From contig JAICSO010000030.1 in NCBI GenBank assembly GCA_025936825.1, positions 1 to 46,365 on the forward strand: a stretch of DNA of 46,365 nt, read 5' to 3'. Both the position numbers and the translations under genes were made by a program. The notes below the pieces were generated by a model, which saw only the letters and a program-made list of their open reading frames with translations, had not been told where the DNA came from and did no database searches. The stretch comes from Terriglobales bacterium. GTDB lineage: Bacteria > Acidobacteriota > Terriglobia > Terriglobales > Acidobacteriaceae. This document shows, piece after piece, positions 1 to 46,365 of the stretch (the stretch's first letter is position 1; every line of letters begins with the position of its first letter).

Positions 1-336
1 AAATTGCAGGTTAACCACGGCACCCAGAAGGTCAGACTTCAGGTTCCGAACCGCTTTGTCATCGTGTGGCACCATCACAACACGTTCAACGCTGGCCAGA
101 GCCTCTTTCATTGCGGGAAGCATCCCCACCTTATCGTGATCGAACTTTTTGTCTGCCGGTCGTAGTTGGCCTAATTTGCGGGTTGCACGCTCGACAAGCT
201 GATCATACTTTTCCAGCAACATAATTGCCTTCGAGATGAGTTTCTCACTCTGTTTCACGCGTTCCTGAGAACGGGCGCGAGCTGCCTGTTGCCACTGTTT
301 AGCTTGACGAACTCGTGCAGTTAAATCATTGGCCAT
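1..336 (-). CDS. Hypothetical coiled-coil protein (3' part missing)
   Basis: The reading frame starts at ATG 336 and runs without a stop to the window edge, so at least 112 codons are present and the C-terminus is cut off. The product is rich in Lys, Arg, Gln and Ala, with long predicted helices in the first 60 residues and no signal peptide or membrane segment, so it is probably a soluble helical protein. It lies 20 bp downstream of the interrupted HTH regulator and in the same direction, so the two may have been one transcription unit. I do not recognise the family. Confidence 0.55.
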   Translation of the reverse strand, partial: MANDLTARVRQAKQWQQAARARSQERVKQSEKLISKAIMLLEKYDQLVERATRKLGQLRPADKKFDHDKVGMLPAMKEALASVERVVMVPHDDKAVRNLKSDLLGAVVNLQF

Positions 337-356
337 AAACGGCGTTTAGATGCTTT

Positions 357-716
357 TCAAAGCTCCTCGCGTTTTGCGGTCGTACCAAGGAACGGTTCCT
401 TGCTCTTTGCGCGAAACTCCGCTAATTCTTTCCTGAGAGTCGTCAGTCTGCATTGCAGCTCTTTTCTGTTTTTCTGCACTTCTCGCCGCAATTCCCGCGC
501 ACGTTCAAGACTACAGCGTAAGCTGTCGCGTACTCCGGATGGAAGCTTTCTGCGATACAGTATCCACGCCTTCAACTCATCTGAGTCGGCTATTACAGGG
601 CTGCGCCGGGTCTGGTTAATTCACCGGATGGACAATCCCTTACGCTCCCAGCGCTGCAGCGTCCGTACACCGTATCGAAGATGGTTGGAAATCTCTTTCC
701 AGCCCGTCAGAATCAT
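357..716 (-). pseudogene. Small MerR/excisionase-like HTH regulator interrupted by an in-frame TGA
   Basis: Reading from ATG 716 gives an HTH of the form MILTGWKEISNHL...GVRTLQRWERKGL, typical of small acidobacterial helix-turn-helix proteins in which the second helix contacts DNA. Codon 32 is TGA (621-623). The same frame then continues for 86 codons, beginning INQTRRSPVIADSDELKAWI, which is the usual continuation after the recognition helix, followed by a long charged coiled coil ending at 357. A single C-to-T change (CGA to TGA) would explain the stop. Re-initiation at TTG 575 could make a 72-residue C-terminal piece without the HTH. An opal readthrough is possible but there is no evidence for it. 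Confidence 0.7.
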
Positions 717-844
717 GGCAGGACAAAAAGCCACCTTTTGTGGCGAGATTTGTTACAACTGCATAGCCTGAAGCGTATCCTATAAGCCTACGCACCTTTC
801 CGCCAAATGGCACGACGGTCTCTTGCGCAGAGAAAAGAGACCAG

Positions 845-1030
845 ATGCGGAATCTCCTCGTACACTCGCGGTTGATCGTCGGGCGTACCCGACAAACAAT
901 CCTCCGCGCTAGAGAGACCATCCGTCGTTCTCGCGAGATTCTCAGAACGTCAAAAGAAATACAGAAGGACAGGGAAAGAAGCGCAATCTCTCGCGAATCG
1001 GCTCTAAGCGAAGTGACGGAGTCAGACTGA
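845..1030 (+). CDS. Possible small Arg-rich helical protein
   Basis: This is a 61-codon frame from ATG 845 with an AGAAAAGAG stretch just upstream as a weak ribosome site. The middle shows a heptad-like RxREx / RxSxE pattern (RARETIRRSREILRTSKEI), which suggests a single long amphipathic helix. I recall similar short Arg/Ser-rich proteins beside two-component genes in soil bacteria, but no family can be named. The rest of the 717-1066 gap holds nothing else I can support. Confidence 0.4.
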   Translation: MRNLLVHSRLIVGRTRQTILRARETIRRSREILRTSKEIQKDRERSAISRESALSEVTESD

Positions 1031-1066
1031 CTCCCGAGACATAACGGGTTCCGCACAGGCGTTTTG

Positions 1067-2281
1067 TTACATCTTTGCGACGCCACGGCATGCTATCCAG
1101 CGTCTGATCTGTTTGTAGACGGCCGACTGATTCAACAGATCCCAATGGTTAATGCCATAGGCGATCCATTGCCGAGTGGGCGCGAAAGACAATTTCAATC
1201 GAGGATCCTCGTGGTAGCCCAGAGCGCTGTTTACGGTCACCATCCCATCTCCTAAGAGTTTGTTGGACTGGCTCCCCATGTCAGCCGCGATGGCATAACA
1301 CGACACTCCTTTCGGAAGCGGTACCGCATGCCTTTGGTCGTGCGTAGGCTCAAAGCGGTCAATTCCTTGCCAATCCTCGTCGAGCAAATTGCCATAACGC
1401 AGATCGGTAATACCTGCGCTGCGGAGTTTCGCCAAACGAGCGAATGGAGCCGTATACGCGGTGAGTCCCAGACAAACGTTCAACCAATGGCCGCCGCGCT
1501 CCAGTAGTGCGCCATGGTGCGGCGTACCCAGGAAGATGAGCTTGTGCAACTGTTGCGGCCAAGTTTGGCCCTCCGAAATGCCGTAGTGGTACGCACTACG
1601 GGACACTAGCCCTCCCATACTGTGGGCAATGATCGCGAACTCTTTCAGCGGTGTCGGCCATTCGCGGAGAAGGGCCTCGAGTAAAGTGGCGAATGCGCGT
1701 CCGTTCGTGGAGGTGTGCAAACCGCTGTTGTAGTGGAGATAGACGGGTGTATACCCCAGGTCGCGGGCCATTGCCACCCCAAAATCGCGACCGCTCCGCG
1801 TCCATTCCAGATCGTTCATGCACAAACCATGCACAAACACGACGAGCTTATCGCGCGGCTGAGAAAAGGCGGCAGCCAGGGCTTGCCTTTCGAGTGTCAA
1901 GGGCTGGCCATTGCAACGGAGGCGCATGGTAATCGCAAGCGGGTTGCCGGTCGACGCGAGGTAGTCACCCATGATTCCGTTCACCGCTGCCAGGACGGCT
2001 TCACGTTCACTCGAACTCCCCTTGTCAAGTTCTGGCGCGAGTTGGGTGAGAGCGACGTCGGTCGTGTCGCTCGCCAATCTGGTTACTGCGCGAACACCGT
2101 TGAAAACAACCGGCGCAAATACGCTTGTGAGTTTTTGCACTGGCGTGCCGAGAATACCAGGGGAGCAAGCGATCCTGTTTTGCAGAGCCTCGGTCAGGTC
2201 GGTGATTCCCATCGTTACATCAGTTGACAGGCGGTTGAGCCCAACAAGATCGGAGAGATGGACGTGATTTTTTCGGCTCAT
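1067..2281 (-). CDS. Alpha/beta-hydrolase, PGAP1/lipase-like
   Basis: The product is about 404 residues. Counting from the longer upstream start at 2320, the fold shows an oxyanion strand VFVHGLCMN at 161-169, the nucleophile elbow AHSMGG (Ser234), a GTPHHG motif near 266, and likely acid and base residues Asp358 (GDGM) and His392 (INHWDL). GTPHHG together with AHSMGG is typical of PGAP1-like and triacylglycerol-lipase hydrolases, which cleave ester bonds. No signal peptide is obvious, so a cytoplasmic or membrane-associated enzyme is likely. The start at 2281 is preferred because CGGAG sits five bases upstream; ATG 2308 or a start at 2320 are alternatives. The substrate cannot be read from sequence. 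It is transcribed alone. Confidence 0.85.
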   Translation of the reverse strand: MSRKNHVHLSDLVGLNRLSTDVTMGITDLTEALQNRIACSPGILGTPVQKLTSVFAPVVFNGVRAVTRLASDTTDVALTQLAPELDKGSSSEREAVLAAVNGIMGDYLASTGNPLAITMRLRCNGQPLTLERQALAAAFSQPRDKLVVFVHGLCMNDLEWTRSGRDFGVAMARDLGYTPVYLHYNSGLHTSTNGRAFATLLEALLREWPTPLKEFAIIAHSMGGLVSRSAYHYGISEGQTWPQQLHKLIFLGTPHHGALLERGGHWLNVCLGLTAYTAPFARLAKLRSAGITDLRYGNLLDEDWQGIDRFEPTHDQRHAVPLPKGVSCYAIAADMGSQSNKLLGDGMVTVNSALGYHEDPRLKLSFAPTRQWIAYGINHWDLLNQSAVYKQIRRWIACRGVAKM

Positions 2282-2320
2282 AGCGGCTCCGTGCAGCGAA
2301 AATGCCATCTGGTTTCGCAA

Positions 2321-2688
2321 GGAACCGTCAGCTGAGGGCGGCAGGATGCGGAAAGGAGACTGTCTCTTATGCTACTCCCTTACCCTCAGAAATACCGATA
2401 CATTCTTGAATGGGCGACAAGCAACGCGGCGGAAAAATCTGATCTGCTGAAGTCAAGAAAAGCAGTCCAAAGGCAGCGTTCCTCAGAGCAATCTTAGCGC
2501 ATTAAATCGGAGAGGTCCTCAGTGTAGCGGACGCTTCGACAACTTGCTTGTATTTCGTGGTTTCGATCAGTGTAGCCTCCAAAAGTACGCGCTCTTCCTC
2601 CCATCACCTACATGTATTAAAGCGAGCAGTTCGGCTGCACTTGGTATTGGCTGAAAGCGGTGCAAACGCTCTAATTAACCAGTAGCAA
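2321..2688. other. Intergenic region without recognisable gene
   Basis: Divergent spacer between the hydrolase and the small genes that begin at 2689. Every frame is short and no strong hairpin or terminator was seen. It presumably carries both promoters. Confidence 0.5.
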
Positions 2689-2895
2689 ATGGTGGAGGAG
2701 CACAACTTGAGTCCTCAAGAATTGCAGGGAAAGTATACGGTCGCATTGAGAAGAATTGGCGGCGAAACCACCTCTGCCGATCGGCACACACCGATTTTCC
2801 AGCGTGGAGCACACCTAACCGAGCAGCAAGCTATTCAAGAAGCCGCCAATGCGCTGACGGCCTTGTGGAAGATCAGCAGAACCAACAGAACCTAA
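2689..2895 (+). CDS. Small hypothetical protein
   Basis: This frame of 68 codons encodes a hydrophilic protein with no membrane segment. The residues LSPQELQGKYTVALRRIGG and a later LTEQQAIQEAANALTALW helix look like real coding sequence, not a shadow. No convincing ribosome site precedes ATG 2689, and GTG 2692 is an alternative. It lies 39 bp upstream of the next co-directional gene and may share its transcript. Function unknown. Confidence 0.45.
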   Translation: MVEEHNLSPQELQGKYTVALRRIGGETTSADRHTPIFQRGAHLTEQQAIQEAANALTALWKISRTNRT

Positions 2896-2934
2896 CCGTC
2901 GCGATGTATTCAACTTCGTAGTGGAGGGCGCCAA

Positions 2935-3390
2935 ATGCGGAAACGAATTGTCAGTTCGGCAGCTGCTCAGGAACAAGAGCGAAGGTGGTTGGATCTAGAA
3001 CACGCCGCGACAGTGGAAGTCACGTCAGAGGATAAGGATTTTCCAATAGAATCCTCGCTATCGCTGGAAAGCGGCCAAGGCTGGCGTGCAGCCGCACCGG
3101 GCACGCAAACAATTCGGCTTCTTTTTAATGAGCCTCAAGACATACAATGCATCTCGCTGGTGTTCGAGGAGGACAAGGTAGAACGGACGCAAGAATTCGC
3201 CTTGCGGTGTGGCGGCCCTTTGCGAGAGCTTATACGCCAGCAATGGAATTTCAGCGCACCTTCGTCGATCCGAGAAACGGAAGAGTATCGCGTCCAGCTT
3301 TCGGATGTCACCATACTCGAACTGACAATCGTGCCTGACATTGCTGGCGGTGCTGCGCGCGCGTCTCTCAAGGGATTGCGACTAGCTTAG
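2935..3390 (+). CDS. Conserved hypothetical, discoidin/carbohydrate-binding-like beta protein
   Basis: The 151-residue product starts with ATG 2935 behind GTGGAGGGCG, a good ribosome site. It has the pattern of a conserved family annotated as carbohydrate-binding or hypothetical: WLDLEHAATVEVTSED near 20, then IRLLFNEPQDIQCISLVFEE, RTQEFALR, and WNFSAPSSIRETEEYRVQL. This resembles an F5/8-type jelly-roll with alternating beta strands. No signal peptide or membrane segment is visible. The assignment to a jelly-roll fold is inference from strand pattern; the ligand is unknown. Confidence 0.7.
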   Translation: MRKRIVSSAAAQEQERRWLDLEHAATVEVTSEDKDFPIESSLSLESGQGWRAAAPGTQTIRLLFNEPQDIQCISLVFEEDKVERTQEFALRCGGPLRELIRQQWNFSAPSSIRETEEYRVQLSDVTILELTIVPDIAGGAARASLKGLRLA

Positions 3391-3412
3391 AGTACCTAGT
3401 CCCCAGAGAGGC

Positions 3413-3763
3413 TTGCCGGATGGGAGGACTCTCGTCAATTGCGTTTACGTGGATGCCGGGAAGATTCTTCTCCAGCATCTATGCTACAAACAAATGGACG
3501 CAGCCGGAAGAAACGAGCGTATGATCAAAGTAATGACCTACCTTGCGGACCACCTTTTCAGCCTTCGACAAGAAATTGCGCACTTGCAGAACATGAATAA
3601 CCACTACGTTAGCAAAACCGAGCACAGCCCACTCGATGAATCAGCGCTGGAATTGCGCACGGTGAGATTGCGGCAGATCAAGAAAGAGCTAGCGGATATG
3701 CTGATCCGGCCCAAGGACGCGAAGGTGTGGTGGGAGAGACTTTCCAAATCCCGCATCGCCTAG
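3413..3763 (+). CDS. Small helical hypothetical protein
   Basis: The open frame is 116 codons from TTG 3413, but better starts are ATG 3494 or ATG 3521, the latter preceded by GGAAG about ten bases away. The conserved-looking part begins MIKVMTYLADHLFSLRQEI and ends with a helical, Lys/Arg-rich tail (LRQIKKELADMLIRPKDAK). It is probably a soluble coiled-coil protein. It follows the gene ending at 3390 by a short gap and could be in the same operon. Function unknown. Confidence 0.45.
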   Translation: MPDGRTLVNCVYVDAGKILLQHLCYKQMDAAGRNERMIKVMTYLADHLFSLRQEIAHLQNMNNHYVSKTEHSPLDESALELRTVRLRQIKKELADMLIRPKDAKVWWERLSKSRIA

Positions 3764-3778
3764 AGCGCGAAGCCCCAG

Positions 3779-3976
3779 CTAATCCTGGTCTCTGCGGATT
3801 TTCTTTCGGGCACGCTTGCGCGCCAGAGCTTGTTTTACGCGTCGCTTTGCACCCGGTTTTAGGTAGAAGGAGTGACGCTTCACTTCCTTGATAATGTCCT
3901 CGGTCTGCACCTTGCGCTTGAAGCGTCGCAAGGCGCTCTCGATGGACTCACCTTCCTGTAATCGAACTTCTGCCAA
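3779..3976 (-). CDS. rpsU: 30S ribosomal protein S21
   Basis: The 65-residue product is a clear S21: AEVRLQEGESIESALRRFKR, then KEVKRHSFYLKPG and a Lys/Arg-rich tail ending RARKKIRRDQD. S21 sits on the 30S platform near the anti-Shine-Dalgarno sequence and helps initiation. The best start is TTG 3976, because a perfect GGAGGT lies six to seven bases upstream and translation then begins (M)AEVR as in homologues; the ATG at 3994 would add a non-conserved CGGVSL extension containing the ribosome site itself. The gene is monocistronic here. Confidence 0.95.
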   Translation of the reverse strand: MAEVRLQEGESIESALRRFKRKVQTEDIIKEVKRHSFYLKPGAKRRVKQALARKRARKKIRRDQD

Positions 3977-4277
3977 GGAAACACCTCCACACAACTTTGA
4001 ATATTCAACCTTACTCTATCTTGCTCATGGAAGCCGTTATTTCGGCTACGGTTTGTGCAGATCCGGCATCTTCGGGATTGCCGAGACGGACGTTCAGAGC
4101 ATGCTTGCGAATCGCACGCTGACTACTCTGTCCGGCGAGACTCGTTTAGCAAGGGTGTTGCCACGAACGCACAACTGGGGATTAACGCGACATTAGGCAA
4201 GGAGCATCGACTGCCGGCGCCCCGGTTCGCGGCATAATGAGTGCTCGCCTCTGATCGTCGTGCTCCGGCTTCGCCGT

Positions 4278-4412
4278 TCAGTTTCCCGATCCACGAAGCC
4301 ACCTGCGTTGTTCTTTAGACCGCCTGCGTCTGATCAGAACAAAGATGACACAGCCCGCCAGGAACATGGCCGACACCACTGCCGCAAGATATATATCGTA
4401 TCGTGCTTCCAA
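4278..4412 (-). CDS. 44-residue single-helix membrane microprotein
   Basis: This gene starts at TTG 4412 behind GGGGAGGCAGG, an almost ideal ribosome site, and follows an in-frame TAA. The product has a short acidic N-terminus, one membrane helix (YLAAVVSAMFLAGCVIFVLI) and a basic tail RRRRSKEQRRWLRG, so it should sit in the inner membrane with the tail inside. A second copy with the same layout (D-x-YL, F-x-AGCVI, RRxRR, RRW) lies at 31537-31656, which supports both being real. Function unknown. Confidence 0.65.
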   Translation of the reverse strand: MEARYDIYLAAVVSAMFLAGCVIFVLIRRRRSKEQRRWLRGSGN

Positions 4413-4507
4413 ACCTGCCTCCCCGAATTATGAGCGGACTCATACCCTCCACAGTTTGAAGCAGTTCCGTAGAAGAAACTGAGCACAATGGCTCACTCGA
4501 CCACGGT

Positions 4508-4524
4508 GTTCAATACTGACCATC
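4508..4524 (+). promoter_or_regulatory. Copy of recurring motif upstream of zinc-ribbon gene
   Basis: GTTCAATACTGACCATC lies 25 bp before ATG 4550. The same sequence with two changes lies before the paralogous zinc-ribbon gene at 15419. It fits the window-wide consensus described in the findings. The binding protein is unknown. Confidence 0.5.
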
Positions 4525-4549
4525 ACGACCGAGGAGCCTGTGGTAAACA

Positions 4550-4759
4550 ATGGCTATGGCGAAAAGGCTCTGTCTTGACTGCGGAGGCGAACTGGTCATG
4601 GCGTTTCATCCTAGTGAAAAGGCATGGCACGCTCCGGGTACGGGGGTTCCCCCCACGCAAGTTGCACGTTGGAGATGCGGTACCTGTGGAAACAGCTTCA
4701 CCGCTGAACAACTCCGCTCTGTTAAGGTGCTGAAATCTGCAGCCGTCGAGCAAGCCTAG
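4550..4759 (+). CDS. Small zinc-ribbon protein, CGGEL family copy 1
   Basis: The 69-residue product has two knuckles, CLDCGGEL near residue 8 and WRCGTCGNSFTAEQLR near 42, which should bind one zinc ion. Two paralogues with the same layout lie at 15419-15700 and 24611-24952. ATG 4550 or 4556 can serve as start. The recurring upstream motif is at 4508. Such single zinc ribbons often bind nucleic acid or proteins, but no specific role can be assigned. The stop codon falls inside a hairpin at 4755-4776. Confidence 0.75.
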   Translation: MAMAKRLCLDCGGELVMAFHPSEKAWHAPGTGVPPTQVARWRCGTCGNSFTAEQLRSVKVLKSAAVEQA

Positions 4760-4776
4760 CAAACAACCTTGCTAGG
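4755..4776 (+). terminator. Hairpin at the 3' end of the zinc-ribbon gene
   Basis: CCTAGCAA and TTGCTAGG form a perfect 8-bp stem around a six-base loop, followed by TTTCAG. The T run is short, so it may be a weak terminator or an mRNA-stabilising hairpin. The TAG stop codon lies in the left arm. Confidence 0.4.
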
Positions 4777-4842
4777 TTTCAGTATGTCCAAGCTAAATCT
4801 GATCAATCCTGCAGCAGCACCGCTCTATCCGCTACTTGACCC

Positions 4843-5043
4843 CTAAGCGGACTTCAATACTTTTCCGCACTCCAAACAGCAAGTCTCGTATCGGGGCGTG
4901 ATGAGTCCGCAGAATGGGCAAATTCGCTGTCTGGCGAAATCGCCGTCGTGCCTTTCGAAGCCCAACTTCTCTCTCAATGCGGCACTCATGAAAGCGCGGG
5001 CGCTGCGAATCCGAATAAGCAACGGGTGAAGAATAGAAGACAA
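4843..5043 (-). CDS. Small zinc-ribbon protein
   Basis: The frame encodes up to 66 residues. The C-terminal half holds two knuckles, CPFCGLITPRYETCCLECGK, a classic short zinc ribbon, preceded by a helical segment ALREKLGFERHDGDFARQ. The start may be TTG 5043, which has AAGGTG about ten bases upstream, or ATG 4989 with no clear ribosome site. It follows the gene at 5112-5339 in the same direction. The overlapping longer frame (4832-5140) lacks the zinc pattern and is a shadow. Confidence 0.6.
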   Translation of the reverse strand: MSSILHPLLIRIRSARAFMSAALREKLGFERHDGDFARQRICPFCGLITPRYETCCLECGKVLKSA

Positions 5044-5111
5044 GATTGCATCTCACCTTGCAGAACTCCGACCGGGAGGCAGCAAACCGACTTCGCCAGA
5101 ACGAAAAAACA

Positions 5112-5339
5112 CTAACCTGACCACAGCCGAAGTTTCTCAATATTCATGCGAGGGTGTCGCTTGAGAAGCCACCGCAATCTCCGCTGGGGGATGCTCTCGG
5201 CCCAGGACGGTTTCTGTTCTGGCTCATTTATGCTTATGGAATTCATGGCGTCGTGCGTCTCAGAAACTGCCGGAGAATCTCCATGATCGGGCTGATAAAA
5301 AACTCGTAAAACAATGTTCGCAGTGGATGCTTCATGCAC
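5112..5339 (-). CDS. Small hypothetical protein
   Basis: The 75-codon frame starts at GTG 5339 with AGGTGAGGTG immediately upstream, a strong ribosome site. The product is hydrophilic, with a basic helical end (PQRRLRWLLKRHPRMNIEK). It is downstream of the secreted repeat protein, 109 bp away, and upstream of a zinc-ribbon gene, all on the minus strand. Nothing identifies its function. Confidence 0.45.
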   Translation of the reverse strand: MHEASTANIVLRVFYQPDHGDSPAVSETHDAMNSISINEPEQKPSWAESIPQRRLRWLLKRHPRMNIEKLRLWSG

Positions 5340-5448
5340 TATGGCACCTCACCTAGTAGGTAACTTTCCTGCTCTGAGCGCCGCATTTCGCGTGAGTGAC
5401 GAACGTCCTCCGTCCTTGTCAATGCGGCGGGTGTGATGACTGTTGTCA

Positions 5449-6255
5449 TTACAATCCATCCTTTGCCTCGCCCGCGATCGTCCCCAGTTCTGCAGCCGTG
5501 AGTCGTGAACGATCGCAAAATCCATAGCCGCTCACGCATGCCTTGTAGTTGCGGCGATGTTCAGCTATCGCCAGCACACCAGCCTCGGATGCCGTCAGCG
5601 CTGAGTAGTCGCAGGTCTCCATGCCCTCTTTGCAGGCGACAAGGTTCCGCTGGTGTTCCCCTGCTACAACTTTGGCGGCCTGCTCTGGACTCAGCCGAGA
5701 GCGGTCGCAATCGCTCCAGCCACTCATGCAGCTGGAGAAATTATGCTGAAGTTGAGCAGTGTCAGCTTGACGTGCTTCGATGGCGGACAACTTCGTGCGA
5801 TCGCAGGGTTCAATCGCACCTCTGCAATTCGCCAGGTTTCTCTCACGCTTCGTTGCGGCAACGTCAGTCGTTTCGGACCGAGTCAGCTCGACATCATGGC
5901 AAGGCTCTACAGCAATCTTGCAGTCCTCGACCCTGCGGTCCCGCTCCATTGCGCTGACGCGCTGCGCTTCCTTGACCGTCAGCCGGGAATGATCGCAAGA
6001 TGTAAATCCGTTCTCACAATTAGAGACATTGCGCTGGTGCTCCGCAACCATGAGCGCAGTCAACTCCGCCTCGGAAAGCTTTGAGCGGTCACAATAGCCC
6101 CATCCGTTTCGACAATCGGAAACGTTCCGCTGGTGATCGGACATGTCAGCCTGCTGTGCAGACAAGACGGCTGAAAGAAAGATGAAGCAGAGCACAGCTA
6201 CCTGGAAGAAAAAGTTGTGTTCGCTGATCCGCATAACAGCCTTTGTTCTCACCAA
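5449..6255 (-). CDS. Secreted protein of seven 32-residue CX6C repeats
   Basis: The 268-residue product has an N-terminal signal sequence (hydrophobic stretch about 15-33, ending LSAQQ). Residues 38-261 are seven consecutive repeats of exactly 32 residues. Each has Cys at repeat positions 11 and 18, giving Cys 48/55, 80/87, 112/119, 144/151, 176/183, 208/215 and 240/247. The consensus is roughly EHQRNxxxCxxGxxxCDRSRL then T-x-x-EA. The paired cysteines suggest one disulfide per repeat in the periplasm or outside, and the helical character suggests a solenoid; both are inference. I recognise no named domain. The start may be TTG 6255 or GTG 6252 (GAGAGGT upstream). A copy of the recurring motif lies at 6363. 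Confidence 0.85.
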   Translation of the reverse strand: MVRTKAVMRISEHNFFFQVAVLCFIFLSAVLSAQQADMSDHQRNVSDCRNGWGYCDRSKLSEAELTALMVAEHQRNVSNCENGFTSCDHSRLTVKEAQRVSAMERDRRVEDCKIAVEPCHDVELTRSETTDVAATKRERNLANCRGAIEPCDRTKLSAIEARQADTAQLQHNFSSCMSGWSDCDRSRLSPEQAAKVVAGEHQRNLVACKEGMETCDYSALTASEAGVLAIAEHRRNYKACVSGYGFCDRSRLTAAELGTIAGEAKDGL

Positions 6256-6362
6256 TTCACCTCTCGAGTCATATGCACCTAACTCTGAATTGCACGGGGC
6301 GTACGCGATCTGACAGAGACTAACGTTGTTGCACCTCTAGGGTGGCACACGTGGGACCCGAT

Positions 6363-6382
6363 GGCTGGTCTGAATTGCTCAC
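6363..6382 (-). promoter_or_regulatory. Copy of recurring motif upstream of repeat-protein gene
   Basis: On the minus strand this reads GTGAGCAATTCAGACCAGCC, about 108 bp before the repeat-protein start. Eighteen consecutive bases (TGAGCAATTCAGACCAGC) are identical to the copy at 25929-25948 upstream of the SYLF gene. Confidence 0.55.
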
Positions 6383-6471
6383 TCTGAGATGAGCTTTTCG
6401 CGTCAAAAGCCAGGCACTTTTGCGAGCGGGCGCAGCCAGGAAACGAGACTCTCAGTGAGAAAAAGCGCTAA

Positions 6472-7154
6472 TCAGTCCAGTAGAACCACATTCAGAAGCG
6501 AGCTGTGGACTTGCAGGCCACCTTCCAAGCCGCCGGCGTAATGAATGAACCCCAACTTTCTGAACCGATTCATAAAGAAGCTCACACGTGAACGCGTAGT
6601 GCCAACCATCTCTGCCAGGGTCTCTTGGCTGATCTTGGGGACGACCGTCTCTGGAACTCCCTCTTTTCCAAAATGCGCGAGCATAAGAAGGACACGCGCA
6701 AGTCTTTTCTCACTGGAATTAAAAAGGTGGTCCACCAGGTCTTCTTCGTAACGAATGTTGCGTGCGAGCAGATACGCTACGAACATGTCGGAGAAGGCGT
6801 GCTCTCGGTGAAGCACATCCATCATTGCCTTCTTGTCGATACGTAGGAGCTTGCAGTCTGTCAGTGCCGACGCTGATCCTATGCGCAGGGTCTGACCGGC
6901 CAGAGAGCCTTCCCCGAAAAAGCTGCTTCACCCAATATTGCAATAGTCGCTTCTTTGCCGGTCTTAGAAACTACAGTGAGTTTTACTCTACCCTTCTGAA
7001 TATAGAAGATGGCATCCGCCGCGTCGCCTTGGGCAAAGATCGGATGCTTTTTTAATACGGTGATGCTCTTCCTGCCTTCTCCAAGGGTCGCCAGAAAAAC
7101 CTTAGGGTCGAATGCACGGCTCGCCTTGTCAGCAGAAGAGCGCATCAAAGTCAT
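6472..7154 (-). pseudogene. Crp/Fnr-family regulator with one frameshift
   Basis: Two frames together encode a complete Crp/Fnr protein. The first (start 7154) carries the cyclic-nucleotide-type domain through FAQGDAADAIFYIQKGRVKL to EAAF. The second carries the end of that domain, the dimer helix and a winged-helix motif (ISQETLAEMVGTTRSRVSFF) to the stop at 6472. They join if one T is restored in the run that appears as AAAAA at 6917-6921 on the plus strand. The intact paralogue at 30506-31186 is very similar throughout. Either the gene is inactivated or the base is a homopolymer sequencing error. A truncated 91-residue effector domain would be made as written. Confidence 0.85.
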
Positions 7155-7572
7155 TCTATCGCCAATATGCCAAAACCAGCCGAATCACTCCCGAACTTGG
7201 TGTCACCGTTGGATTCAGCGCCCTCCATTCCCACGGGAAAAAGTCGCAAGCCGCCTATTTGCGGGCGTAAATCTATCCACAACTCTCGCGTTATGAAACT
7301 GACCAGCATCGAGAAGTACAGGGCTCGGCGCAGAAAAGCGCCGGAAGAGCAGAAATAGACCGTCCTTTCTAACTATGTTGGTCGCGAGCTCGACTAGACC
7401 GATGCGTGCTGTAAACAAAGGACATTTCGCTGAGATCGGAAACCAGATTGCTAACGCCGGTGTTCCAGCGTAGCATCAGACTAGTGGGACTGGACCGAAG
7501 TGTCGTGCGCAGGCTCGCACCAATCTCCAAGCAAGCTGCGCAACTTTGAAGATCACCCTCAAGACTGAGCTC

Positions 7573-7875
7573 ATGACCAATATTTTTGTCGGGAATCTCG
7601 ATATCACGGCCACCGAGCAACAACTGCGAGAACTTTTTTCGGCACACGGAGCGGTTGAAACTGTCACGATTGTCAAGGACCGGGACACTGGTGAGCCACG
7701 CGGTATCGCTTTCGTCGAAATGGCACAAGCGACCGAAGCTAAGGGCGCAATTGGCGCGCTAGATGGGCACGAACTCAATGGGCGTCCCATGCGCGTTAAC
7801 GAGGCTCGTCCGAAAGCGCAGCCGGGCCCGACACGTGATTCCGGCATGAGAGGTCATCGGCGACACAACATGTGA
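7573..7875 (+). CDS. RRM-type RNA-binding protein
   Basis: The product of about 100 residues is a single RNA-recognition motif. RNP2 is NIFVGNL at residues 3-9 and RNP1 is RGIAFVEM near 43-50, followed by a short Gly/Arg/His-rich tail. Bacterial proteins of this type bind single-stranded RNA and are often cold- or stress-induced. ATG 7573 is preferred because translation then begins MTNIFVGNL as in the family; the longer frame from TTG 7546 adds nine residues. The long leader, 7155-7572, contains no other gene I can support. Confidence 0.9.
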   Translation: MTNIFVGNLDITATEQQLRELFSAHGAVETVTIVKDRDTGEPRGIAFVEMAQATEAKGAIGALDGHELNGRPMRVNEARPKAQPGPTRDSGMRGHRRHNM

Positions 7876-7918
7876 GCTGCGAGCGTGGCATTTTGCCCCT
7901 GCTCGGGAACGGATCATC

Positions 7919-8233
7919 CTGAAACGCGATAATACTGCCGATTGTTACGCCATCATTCGTTACAACAGCCGAACCTATCAGTCGGCAGGAACATTGGTTG
8001 TTGTGAGGGGAAAAGAAGCCGCAGAATCAGAATTGAAGAGGTTGGAGGAGTGTCAAGACTCTTCCGACCGGCACGATGGCTGGCGCTACTTCATAGAGAA
8101 AACCGATCTTACGGCTGGAACAGATCCGGTTCAGGCCACCCAACATCGCCAAGATGAACTGGAGGCGAGAGAATTGAAGGCTCTGCAGGAAGATGAGACT
8201 TCCACCGACCGCTCCCAAAATCATCGCGGATGA
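7919..8233 (+). CDS. Conserved hypothetical protein with apparent CTG start
   Basis: Coding sequence is convincing well upstream of the first usual start (TTG 7994): the frame reads LKRDNTADCYAIIRYNSRTY before LVVVRGKEAAESELKRLEE. No ATG, GTG or TTG lies in the upstream part, so CTG 7919 is the best candidate, giving 104 residues. The product is hydrophilic with mixed strands then a long helix at the C-terminus. If only TTG 7994 is used the protein would be 79 residues and lose its first strands. It lies 43 bp downstream of the RRM gene, so the two may be co-transcribed. Function unknown. Confidence 0.6.
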   Translation: MKRDNTADCYAIIRYNSRTYQSAGTLVVVRGKEAAESELKRLEECQDSSDRHDGWRYFIEKTDLTAGTDPVQATQHRQDELEARELKALQEDETSTDRSQNHRG

Positions 8234-8338
8234 TTCAGCTCGCACCGGCGCAGACCGATTGACACCTCAGTCAACATCAAATAAACCAAGAAGCGACGCT
8301 GAAGAAATATCTTTTGCCTTTAACGTGTACACTAGGCC

Positions 8339-8581
8339 ATGCATGTTCAAGCGTCGTTCGATCTGGCCACTAGCGAACGCCTAAAGAAAGAAAATGGGTT
8401 GCTCTTAAGGATCTACCGGGCAGCGTTCGCAAAGGATCCCACTAGCCAAGCCACAGAATCGGCGCGTAGCAATCTCATTGCTCTACGTCATACGGTGAGA
8501 CAAGTGTACGGAGAACGCGCTGCGGTCGACGTGACAGACGCTTTAGGATTCATCTCCATTGCGGCCTGCTCCGCTGAATAG
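8339..8581 (+). CDS. Small hypothetical helical protein
   Basis: The 80-codon frame from ATG 8339 has regular codon use and predicts helices (SERLKKENGLLLRIYRAAF and SARSNLIALRHTVRQVY). No signal peptide, membrane segment or metal motif is visible. There is no clear ribosome site. It lies about 120 bp upstream of the sigma-factor gene in the same direction. Function unknown. Confidence 0.5.
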   Translation: MHVQASFDLATSERLKKENGLLLRIYRAAFAKDPTSQATESARSNLIALRHTVRQVYGERAAVDVTDALGFISIAACSAE

Positions 8582-8703
8582 CCCTGAAGAGAGTGCTCGT
8601 ACCGCGGCTCCCTGCCAACCGAACTAGCCCAGGCAGGCACTGACCCTTCCAGTGTGTTCCATGCGAGAAGACGAAACGAACTTTATGGCCAAAAAAGGCA
8701 ACG

Positions 8704-10311
8704 ATGCAAAGTGAACCCCTCCCCCTCGAAAACATCCATCTCGATGCTAACGCACCGGATTTGCTCACTGCCGTTCGAATGCAGGGCCTGGACGTGGTGG
8801 CGGGGGATATCACAGATTCATGGTTAATTCCCGAGCCGAAGTCCGGTGATGGAGAGGATGAAGTAGAGCTAGACCTGAATACAGCTGCTCCCGATGCATC
8901 TACGGACCCTGTGCGTCTTTATCTGCACGAAATGGGCGCGACTTCATTGCTGACACGGGAACAGGAAGTAGAAATTTTCAAGCGCATTGAACGTGGACAA
9001 CGCCGCGTATTGAAAGCGCTATCGCGTTCGCCTTTTGCACTGCGTCAAATTTTGGCGATTGAGCCGGACCTCGGGTCTGGTGTGCGCTCAATTCGAGACA
9101 TCGTGAGTTTCGATGATGCGGAAATCACCGACGAAATGTTGTGCGAGCGGCTTGATGAGCTGAGGGGACACATCGCTCAGCTCCGCCAACGTAGTAAGCG
9201 TGCGGACATCCTTTCTGCCCGTCTGCAGCGTATCCCGATAAAGAAGAAGGCACGTGAACATCTCCGATGCCGATGGCAGTTGGCGCGTGAAACAGTCAGA
9301 ATCTCACTCGCGCTCCGCAGCCTCGGTCTTGCCCCTTCGGAACATAATCGCTTGCTTCAGGCTTTAAAAAATACTGTGCAAACCATGCGCTCGCGGGATC
9401 ATCACCTTAGCGCTGTGGAGAAAAAGATCGCCACCGCCGGATCTGAAGAACTCAGGAGTCGGTACCGCGACATCCGGCGACAACATCGTGTCCAGATGAA
9501 CCAGATGGAAAGCACTGCTGGCATTACCTTTGCTGAATTACGCGAGACCCACGGCAGGATCGTCCAGGGGGAAATGGCGACAGAACAAGCGAAGCACGAG
9601 ATGATTGCAGCCAACCTGCGACTTGTTGTCTCGATCGCCAAAAAATATGCTAACCGTGGCCTTCACTTCCTAGACCTGATCCAGGAAGGAAACATCGGCC
9701 TAATGAAAGCCGTGGACAAATTCGAGTACTGGCGTGGATACAAATTTTCCACGTACGCCACGTGGTGGGTTCGCCAGGCGGTCAGTCGAGCGCTTGCTGA
9801 TCAAGCGCGCACTATTCGCCTCCCGGTGCACATGAGTGAAGTTGTGAATAAATTGATTCGCACTTCTCGCCTACTGGTGCAATCGCTAGGCCGCGAACCC
9901 ACGTCAAACGAGATTGCCAAACAGATGGACATCCCGGAAGCCAGAGTGCGCTACGCCCTCAAGATCATGCGGACACCTGTCTCGCTGGAGACGCCAATAG
10001 GAACAGAGGCGGATTCTCGCCTCGGCGACCTCATCGAAGATCGTGCTTCGGTTTCGCCTGCGGAGTCGGCCATGGAAAATAACCTGAAGGAACGAACGGC
10101 TCGTGTATTGCGCACCCTTAGCCCGCGTGAGGAGAAAGTTCTCAGAATGCGCTTTGGCATGGAGGATGGCTCGGCACATACCCTGGAAGAAGTTGGCCGC
10201 TGTTTCGACGTCACCCGTGAACGTATTCGTCAGATTGAGGCTAAGGCATTGCGCAAACTGCGGCATTCATCTCGCTCGAAGGAACTGAGATTACTTCTCT
10301 CCGCAGATTAG
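8704..10311 (+). CDS. RpoD-like sigma-70 factor (group 1/2)
   Basis: The 535-residue product directs RNA polymerase to promoters. Region 1.2 begins near residue 77 ([11 protein letters not shown]), a non-conserved insertion follows, region 2 spans about 295-365 ([19 protein letters not shown], then [17 protein letters not shown] near 338), region 3 is [15 protein letters not shown], and region 4 ends with [19 protein letters not shown] near 503. It has only about 75 residues before region 1.2, so region 1.1 is short or absent compared with E. coli RpoD. Trp replaces the usual Arg in the KFEYRRG segment of region 2. These traits suggest a secondary RpoD paralogue and not the essential one, which I infer without seeing the rest of the genome. 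Confidence 0.9.
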
Positions 10312-10467
10312 CACTGGCGGGTGATAGCCCGAAGTCGTTTGACATTGGCCAGCAACAAGCATAGGGTCAAGACAGAGAGAACATCAATTCCTCGTTCAGG
10401 TTCCCTGAGCTAAGTCAGCCTATCTGAAGTTTTCCTTCCTTAGAGATGGCGATTCGCGGAGTTGACT

Positions 10468-10788
10468 ATGTTTGCTCGCAGCATTGCCTTCCGTCTCAAA
10501 CCCAACTGCCTGGGCGCGTTCACTCGAACCTTCGAGGAGAAAGTTCTCCCCATTCTCATGCAGGAAGTTGGCTTCCAAGAACAAATTACTTTCCCCACCT
10601 CACCAACCGGGACAGACGTGATTGCGATCAGCCTTTGGGATACCCGGAAACAGGCGGAAGCTTACAAGACCACCGAGTACGCCGAGGCGCTTGAGAGTCT
10701 ATGTAGGGTGCTCAATAGTGCTCCCCAAGTATGGGTCTCGGATGTGATTATTTCGAGGATTCATCAGGTGGCCACCGTTGCCGCCTGA
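10468..10788 (+). CDS. ABM-like dimeric alpha/beta-barrel protein
   Basis: The product has 106 residues: MFARSIAFRLKPNCLGAFTR, then the helix and strands of a ferredoxin-like fold, with ISLWDTRKQAEAYKTTEYAE as the typical SxWxs..Ay motif of antibiotic-biosynthesis-monooxygenase-like domains. Such proteins form dimeric barrels and range from heme-degrading enzymes to proteins of unknown role; no catalytic residues allow a choice. ATG 10468 is chosen because CGGAG is six bases upstream. Confidence 0.7.
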   Translation: MFARSIAFRLKPNCLGAFTRTFEEKVLPILMQEVGFQEQITFPTSPTGTDVIAISLWDTRKQAEAYKTTEYAEALESLCRVLNSAPQVWVSDVIISRIHQVATVAA

Positions 10789-10831
10789 TTGTTTCCGCCG
10801 CTGAAGCCGTGTTTCTTGACTGCGCCCGTCC

Positions 10832-11263
10832 ATGAACTCACAAATCCAACTCGGTAGCATTCTCATCGAGGACCGCCCTGGAATAGTGGCAGCCCTCGGC
10901 ATTGAGATCGAACCCTGCATGCAGAACTGGAGCGTGGTGCGTGTGGACAGCGCTGAGGCGTTGGACCAACAAATTCGCGGCGTCGGATGGAATTGGTTTC
11001 TCATGGCCACGGAACTCAAAGTGACGGTATTCGGCTCGGCGTCTCAGATGGTGCTTCGAAGGGCGTTGATGCTGATCGTAAAGAACCACCCCACCCAATT
11101 CTTTAATTGCTTGGAAGTTACGAACATAAGTACCAAAAAGTTTTTCGGGCTGCCCTATACGGTCGTTACGGCCAATTCTCGCCACATTCAGTCAAGTTGG
11201 CGACTGGATGATGTCGATCGCCGCCAGAAAGACCAGAGGCAAGCTGAATGGGCGCGTGGTTGA
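10832..11263 (+). CDS. Conserved hypothetical protein
   Basis: The 143-residue product starts at ATG 10832. Conserved-looking blocks are GWNWFLMATELKVTVFG, NHPTQFFNCLEVTNI and KKFFGLPYTVVTANSRHIQ. It has no signal peptide. I recall similar unnamed proteins in acidobacterial genomes. It lies 43 bp downstream of the ABM-like gene and just upstream of the next gene, so a small operon 10468-12019 is likely. Function unknown. Confidence 0.65.
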   Translation: MNSQIQLGSILIEDRPGIVAALGIEIEPCMQNWSVVRVDSAEALDQQIRGVGWNWFLMATELKVTVFGSASQMVLRRALMLIVKNHPTQFFNCLEVTNISTKKFFGLPYTVVTANSRHIQSSWRLDDVDRRQKDQRQAEWARG

Positions 11264-11324
11264 TTCAACCAGCATGGCGCTCGATTCAGAGTCCGTTTCG
11301 GTCTTGCGAAAGGAGCGAATCGCG

Positions 11325-11813
11325 ATGCACGAGGCACATCTAGCAACTCTGGAACGGCTGCTTCAGTGTGCGGTCGTGGTGAGTTGGGAAGATCTATTAC
11401 AACCCGGCATAGGGGGCTCGATCCATGTTAAGTATCGCTTCGGCGCGGACGGATCGATCGACACCGTCGCACTTTGGTTATCTACAGTCCGCGGGCATTG
11501 GCATCTGGTCTGTGAATACCGGATGACTTCCGATCAGCAGTGCAGCATGCGGTTTCAAAAACCGTACGAAAGCGCAAAACTAACCCGCGATTTGCATTTG
11601 ATTATGTGCAACCAGGACGCATTTCAGCCCGCCACGAACCATGGCCGCGATGGTTTGCTACAAGTCGGCGTACCGACTCAAGTGGAGACCGACACAGCCG
11701 GCGCAGCCATATCGGCTCTGCATTTGCAGGTGGAGTCTATGACGACGCAGGCTCGCCGAATGATCCTCGGAGGCACTTATTTGCCTGGGCAACAGCATGG
11801 AGATCAGGAGTGA
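11325..11813 (+). CDS. Hypothetical protein
   Basis: The frame is open from 11208, but ATG 11325 has AAAGGAG nine bases upstream and begins MHEAHLATLERLLQCAVVV; ATG 11274 is an alternative. The product of about 162 residues contains VSWEDLLQPGIGGSIHVKYRF, an alternating-strand segment, and a helical C-terminus. It ends three bases before the next gene starts. A short minus-strand frame at 15721-15903 shares the RLLxxAVVxxWxDxx segment, possibly a truncated relative. Function unknown. Confidence 0.6.
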   Translation: MHEAHLATLERLLQCAVVVSWEDLLQPGIGGSIHVKYRFGADGSIDTVALWLSTVRGHWHLVCEYRMTSDQQCSMRFQKPYESAKLTRDLHLIMCNQDAFQPATNHGRDGLLQVGVPTQVETDTAGAAISALHLQVESMTTQARRMILGGTYLPGQQHGDQE

Positions 11814-11815
11814 AA

Positions 11816-12019
11816 ATGGCAACGCAAACAGATGCATTAAGACCGACAAACGAAGGACTGACTGTTGAGGAGCGCGCCGGAGCAGCCGCGCGCGCTAAGT
11901 TTGCCGATTGGCACAAGGCCGAATTAAAAGAACGACCGCGGCGAGTTCTGTTCTTCGCGTTCGTCATAGCAGTAATCCTGACGGTCGCTATCGTCTTGGT
12001 CATCCACGGTCGACCATGA
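11816..12019 (+). CDS. Small single-helix membrane protein, AKFAxWH family copy 1
   Basis: The 67-residue product starts at ATG 11816 behind CAGGAGTGAAA, a strong ribosome site. A soluble N-terminal part contains AKFADWHKAELKERPRR, followed by one membrane helix (VLFFAFVIAVILTVAIVLVI) and a three-residue tail. The positive-inside rule places the N-terminus in the cytoplasm. A paralogue at 16501-16713 keeps AKFAxWH and RPRR and the helix. It is probably the last gene of the small operon that precedes it. Function unknown. Confidence 0.75.
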   Translation: MATQTDALRPTNEGLTVEERAGAAARAKFADWHKAELKERPRRVLFFAFVIAVILTVAIVLVIHGRP

Positions 12020-12063
12020 CACTCTTATAACTCCGGTCAATAGGTCTCGTTATCCGTAGCCGT

Positions 12064-12264
12064 TCAGTTTGCCAAAGTAATTATCGAAGCTTCAGTTTTC
12101 TTGTGGCATGACGATGGTGTGATTGATCTGTTGCAACGTCGCTCGGGGGAGGGGCGCCCGCCCGGAGGAGTGACGCCCCAACTCTGTTCTCCGCCGGATG
12201 ACATGGTGGACATAATGACGAGAACCACTAGGAACAACCAGATGGAGCGAAGAGCTTCTATCAT
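12064..12264 (-). CDS. Possible small exported or membrane protein
   Basis: The 66-codon frame from ATG 12264 has GAGAGGT six bases upstream. Residues 6-22 (RSIWLFLVVLVIMSTMS) form a hydrophobic stretch suitable for a signal or anchor, followed by a Gly/Pro-rich and polar remainder. The plus strand is also open here, but its frame lacks a hydrophobic segment and ribosome site. It lies convergent to the small operon 10468-12019. Function unknown. Confidence 0.45.
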   Translation of the reverse strand: MIEALRSIWLFLVVLVIMSTMSSGGEQSWGVTPPGGRPSPERRCNRSITPSSCHKKTEASIITLAN

Positions 12265-12461
12265 GCGGCTACCTCTCGGCACATACTAACGTTTTTCGCG
12301 TTCAGACGGTCCTGAGAAGTGCTGGTTGTTTGGCGTGATTGAGGTTACTGCACTGCGTCTGCCGATAAGCCTCTGGGGCAGTTTCGCAGTACAGTATGTC
12401 CCCGATTTTGTTTAGTTCCAGCTCTGGATTATTACTTAGACCGTCGTGCAGGAGCCCGCAC

Positions 12462-12794
12462 ATGATTCACTTGCCGAATGCAACTTCAGCGCTTGAAATC
12501 CGCGTAAATGTCACTCCACTTCCTGCGCGAAATAGTCTCTGGCGAGATTTGTACCTGCAAGCGATTTTTGAGCCTGAACACGCAAAGGTTCCTGCGCGGT
12601 TACAAGAAGCAGAAAGGGCGTTGATCCGGCGCGAGCATGAGCTTTGCAACGAACAGGTGTCATCCCGTGAGCGCGAGGCCATAATCAACGCTCTGCACTG
12701 TCTCGATGCTCTCCGTCGTTGTTCAAAAACGCCCCGTGGAAAATTAGCGGCATGGCACTCCGACACTCCTGATTTCAGCCCCATCCACACATAA
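12462..12794 (+). CDS. Conserved small hypothetical protein
   Basis: ATG 12462 has AGGAG seven bases upstream and yields 110 residues. The core, LYLQAIFEPEHAKVPARLQE then AERALIRREHEL and REAIINALHCLDALRRC, is helical and looks conserved from memory of acidobacterial proteins of the same length. It is a soluble protein with no metal-binding or enzymatic motif. The longer frame from 12396 is not needed. Function unknown. Confidence 0.65.
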   Translation: MIHLPNATSALEIRVNVTPLPARNSLWRDLYLQAIFEPEHAKVPARLQEAERALIRREHELCNEQVSSREREAIINALHCLDALRRCSKTPRGKLAAWHSDTPDFSPIHT

Positions 12795-13787
12795 GAATCG
12801 TGCTTGAGACATTTTCGTGGCTCGCGTGCTAGTGATTTTGGGATGCGGAGGGGGCACAGAGCCGGATATAGCCGTCATCCGCCCAGAAATGCGGCTAGAG
12901 ATCCGGGGGAAGCGGTACTCCCCTAGGGGGGCACAGGAAACGATTGGACAATCGACAGTAATCGGAGAGGTACCCTGGAGTTATGGACGATCATAGCGGG
13001 TGTGGATGGTGAACGGTGACACGGGCAGGCCCAGCGCAGTTCCACGCACTGACTCTTGTCTAAGCGATTCTGTTTGGGATGTCGCGGCCATCGATGTGAG
13101 GGCCTCAACGCCCACCTGAAAATCCCTCGGTATAACCGTGCGGAATACCCCTCGCAGAAAAAGTTATTGCCGCTCTTTTTACCGCAGGGGAACTTCCCGA
13201 CGGAAACGCTCGCAGAGTCCGGTGCCTGCAAAAAAGCTTCCAGCGCTCACATTTGGAAAATCAGCAAAAGTTTGGCGAAAGTTCTCGTCGTGAATAGTCT
13301 GGAACTAAAAGAAATTCCGAGGCTTAGCATCACGAATTGGACTCGCGAGCACAAATTCAGCGTGAAAGCTGCGCTCTGCGCCAAGTCGATCCGCCCTAAA
13401 TATCTGATAGCACGCAGGATTGGCTAAAGGTGCTCTGCTGTTCACACTGCCGCTCCAGAGAAACCGTCTTTGCTGCAACCAGCATCTCTCATTTGCTCGT
13501 ACAAATACTGTGCAGAATGACTCAATCCTGAGTCCTAGAGGCGAAACTCGGATAGCGAACACTGGCGGTTCAAAGGGACACACGTGGTCCTACACGGTTA
13601 AGTTCCGCCAATCGTCTTCTCTACCAGGCTACAAAGTGGTCAATTTTGACCGGATTTTCCCACGAAGCCCGCGGGACAATTTTTACTGCTTCATTTTTTC
13701 TCGGATTCATGAACTGCTGAGCTGTTTCCGAAGTTTCGAAAGACCCAGAATCATCCGTTTGCTCGCAAGTGAAGTGCCTGTTCGCCC
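12795..13787. other. Long region without a supportable gene
   Basis: Nearly 1 kb between the small gene at 12462 and the radical SAM gene. Frames of about 100 codons exist on both strands (13056-13427 plus, 12923-13231 minus) but none has a ribosome site or protein-like composition. It contains the palindrome GGTCAATTTTGACC at 13638 and a smaller inverted repeat GACTCA-4-TGAGTC at about 13519-13535. It may hold a long leader, a non-coding RNA or decayed sequence. Confidence 0.4.
13638..13651 (+). promoter_or_regulatory. Perfectly symmetrical copy of the recurring motif
   Basis: GGTCAATTTTGACC is a 14-bp palindrome, 136 bp before the radical SAM start. It is the most symmetrical version of the window-wide motif and implies a dimeric DNA-binding protein. 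Confidence 0.45.
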
Positions 13788-15365
13788 ATGGGTACAAGGA
13801 GGCAACAACACGTGCGCGTTCATTTGATCAACCCCAGTGACGTCTCTTTTGGCACCGCCGTAATCACCCCGCGATGGCTGTATGTTCTCGCTTCGGCGAC
13901 ACCGGCAAGTTATGGCGAGCCGGTGCTGACGGATGAAACCCTCGAAAGGATTGACCTGGACCGAATTGAAGCCGGGGACGTGGTGGGAATTGGCATTCAT
14001 ACCGCCAACGCTCTCCGTGGATACGCGATCGGGAAAATGGCACGCGCCCGCGGCGCCTCTGTGGTATTCGGAGGGATTCACGCGACACTCTATCCGAACG
14101 AAGCTCACGAACTGGGTGGTGCACATGCCGTGGTTAAAGGCGATGGGGACGTAGTCTGGTCGAAAGTGTTGGCCGACTGCTCTCGCGGAACCCCTTTGCT
14201 CGTTTATGAAGGGGGCCGTATTGATGCCTCAGACTTCTTGCCTGCGCGCTGGGACCTGGTGCCCCGCAAGAGCTACATGTGGGCGTCGGTTCAAACGGTG
14301 CGTGGCTGTCCCAAGCACTGCTCGTTCTGCTCGGTGTGGCGGACCGACGGTCAACGGCCGCGCCAGCGCTCGTCAGATGTAGTGGTGGAAGAGATTGTGC
14401 AACTGCGACGACTTGGATTTCGCTTCATCGCCCTGGCCGATGATAACTTCTACCCGGTCACTCTTACCGATCTCCGCCTGGCCGAACAGCAGAACAACCT
14501 GGCGCGCGTAAATGAACTGAAAAGCATTCGCGCGGAACGTTTTGCTTTGATGGAACGGCTCGCGCAGCTTCCGTCCGACACCATCTTCTTTACGCAGATC
14601 ACCATGGAAGCCGCAGAAGACGGCGAGTTCCTGAATGCCATGCAAGCCGCGCACATCAAGGGCGCGCTCGTGGGCATCGAGTCGGTGACACCAGAAGGCT
14701 TGAAGGATGTCTACAAAGAATTCAATTGCGCAGGCGACGATCTGGTAACTCGGCTGAAAAAATTCCGCGCCCATGGGATTTACGTGCTTGGCTCTTTCAT
14801 CTTTGGCCTGCCCAGCGATCGCGAACAAACCTTCGATGCAACGGCCGCGGTCGCATCCCGCGCGGAGATTGCTTTTGCCCAGTTTGTAATGCTGACGCCG
14901 TATCCTGGCACCGTCGATTTCATCAAGTGGGAGAAACAGATGGATGCAGCCAACATGAAGGTTGGAGACATTCCGATCACCCGTCGCTGGCTGATTCCGC
15001 TAGGGCTACGGCCTAAGCTCTACTGGCCTCATCCGACAATGTCGGCGGAGGAAATTCGCCAACGCACACAATCCGTTTGGGACAACTTTTATGGCCTGAA
15101 GTCGATATGGACACGTTCGCGTTTTATAAAGTCGCTGCGGGCACGTCTTGCTTTCGTGCTGATCTCGAAGATCTACAGGCAGATGTACGCAGACACCGGG
15201 ATCGCGACTGATAGCGCGCGAGTCTCTCGGTCCGCGCAGTGGGCTCGGTGGTTGGCCAGACCCTGCCAGCGGCTCTTTGCGGGGACTCCGATGCCCACGC
15301 TTAAAGTTCCCAGACGCCGGACTGAGGATGCCGGTATCGGCCTAACGACCCTCGAGGCCGATTGA
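13788..15365 (+). CDS. B12-binding-domain radical SAM protein
   Basis: The 525-residue product has an N-terminal cobalamin-binding Rossmann-like domain (about 10-150, with VVFGGIHATLYPNEA and VKGDGD), then a radical SAM domain whose CX3CX2C cluster ligands are Cys174, Cys178 and Cys181 (GCPKHCSFC). Later motifs ADDNFY, GIESVTPEGL and SFIFGLPSD are typical of the B12 radical SAM class that methylates or rearranges unactivated carbons, including lipid, hopanoid and antibiotic substrates. The C-terminal 100 residues (from about 420) are specific to this protein. No partner genes lie nearby to name the substrate. Start ATG 13788 lies behind TTCGCCC, no clear ribosome site. Confidence 0.9.
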   Translation: MGTRRQQHVRVHLINPSDVSFGTAVITPRWLYVLASATPASYGEPVLTDETLERIDLDRIEAGDVVGIGIHTANALRGYAIGKMARARGASVVFGGIHATLYPNEAHELGGAHAVVKGDGDVVWSKVLADCSRGTPLLVYEGGRIDASDFLPARWDLVPRKSYMWASVQTVRGCPKHCSFCSVWRTDGQRPRQRSSDVVVEEIVQLRRLGFRFIALADDNFYPVTLTDLRLAEQQNNLARVNELKSIRAERFALMERLAQLPSDTIFFTQITMEAAEDGEFLNAMQAAHIKGALVGIESVTPEGLKDVYKEFNCAGDDLVTRLKKFRAHGIYVLGSFIFGLPSDREQTFDATAAVASRAEIAFAQFVMLTPYPGTVDFIKWEKQMDAANMKVGDIPITRRWLIPLGLRPKLYWPHPTMSAEEIRQRTQSVWDNFYGLKSIWTRSRFIKSLRARLAFVLISKIYRQMYADTGIATDSARVSRSAQWARWLARPCQRLFAGTPMPTLKVPRRRTEDAGIGLTTLEAD

Positions 15366-15368
15366 TGT

Positions 15369-15386
15369 GTTCAATTATGACCATCC
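15369..15386 (+). promoter_or_regulatory. Copy of recurring motif upstream of zinc-ribbon copy 2
   Basis: GTTCAATTATGACCATCC lies 32 bp before ATG 15419 and just after the radical SAM stop. It matches the copy at 4508 upstream of the paralogous gene at 15 of 17 positions, in the same orientation and at a similar distance. Confidence 0.55.
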
Positions 15387-15418
15387 GCCCGGACACTCTT
15401 TGTGGTAAGAAGAAGCAC

Positions 15419-15700
15419 ATGGAGAAGAGACATTGCCTGGAGTGCGGCGGAGAGTTGGTGTTGGCATTTCGGCCTGCGCTAAAGGGGTGGCCCCAACCGG
15501 GAGCGGGGACTCAGGCGAAGTCGAACAGAACCTGGCGATGCAGTACCTGCGGGCATGAATTCACTGCAGAACAGCTTCGCAGAGGCAAGCTTCCGGATCC
15601 CGCCGGCAATTCGTCGCTCGCGGCTCGTCGGCTGTTCGATCTCAATGAGGCCATCACGTCCGGTGTTAGGAAGAGCGGCAAAAGACCGCTGATGCGTTAG
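15419..15700 (+). CDS. Small zinc-ribbon protein, CGGEL family copy 2
   Basis: From ATG 15419 the product is 93 residues: CLECGGELVLAFRP, a linker, then TWRCSTCGHEFTAEQLRRGK and a 40-residue basic tail absent from copy 1. The four cysteines form a zinc ribbon. The frame continues upstream to 15362, overlapping the radical SAM stop, but the family begins at MEKRHC. It follows the radical SAM gene closely yet has its own motif copy at 15369, so separate expression is likely. Confidence 0.75.
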   Translation: MEKRHCLECGGELVLAFRPALKGWPQPGAGTQAKSNRTWRCSTCGHEFTAEQLRRGKLPDPAGNSSLAARRLFDLNEAITSGVRKSGKRPLMR

Positions 15701-15720
15701 GTGATTGAACTTCTTCTTCG

Positions 15721-15903
15721 TCACCAACGACAGTCTAAAGGACGATTCCAGATTGTCCCTTCAGAGACGAAGTCCGTCCAATTGATGACGACAGCAGCCT
15801 TCAAGAGGCGGCCGAAACTCTGCTGCTGAGCGTGACTCGAAACTCTCCCCTTCGGCGCCTGCGACAGCGCGCGAGTGTCCGCAACGCTGGTCATCTCATC
15901 CAC
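15721..15903 (-). CDS. Possible small protein or remnant
   Basis: A 60-codon frame from GTG 15903 with GC-rich third positions. The segment SFGRLLKAAVVINWTDF resembles LERLLQCAVVVSWEDL of the gene at 11325-11813, suggesting a shared small domain or a truncated copy. There is no good ribosome site. Uncertain. Confidence 0.35.
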   Translation of the reverse strand: MDEMTSVADTRALSQAPKGRVSSHAQQQSFGRLLKAAVVINWTDFVSEGTIWNRPLDCRW

Positions 15904-16008
15904 CGGGCCTGCATTTTTGACCGGCGCCAGAGTTTATAACACCCTAAGATGACCGATATGGGTAGCACCGAGCGTGGCGAGTGGTGACTTGCAGGAGAAT
16001 ATTCCAAG

Positions 16009-16158
16009 TCACACACCAAGAATTCGCTCCCCGGAATGAGCTTCGAAGGCGGCTACCGCTCCGAGAAACTTGCCTGTACGCTCGATACCATCTTCGAACA
16101 CCCCGGCTATGAACAGTGTTCCCGTCGCGAAAGCTATGTATTGGTCAGATGTTTCCAT
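16009..16158 (-). CDS. 49-residue hypothetical microprotein
   Basis: ATG 16158 is preceded by TTGGAGGTGAGA, one of the best ribosome sites in the window. The product starts METSDQYIAFATGTLFIAGV and continues with a Gly/Ala-rich, moderately hydrophobic sequence (KFLGAVAAFEAHSG), so it may associate with the membrane. It lies 57 bp downstream of the frameshifted gene 16216-16427. Function unknown. Confidence 0.6.
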   Translation of the reverse strand: METSDQYIAFATGTLFIAGVFEDGIERTGKFLGAVAAFEAHSGERILGV

Positions 16159-16215
16159 TCTCACCTCCAAGAGGACGTCACCCTAAAATGGTGGACAACA
16201 GTTCTTTGGAGCAGA

Positions 16216-16427
16216 CTAAGCACTGATGTTGATCGGGACTAACTCGCCAACACATCGGGCACTCTGGATGCAGTCGACCGCATCCTGAGCGGTGTACTTT
16301 CCCATCAGAAGTGCCAGCTTGCGCTCTGACGTCGTCTTAATCGCCTTTTTTTGCCTATCTCCAGCAAGTTCTGGGGACCATGTGCACCGACGCGCGTTAG
16401 CTTTACCAGGAATTTCGTGTTTTGCAT
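16216..16427 (-). pseudogene. Small soluble protein gene with frameshift in an A7 run
   Basis: A gene starting at ATG 16427 behind AAAAGGGGCAGA reads MQNTKFLVKLTRVGAHGPQN to LLEIGKK, then meets the run shown as TTTTTTT at 16346-16352. In the next frame, and only there, a natural-looking continuation follows: KTTSERKLALLMGKYTAQDA to a TAG at 16216. Adding one A to the run would give a 70-residue protein. The downstream frame has no start of its own. A sequencing slip in the homopolymer is a real alternative to mutation. Function unknown. Confidence 0.5.
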
Positions 16428-16500
16428 TCTGCCCCTTTTATGCGATCCATAACCTACGCCTTATCATGATTTACTGAATGAGAAAACAACTGCCGATCAC

Positions 16501-16713
16501 TCAGGCGCCACCATGAGTGAGTGTCACAAGAATGGTGACAACCACGATCACTACTGCAGCAAGAGAGAACAAGAGGATACGGCGCGGGCGATCTTCTCTC
16601 TCCTTCCGATGCCATTCCGCGAATTTCGCGTGCGCAGCTTCGCTCGCCCATTTCTCGAGTTCATCAGGATTGTCAGTTGAAAGTACGTTAACGATCGGTC
16701 GGCGTTCGGTCAT
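16501..16713 (-). CDS. Small single-helix membrane protein, AKFAxWH family copy 2
   Basis: The 70-residue product has a soluble N-terminus ending AKFAEWHRKEREDRPRR and one membrane helix (ILLFSLAAVVIVVVTILVTL), then THGGA. It is a clear paralogue of the protein at 11816-12019, with conserved AKFAxWH, RPRR and helix position but a different first 30 residues. AAGTAGGTAAAGT upstream can act as ribosome site. Function unknown. Confidence 0.75.
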   Translation of the reverse strand: MTERRPIVNVLSTDNPDELEKWASEAAHAKFAEWHRKEREDRPRRILLFSLAAVVIVVVTILVTLTHGGA

Positions 16714-17030
16714 ACTTTACCTACTTTCACGCCCGTTAATTACTGTCGAGACGTAAGCTGTTGTGAAGTCCATTCTGGGTATCTGGCAGGCATGGCTGCT
16801 GGATAGTAAGATTTGGAAGTTCGGCTTCCGAACTCAGTGATGACTGGTCGGCTGCCGGCGTTTGAGAACATTCCTGGCGACGCTGACTTCTGCGTTCCGC
16901 CTTGTTTCGTTGCTTCTGCGGCCGTGCCTGCTCTTTCAGGGTTTTCGTGAAACTCGATCGACCTCTGGGCATAAGCGTCCCCCGGAATGAACAGCAAGTA
17001 CGGCATACGCTAGCACCGTCCAACACTGGT

Positions 17031-17351
17031 GGGCAATACATATTGCGGGTCTACCCGAAGCTACGCAGCAAGTACGTCTATCGCGGTCTGGTGTGGGTGG
17101 ACGGAGCCGATTTCGCAGTCACTCGAATCGAAGCCGAGCCAGCCGAAAACCCGTCATTTTGGACGAAGAAGAGCCAGATTCATCAGGAGTACGGGAAAGT
17201 GCAGGGGTTTTGGCTTCCACTCAAGAACGAGTCAGTCAGCTATATCCGGCTTGGAGGACGGGCCACTCTCACCATCGAATACACGGACTATAGAGTACAG
17301 GCCGTTCAACCAAACGCTGCGACACCGTCGACCCAGGCCGCAATCCAATAG
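17031..17351 (+). pseudogene. C-terminal fragment of a LolA-like outer-membrane lipoprotein-sorting protein
   Basis: The frame reads LRVYPKLRSKYVYRGLVWVD then FAVTRIEAEPAENPSFW, FWLPLKNESVSYIRLGG and ATLTIEYTDYRV. This is the C-terminal half of a LolA-like beta barrel as found in acidobacterial outer-membrane lipoprotein-sorting proteins. The signal peptide and first half are absent; upstream sequence (16740-17030) shows no matching coding in any frame. The frame is open from 16902, so a 149-residue protein could be made, but its first 45 residues look unrelated. I call it a truncated remnant. Confidence 0.6.
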
Positions 17352-17365
17352 CAGTCAACACACAT

Positions 17366-17683
17366 CTAGTTCTCGATCTCATGGAGCGAGTCATTGCCTC
17401 CAAGAATCGATGCTGCTCCCTGTTCGATTAGTTTGTCACCGCTCGCTGCGAGAGTTTTGTTAGCTAAACATCTGACGAACTCAAGGAAAGCTATTTTCTG
17501 TGGGAAAGAAGTCAGCAATCCGTGTTTGGGGCAAGACACGCGCTGAATGGTCTTCGGCCCATCGCTGTCGATATTGACGATCTCCCCACAATGGTTTCGT
17601 GAGCAGTGCAAATTAGTCTCAAAACTGTCTTCTGTGTCATTTCGCTTCACTTCGATTTTCAAAAAGATTGGATCATGAGGCAT
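17366..17683 (-). CDS. Small Cys-containing hypothetical protein
   Basis: From ATG 17683 the 105-residue product begins MPHDPIFLKIEVKRNDTEDS and contains HCSRNHCGEIVNI followed by RVSCPKHGLL, a Cys/His arrangement that could bind a metal. The C-terminus is helical (FLEFVRCLANKTLAASGDKL). A GGAG lies about ten bases upstream. It is convergent with the LolA-like fragment. The longer start at 17767 adds residues that look non-conserved. Function unknown. Confidence 0.55.
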   Translation of the reverse strand: MPHDPIFLKIEVKRNDTEDSFETNLHCSRNHCGEIVNIDSDGPKTIQRVSCPKHGLLTSFPQKIAFLEFVRCLANKTLAASGDKLIEQGAASILGGNDSLHEIEN

Positions 17684-17907
17684 AAGAGTTGGGCTCCAAT
17701 GGTTGACTACATCCTTGAAGCGAAGGCGGTCCGGTCCGGCAGAGCGCGCACCGAGGAGTGGACGCACCTCTCGTAGCGAGGAACGATGCCAGCATCTTCT
17801 GCCGAAGAGTAGTGCTGCGAGTTCACTCGATATTTGGAAGTGCCAACAACGGGCTGGAAGGTGGCTCTGTCACGACGGGTGCTTGGCCATCTCGCCAGAA
17901 TCACCTA

Positions 17908-18114
17908 TTACGCTGCGCCTGCGCGGCTATATCTCGCAATGGACCACCAGCCCCCGCGACGGAACGCAATTCCTTGATCACGCAGCTGCTCCAGCGCAAA
18001 TCGCACGAACACTGTGGGTTCGTTTAATGACTTCGCCAGGGCAGCAACGGAACTGCCGTTTGGGCCACGGCTCATTTGCAGTTTTGCAAGCACTCGCTCT
18101 CGCAACGTCAGCAT
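17908..18114 (-). CDS. Possible winged-helix DNA-binding microprotein
   Basis: The 68-residue product reads MLTLRERVLAKLQMSRGPNG, then SVAALAKSLNEPTVFVRFAL and EQLRDQGIAFRRGGWW. The helix-turn-helix-wing order (recognition helix followed by a DQGIAFRRGG hairpin) resembles a minimal winged helix. The start at 18114 lacks a clear ribosome site. A motif-like sequence (TGCAGTATTGAACAGTTT) lies about 40 bp upstream at 18151. Assignment rests on pattern only. Confidence 0.5.
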   Translation of the reverse strand: MLTLRERVLAKLQMSRGPNGSSVAALAKSLNEPTVFVRFALEQLRDQGIAFRRGGWWSIARYSRAGAA

Positions 18115-18195
18115 TTCGCAAATTTAGAACAAAATACAGGATCCGGTATGTGCAGTATTGAACAGTTTGGCAGCAACCCTGGCTGGAAATTGTGC

Positions 18196-18348
18196 TCACT
18201 CTGAATAGCCGTCGTCGGTACTCTCAGTGTCGTCGTCTTCTTCCTCTTTGCCGTCATCCTGATCCTCATCATCTTCGTCTTCTCGGGCTCTTGCCGCAGG
18301 AGGAAGTCTGCACCTTTTGACCAGGCATGGTGGGCGACGCCAGGGCAT
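18196..18348 (-). CDS. Possible small acidic-tailed protein
   Basis: From ATG 18348, behind AAAGGTATCCAG, a 50-residue product begins MPWRRPPCLVKRCRLPPAAR and ends with an Asp/Glu tail. A competing frame starts at ATG 18376 with AAGGAG five bases upstream, directly after the stop of the finger gene, and gives 35 basic residues. A frameshift joining the two is also conceivable. I cannot decide between them; one small product downstream of the finger gene is likely. Confidence 0.35.
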   Translation of the reverse strand: MPWRRPPCLVKRCRLPPAARAREDEDDEDQDDGKEEEDDDTESTDDGYSE

Positions 18349-18378
18349 CTGGATACCTTTTGTTCCTATGTTTCATGG

Positions 18379-18605
18379 CTACTCCTTGTGCTCCCGCCAT
18401 GATGGTTCTGGAGGGCGCTCATCTGCTTCCTTCCTATGTACCTGTTTGGCGTGTTTGTCGACTGTCGCTGCATGGTTTTCATTGCAGCTCCCGGATTGCG
18501 GAGCAATCCGGGCCCGGCAGAACTAAAGTACGTTTCGCAACTTGAGCACTTGCCGTGCAGCCCTGATTGGTTGTTTTGAGTGATCTCAAGAACAGGCTTT
18601 TTCAT
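18379..18605 (-). pseudogene. CDTYFSS finger protein with one-base deletion
   Basis: From ATG 18605 the product reads KPVLEITQNNQSGLHGKCSS then CETYFSSAGPGLLRNPGAAM and KTMQRQ, closely matching the intact paralogue at 41020-41223. At 18460-18462 the paralogue has TTT where this copy has TC, so the frame shifts and the expected DKHAKQVHRKEADERPPE continuation appears in another frame, ending with TAG at 18379. As written, an altered C-terminus without the His pair would be made, likely destroying the finger (two Cys, two His). Not a homopolymer site. Confidence 0.75.
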
Positions 18606-18707
18606 TCACCAAGTCTCCCACGAACACCAGTCTCATACCAGCACGCGGTGTGAGCTATCTTGCTCAGACGCAATATCGGGAGTCTGCCATGATCAATTCT
18701 CCTGAGT

Positions 18708-18896
18708 GTGAAAACCGAGCTGCGACCGCTGATTCGCAGCTCTGATATTAAGGTCGCAGTAAACCGTTGTCTGGTGAAGGTACCCGAGAGCCAGCACATC
18801 CAGCTAATCAGCATTCCTCGTGCGTGTGTTGTCGTGAGCTTTCCAGGCGAACACGGCTCGACGCAAAAAGTTTTCGAGATGACGCACGTGGGCTAG
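18708..18896 (+). CDS. Small hypothetical protein
   Basis: A 62-codon frame from GTG 18708 reads KTELRPLIRSSDIKVAVNRC and then IPRACVVVSFPGEHGSTQKV, alternating strands without membrane segment. A motif-like GATCAATTCTCCTGAGTG lies at 18691, immediately upstream, overlapping the start. It precedes the Thivi_2564-like gene by 24 bp. Moderate support from codon use only. Function unknown. Confidence 0.4.
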   Translation: MKTELRPLIRSSDIKVAVNRCLVKVPESQHIQLISIPRACVVVSFPGEHGSTQKVFEMTHVG

Positions 18897-18920
18897 ACGT
18901 ACAGAAAAAGGCCAACAATC

Positions 18921-19112
18921 ATGCCGTTGCTCCAAGCAGTGGAAATTCTGGTGGTAGTAGGGGTGCTGCTGTGGCTGGTGAATCGATTCATCCCTATGCA
19001 GTCGTCGATCAAATCGATTTTGAACGGCGTAGTAGTGATTGCCGTCGTTGTGTGGTTGCTGAATGCGTTTGGGCTCTTTCATTCCCTGTCCCGTATGCAC
19101 ATCGGATCGTGA
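18921..19112 (+). CDS. Thivi_2564-family small membrane protein
   Basis: The 63-residue product has two membrane helices, LQAVEILVVVGVLLWLVNRF and ILNGVVVIAVVVWLLNAF, separated by IPMQSSIKS, the pattern of the Thivi_2564 membrane family. These proteins are inner-membrane and of unknown role. It starts at ATG 18921 and heads a co-directional block of envelope genes that runs to 24321. Confidence 0.75.
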   Translation: MPLLQAVEILVVVGVLLWLVNRFIPMQSSIKSILNGVVVIAVVVWLLNAFGLFHSLSRMHIGS

Positions 19113-19195
19113 AGTCACCCGATACGTATGCAGGCGAACATCCAGGTCACGGCTCCACGACGTAACCCGGCAGGTAACTGCCTTAAGGAGATACT

Positions 19196-20926
19196 TTGAA
19201 AACTAAGCTTTTCTTGACAACCGCAATCCTTCTCAGCACGAGCGCTTTTGCTCAAACCACTTCTCAAACAGAACTCGTGGTCCAACCATTGAGTCCGACT
19301 CCCGTTTTTCACGTCTCCGTGACCAGCCGCAGCGTGCAGGCGATCAACTACAAGCACCGCGGCGGAGCTACCAAGCTGGATTTCGCGGGGACGCCCCTGA
19401 TGCCCGAAGCGACCGGGCAAGCCAAAGTAGAAAGCAAGAAAGGCTACATCGAAATCGAAGTTGAATTCGCCAATCTGCAGAAACCCACGACATTCGGCGG
19501 CGAGTACCTTACCTACATTCTGTGGGCAATCTCGCCTGAAGGCCGCGCCGTCAATCTCGGCGAAATCTTAATTGGCGATAACCACCGCAGCAAAGTGGAT
19601 GTCACCACCGATCTCCAAGCCTTTGCGCTAGTCGTCACCGCTGAACCTTATTACGCGGTCCGCCAACCCAGCAACGTTGTCGTGATCGAGAACGTGGTTC
19701 GCGAGGACACCAAGGGGACGGTGGAAGCAATGAACGCCAAGTATGAACTTATGGAACGCGGCGGCTATATTCCCACGGGCTATAAGTTCGACCCCGTGGT
19801 GCTGAACACTAATCTGCCGCTGGAATTCTTCGAAGCGCGCAATGCGTTGCGCATCGCGGAATCCGAGGGTGCCGAGCAGTATGCCGGCGACAGCTACCAG
19901 CATGCGGTCCGGCTCATGGACAAGGTCGATCGATTCTCTACAGACAAGCACGCGGATCGGAAAGCAATGATCGCGGTGGCGCGCGAGGTGGTGCAAACCG
20001 CGGAAGATGCTCGCGCGATCACCGTCAAGAAGATCGACCAGGAGCGCTTGGACAATGAACGCCAAACTGCTGCCAATGCACAAGCGCAGACCCAGGCAGA
20101 AGCAGACGATGCTACGCGTCAGAAGAACCAGGCGCAGTCCGACCAGGCCCGAGCGGAGAACGCCAAGGCCCAGGCGGAATCGGATACTGCAAACGCGCAG
20201 GCGGCGACTCTGGCTGCACAAACTGCCACGGCAAATGCTCAGGCTGCAAAGACGCAGGCAGAGATGGACGCGGCGACAGCGCAAGCTGACAAGCAACAAG
20301 CCGAATTGGATAGCGCCAAAGCCCGCGCCAATGCTGCCCAGGTCCAGGCAGATTCCGATAAAGCACGATCTGATATGGCGGACAGCCAGGCTGCTTCCGC
20401 TACTGCACTCGCGGCAGCCCAGGCGGATGCCGAGCAATCCCGCCTGGCAGCGCAGAAAGCTGAAGCCGAAAAACTGGCAATGCGTGCCAGATTGTCAGAG
20501 CAACTGAACTCGGTGCTGCAAACGCGCGACAGCGCGCGAGGCCTGATTGTCAGCATGTCTGACGTTTTGTTCGATACTGGAAAGTATTCGTTGAAGGCTG
20601 GTGCACGGGAGAAACTGGCTAAAGTCGCAGGTATTCTGCTCGCCTACCCTGGGCTCAATATCGCAGTCGGTGGATACACGGACAATGTGGGCGGTGACGC
20701 GATGAATCAAAAACTTTCTGAAAATCGCGCCGGCTCGGTACGTGATTACCTCGTGAACGAAGGAGTATTGGCTAATTCGGTGACTGCGCAGGGTTATGGC
20801 AATAGTTCACCGGTTGCTTCGAACAATAACGCAGCCGGCCGCCAGCAGAACCGCAGAGTCGAACTTCTGGTTTCCGGCGAGGCGATCGGTCACCCGGTAA
20901 ATGCGACTACGGGAAGCTTGCGATAA
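19196..20926 (+). CDS. OmpA-family protein with long Ala/Gln coiled coil
   Basis: TTG 19196 is the start: AAGGAGATACT precedes it and a signal peptide follows (KLFLTTAILLSTSAFAQ). Residues about 30-260 form a beta-rich domain, 281-438 an Ala/Gln/Asp-rich repeat (QAxAD, NAQAQ units) predicted to be a coiled coil, and 448-560 an OmpA C-terminal domain with VLFDTGKYSL and SENRAGSVRDYLV, which binds peptidoglycan. The overall form suggests an outer-membrane or periplasmic protein that bridges membrane and wall. A long minus-strand frame (19628-20437) is antisense to the coil and was rejected. Confidence 0.9.
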   Translation: MKTKLFLTTAILLSTSAFAQTTSQTELVVQPLSPTPVFHVSVTSRSVQAINYKHRGGATKLDFAGTPLMPEATGQAKVESKKGYIEIEVEFANLQKPTTFGGEYLTYILWAISPEGRAVNLGEILIGDNHRSKVDVTTDLQAFALVVTAEPYYAVRQPSNVVVIENVVREDTKGTVEAMNAKYELMERGGYIPTGYKFDPVVLNTNLPLEFFEARNALRIAESEGAEQYAGDSYQHAVRLMDKVDRFSTDKHADRKAMIAVAREVVQTAEDARAITVKKIDQERLDNERQTAANAQAQTQAEADDATRQKNQAQSDQARAENAKAQAESDTANAQAATLAAQTATANAQAAKTQAEMDAATAQADKQQAELDSAKARANAAQVQADSDKARSDMADSQAASATALAAAQADAEQSRLAAQKAEAEKLAMRARLSEQLNSVLQTRDSARGLIVSMSDVLFDTGKYSLKAGAREKLAKVAGILLAYPGLNIAVGGYTDNVGGDAMNQKLSENRAGSVRDYLVNEGVLANSVTAQGYGNSSPVASNNNAAGRQQNRRVELLVSGEAIGHPVNATTGSLR

Positions 20927-20960
20927 GGAGTCTTTACTTGCAACGAGGAAGGACTGACAT

Positions 20961-21116
20961 ATGCTTGGAACCATACTGATCGTGATTCTGCTCTTAGCCC
21001 TCTTTGGTGCACTGCCCCGCTGGTCTCATAGTCGGAGCTGGGGCTACGCGCCTAGCGGGGGAGTGGGACTGATCCTTGTCATTGTAGTAATTCTGCTACT
21101 TCTCGGCAGGATCTAA
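20961..21116 (+). CDS. DUF3309-like small membrane protein
   Basis: ATG 20961 opens a 51-residue protein, MLGTILIVILLLALFGALPR then WSHSRSWGYAPSGGVG and LILVIVVILLLLGRI. Two membrane helices around a WGYxPSGGxG loop are the DUF3309 signature. It is too short for most gene callers. It ends exactly where the phospholipase gene starts (TAAATG), so translation of the two is probably coupled. Confidence 0.85.
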   Translation: MLGTILIVILLLALFGALPRWSHSRSWGYAPSGGVGLILVIVVILLLLGRI

Positions 21117-22436
21117 ATGCAGATCAGCATGCCGAGTGGGGAAACAGCGAAGCGCCGGCGCCGATTTACTCTCAGCGCGTCGGCGCTTTTGATTTTCGTG
21201 CTTCTGTGCCGCGGCGGCTTGTCCGCGTACTCGGTTCTTACGCACGAGGAGATCGTTGACCTGTTGTGGGCTGACGAGATCCGGCCCCTCCTGCTCAAGC
21301 GGTTTCCCGGTCTCACGGACGACCAGATCAAAGAAGGGCACGCCTATGCCTACGGAGGCGCTGTCATTCAGGACCTCGGCTACTACCCATTCGGAAGCAG
21401 AGAATTCAGCGACTTAGTGCATTACGTCCGCAGCGGCGACTTTGTTCGTGAGCTGATACTCCAGAGCCAGGACGTAAATGAGTACGCCTTCGCGTTGGGC
21501 GCGCTGTCGCATTACACCTCAGATATCGCAGGTCATCCCGCGGTGAATGAGGCAGTCGCGATCGAGTATCCCAAGCTGCGGGCCAAGTTTGGTAAGTCGG
21601 TACGATATGCGCAGGACAAGACCGCACACCTAAAGACCGAGTTCGGTTTCGACACCGTGCAGGTCGCGAAGAACCGCTACGCCTCGCAGCAGTATCACGA
21701 TTTTATCGGCTTCCAGGTTTCCAAGCCGCTCCTGGAGCGGGTATTTCCGGTCGTGTATGGAGTCGAGTTGAAGGACGTGCTCACGCATGAGGACCTGGCG
21801 GTGGGCTCGTACCGCTTTGCGATCAGCCGGCTAATCCCCCAGATGACCAGGGTCGCGCTGCAAACGCATAAAAAGGAGTTGATGCGGGAGACCCCCAATT
21901 TTGCCAGAAAGAAGTTTTTGTACCGTCTTTCGCGTTCCGGGTACGAGAAGGAGTGGGGCAAGGATTACGTGAAGCCCGGCGTGGGGACCCGCATCCTCTC
22001 AACCCTGCTGCGGTACATACCGAAGGTTGGACCCTTTAAGGGACTGGCATTCAATAATCCGACCGCAAAAACCGAGGATCTCTACATCAAGAGCATCAAT
22101 ACCACTGTCGATCATTACCGCGCATTCCTTCACCAAGCGCGCACCGACACACTGGTTCTGCGTAACGTCGACCTGGATAGTGGCCAGACTACGAAGGCAA
22201 CCGAGTACTCTTTGACCGACGAAGCTTATGCCACATTACTGGCGCAGGTGGCAGGCAGAAAATTCGATCTCACCACGCCGGAGCTGCGCGATAACATCCT
22301 TGACTTCTATTCCGACCTGACAGCCCCCATTGAGACTAAGAAGAACGTGGGCGAATGGCAGAAGGTTCTATCTGAACTGGATCAACTGAAGTCGACAAAC
22401 CTCGCCACCAGGGCTGCCGGTGATCCGCAACCCTGA
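21117..22436 (+). CDS. Zinc-dependent phospholipase C family protein
   Basis: The 439-residue product has a signal-like N-terminus (residues 18-38) and then VLTHEEIVDLLW, the usual start of the mature bacterial Zn-dependent PLC domain. Possible zinc ligands are His in THEE, HAYAYGGAVIQDLG, HYVRSGDF, and GALSHYTSDIAGHP, the last being the hallmark His/Asp cluster. These enzymes cleave phospholipid head groups outside the inner membrane. It continues to about residue 310 with helices, and the end is family-variable. It sits between the DUF3309-like and AsmA-like genes, consistent with an envelope lipid role (inference). Confidence 0.85.
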   Translation: MQISMPSGETAKRRRRFTLSASALLIFVLLCRGGLSAYSVLTHEEIVDLLWADEIRPLLLKRFPGLTDDQIKEGHAYAYGGAVIQDLGYYPFGSREFSDLVHYVRSGDFVRELILQSQDVNEYAFALGALSHYTSDIAGHPAVNEAVAIEYPKLRAKFGKSVRYAQDKTAHLKTEFGFDTVQVAKNRYASQQYHDFIGFQVSKPLLERVFPVVYGVELKDVLTHEDLAVGSYRFAISRLIPQMTRVALQTHKKELMRETPNFARKKFLYRLSRSGYEKEWGKDYVKPGVGTRILSTLLRYIPKVGPFKGLAFNNPTAKTEDLYIKSINTTVDHYRAFLHQARTDTLVLRNVDLDSGQTTKATEYSLTDEAYATLLAQVAGRKFDLTTPELRDNILDFYSDLTAPIETKKNVGEWQKVLSELDQLKSTNLATRAAGDPQP

Positions 22437-22496
22437 TCGGGGGGAAAAAGCTCAAGCGAACGCTTCCAAGTCGAATTTGTAGGCGTGAGGAATGCA

Positions 22497-24104
22497 ATGG
22501 CCGTTCACGGTTCTTTCAACAGAGTTTGGAAACCTGTGCTGGTTTCGGCGTCCGCGATACTGGTGGTTGTTGCCCTAGCTGGCGTCTTCTTACTATGGCA
22601 CTGGCCATTCAGTCGCGAAGCCGTGTTGAAGGACCTGGAAGAGGCGAGTACGAGCAAGGTGCACATGGATGCATTTCACGGCACCTATTTTCCGCGACCT
22701 GGTTGCGAACTCACACACGTCACGTTCCAGCACAATCCGAAAGCCGGAACGCTGCCGCTGATCACCATTGAAACAGTGAGAATTGAGGGTACGCTTTGGG
22801 GTGTTTTCACCAGGCACCTGCGGCGAATCCGCGCCGATGGCTTGCACATCCTGATTCCGTCTCGCGATTCGGGTGAGCAATTTGAGGCGCCGAAGAGGTC
22901 GACTTTCGTCATCGACGACTTCATGGCCGACGGAGCAACTGCGGAAGTGGAGTCGCGTGAACCGGAGGCGCGATCACTGAAGCTTCTGTTTCGTACTCTC
23001 GTTATCAGCAATGTTGGCAGCAAGGGACCGGCATCATTCCGGACCCAGCTTTCGAACTCCAAGCTGCCGGGCGAAATCACCAGCACAGGTACCTTTGGTC
23101 CGTGGAATCCAGATGATCTCGGTAAAGTTACAGTTTCTGGAGATTACTTATTCGAACACGCGGACCTCAATGTCGTGCCCGGCATCGCCGGTTTGCTCTC
23201 TTCTTCCGGTAAATTCTCCGGAACGCTTGATCACATTGAGATTCAAGGGGTGACCGATACTCCGAGCTTCGCCGTCACTTCAAGTTCGCACCGTGTGCAG
23301 CTGAAGACTCAATTCCATGTCGTGGTTAACGGCGTAAATGGGGACACATTTCTTCAACAAGTGGGTGGGACTTTCTGGAAGACGACGGTATGGTGGCAGG
23401 GCAGCGTGGCAGGAACCACCGCACAGCCGGGAAAAGTGGCCTCGATTGAATTAGACGCCACGGACGGGCGAATCCAGGACCTTTTGTTGCTCTTCGCTCG
23501 GTCGGAGCGCTCGCCGATGTCTGGGAATGTCAGTTTCCACGCCAAGGTTTGCCTAACTCCGGGGAAAAGATCCTTTCTGGAGAGAGTCGAATTGCAGGGG
23601 ACTTTCGGAATCGATGCCGGTACCTTCTCACGATCCAGCACCCAGGAAGGGGTCAACCATCTCAGCGCCGGGGCGAGCCGCGATGACACTGTTCGCAAGC
23701 CAGTGGGGGAACAGGGTGAGCCTGAAACCGTGCTCTCGGACCTCAGGGGGCAAGTTCTGCTGCGAGATGGCACAGCCAGGTTCTCGAATCTCTCATTCAC
23801 CGTTCCGGGCGCCTTGGCCCAAATGGATGGCACGTACAGCTTGATTACCGAAAGAATCGATCTGCACGGAATGCTGAAAACTGATTCTGCCCCATCCAAC
23901 ACGACGCAGGGAATTAAGAGCCTTCTAATGAAGGCCGTGGACCCTTTCTTTAAAAAGAAGAGGGCCGGTTATGCAATACCGGTCAAGGTCACCGGCACCT
24001 ACGAACACCCCGTTTTCGGCCTGGATTTAGGCAGGAAAGGCGACCAGCGCAAGGAGAAGGAGCAATCGCGCGCATCTCAGCTACTGGATGGAACCAAACA
24101 CTGA
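22497..24104 (+). CDS. AsmA-like envelope protein
   Basis: The product of 535 residues has one N-terminal membrane helix (VLVSASAILVVVALAGVFLL) and a long beta-rich periplasmic part with repeats of strand pairs (DGLHILIPSRD, FRTQLSNSKLPGEI, SGNVSFHAKVCLTPGK). The C-terminus FSNLSFTVPGALAQMDGTYS and VTGTYEHPVFGLDLG is characteristic of AsmA-like proteins, which are bridge-shaped proteins that move lipids between membranes. ATG 22497 is used because GAGGA lies five bases upstream; GTG 22485 is an alternative. It follows the phospholipase gene by 60 bp, same strand. Confidence 0.8.
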   Translation: MAVHGSFNRVWKPVLVSASAILVVVALAGVFLLWHWPFSREAVLKDLEEASTSKVHMDAFHGTYFPRPGCELTHVTFQHNPKAGTLPLITIETVRIEGTLWGVFTRHLRRIRADGLHILIPSRDSGEQFEAPKRSTFVIDDFMADGATAEVESREPEARSLKLLFRTLVISNVGSKGPASFRTQLSNSKLPGEITSTGTFGPWNPDDLGKVTVSGDYLFEHADLNVVPGIAGLLSSSGKFSGTLDHIEIQGVTDTPSFAVTSSSHRVQLKTQFHVVVNGVNGDTFLQQVGGTFWKTTVWWQGSVAGTTAQPGKVASIELDATDGRIQDLLLLFARSERSPMSGNVSFHAKVCLTPGKRSFLERVELQGTFGIDAGTFSRSSTQEGVNHLSAGASRDDTVRKPVGEQGEPETVLSDLRGQVLLRDGTARFSNLSFTVPGALAQMDGTYSLITERIDLHGMLKTDSAPSNTTQGIKSLLMKAVDPFFKKKRAGYAIPVKVTGTYEHPVFGLDLGRKGDQRKEKEQSRASQLLDGTKH

Positions 24105-24156
24105 TTTGAATTTGAAAGACAGCGCCGGACTAAAACGGCGCTGGGATCGAGGAACA

Positions 24157-24321
24157 ATGGCTGAATGGACAGTGAAAGACCTAATGGAGAACCTGAAGCG
24201 ATACCCGCCCGACGCAAAGGTCTACTACGAGATGGGCCCGAACGGCCCAGGAACAATCGGGAAGGCGCAGTACGTCAAGGTCTGGGGGGATGACGAGATG
24301 GGAGTGCTGCTGGATCGGTAG
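24157..24321 (+). CDS. Small acidic hypothetical protein
   Basis: ATG 24157 lies three bases after GAGGA and gives 54 residues: AEWTVKDLMENLKRYPPDAK then YYEMGPNGPGTIGKAQYV and a WGDDEMGVLL end. The frame opens at 24088 inside the AsmA-like gene, but the ribosome site and the protein pattern favour 24157. It appears to be the last gene in the envelope block. Nothing identifies its function. Confidence 0.65.
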   Translation: MAEWTVKDLMENLKRYPPDAKVYYEMGPNGPGTIGKAQYVKVWGDDEMGVLLDR

Positions 24322-24610
24322 CGATCGCCGCCTAGAAAACGGGAATCGAGCACCCGCTGCAAAACTCTGCAGGATAGGCTCAAGCACGAGTTCATAGAGC
24401 AGGGTTTGTAGTGGCCGATCCATTTCCGAAGTCCTCCAACACTGCCTGCGAGCTATCTTTCCGGGCGCAATGCCCAGAGCTGGAGTTTGTGACCGGCAGC
24501 GCTGGGATGCTGCTTCTGCAGCCACATCAGCCGGCGGTCAGCGACTGTTAGTTTCCAACTTCGGGTTATTGGGTCCATCTTTGACAATCGAGTGCTTTCA
24601 AGTCGCGCCC

Positions 24611-24952
24611 TCAAGATGCCTCCTTGGCGATTGGCTCGCCTTCCTGATGTTCGATTGAGTGCCCAGTGGCGTCCTCTACTCGTGAGCTTTCGTTGGGGCA
24701 GCCTTCGTCACTCATTCGTGAGGAGCTGCTGTCCTCGCTCTGCCGGTTCGCCAATGGCTGACCAAGAGGTCGCGCGACTTCCAGCTGCTTACTGCGCTTG
24801 TTCTCGCGAATTTGTTCTGCGGTGAATTCACCTCCGCAAATACTGCAACGCCAATAATTCGATAGGCGGGCATTGAATCGTGCTCCCTGCTCATCAGAAC
24901 GCCTGGCCAAAACAAACTCGCCACCGCAATGCGGGCACTGCCGAGAACTCAT
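24611..24952 (-). CDS. Small zinc-ribbon protein, CGGEF family copy 3
   Basis: From ATG 24952 the product is 113 residues: CPHCGGEFVLARRS, linker, YWRCSICGGEFTAEQIRENK, then a 65-residue acidic Ser/Glu-rich tail. The cysteines match copies 1 and 2; the tail is unique. TTG 24970 would add six residues. A weaker match to the recurring motif (TTCAACGTTGACC) sits at about 24966-24978, near the start. Function unknown. Confidence 0.75.
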   Translation of the reverse strand: MSSRQCPHCGGEFVLARRSDEQGARFNARLSNYWRCSICGGEFTAEQIRENKRSKQLEVARPLGQPLANRQSEDSSSSRMSDEGCPNESSRVEDATGHSIEHQEGEPIAKEAS

Positions 24953-25083
24953 AGTCGCTCCATTATTCAACGTTGACCTTTATCAAATCCGCCCGCTCCG
25001 ATCGAATGCCTTGACGAGTTCCTGGCCGGAACATGAATGCAGTTCCAGCCAGCCAAATCATCTCGTCTAGCGGCCCCGATTGC

Positions 25084-25800
25084 TTATTTCTTCTCTTCTC
25101 TTGCTTCCGCAATGCTGGCCTGTTGTCCAGCGGTAGAAACGGCCTTTACGAATGCCTCAGCGCTTTCCGGAGTGGATACTTTTCCGGAGAGGATGTTTCG
25201 AAACCTCATGTGCTTGCCGTAAATAGCGCGCGTGGAGTCGTCATCCTGCTGCACCACTGCTCCTTCCAAAGTAATGCCGGCGAACGCGCCTCTCGAGCGT
25301 GAGTATGTCAACACCTGTGTGTTCATCTTCCAGTCGGTTCCAGCGGAGGCGTGACGGCCAACCGGGCCGGCAGCTACGGATCCTTCGCCAGATAGTTGGA
25401 ACTTACTTGAGAGCAGATGCTGGAAGCCTTGTTCGTTCATGACCAGCATGACCAGATCCACACCCTCGACGCCGATCTGTAATCCCCAACTTCCCCCGCC
25501 GACAGAAACAAATGCTGGCGCACTCCAACCGTTGGAGGTGCGGCACGAAGCAACACCACGCCCGTGTTTCCCGCCGAAGATGAATCCGCCCTTAATCAGG
25601 TCGGGGACGACCAGGATGCACTTTGCGTTGCTCAACACTTCTTCGGGGATACCCTTGTCAGGAGTCGCCATGATCGAGTGCAGAACATCGACCGAAGACT
25701 GCAGGCGCGCGACCGAATCTTCGCGGGCCGACCCTGCCCAGGCGAACGTCGCACACAGGCCCATGAAACTAACCAGCAAAACTGATAAAGCTTTCTTCAT
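25084..25800 (-). CDS. SYLF-domain lipid-binding protein (Ysc84-like)
   Basis: The 238-residue protein has a signal peptide (KKALSVLLVSFMGLCATFAW) and a SYLF domain: IPEEVLSNAKCILVVPDL, KGGFIFGGKHGRGVASCR, WSAPAFVSVGGGSWGLQIG and a C-terminal RGAFAGITLEG. Bacterial SYLF proteins are exported and bind lipids; many are stress-induced. ATG 25800 is preceded by AAGGAAATATTC. The recurring motif lies 128 bp upstream at 25929. Confidence 0.9.
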   Translation of the reverse strand: MKKALSVLLVSFMGLCATFAWAGSAREDSVARLQSSVDVLHSIMATPDKGIPEEVLSNAKCILVVPDLIKGGFIFGGKHGRGVASCRTSNGWSAPAFVSVGGGSWGLQIGVEGVDLVMLVMNEQGFQHLLSSKFQLSGEGSVAAGPVGRHASAGTDWKMNTQVLTYSRSRGAFAGITLEGAVVQQDDDSTRAIYGKHMRFRNILSGKVSTPESAEAFVKAVSTAGQQASIAEAREEKK

Positions 25801-25928
25801 GAATATTTCCTTTCGGTGCGGAGCTAAGGGAAGACAACTTCAGATTGGCTGACTTAGTTCAGTGGACCTGAAAGAGAGAGAAGGACCGCTCGTCTCAGCT
25901 TTCATCATGGGCTTGTTGGAAAAGAGTA

Positions 25929-25948
25929 GCTGGTCTGAATTGCTCAGA
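25929..25948 (-). promoter_or_regulatory. Copy of recurring motif upstream of SYLF gene
   Basis: On the minus strand this reads TCTGAGCAATTCAGACCAGC and is identical over 18 bp to the copy at 6363-6382 upstream of the repeat-protein gene. Confidence 0.55.
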
Positions 25949-25985
25949 TTGTCTTGCTTCGGAAGTCATTGCCGTCGCAACAGGC

Positions 25986-26375
25986 TCACGCCTTTGGCGA
26001 TCGAATGCCTTCGAGGAGCTGCGCGAGAGTCCCATAGAGGTTGCTGGGAGGCTCGCCTTTGGCGTAAAAGCCATGCGCCATCACTTCAGACGGCAACTCC
26101 CCGCCATTTCGGTACGCGCCGCTCATAGCGATGGTAACAATCCTCGGAAAATGACGCCGGATCTCCGAGAGCAGGTCCACACCGGACATTCCGGGCATGT
26201 TCAGGTCGGAAATGATGATGTCGGGTGCGCTTTCGTTTATCGACAGAAGAGCTTCCACGCCATCCACAGCGGTAGCAACGTCATAACCGACCGACTCGAG
26301 TAGCTGAGTCAGGCAGGTACGGATGGTCGGGTCGTCGTCCACGACAAGAACTTGACGTTGTGCAGGCGTTGCCAT
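25986..26375 (-). CDS. Single-domain response regulator (CheY-like)
   Basis: From ATG 26375 the 129-residue product is a complete receiver: acidic pair Asp13-Asp14 (VVDDDP), phospho-acceptor Asp57 (ISDLNMPGMSG), Ser85 and Lys106. It has no output domain and probably relays a phosphate or binds a partner. It shares the stretches YDVATAVDG, SDLNMPGMSG and SGAY...FYAKG with the receiver at 28294-28926, so they are paralogues. The frame runs to 26474 but the sequence before 26375 overlaps the upstream gene and the motif at 26412. Confidence 0.9.
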   Translation of the reverse strand: MATPAQRQVLVVDDDPTIRTCLTQLLESVGYDVATAVDGVEALLSINESAPDIIISDLNMPGMSGVDLLSEIRRHFPRIVTIAMSGAYRNGGELPSEVMAHGFYAKGEPPSNLYGTLAQLLEGIRSPKA

Positions 26376-26411
26376 AGTTATACGTAAAGTGTCGCATTCA
26401 GTCCCCGTCCC

Positions 26412-26431
26412 AGTCTGGTCAAAATTGGACC
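26412..26431 (-). promoter_or_regulatory. Copy of recurring motif upstream of response regulator
   Basis: Minus strand GGTCCAATTTTGACCAGACT, about 40 bp before the receiver start and overlapping the 3' end of the preceding gene. It has one extra base in the left half compared with the consensus. Confidence 0.4.
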
Positions 26432-26904
26432 ATTTCGCCGATGGCACTCCCCGCACCTTTAGTGCTGGGGGCATTCCTTTTGCGTCGTCCCAAAGGCCGG
26501 GAGTTACCTGGCTCTCTTGGGTTTCGTATGGGTTCTTGGCGGTACTCCGGGGCTCGACTCACACTAAGCGCGAAGTGGACGGCCGCCCACAGGAAGTAAG
26601 GGGGGTCGGATATGGACACTAATGCATCCACTGACTCGAGGGCAGCCTCGGGCAATTCCGCGCGCTCAGCCAGCATGACGATGGGTATATTCGGCCGAAG
26701 CTGTTTCATCTCGGAGGCGAATACCGAGGCATCCACGCGGCCCAAGTTGTACTCAAGCACAATTGCATCGACGAGCTCCGATGCGAGGAGTTGCAGCCCC
26801 TCTTGCGCATTGGTGGCGGTTAGCACTTTGTATCCATTGTTCTCCAGTACCCGGATCCGATGCGGATCGCGGTGGATGCAAAGCAGGGCCGGACGTAGGG
26901 CCAT
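26419..26904 (-). CDS. Degenerate receiver (pseudo-receiver) protein
   Basis: The 161-residue product has the fold of a receiver: CIHRDPHRIRVLENNGYKV, DAIVLEYNLGRVDASVF, IPIVMLAERAELPE. The phospho-acceptor position is Glu instead of Asp (LEYN) and the acidic pair is replaced by HRD, so it is not expected to be phosphorylated normally. About 45 basic, disordered residues follow. Two motif copies (26938, 27030) lie upstream. A second degenerate receiver is at 39304. Confidence 0.65.
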   Translation of the reverse strand: MALRPALLCIHRDPHRIRVLENNGYKVLTATNAQEGLQLLASELVDAIVLEYNLGRVDASVFASEMKQLRPNIPIVMLAERAELPEAALESVDALVSISDPPYFLWAAVHFALSVSRAPEYRQEPIRNPREPGNSRPLGRRKRNAPSTKGAGSAIGEMVQF

Positions 26905-26937
26905 ATGGCCTCAATATGTACTAGTACCGGATGCCAA

Positions 26938-26959
26938 GTTCTGTTCACAATTGCACACC
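26938..26959 (-). promoter_or_regulatory. Copy of recurring motif upstream of pseudo-receiver
   Basis: Minus strand GGTGTGCAATTGTGAACAGA plus AC, 34 bp before the start at 26904. Eighteen bases, TGTGCAATTGTGAACAGA, are identical to the copy at 40127. Confidence 0.55.
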
Positions 26960-27029
26960 ATCACGGAAATGCCTGGGAAGAGGGCAGCCCGGGCCGCCGC
27001 AGCGCTGGTTTCGCGCTACGAGAGCGGCC

Positions 27030-27047
27030 GCGTCTGAATTGCTCCCA
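27030..27047 (-). promoter_or_regulatory. Further copy of recurring motif
   Basis: Minus strand TGGGAGCAATTCAGACGC. It shares GAGCAATTCAGAC with the copies at 6363 and 25929 and lies between the Gln-rich gene and the pseudo-receiver gene. Confidence 0.45.
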
Positions 27048-27051
27048 CCGC

Positions 27052-28056
27052 TTACCGTAGAGACACAAAGCCAAGGATGTTGGACAACTGAATATCTAAT
27101 ATGACATTCGTGTTCCCCGAAGCCCTACCATACTGATAGCGGCTGTTGTAGCCGTCCTCATACCCACGACGGAAGCCCTCGCGGAAGTAGTAGTTGTAAT
27201 CATCCCGGTCAACGTAATATCCGTTGTAGCCGTAGTTCGCGTCTTGATAGGCATAGGAGTCCTGGTAATCGGCATGCCAGCGGTCTTCGCGGTCTGCCTG
27301 TCCGGTCCCGAAGCCTTCGCTGTAGCCGTAGTTCACAGCTTGTCGCAGGACATCTGCCCCGTACTGATTGATCTCGTAGTAATTTCCGGCTCGCTGGTAA
27401 CGATATATAGGGGCACTGGAATAGTAAGGATCACGATCATAGTCGCGGTTGCGCTCGTTCTGAAACCGAAGTTGCTCTTGCCTTTCACGCTGTAAGTAGT
27501 CTTCCTGGAAACGATATTGCGCCGTGCGTCGTTGCTGCTGCAGCTGTTGGGTTCTCTGCTGTTCCAGGCCGCGTTCGCGCTCTTGGTTCTGTTCTTCGCG
27601 GAATTGAGCGGAGCGTCGCTGTTGCTCTGCAACCATCTGTTGCTGGCGGTGTTCGGAGAGGCGCTCGCCTTGCTGGCGATCTTGGTCCTGCTGCTGCGCT
27701 TCATGCCGGTCCTGCTTCTGCTGCCGTTGCTGGTTCTGCTGCTGTTGCCGATTCTGATCCTGCTGTTGTCGCTCGTTCGCGCGTTGTTGCTGCTGGTTTC
27801 GGTCCTGCTGCTGTTGCTGTTGAACTTGCTGCTGCATGTTACGATCATGCTGCCCTTTCTGTTGTTGCGCTTCCTGTTGCCTGTTCGCGTCCTGCTGCCT
27901 GTTCGCCTGCTGTGGCTTGTGATCCTGCTTGGCAGGCTTGTCTTTCTCAGACTTATTTTGTCCTTCGTCCTGCTGATCCTGCTGCGGATAAGCAAGAGCA
28001 GCTGCGCCAAGGAGCACGAACAGAGCTACCGTGCTGAGAACTACAAAGCGTTTCAT
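27052..28056 (-). CDS. Secreted Gln-rich low-complexity protein
   Basis: The 334-residue product has a signal peptide (FVVLSTVALFVLLGAAALA, cut near residue 23), a segment of about 170 residues made mostly of Gln, Arg, Asp and Asn, and a C-terminal Tyr/Asp/Gly-rich region (YYSSAPIYRYQRAGNYYEI, YGYSEGFGTGQADREDR) that looks like a repeated YxDGYxxG pattern. Secreted and presumably disordered in the middle; function unknown. The opposite strand carries a 191-codon Leu-rich frame that is a composition artefact of the CAG repeats. Confidence 0.8.
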   Translation of the reverse strand: MKRFVVLSTVALFVLLGAAALAYPQQDQQDEGQNKSEKDKPAKQDHKPQQANRQQDANRQQEAQQQKGQHDRNMQQQVQQQQQQDRNQQQQRANERQQQDQNRQQQQNQQRQQKQDRHEAQQQDQDRQQGERLSEHRQQQMVAEQQRRSAQFREEQNQERERGLEQQRTQQLQQQRRTAQYRFQEDYLQRERQEQLRFQNERNRDYDRDPYYSSAPIYRYQRAGNYYEINQYGADVLRQAVNYGYSEGFGTGQADREDRWHADYQDSYAYQDANYGYNGYYVDRDDYNYYFREGFRRGYEDGYNSRYQYGRASGNTNVILDIQLSNILGFVSLR

Positions 28057-28172
28057 GGAGTTTGCCTCACTATGAGGCTAAGCGGCGGGTGAGAAGATTA
28101 GCTGTGTCCTTTTGATCAGTTAAGGTCATTTAAGCGTCTGCGCCATAGGAGGTAAGTGCGGGGCAGTTCGGC

Positions 28173-28190
28173 GAGCAATATTGAACAGAC
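28173..28190 (+). promoter_or_regulatory. Copy of recurring motif upstream of receiver gene
   Basis: GAGCAATATTGAACAGAC lies 103 bp before ATG 28294. It is close to the consensus and points towards the gene. Confidence 0.5.
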
Positions 28191-28293
28191 GTTTTCGCAA
28201 GCCAGCGCCATGGTTGTGAGCGAATCGAGATCTCAGATGAACGAGCGACAAACACTCTACGCCGCGACTAGATCCAACGGTGGCGAAATCGCA

Positions 28294-28926
28294 ATGCGGA
28301 TTCTGGTGGTCGAAGATGATGCTACCGTGCGTCATACAATTTCGAAACTTCTGTCGGATCATGGCTACGACGTCTCGATTGCAGTGGACGGCTTCGACGC
28401 GCTTTTGCAGCTCGAGCGGACAATCCCAGACCTCATACTCTCTGACCTGAACATGCCGCAAATGTCGGGCTTCGAGTTGTTATCGGTGGTCCGGCGCAGG
28501 TTTCCGGAGATTCTGGTTGTCGCTTCCAGCGGCGCTTACGATTCCAGTGGAGTTCCTAATGGAGTGATCGCTGACGCTTTCTATGCCAAGGGCCAGGAAG
28601 ATGCATCCCGGCTACTGGAAATTATCTCGACTTTGATCCGAACGGGTCCCCTAACGCACAAGGACCAAAATGCTCCGGTGTGGATACCCCGTAACGGAGT
28701 AGGGAGAGATGGAAAACCGTTCGTTGTCCTCACTTGTACGCAATGCCTCAGGTCTTTCCCCTTCGCTGTCGATCATGAGCCCACCGGAGAGGTTCTAAGA
28801 ACTCCCTGCATTTATTGTCCTCACGAAGTGACTTACATCATCGATTTTTCCCGCTCAGTGAACTCACCCGAAAAGCGAGCCGCGTGGAAGGCGGCGTTTC
28901 TCAAATCGCAAGAAAAGCTGGCTTAA
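28294..28926 (+). CDS. Response regulator with C-terminal zinc-ribbon domain
   Basis: From ATG 28294 the 210-residue protein has a complete receiver (Asp8-Asp9, Asp51 in LSDLNMPQMSG, Ser79, Lys99) and then about 85 residues with two CxxC knuckles, CTQC and CIYC, in VVLTCTQCLRSFPFAVD and TPCIYCPHEVTYIID. This is a receiver fused to a zinc-ribbon, not a known DNA-binding output. The receiver is a paralogue of the single-domain protein at 25986-26375. The frame extends upstream to 28156 through the motif, so the shorter start is preferred. No histidine kinase gene is adjacent. Confidence 0.8.
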   Translation: MRILVVEDDATVRHTISKLLSDHGYDVSIAVDGFDALLQLERTIPDLILSDLNMPQMSGFELLSVVRRRFPEILVVASSGAYDSSGVPNGVIADAFYAKGQEDASRLLEIISTLIRTGPLTHKDQNAPVWIPRNGVGRDGKPFVVLTCTQCLRSFPFAVDHEPTGEVLRTPCIYCPHEVTYIIDFSRSVNSPEKRAAWKAAFLKSQEKLA

Positions 28927-29087
28927 GCACCCGTCGCCGGATTCCACAATATGCACAGTTCCGCTGGCCGCAAGATCGACCGGCAGAACGACAATCTGTG
29001 GACCGTGAAATACGGTTTTGCGCTTCGCAGCCCGCGAGTGCGAATGCTGTCCCTACACATCCGGCCGCAATGACGTACGTAGACCAA

Positions 29088-29107
29088 TGAGCAATTGTGA
29101 GCAGACC
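29088..29107 (+). promoter_or_regulatory. Copy of recurring motif upstream of LuxR regulator
   Basis: TGAGCAATTGTGAGCAGACC lies 78 bp before ATG 29185 and points towards the gene. Confidence 0.55.
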
Positions 29108-29184
29108 AGGGAACTTACAAATGGCAGAATCCAGGAACTCAGAATCAGAGCACGTTATAGATGTTATGTGGTAGGAGGTTCTTC

Positions 29185-29901
29185 ATGAATACGCTTCGCA
29201 TATTGCTAGCCGATGATCATCCAGTGTTTCGTCTTGGCTTGTGTTCTCTGCTTGGATCTCACAAAGGTTGGGAAATCTGCGGACAGGCTTCGGACGGACG
29301 TGCGGCTGTGGAGAAGTGCGGGCAACTGAAGCCGGACGTGCTCATTCTGGACATTGGCATGCCAGAACTCAACGGTGTGGACGCGGCGCGGCGCATCTTG
29401 AGAGACAATCCTAAGCAAAGAATTCTGATCCTGACGGATGTAGCTTCAGAACAAGTGATCCGCGAGTGTCTGGCCGCAGGCGTTCGCGGTTGGGTCTACA
29501 AATCTGATGACACCGCTGAATTGATGACCGCGGTGGAGGCTCTGCAACAGTACCGATCCACCTTCAGTTCACGTGTCTGCGACTTGATTCTGGATGGCTA
29601 CCTGCAACGCCTCCATCCGGATCCAGTCGTATTGGCGCCACGATTGTCATTTCGCGAGCGCGAAGTTGTTCAACTTGTCGGTGAGGGCAAGACTTCAAAA
29701 GAAGTCGCGGCAAAGCTGGGCATTTCATTGAAGACCGCAGAGACCCACCGCAGCAATATTCTGATGAAGCTCAACCTTCATACCACTGTGGAACTGGTGC
29801 TGTACGCCGTCCAGAACGAAATCGTCAACATCGTGCGCTTCCCAATGGTTGTTCCCCGGGCGCCCCAGAATGGAAATGGACATGCGCAGATCGCGGTCTG
29901 A
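29185..29901 (+). CDS. NarL/FixJ-family response regulator
   Basis: The 239-residue product has a receiver (Asp10-Asp11, phospho-acceptor Asp56 in LILDIGMPELNG, Thr84, Lys106) and a LuxR-type helix-turn-helix at about 156-205 (LSFREREVVQLVGEGKTSKE then ISLKTAETHRSNI). On phosphorylation such proteins bind promoter DNA as dimers. ATG 29185 has GTAGGAGG six bases upstream; the start at 29161 would precede that site. The cognate kinase may have been the broken histidine kinase at 38938, but that is speculation. Confidence 0.95.
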   Translation: MNTLRILLADDHPVFRLGLCSLLGSHKGWEICGQASDGRAAVEKCGQLKPDVLILDIGMPELNGVDAARRILRDNPKQRILILTDVASEQVIRECLAAGVRGWVYKSDDTAELMTAVEALQQYRSTFSSRVCDLILDGYLQRLHPDPVVLAPRLSFREREVVQLVGEGKTSKEVAAKLGISLKTAETHRSNILMKLNLHTTVELVLYAVQNEIVNIVRFPMVVPRAPQNGNGHAQIAV

Positions 29902-29931
29902 AAAGCGGTCGGCGATGCCGAAAAGATACAT

Positions 29932-30177
29932 GTGTCAGATGAATCGGAAAAGATCGTAAGCCAAACACAGAAATTCGCGAAGGCGGAAACTGCGCTCGCA
30001 AGCCGAGGGTCGCTGCCTCTCGAAGCTTGCATTTCCGAATCCAAGCGGCCCATCCGGATAGGCGGTGAAATGGGAGCCAACTCTCGCGTCCTGCGACTCG
30101 CCAGCATAGCGCGGTACCGAATGAAACGCCGGATGACGATAGTAGAGAAAAGTTTCCGCAGCGAGCAACACAGATGA
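29932..30177 (+). CDS. Possible small hypothetical protein
   Basis: An 81-codon frame from GTG 29932 reads SDESEKIVSQTQKFAKAETA, then LPLEACISESKRPIRIGGEM and LRLASIARYRMKRRMTIVEK. Composition and codon use look natural, while two minus-strand frames (29778-30236, 29935-30255) look like shadows. The ribosome site is weak. It lies 30 bp after the LuxR regulator. Function unknown. Confidence 0.45.
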   Translation: MSDESEKIVSQTQKFAKAETALASRGSLPLEACISESKRPIRIGGEMGANSRVLRLASIARYRMKRRMTIVEKSFRSEQHR

Positions 30178-30234
30178 GATTTGCCAGCCACCAGCAGCGA
30201 GGCTGAGATGAGCCATCGCCGTGAGGAGATCATC

Positions 30235-30528
30235 ATGAAAACCTATTACCTTCACCTGCGAGCGTTTCCCTGTGACCTATGTCAAGGGCCGGTTGTAACC
30301 GGCTCGACGGCAGTACGCGAGAGGGACATCGAAAAGGAGACTGAGATTACGGAAGTGGGAGCTATTTGTCTCTCATGTGGTCACCGGCAAAGTGAAGCGA
30401 CTGCGCCAGGCCGGACGCGCGACTTTCCGCCAGTTCTGTGGGAACCTCCGAAGGCCTCGACGCCCCCGGTCATGGGACATACTGCCAGTGCTTATCGTGA
30501 AATGCTCAATCGTGAAGAACTACATTGA
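30235..30528 (+). CDS. Small protein with paired CxxC motifs
   Basis: ATG 30235 has GTGAGGAG seven bases upstream. The 97-residue product begins MKTYYLHLRAFPCDLCQGPV and has a second knuckle CLSCGHRQSE, so it probably binds zinc. It ends with a Pro-rich stretch and YREMLNREEL. Its last 23 bases overlap the 3' end of the Crp/Fnr gene on the opposite strand. Function unknown. Confidence 0.7.
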   Translation: MKTYYLHLRAFPCDLCQGPVVTGSTAVRERDIEKETEITEVGAICLSCGHRQSEATAPGRTRDFPPVLWEPPKASTPPVMGHTASAYREMLNREELH

Positions 30529-31186
30529 GCAGTGAGCTATGAACCTGCAGTCCTCCGTCTTCTCCCGCGGAGTAATGAATGAATCCCATTTTTCGGAACC
30601 GATTCATGAAGAAGCTGACCCGCGAGCGGGTGGTTCCCACCATCTCCGCCAGGGTTTCCTGGCTGATCTTTGGAACCACACTTTCCGGCACCCCCTCTTT
30701 GCCAAAACGAGCGAGCATCAGAAGGACGCGGGCGAGCCGCTTTTCGCTGGAATTGAACAACTGGTCAACCAAATCTTCTTCGTAGCGGACGTTCCGAGCC
30801 AGCAGGTAGGCGACGAACATTTCTGAGAGAGTCGGTTCGCGGTGCAGCGCCTGCATCATGGCATTCTTCTCAATCCGCAGCACGGCGCAATCGGTGATTG
30901 CAGTTGCCGTGCCCATGCGGAGTGGCTGTCCCGCAAGCGAGCCTTCGCCGAAGAAGCTCCTGTCGCCCAGAATGCCAATCGTCGCTTCCTTACCGGTCTT
31001 GGAAACGACCGCGAGCTTGACCTTGCCTGTCTGGAGATAAAAAACCGCATCCGCGGGGTCCCCTTGCCCGAAAATAGTCCGCTTCTTCGGAAAGAGCATG
31101 GCTTTCCTGCCCTCGCCGATTGTGGCTAGCAGCGCCTCCGGGTCGAATTGGCGATTCTTCTTGGCAGTTGTGACGGGGCTCATCAC
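30506..31186 (-). CDS. Crp/Fnr-family transcriptional regulator
   Basis: The 226-residue product has a cyclic-nucleotide-type effector domain (FGQGDPADAVFYLQTGKVKL, GDRSFFGEGSLAG) to about residue 115, a dimerisation helix, and a winged helix with ISQETLAEMVGTTRSRVSFF as recognition unit. It lacks the Cys cluster of Fnr in its N-terminus, so it is unlikely to sense oxygen through an iron-sulfur cluster; the effector is unknown. It is the intact paralogue of the frameshifted gene at 6472-7154. A sequence TGAGCCATTGTGCTCAG lies upstream at 31220, also present reversed at about 4479. Confidence 0.9.
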   Translation of the reverse strand: MMSPVTTAKKNRQFDPEALLATIGEGRKAMLFPKKRTIFGQGDPADAVFYLQTGKVKLAVVSKTGKEATIGILGDRSFFGEGSLAGQPLRMGTATAITDCAVLRIEKNAMMQALHREPTLSEMFVAYLLARNVRYEEDLVDQLFNSSEKRLARVLLMLARFGKEGVPESVVPKISQETLAEMVGTTRSRVSFFMNRFRKMGFIHYSAGEDGGLQVHSSLLNVVLHD

Positions 31187-31368
31187 TCATCATTCTAGCT
31201 CTGAATGGCAAGCGGGAAATGAGCCATTGTGCTCAGTATCTTATGGAGAAGTGCGCGAACCTGAAGATGGCTGAAGAGCACCGGTTTACGTCAACCAGAC
31301 GGCCTACCCTCTTGGGGTCAGCAGTTGCCGGGCCAAACTGATTGGCAACCGGTGCGAGGAGAAGCGAC

Positions 31369-31488
31369 ATGCACCCGGAAGAGCTAATGAAGCCAGATCT
31401 GTTGAGTGAAATCGTGTTGTTGACGTTCGGCACTCTGGTCCTTTCATCGCTGGTGTGGTTCGCAGTTGCTGCGCTCGCTCGACCGTGA
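31369..31488 (+). CDS. 39-residue single-helix membrane microprotein
   Basis: ATG 31369 has GAGGAGA followed by six bases, an excellent ribosome site. The product starts MHPEELMKPDLLSEIV and forms one membrane helix (LLTFGTLVLSSLVWFAVAAL) with a short end ARP. It is followed 48 bp later by another microprotein gene of the same length, probably in one transcript. Function unknown. Confidence 0.6.
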   Translation: MHPEELMKPDLLSEIVLLTFGTLVLSSLVWFAVAALARP

Positions 31489-31536
31489 CGGCGCAGCAGT
31501 GCCGTTGTGGACGCCGATGCAGGAACCTGAGGCGCA

Positions 31537-31656
31537 TTGACCCTACAGCAAGATTTCTATCTCGGAATAGTTGTGACGGTACTGTTTGTGGCAGGTTGTG
31601 TAATCGCCATCGCGAATCGATATCGACGAACTCGCGACCGCCGACGCTGGGAATAG
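31537..31656 (+). CDS. 39-residue single-helix microprotein, copy 2 of the 4278 family
   Basis: TTG 31537 lies four bases after TGAGG. The product reads (M)TLQQDFYLGIVVTVLFVAGC then VIAIANRYRRTRDRRRWE: D-x-YL, F-x-AGCVI and the RRxRDRRRW basic tail match the protein at 4278-4412. One membrane helix with a cytoplasmic tail is predicted. It converges on the zinc-ribbon gene at 31661-31813, with four bases between stop codons. Function unknown. Confidence 0.65.
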   Translation: MTLQQDFYLGIVVTVLFVAGCVIAIANRYRRTRDRRRWE

Positions 31657-31660
31657 TGTT

Positions 31661-31813
31661 TCAGGATTTGGCTACTTTGTCTGAAGCTGCCAGACGCCGG
31701 TCTCGGTGAGGATCAGTTCGCGGTAGTCCCGTGCTAAGCTCGCATTTCTCTCCTGGCTTAGCCCCACAGGTTGGGCAACGGACCGATAAGACTTTCTTCT
31801 CGCTTACTTTCAT
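31661..31813 (-). CDS. 50-residue zinc-finger-like microprotein
   Basis: From ATG 31813 (or ATG 31822, in frame and with AGGT about ten bases upstream) the product reads VRCPTCGAKPGEKCELSTGL followed by PRTDPHRDRRLAASDKV. Three cysteines and a His within 25 residues fit a CCHC or CCCH metal site; similar sequences occur as zinc-finger domains in bacteria and phages. The recurring motif at 31849 lies 36 bp upstream. Too short for usual gene finding. Likely nucleic-acid or protein binding (inference). Confidence 0.65.
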   Translation of the reverse strand: MKVSEKKVLSVRCPTCGAKPGEKCELSTGLPRTDPHRDRRLAASDKVAKS

Positions 31814-31848
31814 AAACAACATATTGAGCCGGACCTACCGGAGTAACT

Positions 31849-31867
31849 GATCAATTCTGACCAGCTT
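31849..31867. promoter_or_regulatory. Copy of recurring motif upstream of zinc-finger microprotein
   Basis: GATCAATTCTGACCAGCTT on the plus strand, 36 bp upstream of the minus-strand microprotein. The core TCAATTCTGA is nearly symmetrical, so orientation may not matter. Confidence 0.45.
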
Positions 31868-31899
31868 GTGGTTTAGCAACAGCTAAGGAGCCTTCAATG

Positions 31900-31925
31900 A
31901 AAAAAGCCTCGTCAGAGACGGGGCT
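31900..31925 (-). terminator. Rho-independent terminator of the exported-protein gene
   Basis: On the minus strand AGCCCCGTC, a TCT loop and GACGAGGCT form a strong stem followed by TTTTT, 25 bp after the stop of the gene at 31950-32396. This is a textbook intrinsic terminator. Confidence 0.85.
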
Positions 31926-31949
31926 GTGGAGGCTTCCTGAGTCAGATTC

Positions 31950-32396
31950 TCACTTCTTCGGTTCCAAGACTATCTCGCGTGCGAGTCGGCTGCCGATAAT
32001 GTCCCTATAGGAAGACCGATCCGCATAGCCGGCCTCTATCTTCGGCATTCCTCCAAAGAGGTCTTGGCTGAGTTCTTCCGCCTTGTCCGCATTGGCTTCC
32101 ATGGTGGCCAAGTCCTTGTATTCCGTCATCAGGATCACGTTGCAGTCGTTTGGGTTATGCGCTTCCGTTCGTATCGCTTTATAACTCAGCACGTACCCGG
32201 CTTTCCTCATTGCGTCTTGCTCTCTTTTCCAGTCGCCCGCCAGGTAACGAGCATACCGATCTTCCATACCACCCTTAACGTGGATGCATTGCATTTCCCA
32301 TACAGATCCATCGTGGTACGGCTTTGACTGTGCCAGTAAAGGCAAAGCAAATAACAGCACACATGCTGCGACAAGCGCCGAGGCAATTCTTCTCAT
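31950..32396 (-). CDS. Exported NIPSNAP/ABM-like protein
   Basis: The 148-residue product has a signal peptide (ASALVAACVLLFALPLLAQ) and a mature part WEMQCIHVKGGMEDRYARYL, MRKAGYVLSYKAIRTEAHNP, CNVILMTEYKDLATMEANAD, which has the strand-helix-strand pattern of a dimeric alpha/beta barrel. It should be periplasmic. No catalytic residue can be named. It is followed by a strong terminator and preceded by AGAGAGAAACCAAC before ATG 32396. Confidence 0.7.
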   Translation of the reverse strand: MRRIASALVAACVLLFALPLLAQSKPYHDGSVWEMQCIHVKGGMEDRYARYLAGDWKREQDAMRKAGYVLSYKAIRTEAHNPNDCNVILMTEYKDLATMEANADKAEELSQDLFGGMPKIEAGYADRSSYRDIIGSRLAREIVLEPKK

Positions 32397-32549
32397 GTTG
32401 GTTTCTCTCTTTCTGAAGTGAAAAGTCGGGATTCAGTGTGGGCACGCGTGTCCGAACCGCCCACTTCGATCGACTATGCCGGTTTCGAAGACTTCGGACT
32501 GGTCGTTATTGACCACTTCGGAAAAGATCGGGAATTGGCCAATGTCGAA

Positions 32550-33238
32550 TCAGGCGTTCTCATGAGACTGCGTTTGTTTAGCTCCGCTGAGGTCGCGACT
32601 CGTGAGCCCCTCGCGGTGACAGAATCGCAACAGAACTCGCAAATGACAGCAGAAACCAAGGCGTGTGCGGGGAGCCACCTTCGGCCTGTACTGCACAATG
32701 AAAGCGGCCAGAACTGCCGAGGACAACTGGCTGAAAGAAGAGATGCCTGTTCCCTTGAGGTACTGAGCAAACTCATCCAGGTGGTGACGGTAATTGCGAA
32801 TGGTGCTTCCTGCGAATCCAGGTTCGCTACGCAAATACTCAGCAAACCCCGGAGCCTCTGATTCGAGTGGAAACGGGTACCGTCGGCGATTGCGCGTCAC
32901 TGGCTCCTTGCAAGCCAGCTGCAGCATCTGCCGCACCCCACATTCAGCATCAATCGCATGCTTGCGCACAGCGACGGCCGTCTTTGCCTTGGCTCCATGT
33001 TGCTCCAGCCATTGGGACACGAATTCCTTTATATAGGCCTTGCAAGGAGCAATGTCTTTGCAACCCTTCTTCTGGGCGAACTCGGCAAAGTGAAAAAGCA
33101 GCGGCAGGCGGCGATGCACAACAAGGCGAGAGTAACCATGCGCTTGCAACCATTCCAAATAGCTCTCAATCTGAGGGCCAACCAACTACCGCGGACTCTG
33201 TCGATGGTTGAAGGCTTAACGTAATAATCTTCGAGCAT
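32550..33238 (-). pseudogene. Truncated and frameshifted tyrosine-recombinase-like integrase
   Basis: ATG 33238 opens a protein reading LEDYYVKPSTIDRVRGSW, then the frame breaks at about 33179-33185 and the homologous continuation GPQIESYLEWLQAHGYSRLV is in the next frame. The rest contains two SAM-like core-binding domains of a phage-type integrase (GFAGSTIRNYRHHLDEFAQY, RTRLGFCCHLRVLLRFCHRE) and stops at 32550 after DLSGAKQT. The whole catalytic domain with its Arg-His-Arg-Tyr residues is absent, and downstream DNA does not contain it. The gene cannot recombine DNA as it stands. It is the only mobile-element gene in the window. Confidence 0.8.
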
Positions 33239-33243
33239 GAAGA

Positions 33244-33272
33244 ACCTCCATTCGGAAATCTCCGATGGAGGT
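33244..33272 (-). promoter_or_regulatory. Hairpin sequestering the integrase ribosome site
   Basis: ACCTCCAT (33244-33251) and ATGGAGGT (33265-33272) pair perfectly, and inner bases CGGA and TCCG extend the stem. In the mRNA of the minus strand the GGAGG before ATG 33238 lies in the 3' arm, so folding would hide it and reduce translation. Confidence 0.5.
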
Positions 33273-33464
33273 CCATGATCCGCCTAGCCGACCTGTTATG
33301 TGAAATAGTCTGCACTTCGGCTGCCGGACAGATTGAGTTCCGCTCGACTTATCCAACAACCGGTCTGCAGAAGGTAAGCTCAACAACCGCGAAATCGTGC
33401 CATATTTATCTTCCCCGTCTCACAGATTACGGAGGTCCTTAACGATTATCCTTTTCAATAATCA

Positions 33465-33929
33465 TTACTTCCGCCCGACGTCGGCGGCCACAACTGTCCC
33501 ATTAGAGAGGACACTAACCACTTCCGGTTGCCGCATTCGATTCATAACGATCAGTTCCTTCTCCTTGTTCGACCTGTCGAAATCGTAGGTTGACTGCCAC
33601 GATCCATCAGAGATTGCCGCAAGGAAATATGACTTGCCGTAACGGTGGAAGACGGCTCTTGGACGCCCGCCCACTTCCTTGCTGGATCCGGCAGGTACGA
33701 TATGCTCAAATACGGATGCTTGGGTCTCCACGTTGCGCAAACCGAGCACGCATTGCGCGGGCTGTGTCAGCTCATATTCGCCTGCCGCAAACGTCTTGTT
33801 CTCGACCGTGAACGGAAATGACACATTAAAGCGGACCCTAAGGCTACCGGTCTGGGTGTGCGCTGCTGAAGTGATCAGCGAAATCGCGACCATCGTGGCT
33901 ATGGCGTTCCATTTGTTTTTCATTTTCAT
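33465..33929 (-). CDS. Exported conserved hypothetical protein
   Basis: From ATG 33929 the protein has about 154 residues with a signal peptide (WNAIATMVAISLITSAAHTQ). The mature part has RVRFNVSFPFTVENKTFAAG followed by EYELTQPAQ, a pattern common in acidobacterial exported beta proteins of unknown role, and ends PEVVSVLSNGTVVAADVG. ATG 33923 is an alternative start. It is transcribed divergently from the sigma factor at 34097. The last strands are typical of this family. Confidence 0.7.
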   Translation of the reverse strand: MKMKNKWNAIATMVAISLITSAAHTQTGSLRVRFNVSFPFTVENKTFAAGEYELTQPAQCVLGLRNVETQASVFEHIVPAGSSKEVGGRPRAVFHRYGKSYFLAAISDGSWQSTYDFDRSNKEKELIVMNRMRQPEVVSVLSNGTVVAADVGRK

Positions 33930-34096
33930 TCTCTCTTCGTGTGAATTTAGTCGCCCATGTTTCAGGGCCACTTTTGCGCTTCATCTGTCTAAAGCGGAAA
34001 GGCCACGCGAAAACTGTAGTGAGGGAGAAGTTTCTTTCTGGCCGGTCCGGAAATGGGTATATAGTTAGCCTCTGTCCCGTAGACTGAGAGGACTGT

Positions 34097-34681
34097 CTGA
34101 CGGATGTTCCTGCTCACGATGTAACCCTCCTGCTCCAGGCTTGGAGCGTCGGGGATGAGCAGGCGCTGGGAAAGCTCATTCCCCTGGTCCACCAGGAGTT
34201 GCACCGTTTGGCCCGGCGTTACATGGCTGGTGAATCTCCCGGCCATGCCCTTCAAACCACGGCATTGGTGAATGAGGCTTACCTTCGATTGGTGGATGTC
34301 AAGAAAGTTAGCTGGCAAAACCGGGCCCACTTCTTTGGCATTTCCGCCCAGCTGATGCGGCAAATCCTGGTTGACTTGGGACGTTCTCGCCGCGCTCTTA
34401 AGCGTGGTGGAGGCGCCAACACTTTGTCGCTAGAGGAAGCTCTGATCGTATCTCCGGAACGGGGGGCGGACGTGGTGGCACTCGATGACGCGCTGAGGGT
34501 CCTAACTTCCATTGACGCGAGGCGAAGCCGCGTCGTGGAGCTACGCTTCTTTGGCGGGCTAAGTGTCGAGGAGACAGCTGAAGTGCTGAAGGTTTCACCG
34601 GAGACGGTGATGCATGATTGGAAGTTGGCAAAGGCGTGGCTGTTGCGAGAGTTGAGCGTCGACGAGGCCCATGACGCCTGA
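34097..34681 (+). CDS. ECF-type sigma factor (acidobacterial ECF group) with CTG start
   Basis: The 194-residue product opens (L)TDVPAHDVTLLLQAWSVGDE and has region 2 (ELHRLARRYMAGE, ALQTTALVNEAYLRLVDVK) and region 4 (VVELRFFGGLSVEETAEVLK, SPETVMHDWKLAKAWLLREL). It is a sigma-70 type of the ECF group often found next to Ser/Thr kinases in Acidobacteria. Homologous sequence begins before the first ATG/GTG/TTG in frame (TTG 34199), and CTG 34097 with GAGAGG five bases upstream is the only sensible start; an in-frame TGA lies just before. The kinase gene overlaps its last 11 bases. Confidence 0.85.
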   Translation: MTDVPAHDVTLLLQAWSVGDEQALGKLIPLVHQELHRLARRYMAGESPGHALQTTALVNEAYLRLVDVKKVSWQNRAHFFGISAQLMRQILVDLGRSRRALKRGGGANTLSLEEALIVSPERGADVVALDDALRVLTSIDARRSRVVELRFFGGLSVEETAEVLKVSPETVMHDWKLAKAWLLRELSVDEAHDA

Positions 34682-37559
34682 ATATTGGGAGCGAGTAGCA
34701 CTGTTGCACCGTGCCGCCCTGCAACATGAGGAAGACCGGCGGGCTGCGTTCCTTCATGATGCATGCGCCGGCGATGAGGATTTGCGGGGCGAGGTGGAAT
34801 CGTTGCTCGCTCACGAAGGAAAGGCCGAGAGCTTCATGGAAGTTCCCGCCTTAGAGGTCATGGCCAAGCAGTTAGCCGAGAAGCAGGCCCTAGGTATGGT
34901 TCAGAGATCGGGCACGAAACTCGGACCGTATGAAATCCTGGCTCCGCTAGGCGCGGGCGGCATGGGAGAGGTGTATCGCGCCCGCGACAGCAAGCTCAAT
35001 CGCGATGTCGCCTTGAAAATCCTGCCCGCTATGTTCACCGATGACGCCGAACGTATGGCCCGTTTCCGGCGAGAAGCGCAGGTGTTGGCGTCGCTGAATC
35101 ATACCAATATTGGATCCATTTACGGACTAGAAGACTGGAACAATCTCCGCGTCTTGGTGCTTGAGTTAGTGGAGGGGCCCACACTCGCCGATCGCATCAC
35201 CGGAGGTGCCATCCCCCTGGAAGAAGTGTTGGCGATTGCCGGGCAGATCGCGGAGGCCATGGCGTACGCACACGAAAAGGGAGTTACCCATCGCGACCTG
35301 AAGCCGGCCAACATCAAGATGACTCCCGAAGGGAATGTGAAAGTACTCGACTTTGGTTTGGCGAAAGTGCTCGAAGGATCCAAAAATCTAGATGCCGATC
35401 CCTCACGATCACCTACCTTCAGCAACCCCAGCACGCTTGCGGGCATGATCCTGGGCACCGCTGCATATATGAGTCCGGAACAGGCGAAAGGCAAGCCGGT
35501 TGATAAGCGGGCCGACATCTGGTCGTTCGGGGTGGTGCTTCACGAGTTACTCGCTGGTCGGCCACTGTTTCAACGCGAGACAGTGTCGGACACTTTGGCG
35601 GCAGTACTGAAGGAAGAACCGGATTGGAACCGTATTCCGGTCAAGGCGCAACCCCTCCTCCGGCATTGTCTCGAAAAAGATCCTAAGCGGCGTCTGCGTG
35701 ACATCGGTGACATGCACCTGTTGCTCGAGACCGCTTCGGTTCCCGCGCGGGGACGTCGACCCTGGCTTGCGCGGGGAACCATGGCGGTGTTTGTAGTGGC
35801 CTTAGGTGCGTTATCACTTATTCATTTCCGCGAAAGGCCATTAGTGTCCGCGCCGATTACTTTTCAGATCTTTCCATCCCGAAACCTATTCCAAAGCACT
35901 TTCGCGATCTCACCTGACGGCCACCATCTCGCGTGGGCGGCTAGTGATTCTGGCGGTATCCTCCGCTTGTGGATCCGCGACCTGGACTCGCTAGACATTC
36001 GGGTCCTTTCAAATAGCTATCCCGCGGCTGTAAAGCCCCACGGCGGCGCACCGCCGTTCTTCTGGTCTCCGGACAGTCGCTTCATTGGATTTCAATCGGG
36101 GAGCAAACTGGCAACAATCGAGATCTCTGGCGGCCCAGCACAAACACTGTGCGATGTTCAGGGAACCGTGGTGGGTGGTTCGTGGGACCGAGATGGGGTG
36201 ATCGTTTTCGCGGATTCCGAAAGAGGCTTGATGCAGGTCTCTGCGGAGGGTGGAGCCGCATCTCCTCTGACCACTCTCGATCCAGCGCGCAAGGAAGTCG
36301 TCCACGTACTCCCATCGTTCCTTCCGGACGGGCGACACTTTCTGTACGAGCGCGCCTCGAGCATCCCCGAAAACAGCGGCGTTTACGTCGGCTCCATCAA
36401 TACCCAACCTGGGGAACAGAACTCCAGACGGCTGCTGGCAACTACCTCGGGGCCAGTGTATGTGCCTTCGTCAGATTCGGATTCTGGGCAAGTGCTGTTC
36501 TTGCGCCAAGGGACGCTGATGGCGCAGCCATTTGATGCTCATCGGCTGCAGCCCTCCGGCGAGGCCGTTCCGGTCGCCGAGCAGGTTGGCTCCTATCTCG
36601 ACTATGGCTTGTTCTCAGCTTCGGATAACGGTGTCCTGGTTTACAGGAGCGGCGCGGGGCAAGATTATCAACTCACATGGTTTGACCACCAAGGAAGAGT
36701 CCTAGGCACAGTGGCGGAGCCTGGCCGATACAACAGTTTTGCACTCTCGCCGGACGGACAGCGGGTCGCTGTTTCCCGCACTAATCCCGAAAATACACCC
36801 AATTGGGATGTATGGTTGCTGGACCCAGAGCGCAATACGCGCACACGGTTGACTTATGATCAAGTCCGGGCTACGTTTCCGGTCTGGTCGGCTGACGGAA
36901 CTAGTGTTGTTTTTGATTCAATCCGTGGGGGTGACGTCGACCTTTATTTCAAGCGGGCGAGCGGTGCCGGCGACGAGCAGCTATTGCTAAAGTCAGATGC
37001 TGGATACAAATTCGCCACGAGCTCGTCCCGAGATGGGCGCTTCCTGCTCTATACGGTCGAGAACCCAGTTACAAAAGCTGACCTATGGACGCTTCCATTG
37101 CAGGGAGATCGTAAGCCGACCCCATTCCTGCGCACGGAGTTCAACGAAAGCTCAGGCCAGTTTTCTCCCGATGGGCATTGGGTCGCGTACACATCGGATG
37201 AGTCCGGCAGCGATGAGATTTACGTTCGGGAGTTCTCCTCCGGCTCTTCTCAACGATCTGGGGATGATATGGGCAAGTGGTTGATATCTAAGGGTGGCGG
37301 AACTTTCCCGAGGTGGCGCGGTGACGGCAAAGAACTGTTTTATGTGGCTTCCGGCGGGAAGCTCACGTCAGTCGACATCAGCGCCAAGCCGGTCTTTGCG
37401 GCAGGAGCGCCTAAGCCTCTATTCCAATTACCACCTGGTTTTATTGGTGGTGAGGTCACAACAGACGGCAAACGCTTTCTGGTCGGCGTGCCTGTCGGAC
37501 AAAGCGCCTCCGTGCCCTTCACTGTAGTGCTGAATTGGCAGACGTCCTTGAAGAAATGA
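34671..37559 (+). CDS. Transmembrane Ser/Thr protein kinase with TolB/WD40-like propeller
   Basis: The 962-residue protein has an N-terminal 80-residue helical segment (CAGDEDLRGEVESLLAHEG), a kinase domain with Gly loop GAGGMG (94-99), Lys116, catalytic HRD (207-209), DFG (227-229) and SPE (268-270), a membrane helix at about 368-385, and an extracytoplasmic region of TolB-like beta-propeller repeats (FAISPDGHHLAW, WSPDSRFIGF, FALSPDGQRVAV, QFSPDGHWVAYTSD). The kinase would phosphorylate Ser/Thr in the cytoplasm and the propeller would sense something outside. It overlaps the sigma gene, so the two are translationally coupled and probably act in one pathway (inference). Confidence 0.95.
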   Translation: MTPEYWERVALLHRAALQHEEDRRAAFLHDACAGDEDLRGEVESLLAHEGKAESFMEVPALEVMAKQLAEKQALGMVQRSGTKLGPYEILAPLGAGGMGEVYRARDSKLNRDVALKILPAMFTDDAERMARFRREAQVLASLNHTNIGSIYGLEDWNNLRVLVLELVEGPTLADRITGGAIPLEEVLAIAGQIAEAMAYAHEKGVTHRDLKPANIKMTPEGNVKVLDFGLAKVLEGSKNLDADPSRSPTFSNPSTLAGMILGTAAYMSPEQAKGKPVDKRADIWSFGVVLHELLAGRPLFQRETVSDTLAAVLKEEPDWNRIPVKAQPLLRHCLEKDPKRRLRDIGDMHLLLETASVPARGRRPWLARGTMAVFVVALGALSLIHFRERPLVSAPITFQIFPSRNLFQSTFAISPDGHHLAWAASDSGGILRLWIRDLDSLDIRVLSNSYPAAVKPHGGAPPFFWSPDSRFIGFQSGSKLATIEISGGPAQTLCDVQGTVVGGSWDRDGVIVFADSERGLMQVSAEGGAASPLTTLDPARKEVVHVLPSFLPDGRHFLYERASSIPENSGVYVGSINTQPGEQNSRRLLATTSGPVYVPSSDSDSGQVLFLRQGTLMAQPFDAHRLQPSGEAVPVAEQVGSYLDYGLFSASDNGVLVYRSGAGQDYQLTWFDHQGRVLGTVAEPGRYNSFALSPDGQRVAVSRTNPENTPNWDVWLLDPERNTRTRLTYDQVRATFPVWSADGTSVVFDSIRGGDVDLYFKRASGAGDEQLLLKSDAGYKFATSSSRDGRFLLYTVENPVTKADLWTLPLQGDRKPTPFLRTEFNESSGQFSPDGHWVAYTSDESGSDEIYVREFSSGSSQRSGDDMGKWLISKGGGTFPRWRGDGKELFYVASGGKLTSVDISAKPVFAAGAPKPLFQLPPGFIGGEVTTDGKRFLVGVPVGQSASVPFTVVLNWQTSLKK

Positions 37560-37939
37560 GCCCGGAACAAGGATCGAGATTCGAAGTCTGCCCAGCATCA
37601 TGAAGAGGGCCATTTCTGCACGTCATTGTCCGGGCTCCCACGCTACCTCTGGCATCTTCATTTCGGTCGAATCGTTTGGAGACCGAAATTGAGGTTTGAC
37701 CGAGTCTGATAGCTTCGACGAGTTTTCGCAGTGGCGTATGTACCGTCAAGTCTCAATTGTCCCGCGTATGTGCCTTTCGGAAAAGGTAACATCCATTCCC
37801 CATGCGCGGTTTGGCGTCCTCGGCCACAAAATGACCAACGACACAAAAAGCCGCTTATGTGCCCAGGCACATAATAGTTCAGTTCGTGCAGAGCATCTGA
37901 ATCAAGAGTTCACGGAAAACGTCTCAATGCCGGACAGGG
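37560..37939. other. Intergenic region with a 20-bp palindrome
   Basis: No gene supported. It contains the perfect palindrome TTATGTGCC-CA-GGCACATAA at 37855-37874, which could be an operator for a dimeric regulator or a cruciform; no T run follows, so it is not a terminator. A longer-spaced inverted repeat (GAGCCCGGA near 37558 and TCCGGGCTC near 37629) lies just after the kinase stop and may be an mRNA end structure. Confidence 0.45.
37855..37874. repeat. Perfect 20-bp palindrome
   Basis: TTATGTGCCCAGGCACATAA, two 9-bp arms around a two-base centre. It lies between the kinase gene and the convergent cupin gene. Confidence 0.6.
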
Positions 37940-38473
37940 CTACGCCGTACGGGACGGGTTTAGGGTAGTGCCGGGAGCGCCACTTTCATCATCCATTCGG
38001 GCCACCGCCTCTTCATCCAAATGCCGTTGCGTTGGCGACATGGATTCTGAGGTGTCAGTCTTCTCCCTCCGCCAGGCGATGGTCAGCAATAAGGCACTTT
38101 CCTCCAGCGCTTCGACATCGTGCAGTACACCGCAGTCCAGCACCAACAAGTTGCCGGTGGACAATGTCATCTTTCGGTCGGCCAAATGTATACACACTCG
38201 TCCCTTCAATTGCTGAATAGAGATCCGTCCCTCAGCTCTGTGCTGCCGCATTCGTGTGCCGCTCTTCATTAGAATTAGAACAATTCTGAAATCTGGATAT
38301 TTTGCTATGGTTTTGGAGCTGCGCCCAGTCTCCCGCTGCCAGGAATCTTCTAGCCGCAGTTGCTGCAGCTCTCGTTCGAAGTCGATTTGCAGCAACGGGT
38401 CCGCCAACCCGGGTAGTCGATTCAATGCTTCAATGCCATCGCCGGGACGGCATGTGCTGAGATTTGTAGCCAT
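37940..38473 (-). CDS. Cupin-domain protein
   Basis: From ATG 38473 the 177-residue product has a cupin core: FRIVLILMKSGTRMRQHRAE, then GRISIQQLKGRVCIHLADRK and LLVLDCGVLHDVEALEESAL. The first motif retains only some of the usual G(X)5HXH metal ligands (one His after MRQ) and the second has HDVE, so metal binding is uncertain. AAAGGG lies eight bases upstream of ATG; GTG 38482 is an alternative. An acidic 40-residue tail follows the barrel. Function unknown. Confidence 0.65.
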   Translation of the reverse strand: MATNLSTCRPGDGIEALNRLPGLADPLLQIDFERELQQLRLEDSWQRETGRSSKTIAKYPDFRIVLILMKSGTRMRQHRAEGRISIQQLKGRVCIHLADRKMTLSTGNLLVLDCGVLHDVEALEESALLLTIAWRREKTDTSESMSPTQRHLDEEAVARMDDESGAPGTTLNPSRTA

Positions 38474-38663
38474 AATGAACACCCTTTCTCCTGTGCGTCT
38501 CCGCTGCGACTAGCTAGCCACTGGGCTCGAATTGCGGGCGCAGAGCAGTTGGAAACTTTCGAGAGACGTAGAAGACAATGATCAACGACATGGTGCAGCG
38601 AAGCTGGTCAACATTGCACAGCCGCTGTGGATGGATCTCAAGTTCGGGCAGGATACGCGTGAC

Positions 38664-38685
38664 GATCAATATTGACCAGCACTCG
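38664..38685 (+). promoter_or_regulatory. Copy of recurring motif near histidine-kinase remnant
   Basis: GATCAATATTGACCAGCACT followed by CG. It is almost symmetrical (TCAATATTGA). No intact gene lies downstream; the histidine-kinase fragment begins 253 bp away. Confidence 0.4.
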
Positions 38686-38937
38686 ATTCCTTGACGCCTC
38701 ATATTCGGCCCGAACAACTCCACAATAAGAAGTGCCGGATTCTCCGGCTACAGATCTCTTTTGAGGCGCCAGCATGAAGAGTTCTTCCTGAACAACAGAG
38801 CTCCTGCATCCTCCGTTACTCGACGAGGTTGGCTTTGCATCAGCAGCGCGTTGGTATGTGGAGGGATTCGCGAAGCGAAGTGGTATACCAAGCAACCTTG
38901 ACTTAGCTTCTGTGCCGGAACTCAGAAAGAAGAACTG

Positions 38938-39253
38938 GTGTTCTTTCGCGTCCTGCAAGAAAGCTTGAACAATGTTCTAAGACATTCCGGCAGCGATGCG
39001 GTAGATATCAGGCTGACTTGCGACGGGAGAAACGGCGTACTTTCTAAAAGATTACGGGAAAGGAATCGCGTCCGAAGAACTGAAGGATTTCCGCGAAACG
39101 GGCGCTGGCGTAGGAGTAGGGCTTGGTGGGATGAAGCAGCGCCTCCGAGAATTAGGCGGTCATCTGAAACTTGAGAGCGAGCGCACAGGTACATGCGTTA
39201 TTGCCACTCTGCCGCTGCCGCAAGCTGGCAACAATGTCTCACACTCGAACTGA
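38938..39253 (+). pseudogene. Histidine-kinase ATPase-domain fragment with frameshift
   Basis: The frame begins FFRVLQESLNNVLRHSGSDA then VDIRLTCDGRNG, the N-box region of a NarL-type sensor kinase ATPase domain. Near 39044 the frame shifts (one base missing), and the next frame reads KDYGKGIASEELKDFRETGA, GVGVGLGGMKQRLRELGGHL and TCVIATLPLPQ to a TGA at 39253, completing the G1 and G2 boxes. The sensor, membrane and dimerisation parts are not present upstream. The remnant cannot be an active kinase. Its former partner could have been one of the receivers in this window (speculation). Confidence 0.8.
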
Positions 39254-39303
39254 GCGGGTTGTCAGCGCAGCGCATCGAATCCGATCCGAACGGCTCTGGA
39301 GAG

Positions 39304-39675
39304 CTATGCCTTCGCACTTCGCCACTTCTCGACGGCAGCACTGACCGCATCGATCAGGGCTTCTGGACCCTCAACACCGTAAACGAAGAAATCGGCAAAT
39401 TCTGGCTTATCGATGTGCTCATTTGTTATCAGAACCATTCGCGAAATGGGGCACGATTTTCTGAGGGCATCCGCGAGCCTCCGCCTGACCGACTCCGCGA
39501 GCGAATAGCACACCAGCAAAACGCCACATTCTCCCCGCTCGATTCTGGCAAGCGCCTCGTGCTCGTCGAGAGTGGAGAAGACGTGGAATCCCGCCTCTTG
39601 TAGGACAAAGTTGCGGAGGCCCACCAGTTCCGCATTTGCTCCGACGGAGATGACGGTCGTGCTTGCAGACTCCAT
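39304..39675 (-). CDS. Degenerate receiver protein
   Basis: From ATG 39675, with AGGA three bases upstream, the product has 123 residues with the alpha/beta pattern of a receiver: VISVGANAELVGLRNFVLQE, ALARIERGECGVLLVCYSLA, MVLITNEHIDKPEFADFFVY. The phospho-acceptor Asp position is Cys (LLVCYS) and the acidic pair is lacking, so it should not be phosphorylated. It resembles the pseudo-receiver at 26419 in organisation. The frame is open to 39765 but the upstream part is probably not translated. Function unknown. Confidence 0.6.
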   Translation of the reverse strand: MESASTTVISVGANAELVGLRNFVLQEAGFHVFSTLDEHEALARIERGECGVLLVCYSLAESVRRRLADALRKSCPISRMVLITNEHIDKPEFADFFVYGVEGPEALIDAVSAAVEKWRSAKA

Positions 39676-39825
39676 TCCTGATTCCTCTCGGTTATTTTCA
39701 AACAGATTGCCAGATCGGATGGCAACAATAGCATACAGTGCTTCCGGTATATTTCTCAGCGTCATGGTGCGTAGAACCGCGCCTCAGGATAGAACCGCCG
39801 CAGCGCGAGAAGACATCGTACTCGC

Positions 39826-39853
39826 CTCATGCCGGAACGCTCATGCCGGAACG
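39826..39853 (+). repeat. Perfect 14-bp tandem duplication
   Basis: CTCATGCCGGAACG occurs twice in direct succession. It lies in an otherwise unremarkable intergenic stretch (39766-40126) without a supportable gene. Confidence 0.6.
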
Positions 39854-40126
39854 AAAGAAGCCGCAATGCAGAACCAGACATCCTCGACCGGTGACAGCAG
39901 ATCGCCGCCCTCCTTGCTCAACCAGTCCCAGTTTGCGCAACGCTGGGCGAATGACGGAATGCCAATACCAAGGCAAGTCCTGGTTCAGAGCGGCCGCAAC
40001 AAGCTTTAATGCGCGAACGGCTTACTTCAGATCCCACCTTTTTGTGTAGAAGAGGCCGCTGAAATTCACGGAGGGTGTTGGGGCAGATTTGCACTATTGG
40101 CATTATGAGATGATTGGCTGCCAACC

Positions 40127-40148
40127 TGTGCAATTGTGAACAGACACG
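40127..40148 (+). promoter_or_regulatory. Copy of recurring motif
   Basis: TGTGCAATTGTGAACAGACA followed by CG. Eighteen bases are identical to the copy at 26938-26959. It lies 174 bp upstream of the broken small gene at 40323. Confidence 0.5.
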
Positions 40149-40322
40149 AGTAACGACAACACACTAGATTGACCCGAAAATGGGAGACGGACGCGGAACT
40201 ACTGCCCCACCTGGTTCCGCGCATGGCGCAGCCAAGGATCCCCGCTGCGCCATTCTGCTATTCACCGCGAACTTCAATCCTGAGTCTTTTGGGCATGCTG
40301 TAACTCTAAGCCCCGTTAGCCT

Positions 40323-40497
40323 ATGGCACGCAGAAGGCCCGTCAGAGAACGCATTGAAAAGTTGCGGGAGGAGATCGCGTAAATCAGGGAATCCAATCGC
40401 CTACACCTGCAAGCGGCAACAGACCGCCTCGGAGCACGAACTTCGACTTGAAAGATTGCAGGAAATCCAGAACAAATTGGCGGCGCTGAACAACTGA
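40323..40497 (+). pseudogene. Small Arg-rich helical protein gene, stop plus frameshift
   Basis: ATG 40323 opens MARRRPVRERIEKLREEIA, then TAA at 40380-40382. The same frame resumes IRESNRLHLQAATDRLGA, and a further frame gives EHELRLERLQEIQNKLAAL to a TGA at 40497. Together they form one long charged helix, matching a small conserved acidobacterial pattern I recall (MARRR...RERIExLREEIAQIRExNR). Two lesions (CAA to TAA, and a shift near 40432) show that the gene is decayed. The longer plus frame 40180-40497 reads the start in the wrong frame. Confidence 0.6.
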
Positions 40498-40596
40498 AAA
40501 CAACGTGACACTCGCCACCGAGTTGGGCGCCGGATCTCAAGCCGGTTCCTGCAACAAGCTTTCAGCCCAGTACATCTGTTCTGAGAAAAAGTCTGC

Positions 40597-40749
40597 TCAG
40601 CCATCTTTTCGTTGTTTACCTGAGAACTCCGAGCAGCGGTGAGCCACGTACTGTTCCTTGGCGTTTTCCTCTTCTTCGCGCGAGACACGGGCTGAACTGG
40701 GATCATTGACACAGTACGCCCAATCACAATAGGTGCAGCGAAACTTGAT
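40597..40749 (-). pseudogene. Possible start-less Cys-rich finger protein
   Basis: A 50-codon frame ending at 40597 reads FRCTYCDWAYCVNDPSSARV and SREEEENAKEQYVAHRCSEF, with CX2C plus HxC like the finger at 41020. Upstream of FRC lies TAA-ATC-AAG, so there is no start codon in frame. It may be a 5'-truncated gene; a neighbouring frame just upstream (MLREVKCRVCGTPSLR, about 40935 down to 40800) may be a further zinc-knuckle remnant. Confidence 0.35.
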
Positions 40750-41019
40750 TTAAAAGACCCGCCTGATAATACGGGATCATATACGCAATAACGCAGCCCC
40801 ATTCGGAATAACGTAATAACTGAGTATATGCGTGACCACGGGGACTCAAGTTCCACAGCCTCGAAAGAGGGAGGAGCCAGGGCATTCAGAATCGAACTAA
40901 TGCGCAGAGAAGGGGTTCCACAGACACGACATTTTACCTCTCTCAACATCTCTGCTCTCTTCTTGACGTAACCGCCGCTCTGGCAAGGAGCGAGACACCT
41001 ACTCTGCTGTGTTCCTCTT

Positions 41020-41223
41020 TCAATATCTCTCCAGGACCTCAGCTGGCTCGATGTGAACCTGCTTGATGTGTTTGTCAAACTGCCGCTGCAGGGTTTTCAT
41101 TGCTGCTCCCGGATTTCTAGCGAGTCCAGGCCCGCCGGAACTAAAGTACGTGTCGCAACGTGAACACTTGCCATGCAGCGCCGACCTGTCGTGTTGGGTG
41201 ATCTCAAGATGTGGTTTTGTCAT
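41020..41223 (-). CDS. CDTYFSS finger protein, intact copy
   Basis: From ATG 41223 the 67-residue product reads TKPHLEITQHDRSALHGKCS, CDTYFSSGGPGLARNPGAAM and KTLQRQFDKHIKQVHIEPAE. Two Cys (CSRC) followed by His pairs (DKHIKQVH) form a C2H2-like zinc finger. It is the intact relative of the broken gene at 18379. Such a finger may bind nucleic acid; no further evidence. Longer starts to 41289 add Cys-rich residues that look non-conserved. Confidence 0.75.
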   Translation of the reverse strand: MTKPHLEITQHDRSALHGKCSRCDTYFSSGGPGLARNPGAAMKTLQRQFDKHIKQVHIEPAEVLERY

Positions 41224-42140
41224 GCACCACGTTCCCAGTTCTGGCTGCGCTCGGTTCGTTCCCGTGACCCTGCATCTGACACAGCTCAAGTTCTTCTGAG
41301 TCGTCGACCTAGTCTTCGCCTAACTAGCGGTCGGCATGGCGGTCGCGGCCTGCGATTAAGAGTCCTCTCACACTTCCCTTGGACAGCTTAGCTTTGGGAA
41401 GACCATGATTCTGAGCAAGAGTGACCACCTGCGCACCCCTGCGTTTGCGCCGTTATTACTGCTTACCGCGGGTCGGAGAAACGCTCCGCGCGAATCGCAG
41501 TTGTGTGCTCTAAAAGCGCCTATGACGTGCTCTGGTTGCCGCGTGGTTCTAGCAGAGCGTGGTTCTGCCACGACTAGCAGTTGTGTACAGTTCTGACCAG
41601 ACCACGTTCTCGCCGTCTGATAGCCTTCGTCCTTGTGGATGGCTATAGAACATGCCAAAGAAGCACACTCGAAGACGGTCAGGCTCAGCAACTCTCTTTA
41701 GCGGCAAGAAAGAAATGGGCAAGGCTTGCATTGCCACATTCACTCGGCAAGCTGGTGACCGGCCGGCCGCCCGCGGGCGAACGGCTGCAAGTTCTAACGA
41801 TAAACCCAACAGCAGAGCCGAGACAGAACGCATACTCCTCGACTACGCAAGAAAAGTTGGAAGTTAACCCTCGTTTCAATGGCCATCGCTTTATTGATTC
41901 CGGGGTTCGATGCTCGGCCAAGTCTCATAATCCGTTGTCTCTCAGTGCTGGCAAAAAATAGGGAGCACGTTTGTCCATTACTTCTACCCTTTTGAGAATA
42001 TCCGCTGTTTCCGACGGTCAACTTGAATCCGAAAGACCCTTCACTGCGCGGCTCTTGGGTGCAAACGGTGGGCTCGTGACTGGCGCCATCGCACCGACCA
42101 CACGCCTTCGGCAGGATTACTGACAACAAAGAGGGAGGGT
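41224..42140. other. Region without a well-supported gene
   Basis: Several frames of 60-125 codons occur on both strands. The best is a basic 71-codon frame at 41652-41867 (PKKHTRRRSGSATLFSGKKE) without a ribosome site; I do not assign it. A partial motif match (ACAGTTCTGACCAGACC) lies at about 41588. Confidence 0.4.
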
Positions 42141-42209
42141 GACGTCAATCATTCATTCGCGATCCTCATCAAACTACCGGAGTCTCTTGGCTCAAAAGAA
42201 GCCAAGAAG

Positions 42210-42530
42210 ATGATGCGCGAATTGAAACTCCAAATCACAGGCGAACCACCTCTGGTGATAATGGATCTTTCTCGTGTGACGAGGATGGATTGTGCGGGGC
42301 TGGACGGATTGTTGCTCTGTATGCGAGAGATTGCCAAGCAAGACGGTGTCATTCAGGTGCGCACGATTTCACCGGAAGCGGCCACCTTTCTGGAACTTTT
42401 CCGAATGGACCGCCTGTTACAGAGATTCGCAACGTTGCCGGCGCAAGTTTTGGGTTTCACTGTGGCAGCAGTTGCCACCGCCAAGGGAACACCATCTGCA
42501 GCCGTCCAGTCCCAGCTAGTCGCAGCTTAG
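42210..42530 (+). CDS. STAS-domain protein lacking the phospho-site Ser
   Basis: ATG 42210 gives 106 residues of a STAS fold: LKLQITGEPPLVIMDLSRVT, RMDCAGLDGLLLCMREIAKQ, GVIQVRTISPEAATFLELF. In anti-anti-sigma factors the motif is DSSG with a phosphorylated Ser; here it is DCAG, so switching by that phosphorylation is unlikely. Homologous-looking sequence (VNHSFAILIKLPESLGSKEA) continues upstream in frame to about 42141 with no ATG, GTG or TTG, only GAGGGAGG before it, so the true start is either non-canonical or lost by a small deletion. Confidence 0.75.
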   Translation: MMRELKLQITGEPPLVIMDLSRVTRMDCAGLDGLLLCMREIAKQDGVIQVRTISPEAATFLELFRMDRLLQRFATLPAQVLGFTVAAVATAKGTPSAAVQSQLVAA

Positions 42531-42732
42531 GGCCATCTCCATTCCTCGAATGGCTGACCCTTACAGTCTGACTTCTAGTGCTCTGGTTTTAGTGTGATGG
42601 CCGAGCCGTTGGGCACGGCGATCTCAACGCGAATTGCGTTCGACAATGTTGGCCGCAGAGATTCAGGCGCGCAACTTTCTTGCAACGCTAGAATTGTAAA
42701 GAAGCACGGACTCGAAACTTCTGAGGTGAACG

Positions 42733-43641
42733 GTGCTCGCTATCCGTAAGAGAGCAGCGTGGCTGACGATCAAACGATCGCTAGCAACAATCTACAACGA
42801 CGTTTATGACGAACACCTCTTCGTATTCGCCGCCGGGCTGTCGTACTATTTCGTGCTCTCACTGTTTCCGCTCCTGGTTTCGATGGCAGTGCTGCTCGGG
42901 TATGTACCTATTCCCCACCTGTTTGATGGCCTTCTGGGCCTGATGGCCCGGCTGGTCCCAGGTGATGGAATGAGTTTGGTGCGGAACATCGTGGCTGACG
43001 TCAGTCATGCACACAAGCATTTTCTTACGCTCGGGTTAGTCTTCACGTTTTGGACAGCGTCCAGCGGATTTGCTGCAATAATCGACGGCCTTGATCTTGT
43101 CTATCGTGTCCGTGAGACCCGCCCGGTGTGGAAGACTCGACCACTTGCGCTGGGACTGACGTTGCTCGCAGGATCTCTGCTGGTCGTCGCGGTTGGTTTG
43201 ATGGTTGAGGGGACCTACCTTGGGACTTGGTTTACTAGTGAATTTAACCTGAGTACAGCCGTGCTTACGGCGTGGCGCACGCTCCGCTGGGGTATCGCAG
43301 CAGCGTTTGCCGTGCTCGCGCTGGAACTGGTCTACCACTTCGGGCCCAATGTGAAGCAGCGCTTCCGCGACAGCCTGACAGGCGCGGTTGTTGCGGTAAG
43401 TGCTTGGATCGGTGTGTCATACCTGCTGGGGATTTACTTCCGCCATTTCGAATCTCTCGACAATACTTATGGGCCGTTAGGCGCTGCCATTGGTTTGTAC
43501 GTGTGGTTCTACTTGTCCGGCTTTGCCGTTCTGCTCGGCGGAGAAATCAATTTCCTGCTTGGCGAAGTACGACACGCCACAAAGCCACAATCGTCGCGAC
43601 CGGTCTACGCTGACATCAAGAACCTGAATTCCGCGGCCTGA
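42733..43641 (+). CDS. YihY/BrkB-family inner-membrane protein
   Basis: The 302-residue product has six predicted membrane helices (AAGLSYYFVLSLFPLLVSMA, LTLGLVFTFWTASSGFAAII, LALGLTLLAGSLLVVAVGLM, IAAAFAVLALELVYHF, AVVAVSAWIGVSYLLGIYF, AAIGLYVWFYLSGFAVLLGG) and the family signature YGPLGAAIGLYVWFYLSG. YihY/BrkB proteins are of uncertain function. GTG 42733 is used, with GAGGTGAACG upstream. It stands alone. Confidence 0.9.
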   Translation: MLAIRKRAAWLTIKRSLATIYNDVYDEHLFVFAAGLSYYFVLSLFPLLVSMAVLLGYVPIPHLFDGLLGLMARLVPGDGMSLVRNIVADVSHAHKHFLTLGLVFTFWTASSGFAAIIDGLDLVYRVRETRPVWKTRPLALGLTLLAGSLLVVAVGLMVEGTYLGTWFTSEFNLSTAVLTAWRTLRWGIAAAFAVLALELVYHFGPNVKQRFRDSLTGAVVAVSAWIGVSYLLGIYFRHFESLDNTYGPLGAAIGLYVWFYLSGFAVLLGGEINFLLGEVRHATKPQSSRPVYADIKNLNSAA

Positions 43642-43725
43642 GCTTTCTGTCAGCCAGAGCCACACCTTCTCAGCTGGTCTCACCACGATAAACGTAAGCT
43701 AGCCAGATTCTTCCATAGGCGAGAG

Positions 43726-43747
43726 TGAGCAGTTGTGAACAGACCCC
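43726..43747 (+). promoter_or_regulatory. Copy of recurring motif
   Basis: TGAGCAGTTGTGAACAGACC followed by CC. It has one change from the core of the copies at 29088 and 40127. No protein-coding gene is clear downstream; the inverted repeat at 43816-43862 follows 68 bp later. Confidence 0.45.
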
Positions 43748-43815
43748 ATGCGGGTGCACGGCCGACAATCTATCTATCCTTCTGTGGGGACCTCTGGTTT
43801 GAAAACCGTAACGAC

Positions 43816-43862
43816 GTGGCACCCGATACGATCAACACGACGTTAGGCTTGTCGGGTGCCAC
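43816..43862. repeat. Inverted repeat with 11-bp perfect arms
   Basis: GTGGCACCCGA (43816-43826) and TCGGGTGCCAC (43852-43862) surround 25 bases. No T run follows on either strand, so it is not a terminator. It could be the core of a small RNA or a miniature element. The 43642-44040 stretch holds no other feature apart from the motif at 43726. Confidence 0.55.
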
Positions 43863-44040
43863 TTTCAAATGCGAAACCCAAGACTCGCCTTTGCAGATGC
43901 CGACAATTTGGGTTGATGGCGACAAGCCCGTTTGGCGGTACTAATCCAACGAACGAATCGATAACTTCCGGATTGCCCGTCATCGGGGCGCAATCGGTCG
44001 ATCCCAAGGTTTAAGCGTAGCCAAGATGGAGACTTTTCCA

Positions 44041-44979
44041 TCACTCCCATCCGAAAAGCCCATTTTCGAAGTCAAAAGACACCTTGCGAAATCCCATTTT
44101 TGCGAATCCCAAGAGACCATCAAATCCATTTTGCGGATCGGGGTTAACATCGGCGATCCCAACGCTCCGTGTTCCCATGTTGTCGTTGCCGAGTGACACC
44201 ACCGCGCGAAACCATCGCACTTGAGTCATCCCCCCAGCGGTGGATATCGAAGCATTCGTGTCGAATTGGAGTTGACGCTGCGCTGTCCGAAGGCGATTGC
44301 GGTAGACGAGCAATCCCCAGGTCCCCGAATCGACCAATAACCTCACCTCTTGCCCTTCGATTTTCACCGTAACTGTGAGGAGCGGTACTTGTGTGTCAAA
44401 ACGGATCTGCTTTGCACTTGCTGCGATAGCTCCAAGAACGATCTTTCTCCTCCGGTAATCAATCGTAAAGCTGCCGGTACTTAGGATGTCCAGGCCAGCA
44501 ATTCCCCCTAAAGAAATGCCCAGGCTCCGCTCCATGAAGCTAAGGTCCTGCACGACCACTCTGATGGAATCACCGCGCAACGTGCCAATCTGGATGTGCG
44601 GCAAGATGATGCTCTGCGCCTGAATCGGGCCCTTCAGCGTTTGCAGAGTCTCTGTCTTCCCGCGCACTCTAAGTCGGTCCGCCATTTCCTTGCTGATGGC
44701 ACTCGGGCTCGTCCCCGTGTCGAGGATCATGTTCACATTCTTGATCGCTCCGATCGTGGCTCTCACGATGATCAGATTGTCGTTGTATAGTTCGAACGGA
44801 ACCTCGGTCTTGGCCCCGGATACAAGTTCTGGCGAAGCTGATCCGAAACACAAAGGCCCTCGGATACAGACCAAAAGGGCAACCATGCCCACCGCCACCC
44901 TGAGCTGGAGGGAAGAGCAGCGGTTAGACCTGGGGGCTTCACCGGCCCCTGAATTCCAGAGCCTGATTCCTATTTTCAT
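44041..44979 (-). CDS. Retropepsin-like aspartic protease family protein
   Basis: The 312-residue product has a hydrophobic N-terminal segment (LRVAVGMVALLVCIRGPLCF) that may be a signal or anchor. Two retropepsin-type active motifs follow, ILDTGTSPSAIS (Asp87) and LLVDSGTWGLLVY (Asp217), each with the flanking LG or GL strands (GIAGLDILSTGSFTIDY, FDGLLGFAKMGFRKVSFDF). A duplicated single-chain protease is therefore likely, acting in the periplasm. ATG 44979 follows AGGAG by six bases. Confidence 0.85.
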   Translation of the reverse strand: MKIGIRLWNSGAGEAPRSNRCSSLQLRVAVGMVALLVCIRGPLCFGSASPELVSGAKTEVPFELYNDNLIIVRATIGAIKNVNMILDTGTSPSAISKEMADRLRVRGKTETLQTLKGPIQAQSIILPHIQIGTLRGDSIRVVVQDLSFMERSLGISLGGIAGLDILSTGSFTIDYRRRKIVLGAIAASAKQIRFDTQVPLLTVTVKIEGQEVRLLVDSGTWGLLVYRNRLRTAQRQLQFDTNASISTAGGMTQVRWFRAVVSLGNDNMGTRSVGIADVNPDPQNGFDGLLGFAKMGFRKVSFDFENGLFGWE

Positions 44980-45177
44980 GTCGCTCTCCTGCGCGAATTG
45001 CGCGGTGAGAGCGACCTTGGGCTTCGTGGCTGGCTACCTCAATGCATAAGCTCTCCATTGAGAGTCAAAAAGAAGTCGAAAAAAGATTCCGTGTGCAACC
45101 TGCTTAATTGAACCAAGTTAGAAGATCAGGTGTATTGGGGAGGGGGGCCTACAAACGCCGTCGCTCAGGGCGAATCA

Positions 45178-46365
45178 ATGCTAGACTTGGTGCCATTTGA
45201 GGCGAATGTTGTGGCGGAAATTGTCCGTGTCCCTAGGTTGGTCCGGTTTGGAGGCTTCGAAGTCGACCTTCGAGCAGGAGAATTGCGCAAGGACGGAGCT
45301 AAGCTCAAACTCAGCAGCCAGCCATTTCTAGTCTTAACTATTCTGCTGGAGCAGCCCGGCGAAGTGGTGACTCGGGAGGAATTGCAGGAGCGGCTGTGGC
45401 CCGACACTTTCGTCGATGTTGACCACAACCTGAACACGGCCATTAACAAGATTCGCGAGGTGCTGGGCGACTCGGCGGAAAGCCCGCGCTTTGTCGAGAC
45501 TTTGCCTCGGCGTGGCTATCGCTTCATCGCCACGGTCGACGGAAGTTCGCATGGACCGGCGAATCCCGCAGCGTCCGAAACCGTTGTTGTCTCCGCACCT
45601 ACCGCGAACCGCAGCTCCGGAAAATACCCGAGCGGTTCAAAGATCCTGAGCTACTCCATTGCCGCCGTTTTGATGCTGGTGGGGTTTTCAGCTCCCTGGA
45701 TTCTTCACAAATCACCGCCACACGCCCAGCGGGCGCTCACTCGCCTGACTTTCGACGATGGCTTACAGTTCGGTGCGACCTGGTCGCCGGACGGCCGCTA
45801 CATCGCCTATAGTTCCGACCGCGGCGCTAAATTAGACGTCTGGGTGAAGCAAGTAAGTGGTGGCGACCCGATTCAGATCACCAAAGGAAAAGGTAATAAT
45901 TGGCAGCCCGACTGGTCGCCGGATGGAAGATACATCGCCTATCGTTCCGAGGAAGGGGACGGAGGAATATTCGTGATTCCCGCACTGGGTGGGGTCGGCC
46001 TAGAACGAAGAATCTCATTTTTCGGCTATCACCCGCGCTGGTCACCCGACGGATCGAAGATATTGTTCCAAACGCATTTCACTTGGCTGGATGCGAACGA
46101 CAAATTCTACGTAGCGCAAGTGGATGGCGGCGAGCCGCGCGAAATCCTGACACAAAAAATGGCCGAGCATGACCTTTGGCCGGCCTCGGCAATGTGGCAT
46201 CCCGATGGAAAACGAGTCACGGTTTGGGTTGGCAGGACCGGCAGGTATTCTGAGCGAAGTCCAGCCTTTTGGACCATACCAATTGGGGGCGGTCCAGCGA
46301 TCAAATCAGACATCGCTCCTGCAATTGAGGAGCAGCTCAGAGATGTGGCCGTTACTGGTGTGATG
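45178..46365 (+). CDS. Winged-helix regulator with membrane anchor and TolB-like propeller (3' part missing)
   Basis: The frame from ATG 45178 is open to the window edge (396 codons). Residues about 23-120 form an OmpR-type winged helix (LSSQPFLVLTILLEQPGEVV, VDHNLNTAINKIREVLGDS, FVETLPRRGYRFIA). A membrane helix follows at about 160-182 (ILSYSIAAVLMLVGFSAPWI), then TolB/WD40-like repeats (ATWSPDGRYIAYSSDRG, DWSPDGRYIAYRSEEGD, PRWSPDGSKILFQTHF). This CadC-like layout puts the DNA-binding part inside and the propeller outside, a typical acidobacterial type. The rest of the propeller lies beyond the window. Confidence 0.9.
   Translation, partial: MLDLVPFEANVVAEIVRVPRLVRFGGFEVDLRAGELRKDGAKLKLSSQPFLVLTILLEQPGEVVTREELQERLWPDTFVDVDHNLNTAINKIREVLGDSAESPRFVETLPRRGYRFIATVDGSSHGPANPAASETVVVSAPTANRSSGKYPSGSKILSYSIAAVLMLVGFSAPWILHKSPPHAQRALTRLTFDDGLQFGATWSPDGRYIAYSSDRGAKLDVWVKQVSGGDPIQITKGKGNNWQPDWSPDGRYIAYRSEEGDGGIFVIPALGGVGLERRISFFGYHPRWSPDGSKILFQTHFTWLDANDKFYVAQVDGGEPREILTQKMAEHDLWPASAMWHPDGKRVTVWVGRTGRYSERSPAFWTIPIGGGPAIKSDIAPAIEEQLRDVAVTGVM

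What the first reader, a model, noticed from the sequence alone, without database searches (positions are those of the whole stretch)
4508..43747. A recurring ~20-bp palindrome-like motif marks a putative regulon across the window
By eye at least 13 sites share GAGCAATTxTGAxCAGACC or GGTCAATxxTGACC. Sites: 4508, 6363, 13638, 15369, 25929, 26412, 26938, 27030, 28173, 29088, 31849, 38664, 40127 and 43726. About ten lie within 150 bp upstream of a gene start, and the genes are of one type: zinc ribbons, receivers, a LuxR regulator, secreted proteins. Near-symmetry implies a dimeric regulator. It matches neither the Crp (TGTGA-N6-TCACA) nor Fnr site. The regulator could be one of the Crp/Fnr or LuxR proteins here, or elsewhere.
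Basis: partly seen in the sequence, partly recalled or inferred. Interest (0 to 1): 0.85.

Follow-up and report, generated by a model that had tools for sequence, protein, structure and literature searches.

The report
Acidobacterial Crp/Fnr-type regulon and its promoters
The repeated palindrome is most likely the docking site of a family of gene-switching proteins related to E. coli CRP, placed at the standard spot for switching a promoter on, and the pair of switch and site recurs across many soil Acidobacteria although no description of it was seen in the paper listings searched.

Summary
Thirteen of the 14 sites fit one 16-bp palindrome, TG-N-[TG]-CA-N4-TG-[AC]-N-CA (12 score 17 or more, 26412 is imperfect, 27030 fails); seven further strong sites were missed. 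Of 19 strong window sites, 17 lie outside gene calls although 63% of the window is coding (p 2.8e-6).

Best reading: operator of an acidobacterial Crp/Fnr subfamily (window copy 30506-31186, minus strand). (1) A -10 box lies 29/30 bp from the palindrome centre in 121 of 192 pooled sites (12 control offsets: 4-17), the class II position, centre -41.5. (2) In 299 genomes the strict motif tracks this Crp subfamily (81 both, 33 motif only, 34 crp only, 151 neither; p 7e-20) and its copy number; the LuxR-type regulator without Crp adds nothing. (3) Sites precede crp genes, implying autoregulation. (4) The recognition helix keeps Arg180 but has Ser for Glu181, fitting a half-site that keeps G and loses A.

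Against: 29 of 44 held-out crp loci lack an adjacent site. Binding, activation and effector are untested.

The parts
   Evidence: PWM 17.6; -10-like CAAACT at 4453-4458
4507..4522 (+). site upstream of zinc-ribbon-like mini-protein 4550-4759
   Evidence: PWM 19.1; ORF; Pfam gives no match over cut-off
4550..4759 (+). predicted target: 69-aa protein with two CxxC pairs (zinc-ribbon-like)
   Evidence: sequence reading
6366..6381 (-). site upstream of 5449-6234 (261 aa, no Pfam match)
   Evidence: PWM 17.3, no good -10; predicted +1 98 nt from the start; Pfam
6472..7145 (-). broken second copy of the crp gene (two ORFs, in-frame stop)
13637..13652 (+). site upstream of radical-SAM protein
   Evidence: PWM 22.6, -10 GACAAT 13675-13680; sites before orthologues in C119, G004, G022
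13812..15365 (+). target: radical SAM protein, 517 aa (525 aa from the 13788 start)
   Evidence: PF04055 3e-13; B12-binding PF02310 below cut-off
15368..15383 (+). site upstream of a second zinc-ribbon-like mini-protein
   Evidence: PWM 19.1, best -10-like only 0.8 bits
15419..15700 (+). predicted target: zinc-ribbon-like protein, 93 aa; predicted +1 at 15418
   Evidence: zinc-ribbon hits below cut-off
   Evidence: PWM 22.2, -10 TAAATT 18121-18126
   Evidence: PWM 18.6, -10 CATGAT 18688-18693; similar site on C56 at 29120 before the paralogous OmpA-family gene
25084..25800 (-). target: Ysc84/SYLF-domain protein
   Evidence: PF04366 5e-37
25931..25946 (-). site upstream of the Ysc84/SYLF gene
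   Evidence: PWM 20.1, -10 CATGAT 25904-25909; sites before homologues in C126, G003, G002, G022
26416..26431 (-). imperfect site upstream of receiver protein 25986-26375
   Evidence: PWM 13.4; strong site before the paralogue on C56 at 36569, score 25.9
26942..26957 (-). site upstream of receiver-like protein 26419-26904
   Evidence: PWM 21.0, -10-like CATATT at offset 31; same before the C56 paralogue at 37104
28172..28187 (+). site at the called start of receiver protein 28156-28926 (true start probably further down)
   Evidence: PWM 18.9, no good -10; sites before homologues at C56 39447 and G004 13538
29088..29103 (+). site upstream of the LuxR-type response regulator
   Evidence: PWM 17.2, -10 CAGAAT 29125-29130; sites before homologues C56 40520, G004 12447
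29161..29901 (+). target: LuxR-type response regulator
   Evidence: PF00072, PF00196
30506..31186 (-). proposed regulator: Crp/Fnr-family protein, helix GTTRSRVSFFMNRF
   Evidence: PF00027 2e-19, PF13545 3e-11
   Evidence: PWM 17.3, -10 TAGAAT 31192-31197
31848..31863 (.). strong site, target unclear
   Evidence: PWM 24.2, best -10-like 2.0 bits on the minus side
   Evidence: PWM 18.5, -10 CATAGT
   Evidence: PWM 22.5, -10 GATCAT
38663..38678 (+). other member of the back-to-back pair
   Evidence: PWM 20.7, -10 CATATT
40127..40142 (+). site upstream of ORF 40180-40497 (105 aa, no Pfam match)
   Evidence: PWM 20.4, -10 TAGATT 40165-40170; ORF; Pfam
   Evidence: PWM 20.3, -10 TAAGCT
43726..43741 (+). 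site, target unclear
   Evidence: PWM 19.3, -10 GACAAT

Best explanation
The motif is the operator of a Crp/Fnr-superfamily subfamily of Acidobacteriota, represented in the window by the gene at 30506-31186 (minus strand); the genome holds nine copies in all, seven full-length, one short (C119) and one broken (6472-7145). A homodimer binds TG-N-[TG]-CA-N4-TG-[AC]-N-CA centred at -41.5 of a sigma-70-type promoter whose -35 region is replaced by the right half-site and its CAGAC tail, and activates transcription in the class II manner. Targets include crp genes themselves, receiver and LuxR-type response regulators, a Ysc84/SYLF protein, zinc-ribbon-like mini-proteins, a radical-SAM protein and a large glycosyltransferase. 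Shown by computation: the motif, its intergenic bias, its presence before homologous genes, the -10 geometry, co-occurrence with this Crp subfamily. Inferred: that this protein binds it, that it activates, and what signal it senses (unknown; a single cysteine, so no FNR-type iron-sulphur cluster).
For: Geometry: in 192 distinct sites (PWM 14 or more, pooled from the own genome and relatives) a -10 hexamer peaks at exactly 29 bp from the centre (TANNNT in 44 of 384 orientations, baseline 0.56%, p 2e-42); a -10 above 2 bits at 29/30 in 121 of 192 sites, 60 of 94 in loci outside the PWM training stretches (some of these come from training genomes), 116 of 185 after an ungapped flank-similarity filter, against 4-17, 3-10 and 4-16 in 12 control offsets. 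The PWM covers only 12 bp each side of the centre, so this signal is independent of it. Co-occurrence: 299 genomes, both 81, motif only 33, crp only 34, neither 151; mean motif count 0.20, 0.89, 1.84, 3.22 for 0, 1, 2-3, 4 or more crp copies (n 184, 56, 32, 27); the reversed control pattern occurs in 5 crp-positive and 4 crp-negative genomes; odds ratios 8.1, 5.0, 17.9 and 12.1 in f1, f5, f7 and the other families (f5, 19 genomes, not significant, p 0.17); the LuxR-type regulator without Crp leaves the motif at background. Adjacency: of 44 crp loci in 42 genomes outside the six training genomes, 15 have a site of 16 or more within 300 bp up- or downstream, against none with any of 30 permuted symmetric PWMs. 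Autoregulation: 7 promoter-called sites point at crp genes, six with 31-46 nt predicted leaders and one with 2 nt. Specificity: PMC1274295 (section 8 read) correlates CRP Arg180 with G3 and Glu181 with A6 of wTGTGA; here Arg is kept (G 95%) and Glu is mostly Ser (A replaced by C, 95%).
Against: No binding, transcription-start or expression data. Twenty-nine of 44 held-out crp loci have no adjacent site of 16 or more, and 34 of 115 crp-bearing genomes have no strict match. Thirty-three of 184 crp-negative genomes have a strict match; their mean of 0.20 per genome exceeds the reversed-pattern control (9 of 299 genomes). With a looser pattern, genomes without a P0002 match at 1e-20 (G020, G021, G024) showed 9-11 matches against 0-1 control matches; G020 and G024 have none with the strict pattern, G021 was not in that draw. 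Four of 19 strong window sites have no -10 above 2 bits at offsets 28-31, and two more reach it only at 31. The 299 genomes are related to each other. Gene calls and starts are from my own simple codon-usage caller.
Confidence: 0.86

Rival explanations
1. The operator belongs to another regulator that merely travels with the crp gene, such as the LuxR-type response regulator at 29161-29901.
For: Both genes lie in the same islands, and response regulators are frequent predicted targets; overall LuxR/motif odds ratio 2.0, p 0.008.
Against: Given no Crp, LuxR presence leaves the motif at background (0.18 against 0.20 per genome); given Crp without LuxR it is 1.26. The cut-offs differed (1e-50 for LuxR, 1e-40 for Crp) and only up to 9 LuxR candidates per genome were scored. 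The 5-N6-5 palindrome at -41.5 and the recognition-helix correlation fit Crp/Fnr. Regulators other than these two were not tested.
Confidence: 0.08
2. The sites are ends or remnants of mobile elements (IS ends, MITE or REP-like repeats) scattered in plastic, gene-poor regions.
For: Half of the matches (13 of 26) lie on four contigs that make up 2.7% of the genome; the window and C126 have a coding fraction of 0.63; the window holds a phage-integrase N-terminal domain fragment.
Against: Flanks are mostly unrelated (185 of 192 sites stay after a 50% ungapped identity filter); no transposase among the 26 window proteins scanned with Pfam, of 50 called genes plus three short ORFs; sites before homologous genes and a -10 at fixed spacing are not expected of insertion ends.
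Confidence: 0.02
3. Crp-type operator, but working mainly as a repressor or as a dual regulator at these promoters. (Overlaps with the best explanation, so the odds are not exclusive.)
For: A site at -41.5 overlaps the -35 region, where some Crp/Fnr proteins also repress; autoregulation is often negative (general knowledge). HcpR sites overlapping a -10 box were read as repressing in PMC545781 (passage).
Against: [quoted passage not shown] the -35 element here is degenerate (CAGAC in the oriented consensus), which suggests dependence on an activator.
Confidence: 0.15

Closest known systems
E. coli CRP (TGTGA-N6-TCACA), class II promoters
   Same: cNMP-binding plus HTH_Crp_2 domains; 16-bp palindrome with G at the second position; centre at -41.5
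   Different: Glu181 replaced by Ser, half-site TGNKC instead of TGTGA; sequence match to E. coli CAP structures only about 47 bits; 53 bits against cut-off 266 for the NCBIfam CRP model
PDB 3h3u, 3mzh, 3d0s, 3i54 (probable Crp/Fnr-family regulators; M. tuberculosis CRP by recall)
   Same: closest solved structures by sequence, E 5e-23 to 7e-23
   Different: distant, 85 bits; recognition helix GASRETVNKAL against GTTRSRVSFFM in the alignment
NtcA (TIGR03697)
   Same: best-scoring NCBIfam model; keeps an Arg in the recognition helix (recalled)
   Different: 63 bits against a cut-off of 245; NtcA box GTA-N8-TAC (recalled) lacks the C-A core
HcpR, HcpR2, NnrR, CooA regulons (PMC1274295, PMC545781)
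   Same: same superfamily, regulons also found by comparative genomics; HcpR2 of two clostridia has Ser181
   Different: published consensuses wTGTGA-N6-TCACAw, TTGAC-N4-GTCAA, GTAAC-N4-GTTAC, TTGcg-N4-cgCAA, TGTCGGC-N2-GCCGACA (passages) differ from TGNKCA-N4-TGMNCA; the motif of the Ser181 clostridial proteins is in a figure I could not see

Membership tests
Crp/Fnr superfamily (the proposed regulator) | N-terminal cNMP-binding domain | tested here: met
   PF00027 E 2.4e-19, 69.5 bits against cut-off 27.5
Crp/Fnr superfamily (the proposed regulator) | C-terminal Crp-type helix-turn-helix | tested here: met
   PF13545 E 2.6e-11, 43.7 bits against 27
Crp/Fnr superfamily (the proposed regulator) | binds a two-fold symmetric DNA site as a dimer | not testable with these tools
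   symmetric site associated by co-occurrence and adjacency only
Fnr (oxygen sensor) branch | cysteines for a 4Fe-4S cluster and TTGAT half-site (feature list recalled) | tested here: not met
   one cysteine in 226 residues; half-site TGNKCA
CRP orthologue (cAMP-activated) | NCBIfam CRP equivalog model NF008732 | tested here: not met
   53 bits against cut-off 266
CRP orthologue (cAMP-activated) | binds cAMP | not testable with these tools
   pocket reading inconclusive: Arg kept, next residue Met in the alignment
Class II activator promoter | site centred at -41.5, i.e. 29.5 bp from the first base of the -10 hexamer | tested here: met
   121 of 192 sites at 29/30; transcription starts themselves not mapped
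Class II activator promoter | transcription depends on the bound activator | not testable with these tools
   no expression data
LuxR-type response-regulator regulon | motif presence follows the regulator | tested here: not met
   strata without Crp: 9 of 50 with LuxR and 24 of 134 without have the motif

The most novel reading that the evidence does not exclude
Soil Acidobacteria carry a multi-paralogue Crp system in which many regulators (nine copies in this genome, seven full-length) share one near-invariant recognition helix and one operator, so that different sensor domains would compete for or co-occupy the same class II promoters; regulator, operator-bearing targets and a spare RpoD-type sigma factor spread together as regulon islands.
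Probability: 0.3. Interest if true: 0.72.

Novelty: new member of a known kind. Interest (0 to 1): 0.56.

Why it matters
The paper-library listings I saw held no described Crp/Fnr regulon or operator in Acidobacteriota (no paper; none among the 20, 10 and 12 listed), a phylum abundant in soils. If right, this gives an operator, a promoter model and a regulator family that make a multi-gene response readable from sequence in many genomes, adds an Arg/Ser recognition-helix and TGNKC half-site pair to the Crp/Fnr specificity code, and raises how many paralogues sharing one operator keep their outputs apart.

Tried and rejected
IS ends, MITE or REP-like repeats (my first idea, note): rejected, flanks mostly unrelated and -10 spacing fixed. 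Curated RNA elements and tRNA: none in the window (Rfam at gathering thresholds, ARAGORN). Two separate motifs: rejected, one PWM covers them. LuxR-type regulator as the binder: not supported. Leaderless transcripts as a rule: predicted +1 coincides with a start codon in several window genes, but pooled enrichment of ATG near +1 is modest, so only a remark. The loose pattern was dropped for genome comparison because many of its matches look like repeated coding sequence (my reading); the strict pattern replaced it. Structure prediction was not run: a Crp fold would not have separated the explanations.

Weak points of method: the PWM was built from 23 stretches of six genomes mostly chosen because they hold matches, so in-sample enrichment is circular; held-out and geometry tests carry the argument. 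No whole-genome PWM scan was possible; genome-wide statements rest on pattern searches. The -10 weights and the CRP/FNR/NtcA residue and box facts are recalled, except where a paper passage is cited. Crp and LuxR copy numbers are lower bounds (at most 9 candidates scored per genome). The 299 genomes are a draw from a larger class and are related, so Fisher p values overstate independence; the strata only partly correct this. One search used 55 crp loci, those for which genome search returned loci, not all matches: 12 of 55 have a site of 16 or more upstream, 11 of 54 downstream, 0 of 55 in a 330-bp gene-body segment. In one search the crp-positive/negative comparison used the 30 loci that one search returned (12 of 21 against 1 of 9 with a -10, p 0.04).

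Full report
What was claimed.

Setting. The window is the whole of contig C81 of a 6.54-Mb, 141-contig genome. The best named match to the window's LuxR-type regulator is a MAG named Acidobacteriaceae (55% identity), so I take it as Acidobacteriota; Terriglobia as the class is my inference. My simple gene caller gives about 63% coding in the window.

Observation. The sites are real and enriched (8 against 0.19 expected; 11 against 0.79). All forms, including the short GAGCAATTCAGACC, align on one 16-bp palindrome with 5-mers six bases apart. A symmetric PWM gives C at position 0 (56%), T1 87%, G2 95%, A/G/T at 3, T/G at 4, C5 95%, A6 79%, A7 66%, and the mirror image.

Where the sites lie. Of the 19, 17 are outside gene calls although 63% of the window is coding (p 2.8e-6); over 23 stretches of six genomes 89 of 100 sites of 14 or more are outside gene calls although 75% is coding. 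In the own genome, 5 of 11 matches lie on the window, which is 0.7% of the genome, and 13 of 26 lie on C81, C56, C119 and C126, which are 2.7% of it; the other 13 are one each on eleven further contigs and two on C140. C56 and C126 hold paralogues of the window's genes, and sites sit at matching places: before Ysc84/SYLF genes (C81, C126, G003, G002, G022), radical-SAM genes (C81, C119, G004, G022), the 801-aa glycosyltransferase (C126, C119, G002, G004), LuxR-type regulators (C81, C56, G004) and crp genes. In 1.17 Mb of the 80 named loci only five sites reach 16: three in L058 (Acidobacteriaceae MAG), one in L063 (Acidobacteriales) and one in L095 (named Deltaproteobacteria).

Promoter geometry. 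Pooling 192 distinct sites of 14 or more, a -10 hexamer appears at exactly 29 (and less often 30) bp from the centre: TANNNT in 44 of 384 orientations at 29 against 0.56% baseline. With a 2-bit cut-off, 121 of 192 sites have it at 29/30; twelve control offsets give 4-17; loci outside the PWM training stretches give 60 of 94 (controls 3-10), and the set with dissimilar flanks 116 of 185. The first base of a -10 hexamer is conventionally -12, so the centre is at -41.5, the class II position of CRP and FNR activators (recalled; the FF-41.5 reporter is listed as a class II FNR-dependent promoter in PMC4505428). Promoter-called sites point to a same-strand gene within 450 bp in 48 of 74 cases against 27 of 74 when reversed.

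Which regulator. The window's Crp/Fnr protein P0002 (30506-31186) has cNMP-binding and Crp-type HTH domains and reaches the cut-off of no NCBIfam model. The genome has nine copies: seven full-length, one short (C119) and the broken 6472-7145, which one search lists as two pieces. In 299 genomes of the class, 115 have it at E 1e-40 or better and 114 have the strict motif TGNKCAAWWTTGMNCA, against 9 with the reversed pattern. The two go together: 81 both, 33 motif only, 34 crp only, 151 neither (p 7e-20), and motif number rises with copy number, 0.20, 0.89, 1.84, 3.22. This holds in family f1 (100 genomes, odds ratio 8.1), f7 (50, 17.9) and the pooled other families (130, 12.1); in f5 (19) it is 5.0 and not significant (p 0.17). 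The rival LuxR-type protein has no effect without Crp (9 of 50 against 24 of 134 genomes with the motif). Of 44 crp loci from 42 genomes outside the six training genomes, 15 have a site of 16 or more within 300 bp, none for any of 30 permuted PWMs; 29 of 44 have none. Sites lie upstream or, mostly in other families, 23-77 bp past the stop codon, several with their own -10 by eye. No 330-bp gene-body segment of 55 loci reaches 10.

Specificity. The recognition helix GTTRSRV(S/N)xFMN(R/K)F is nearly invariant in the homologues aligned. PMC1274295 (section 8) correlates CRP Arg180 with G3 and Glu181 with A6 of wTGTGA. Here Arg is kept and Glu is Ser (Ala or Pro in a few); the site keeps that G (95%) and has C in place of that A (95%). 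This fits, but it is a correlation and not proof.

Function. Predicted targets are regulators (crp itself, receivers, LuxR-type, a histidine kinase on C59), Ysc84/SYLF proteins, zinc-ribbon-like mini-proteins, a radical-SAM protein and a glycosyltransferase. The C56 block also carries BON-domain, Mn-catalase, DUF892, Transgly_assoc and Hsp20 genes; no site of 10.5 or more lies directly before any of these, though one lies 268 bp before the first gene (a Ysc84/BON protein) of the row. A stress role is therefore only suggested by neighbourhood. P0002 has a single cysteine, so it is not an FNR-type oxygen sensor; cAMP binding is undecided.

Novelty. Searches for acidobacterial Crp/Fnr regulons returned no paper or none among those listed (20 of 94, 10 of 10, 12 of 343); the search cannot match the slash in 'Crp/Fnr', and subscription papers are missing. 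Term searches in two acidobacterial papers (PMC5900883, PMC7074687) found no Crp. The kind of system is known; this subfamily, its operator and its paralogue expansion appear undescribed as far as these searches go.

Noticed in passing
8704-10311 (+): One of three RpoD-type sigma factors of this genome (others on C97 and C28), above the RpoD_Cterm cut-off; the C28 contig also holds a crp homologue within 1.5 kb.
   Followed up: partly
C56 43134-43544 and C119 start: The last open ORF of C56 and the first of C119 share 47 identical residues, so the two contigs are probably neighbours and the regulon island larger than one contig.
   Followed up: no
25084-31186 and C56 35500-42900: Receivers, a Q-rich protein, a LuxR-type regulator and crp recur together on C56 (crp at a different place within the block), with operators before the paralogous genes.
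   Followed up: partly
L212, L218-L222, L225, L226, L230, L232: A strong site lies 23-77 bp past the crp stop codon, several with a -10-like box at class II spacing by eye; the gene or RNA it drives was not identified.
   Followed up: partly
18149-18164, 26942-26957, 31220-31235, 15368-15383: Predicted +1 falls within 2 nt of a called start codon, hinting at leaderless mRNAs; pooled support is modest.
   Followed up: partly
27052-28056 (-): Glutamine-rich, internally repetitive protein without a Pfam family; 71-72% identical paralogue on C56.
   Followed up: no
7546-7875 (+): Small RRM-type RNA-binding protein (PF00076).
   Followed up: no
32550-33185 (-): ORF with a phage-integrase N-terminal SAM-like domain only.
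   Followed up: no
6472-7145 (-) and C119 8254-8748: Broken second crp copy in the window and an N-terminally short copy on C119 beside the intact ones.
   Followed up: no
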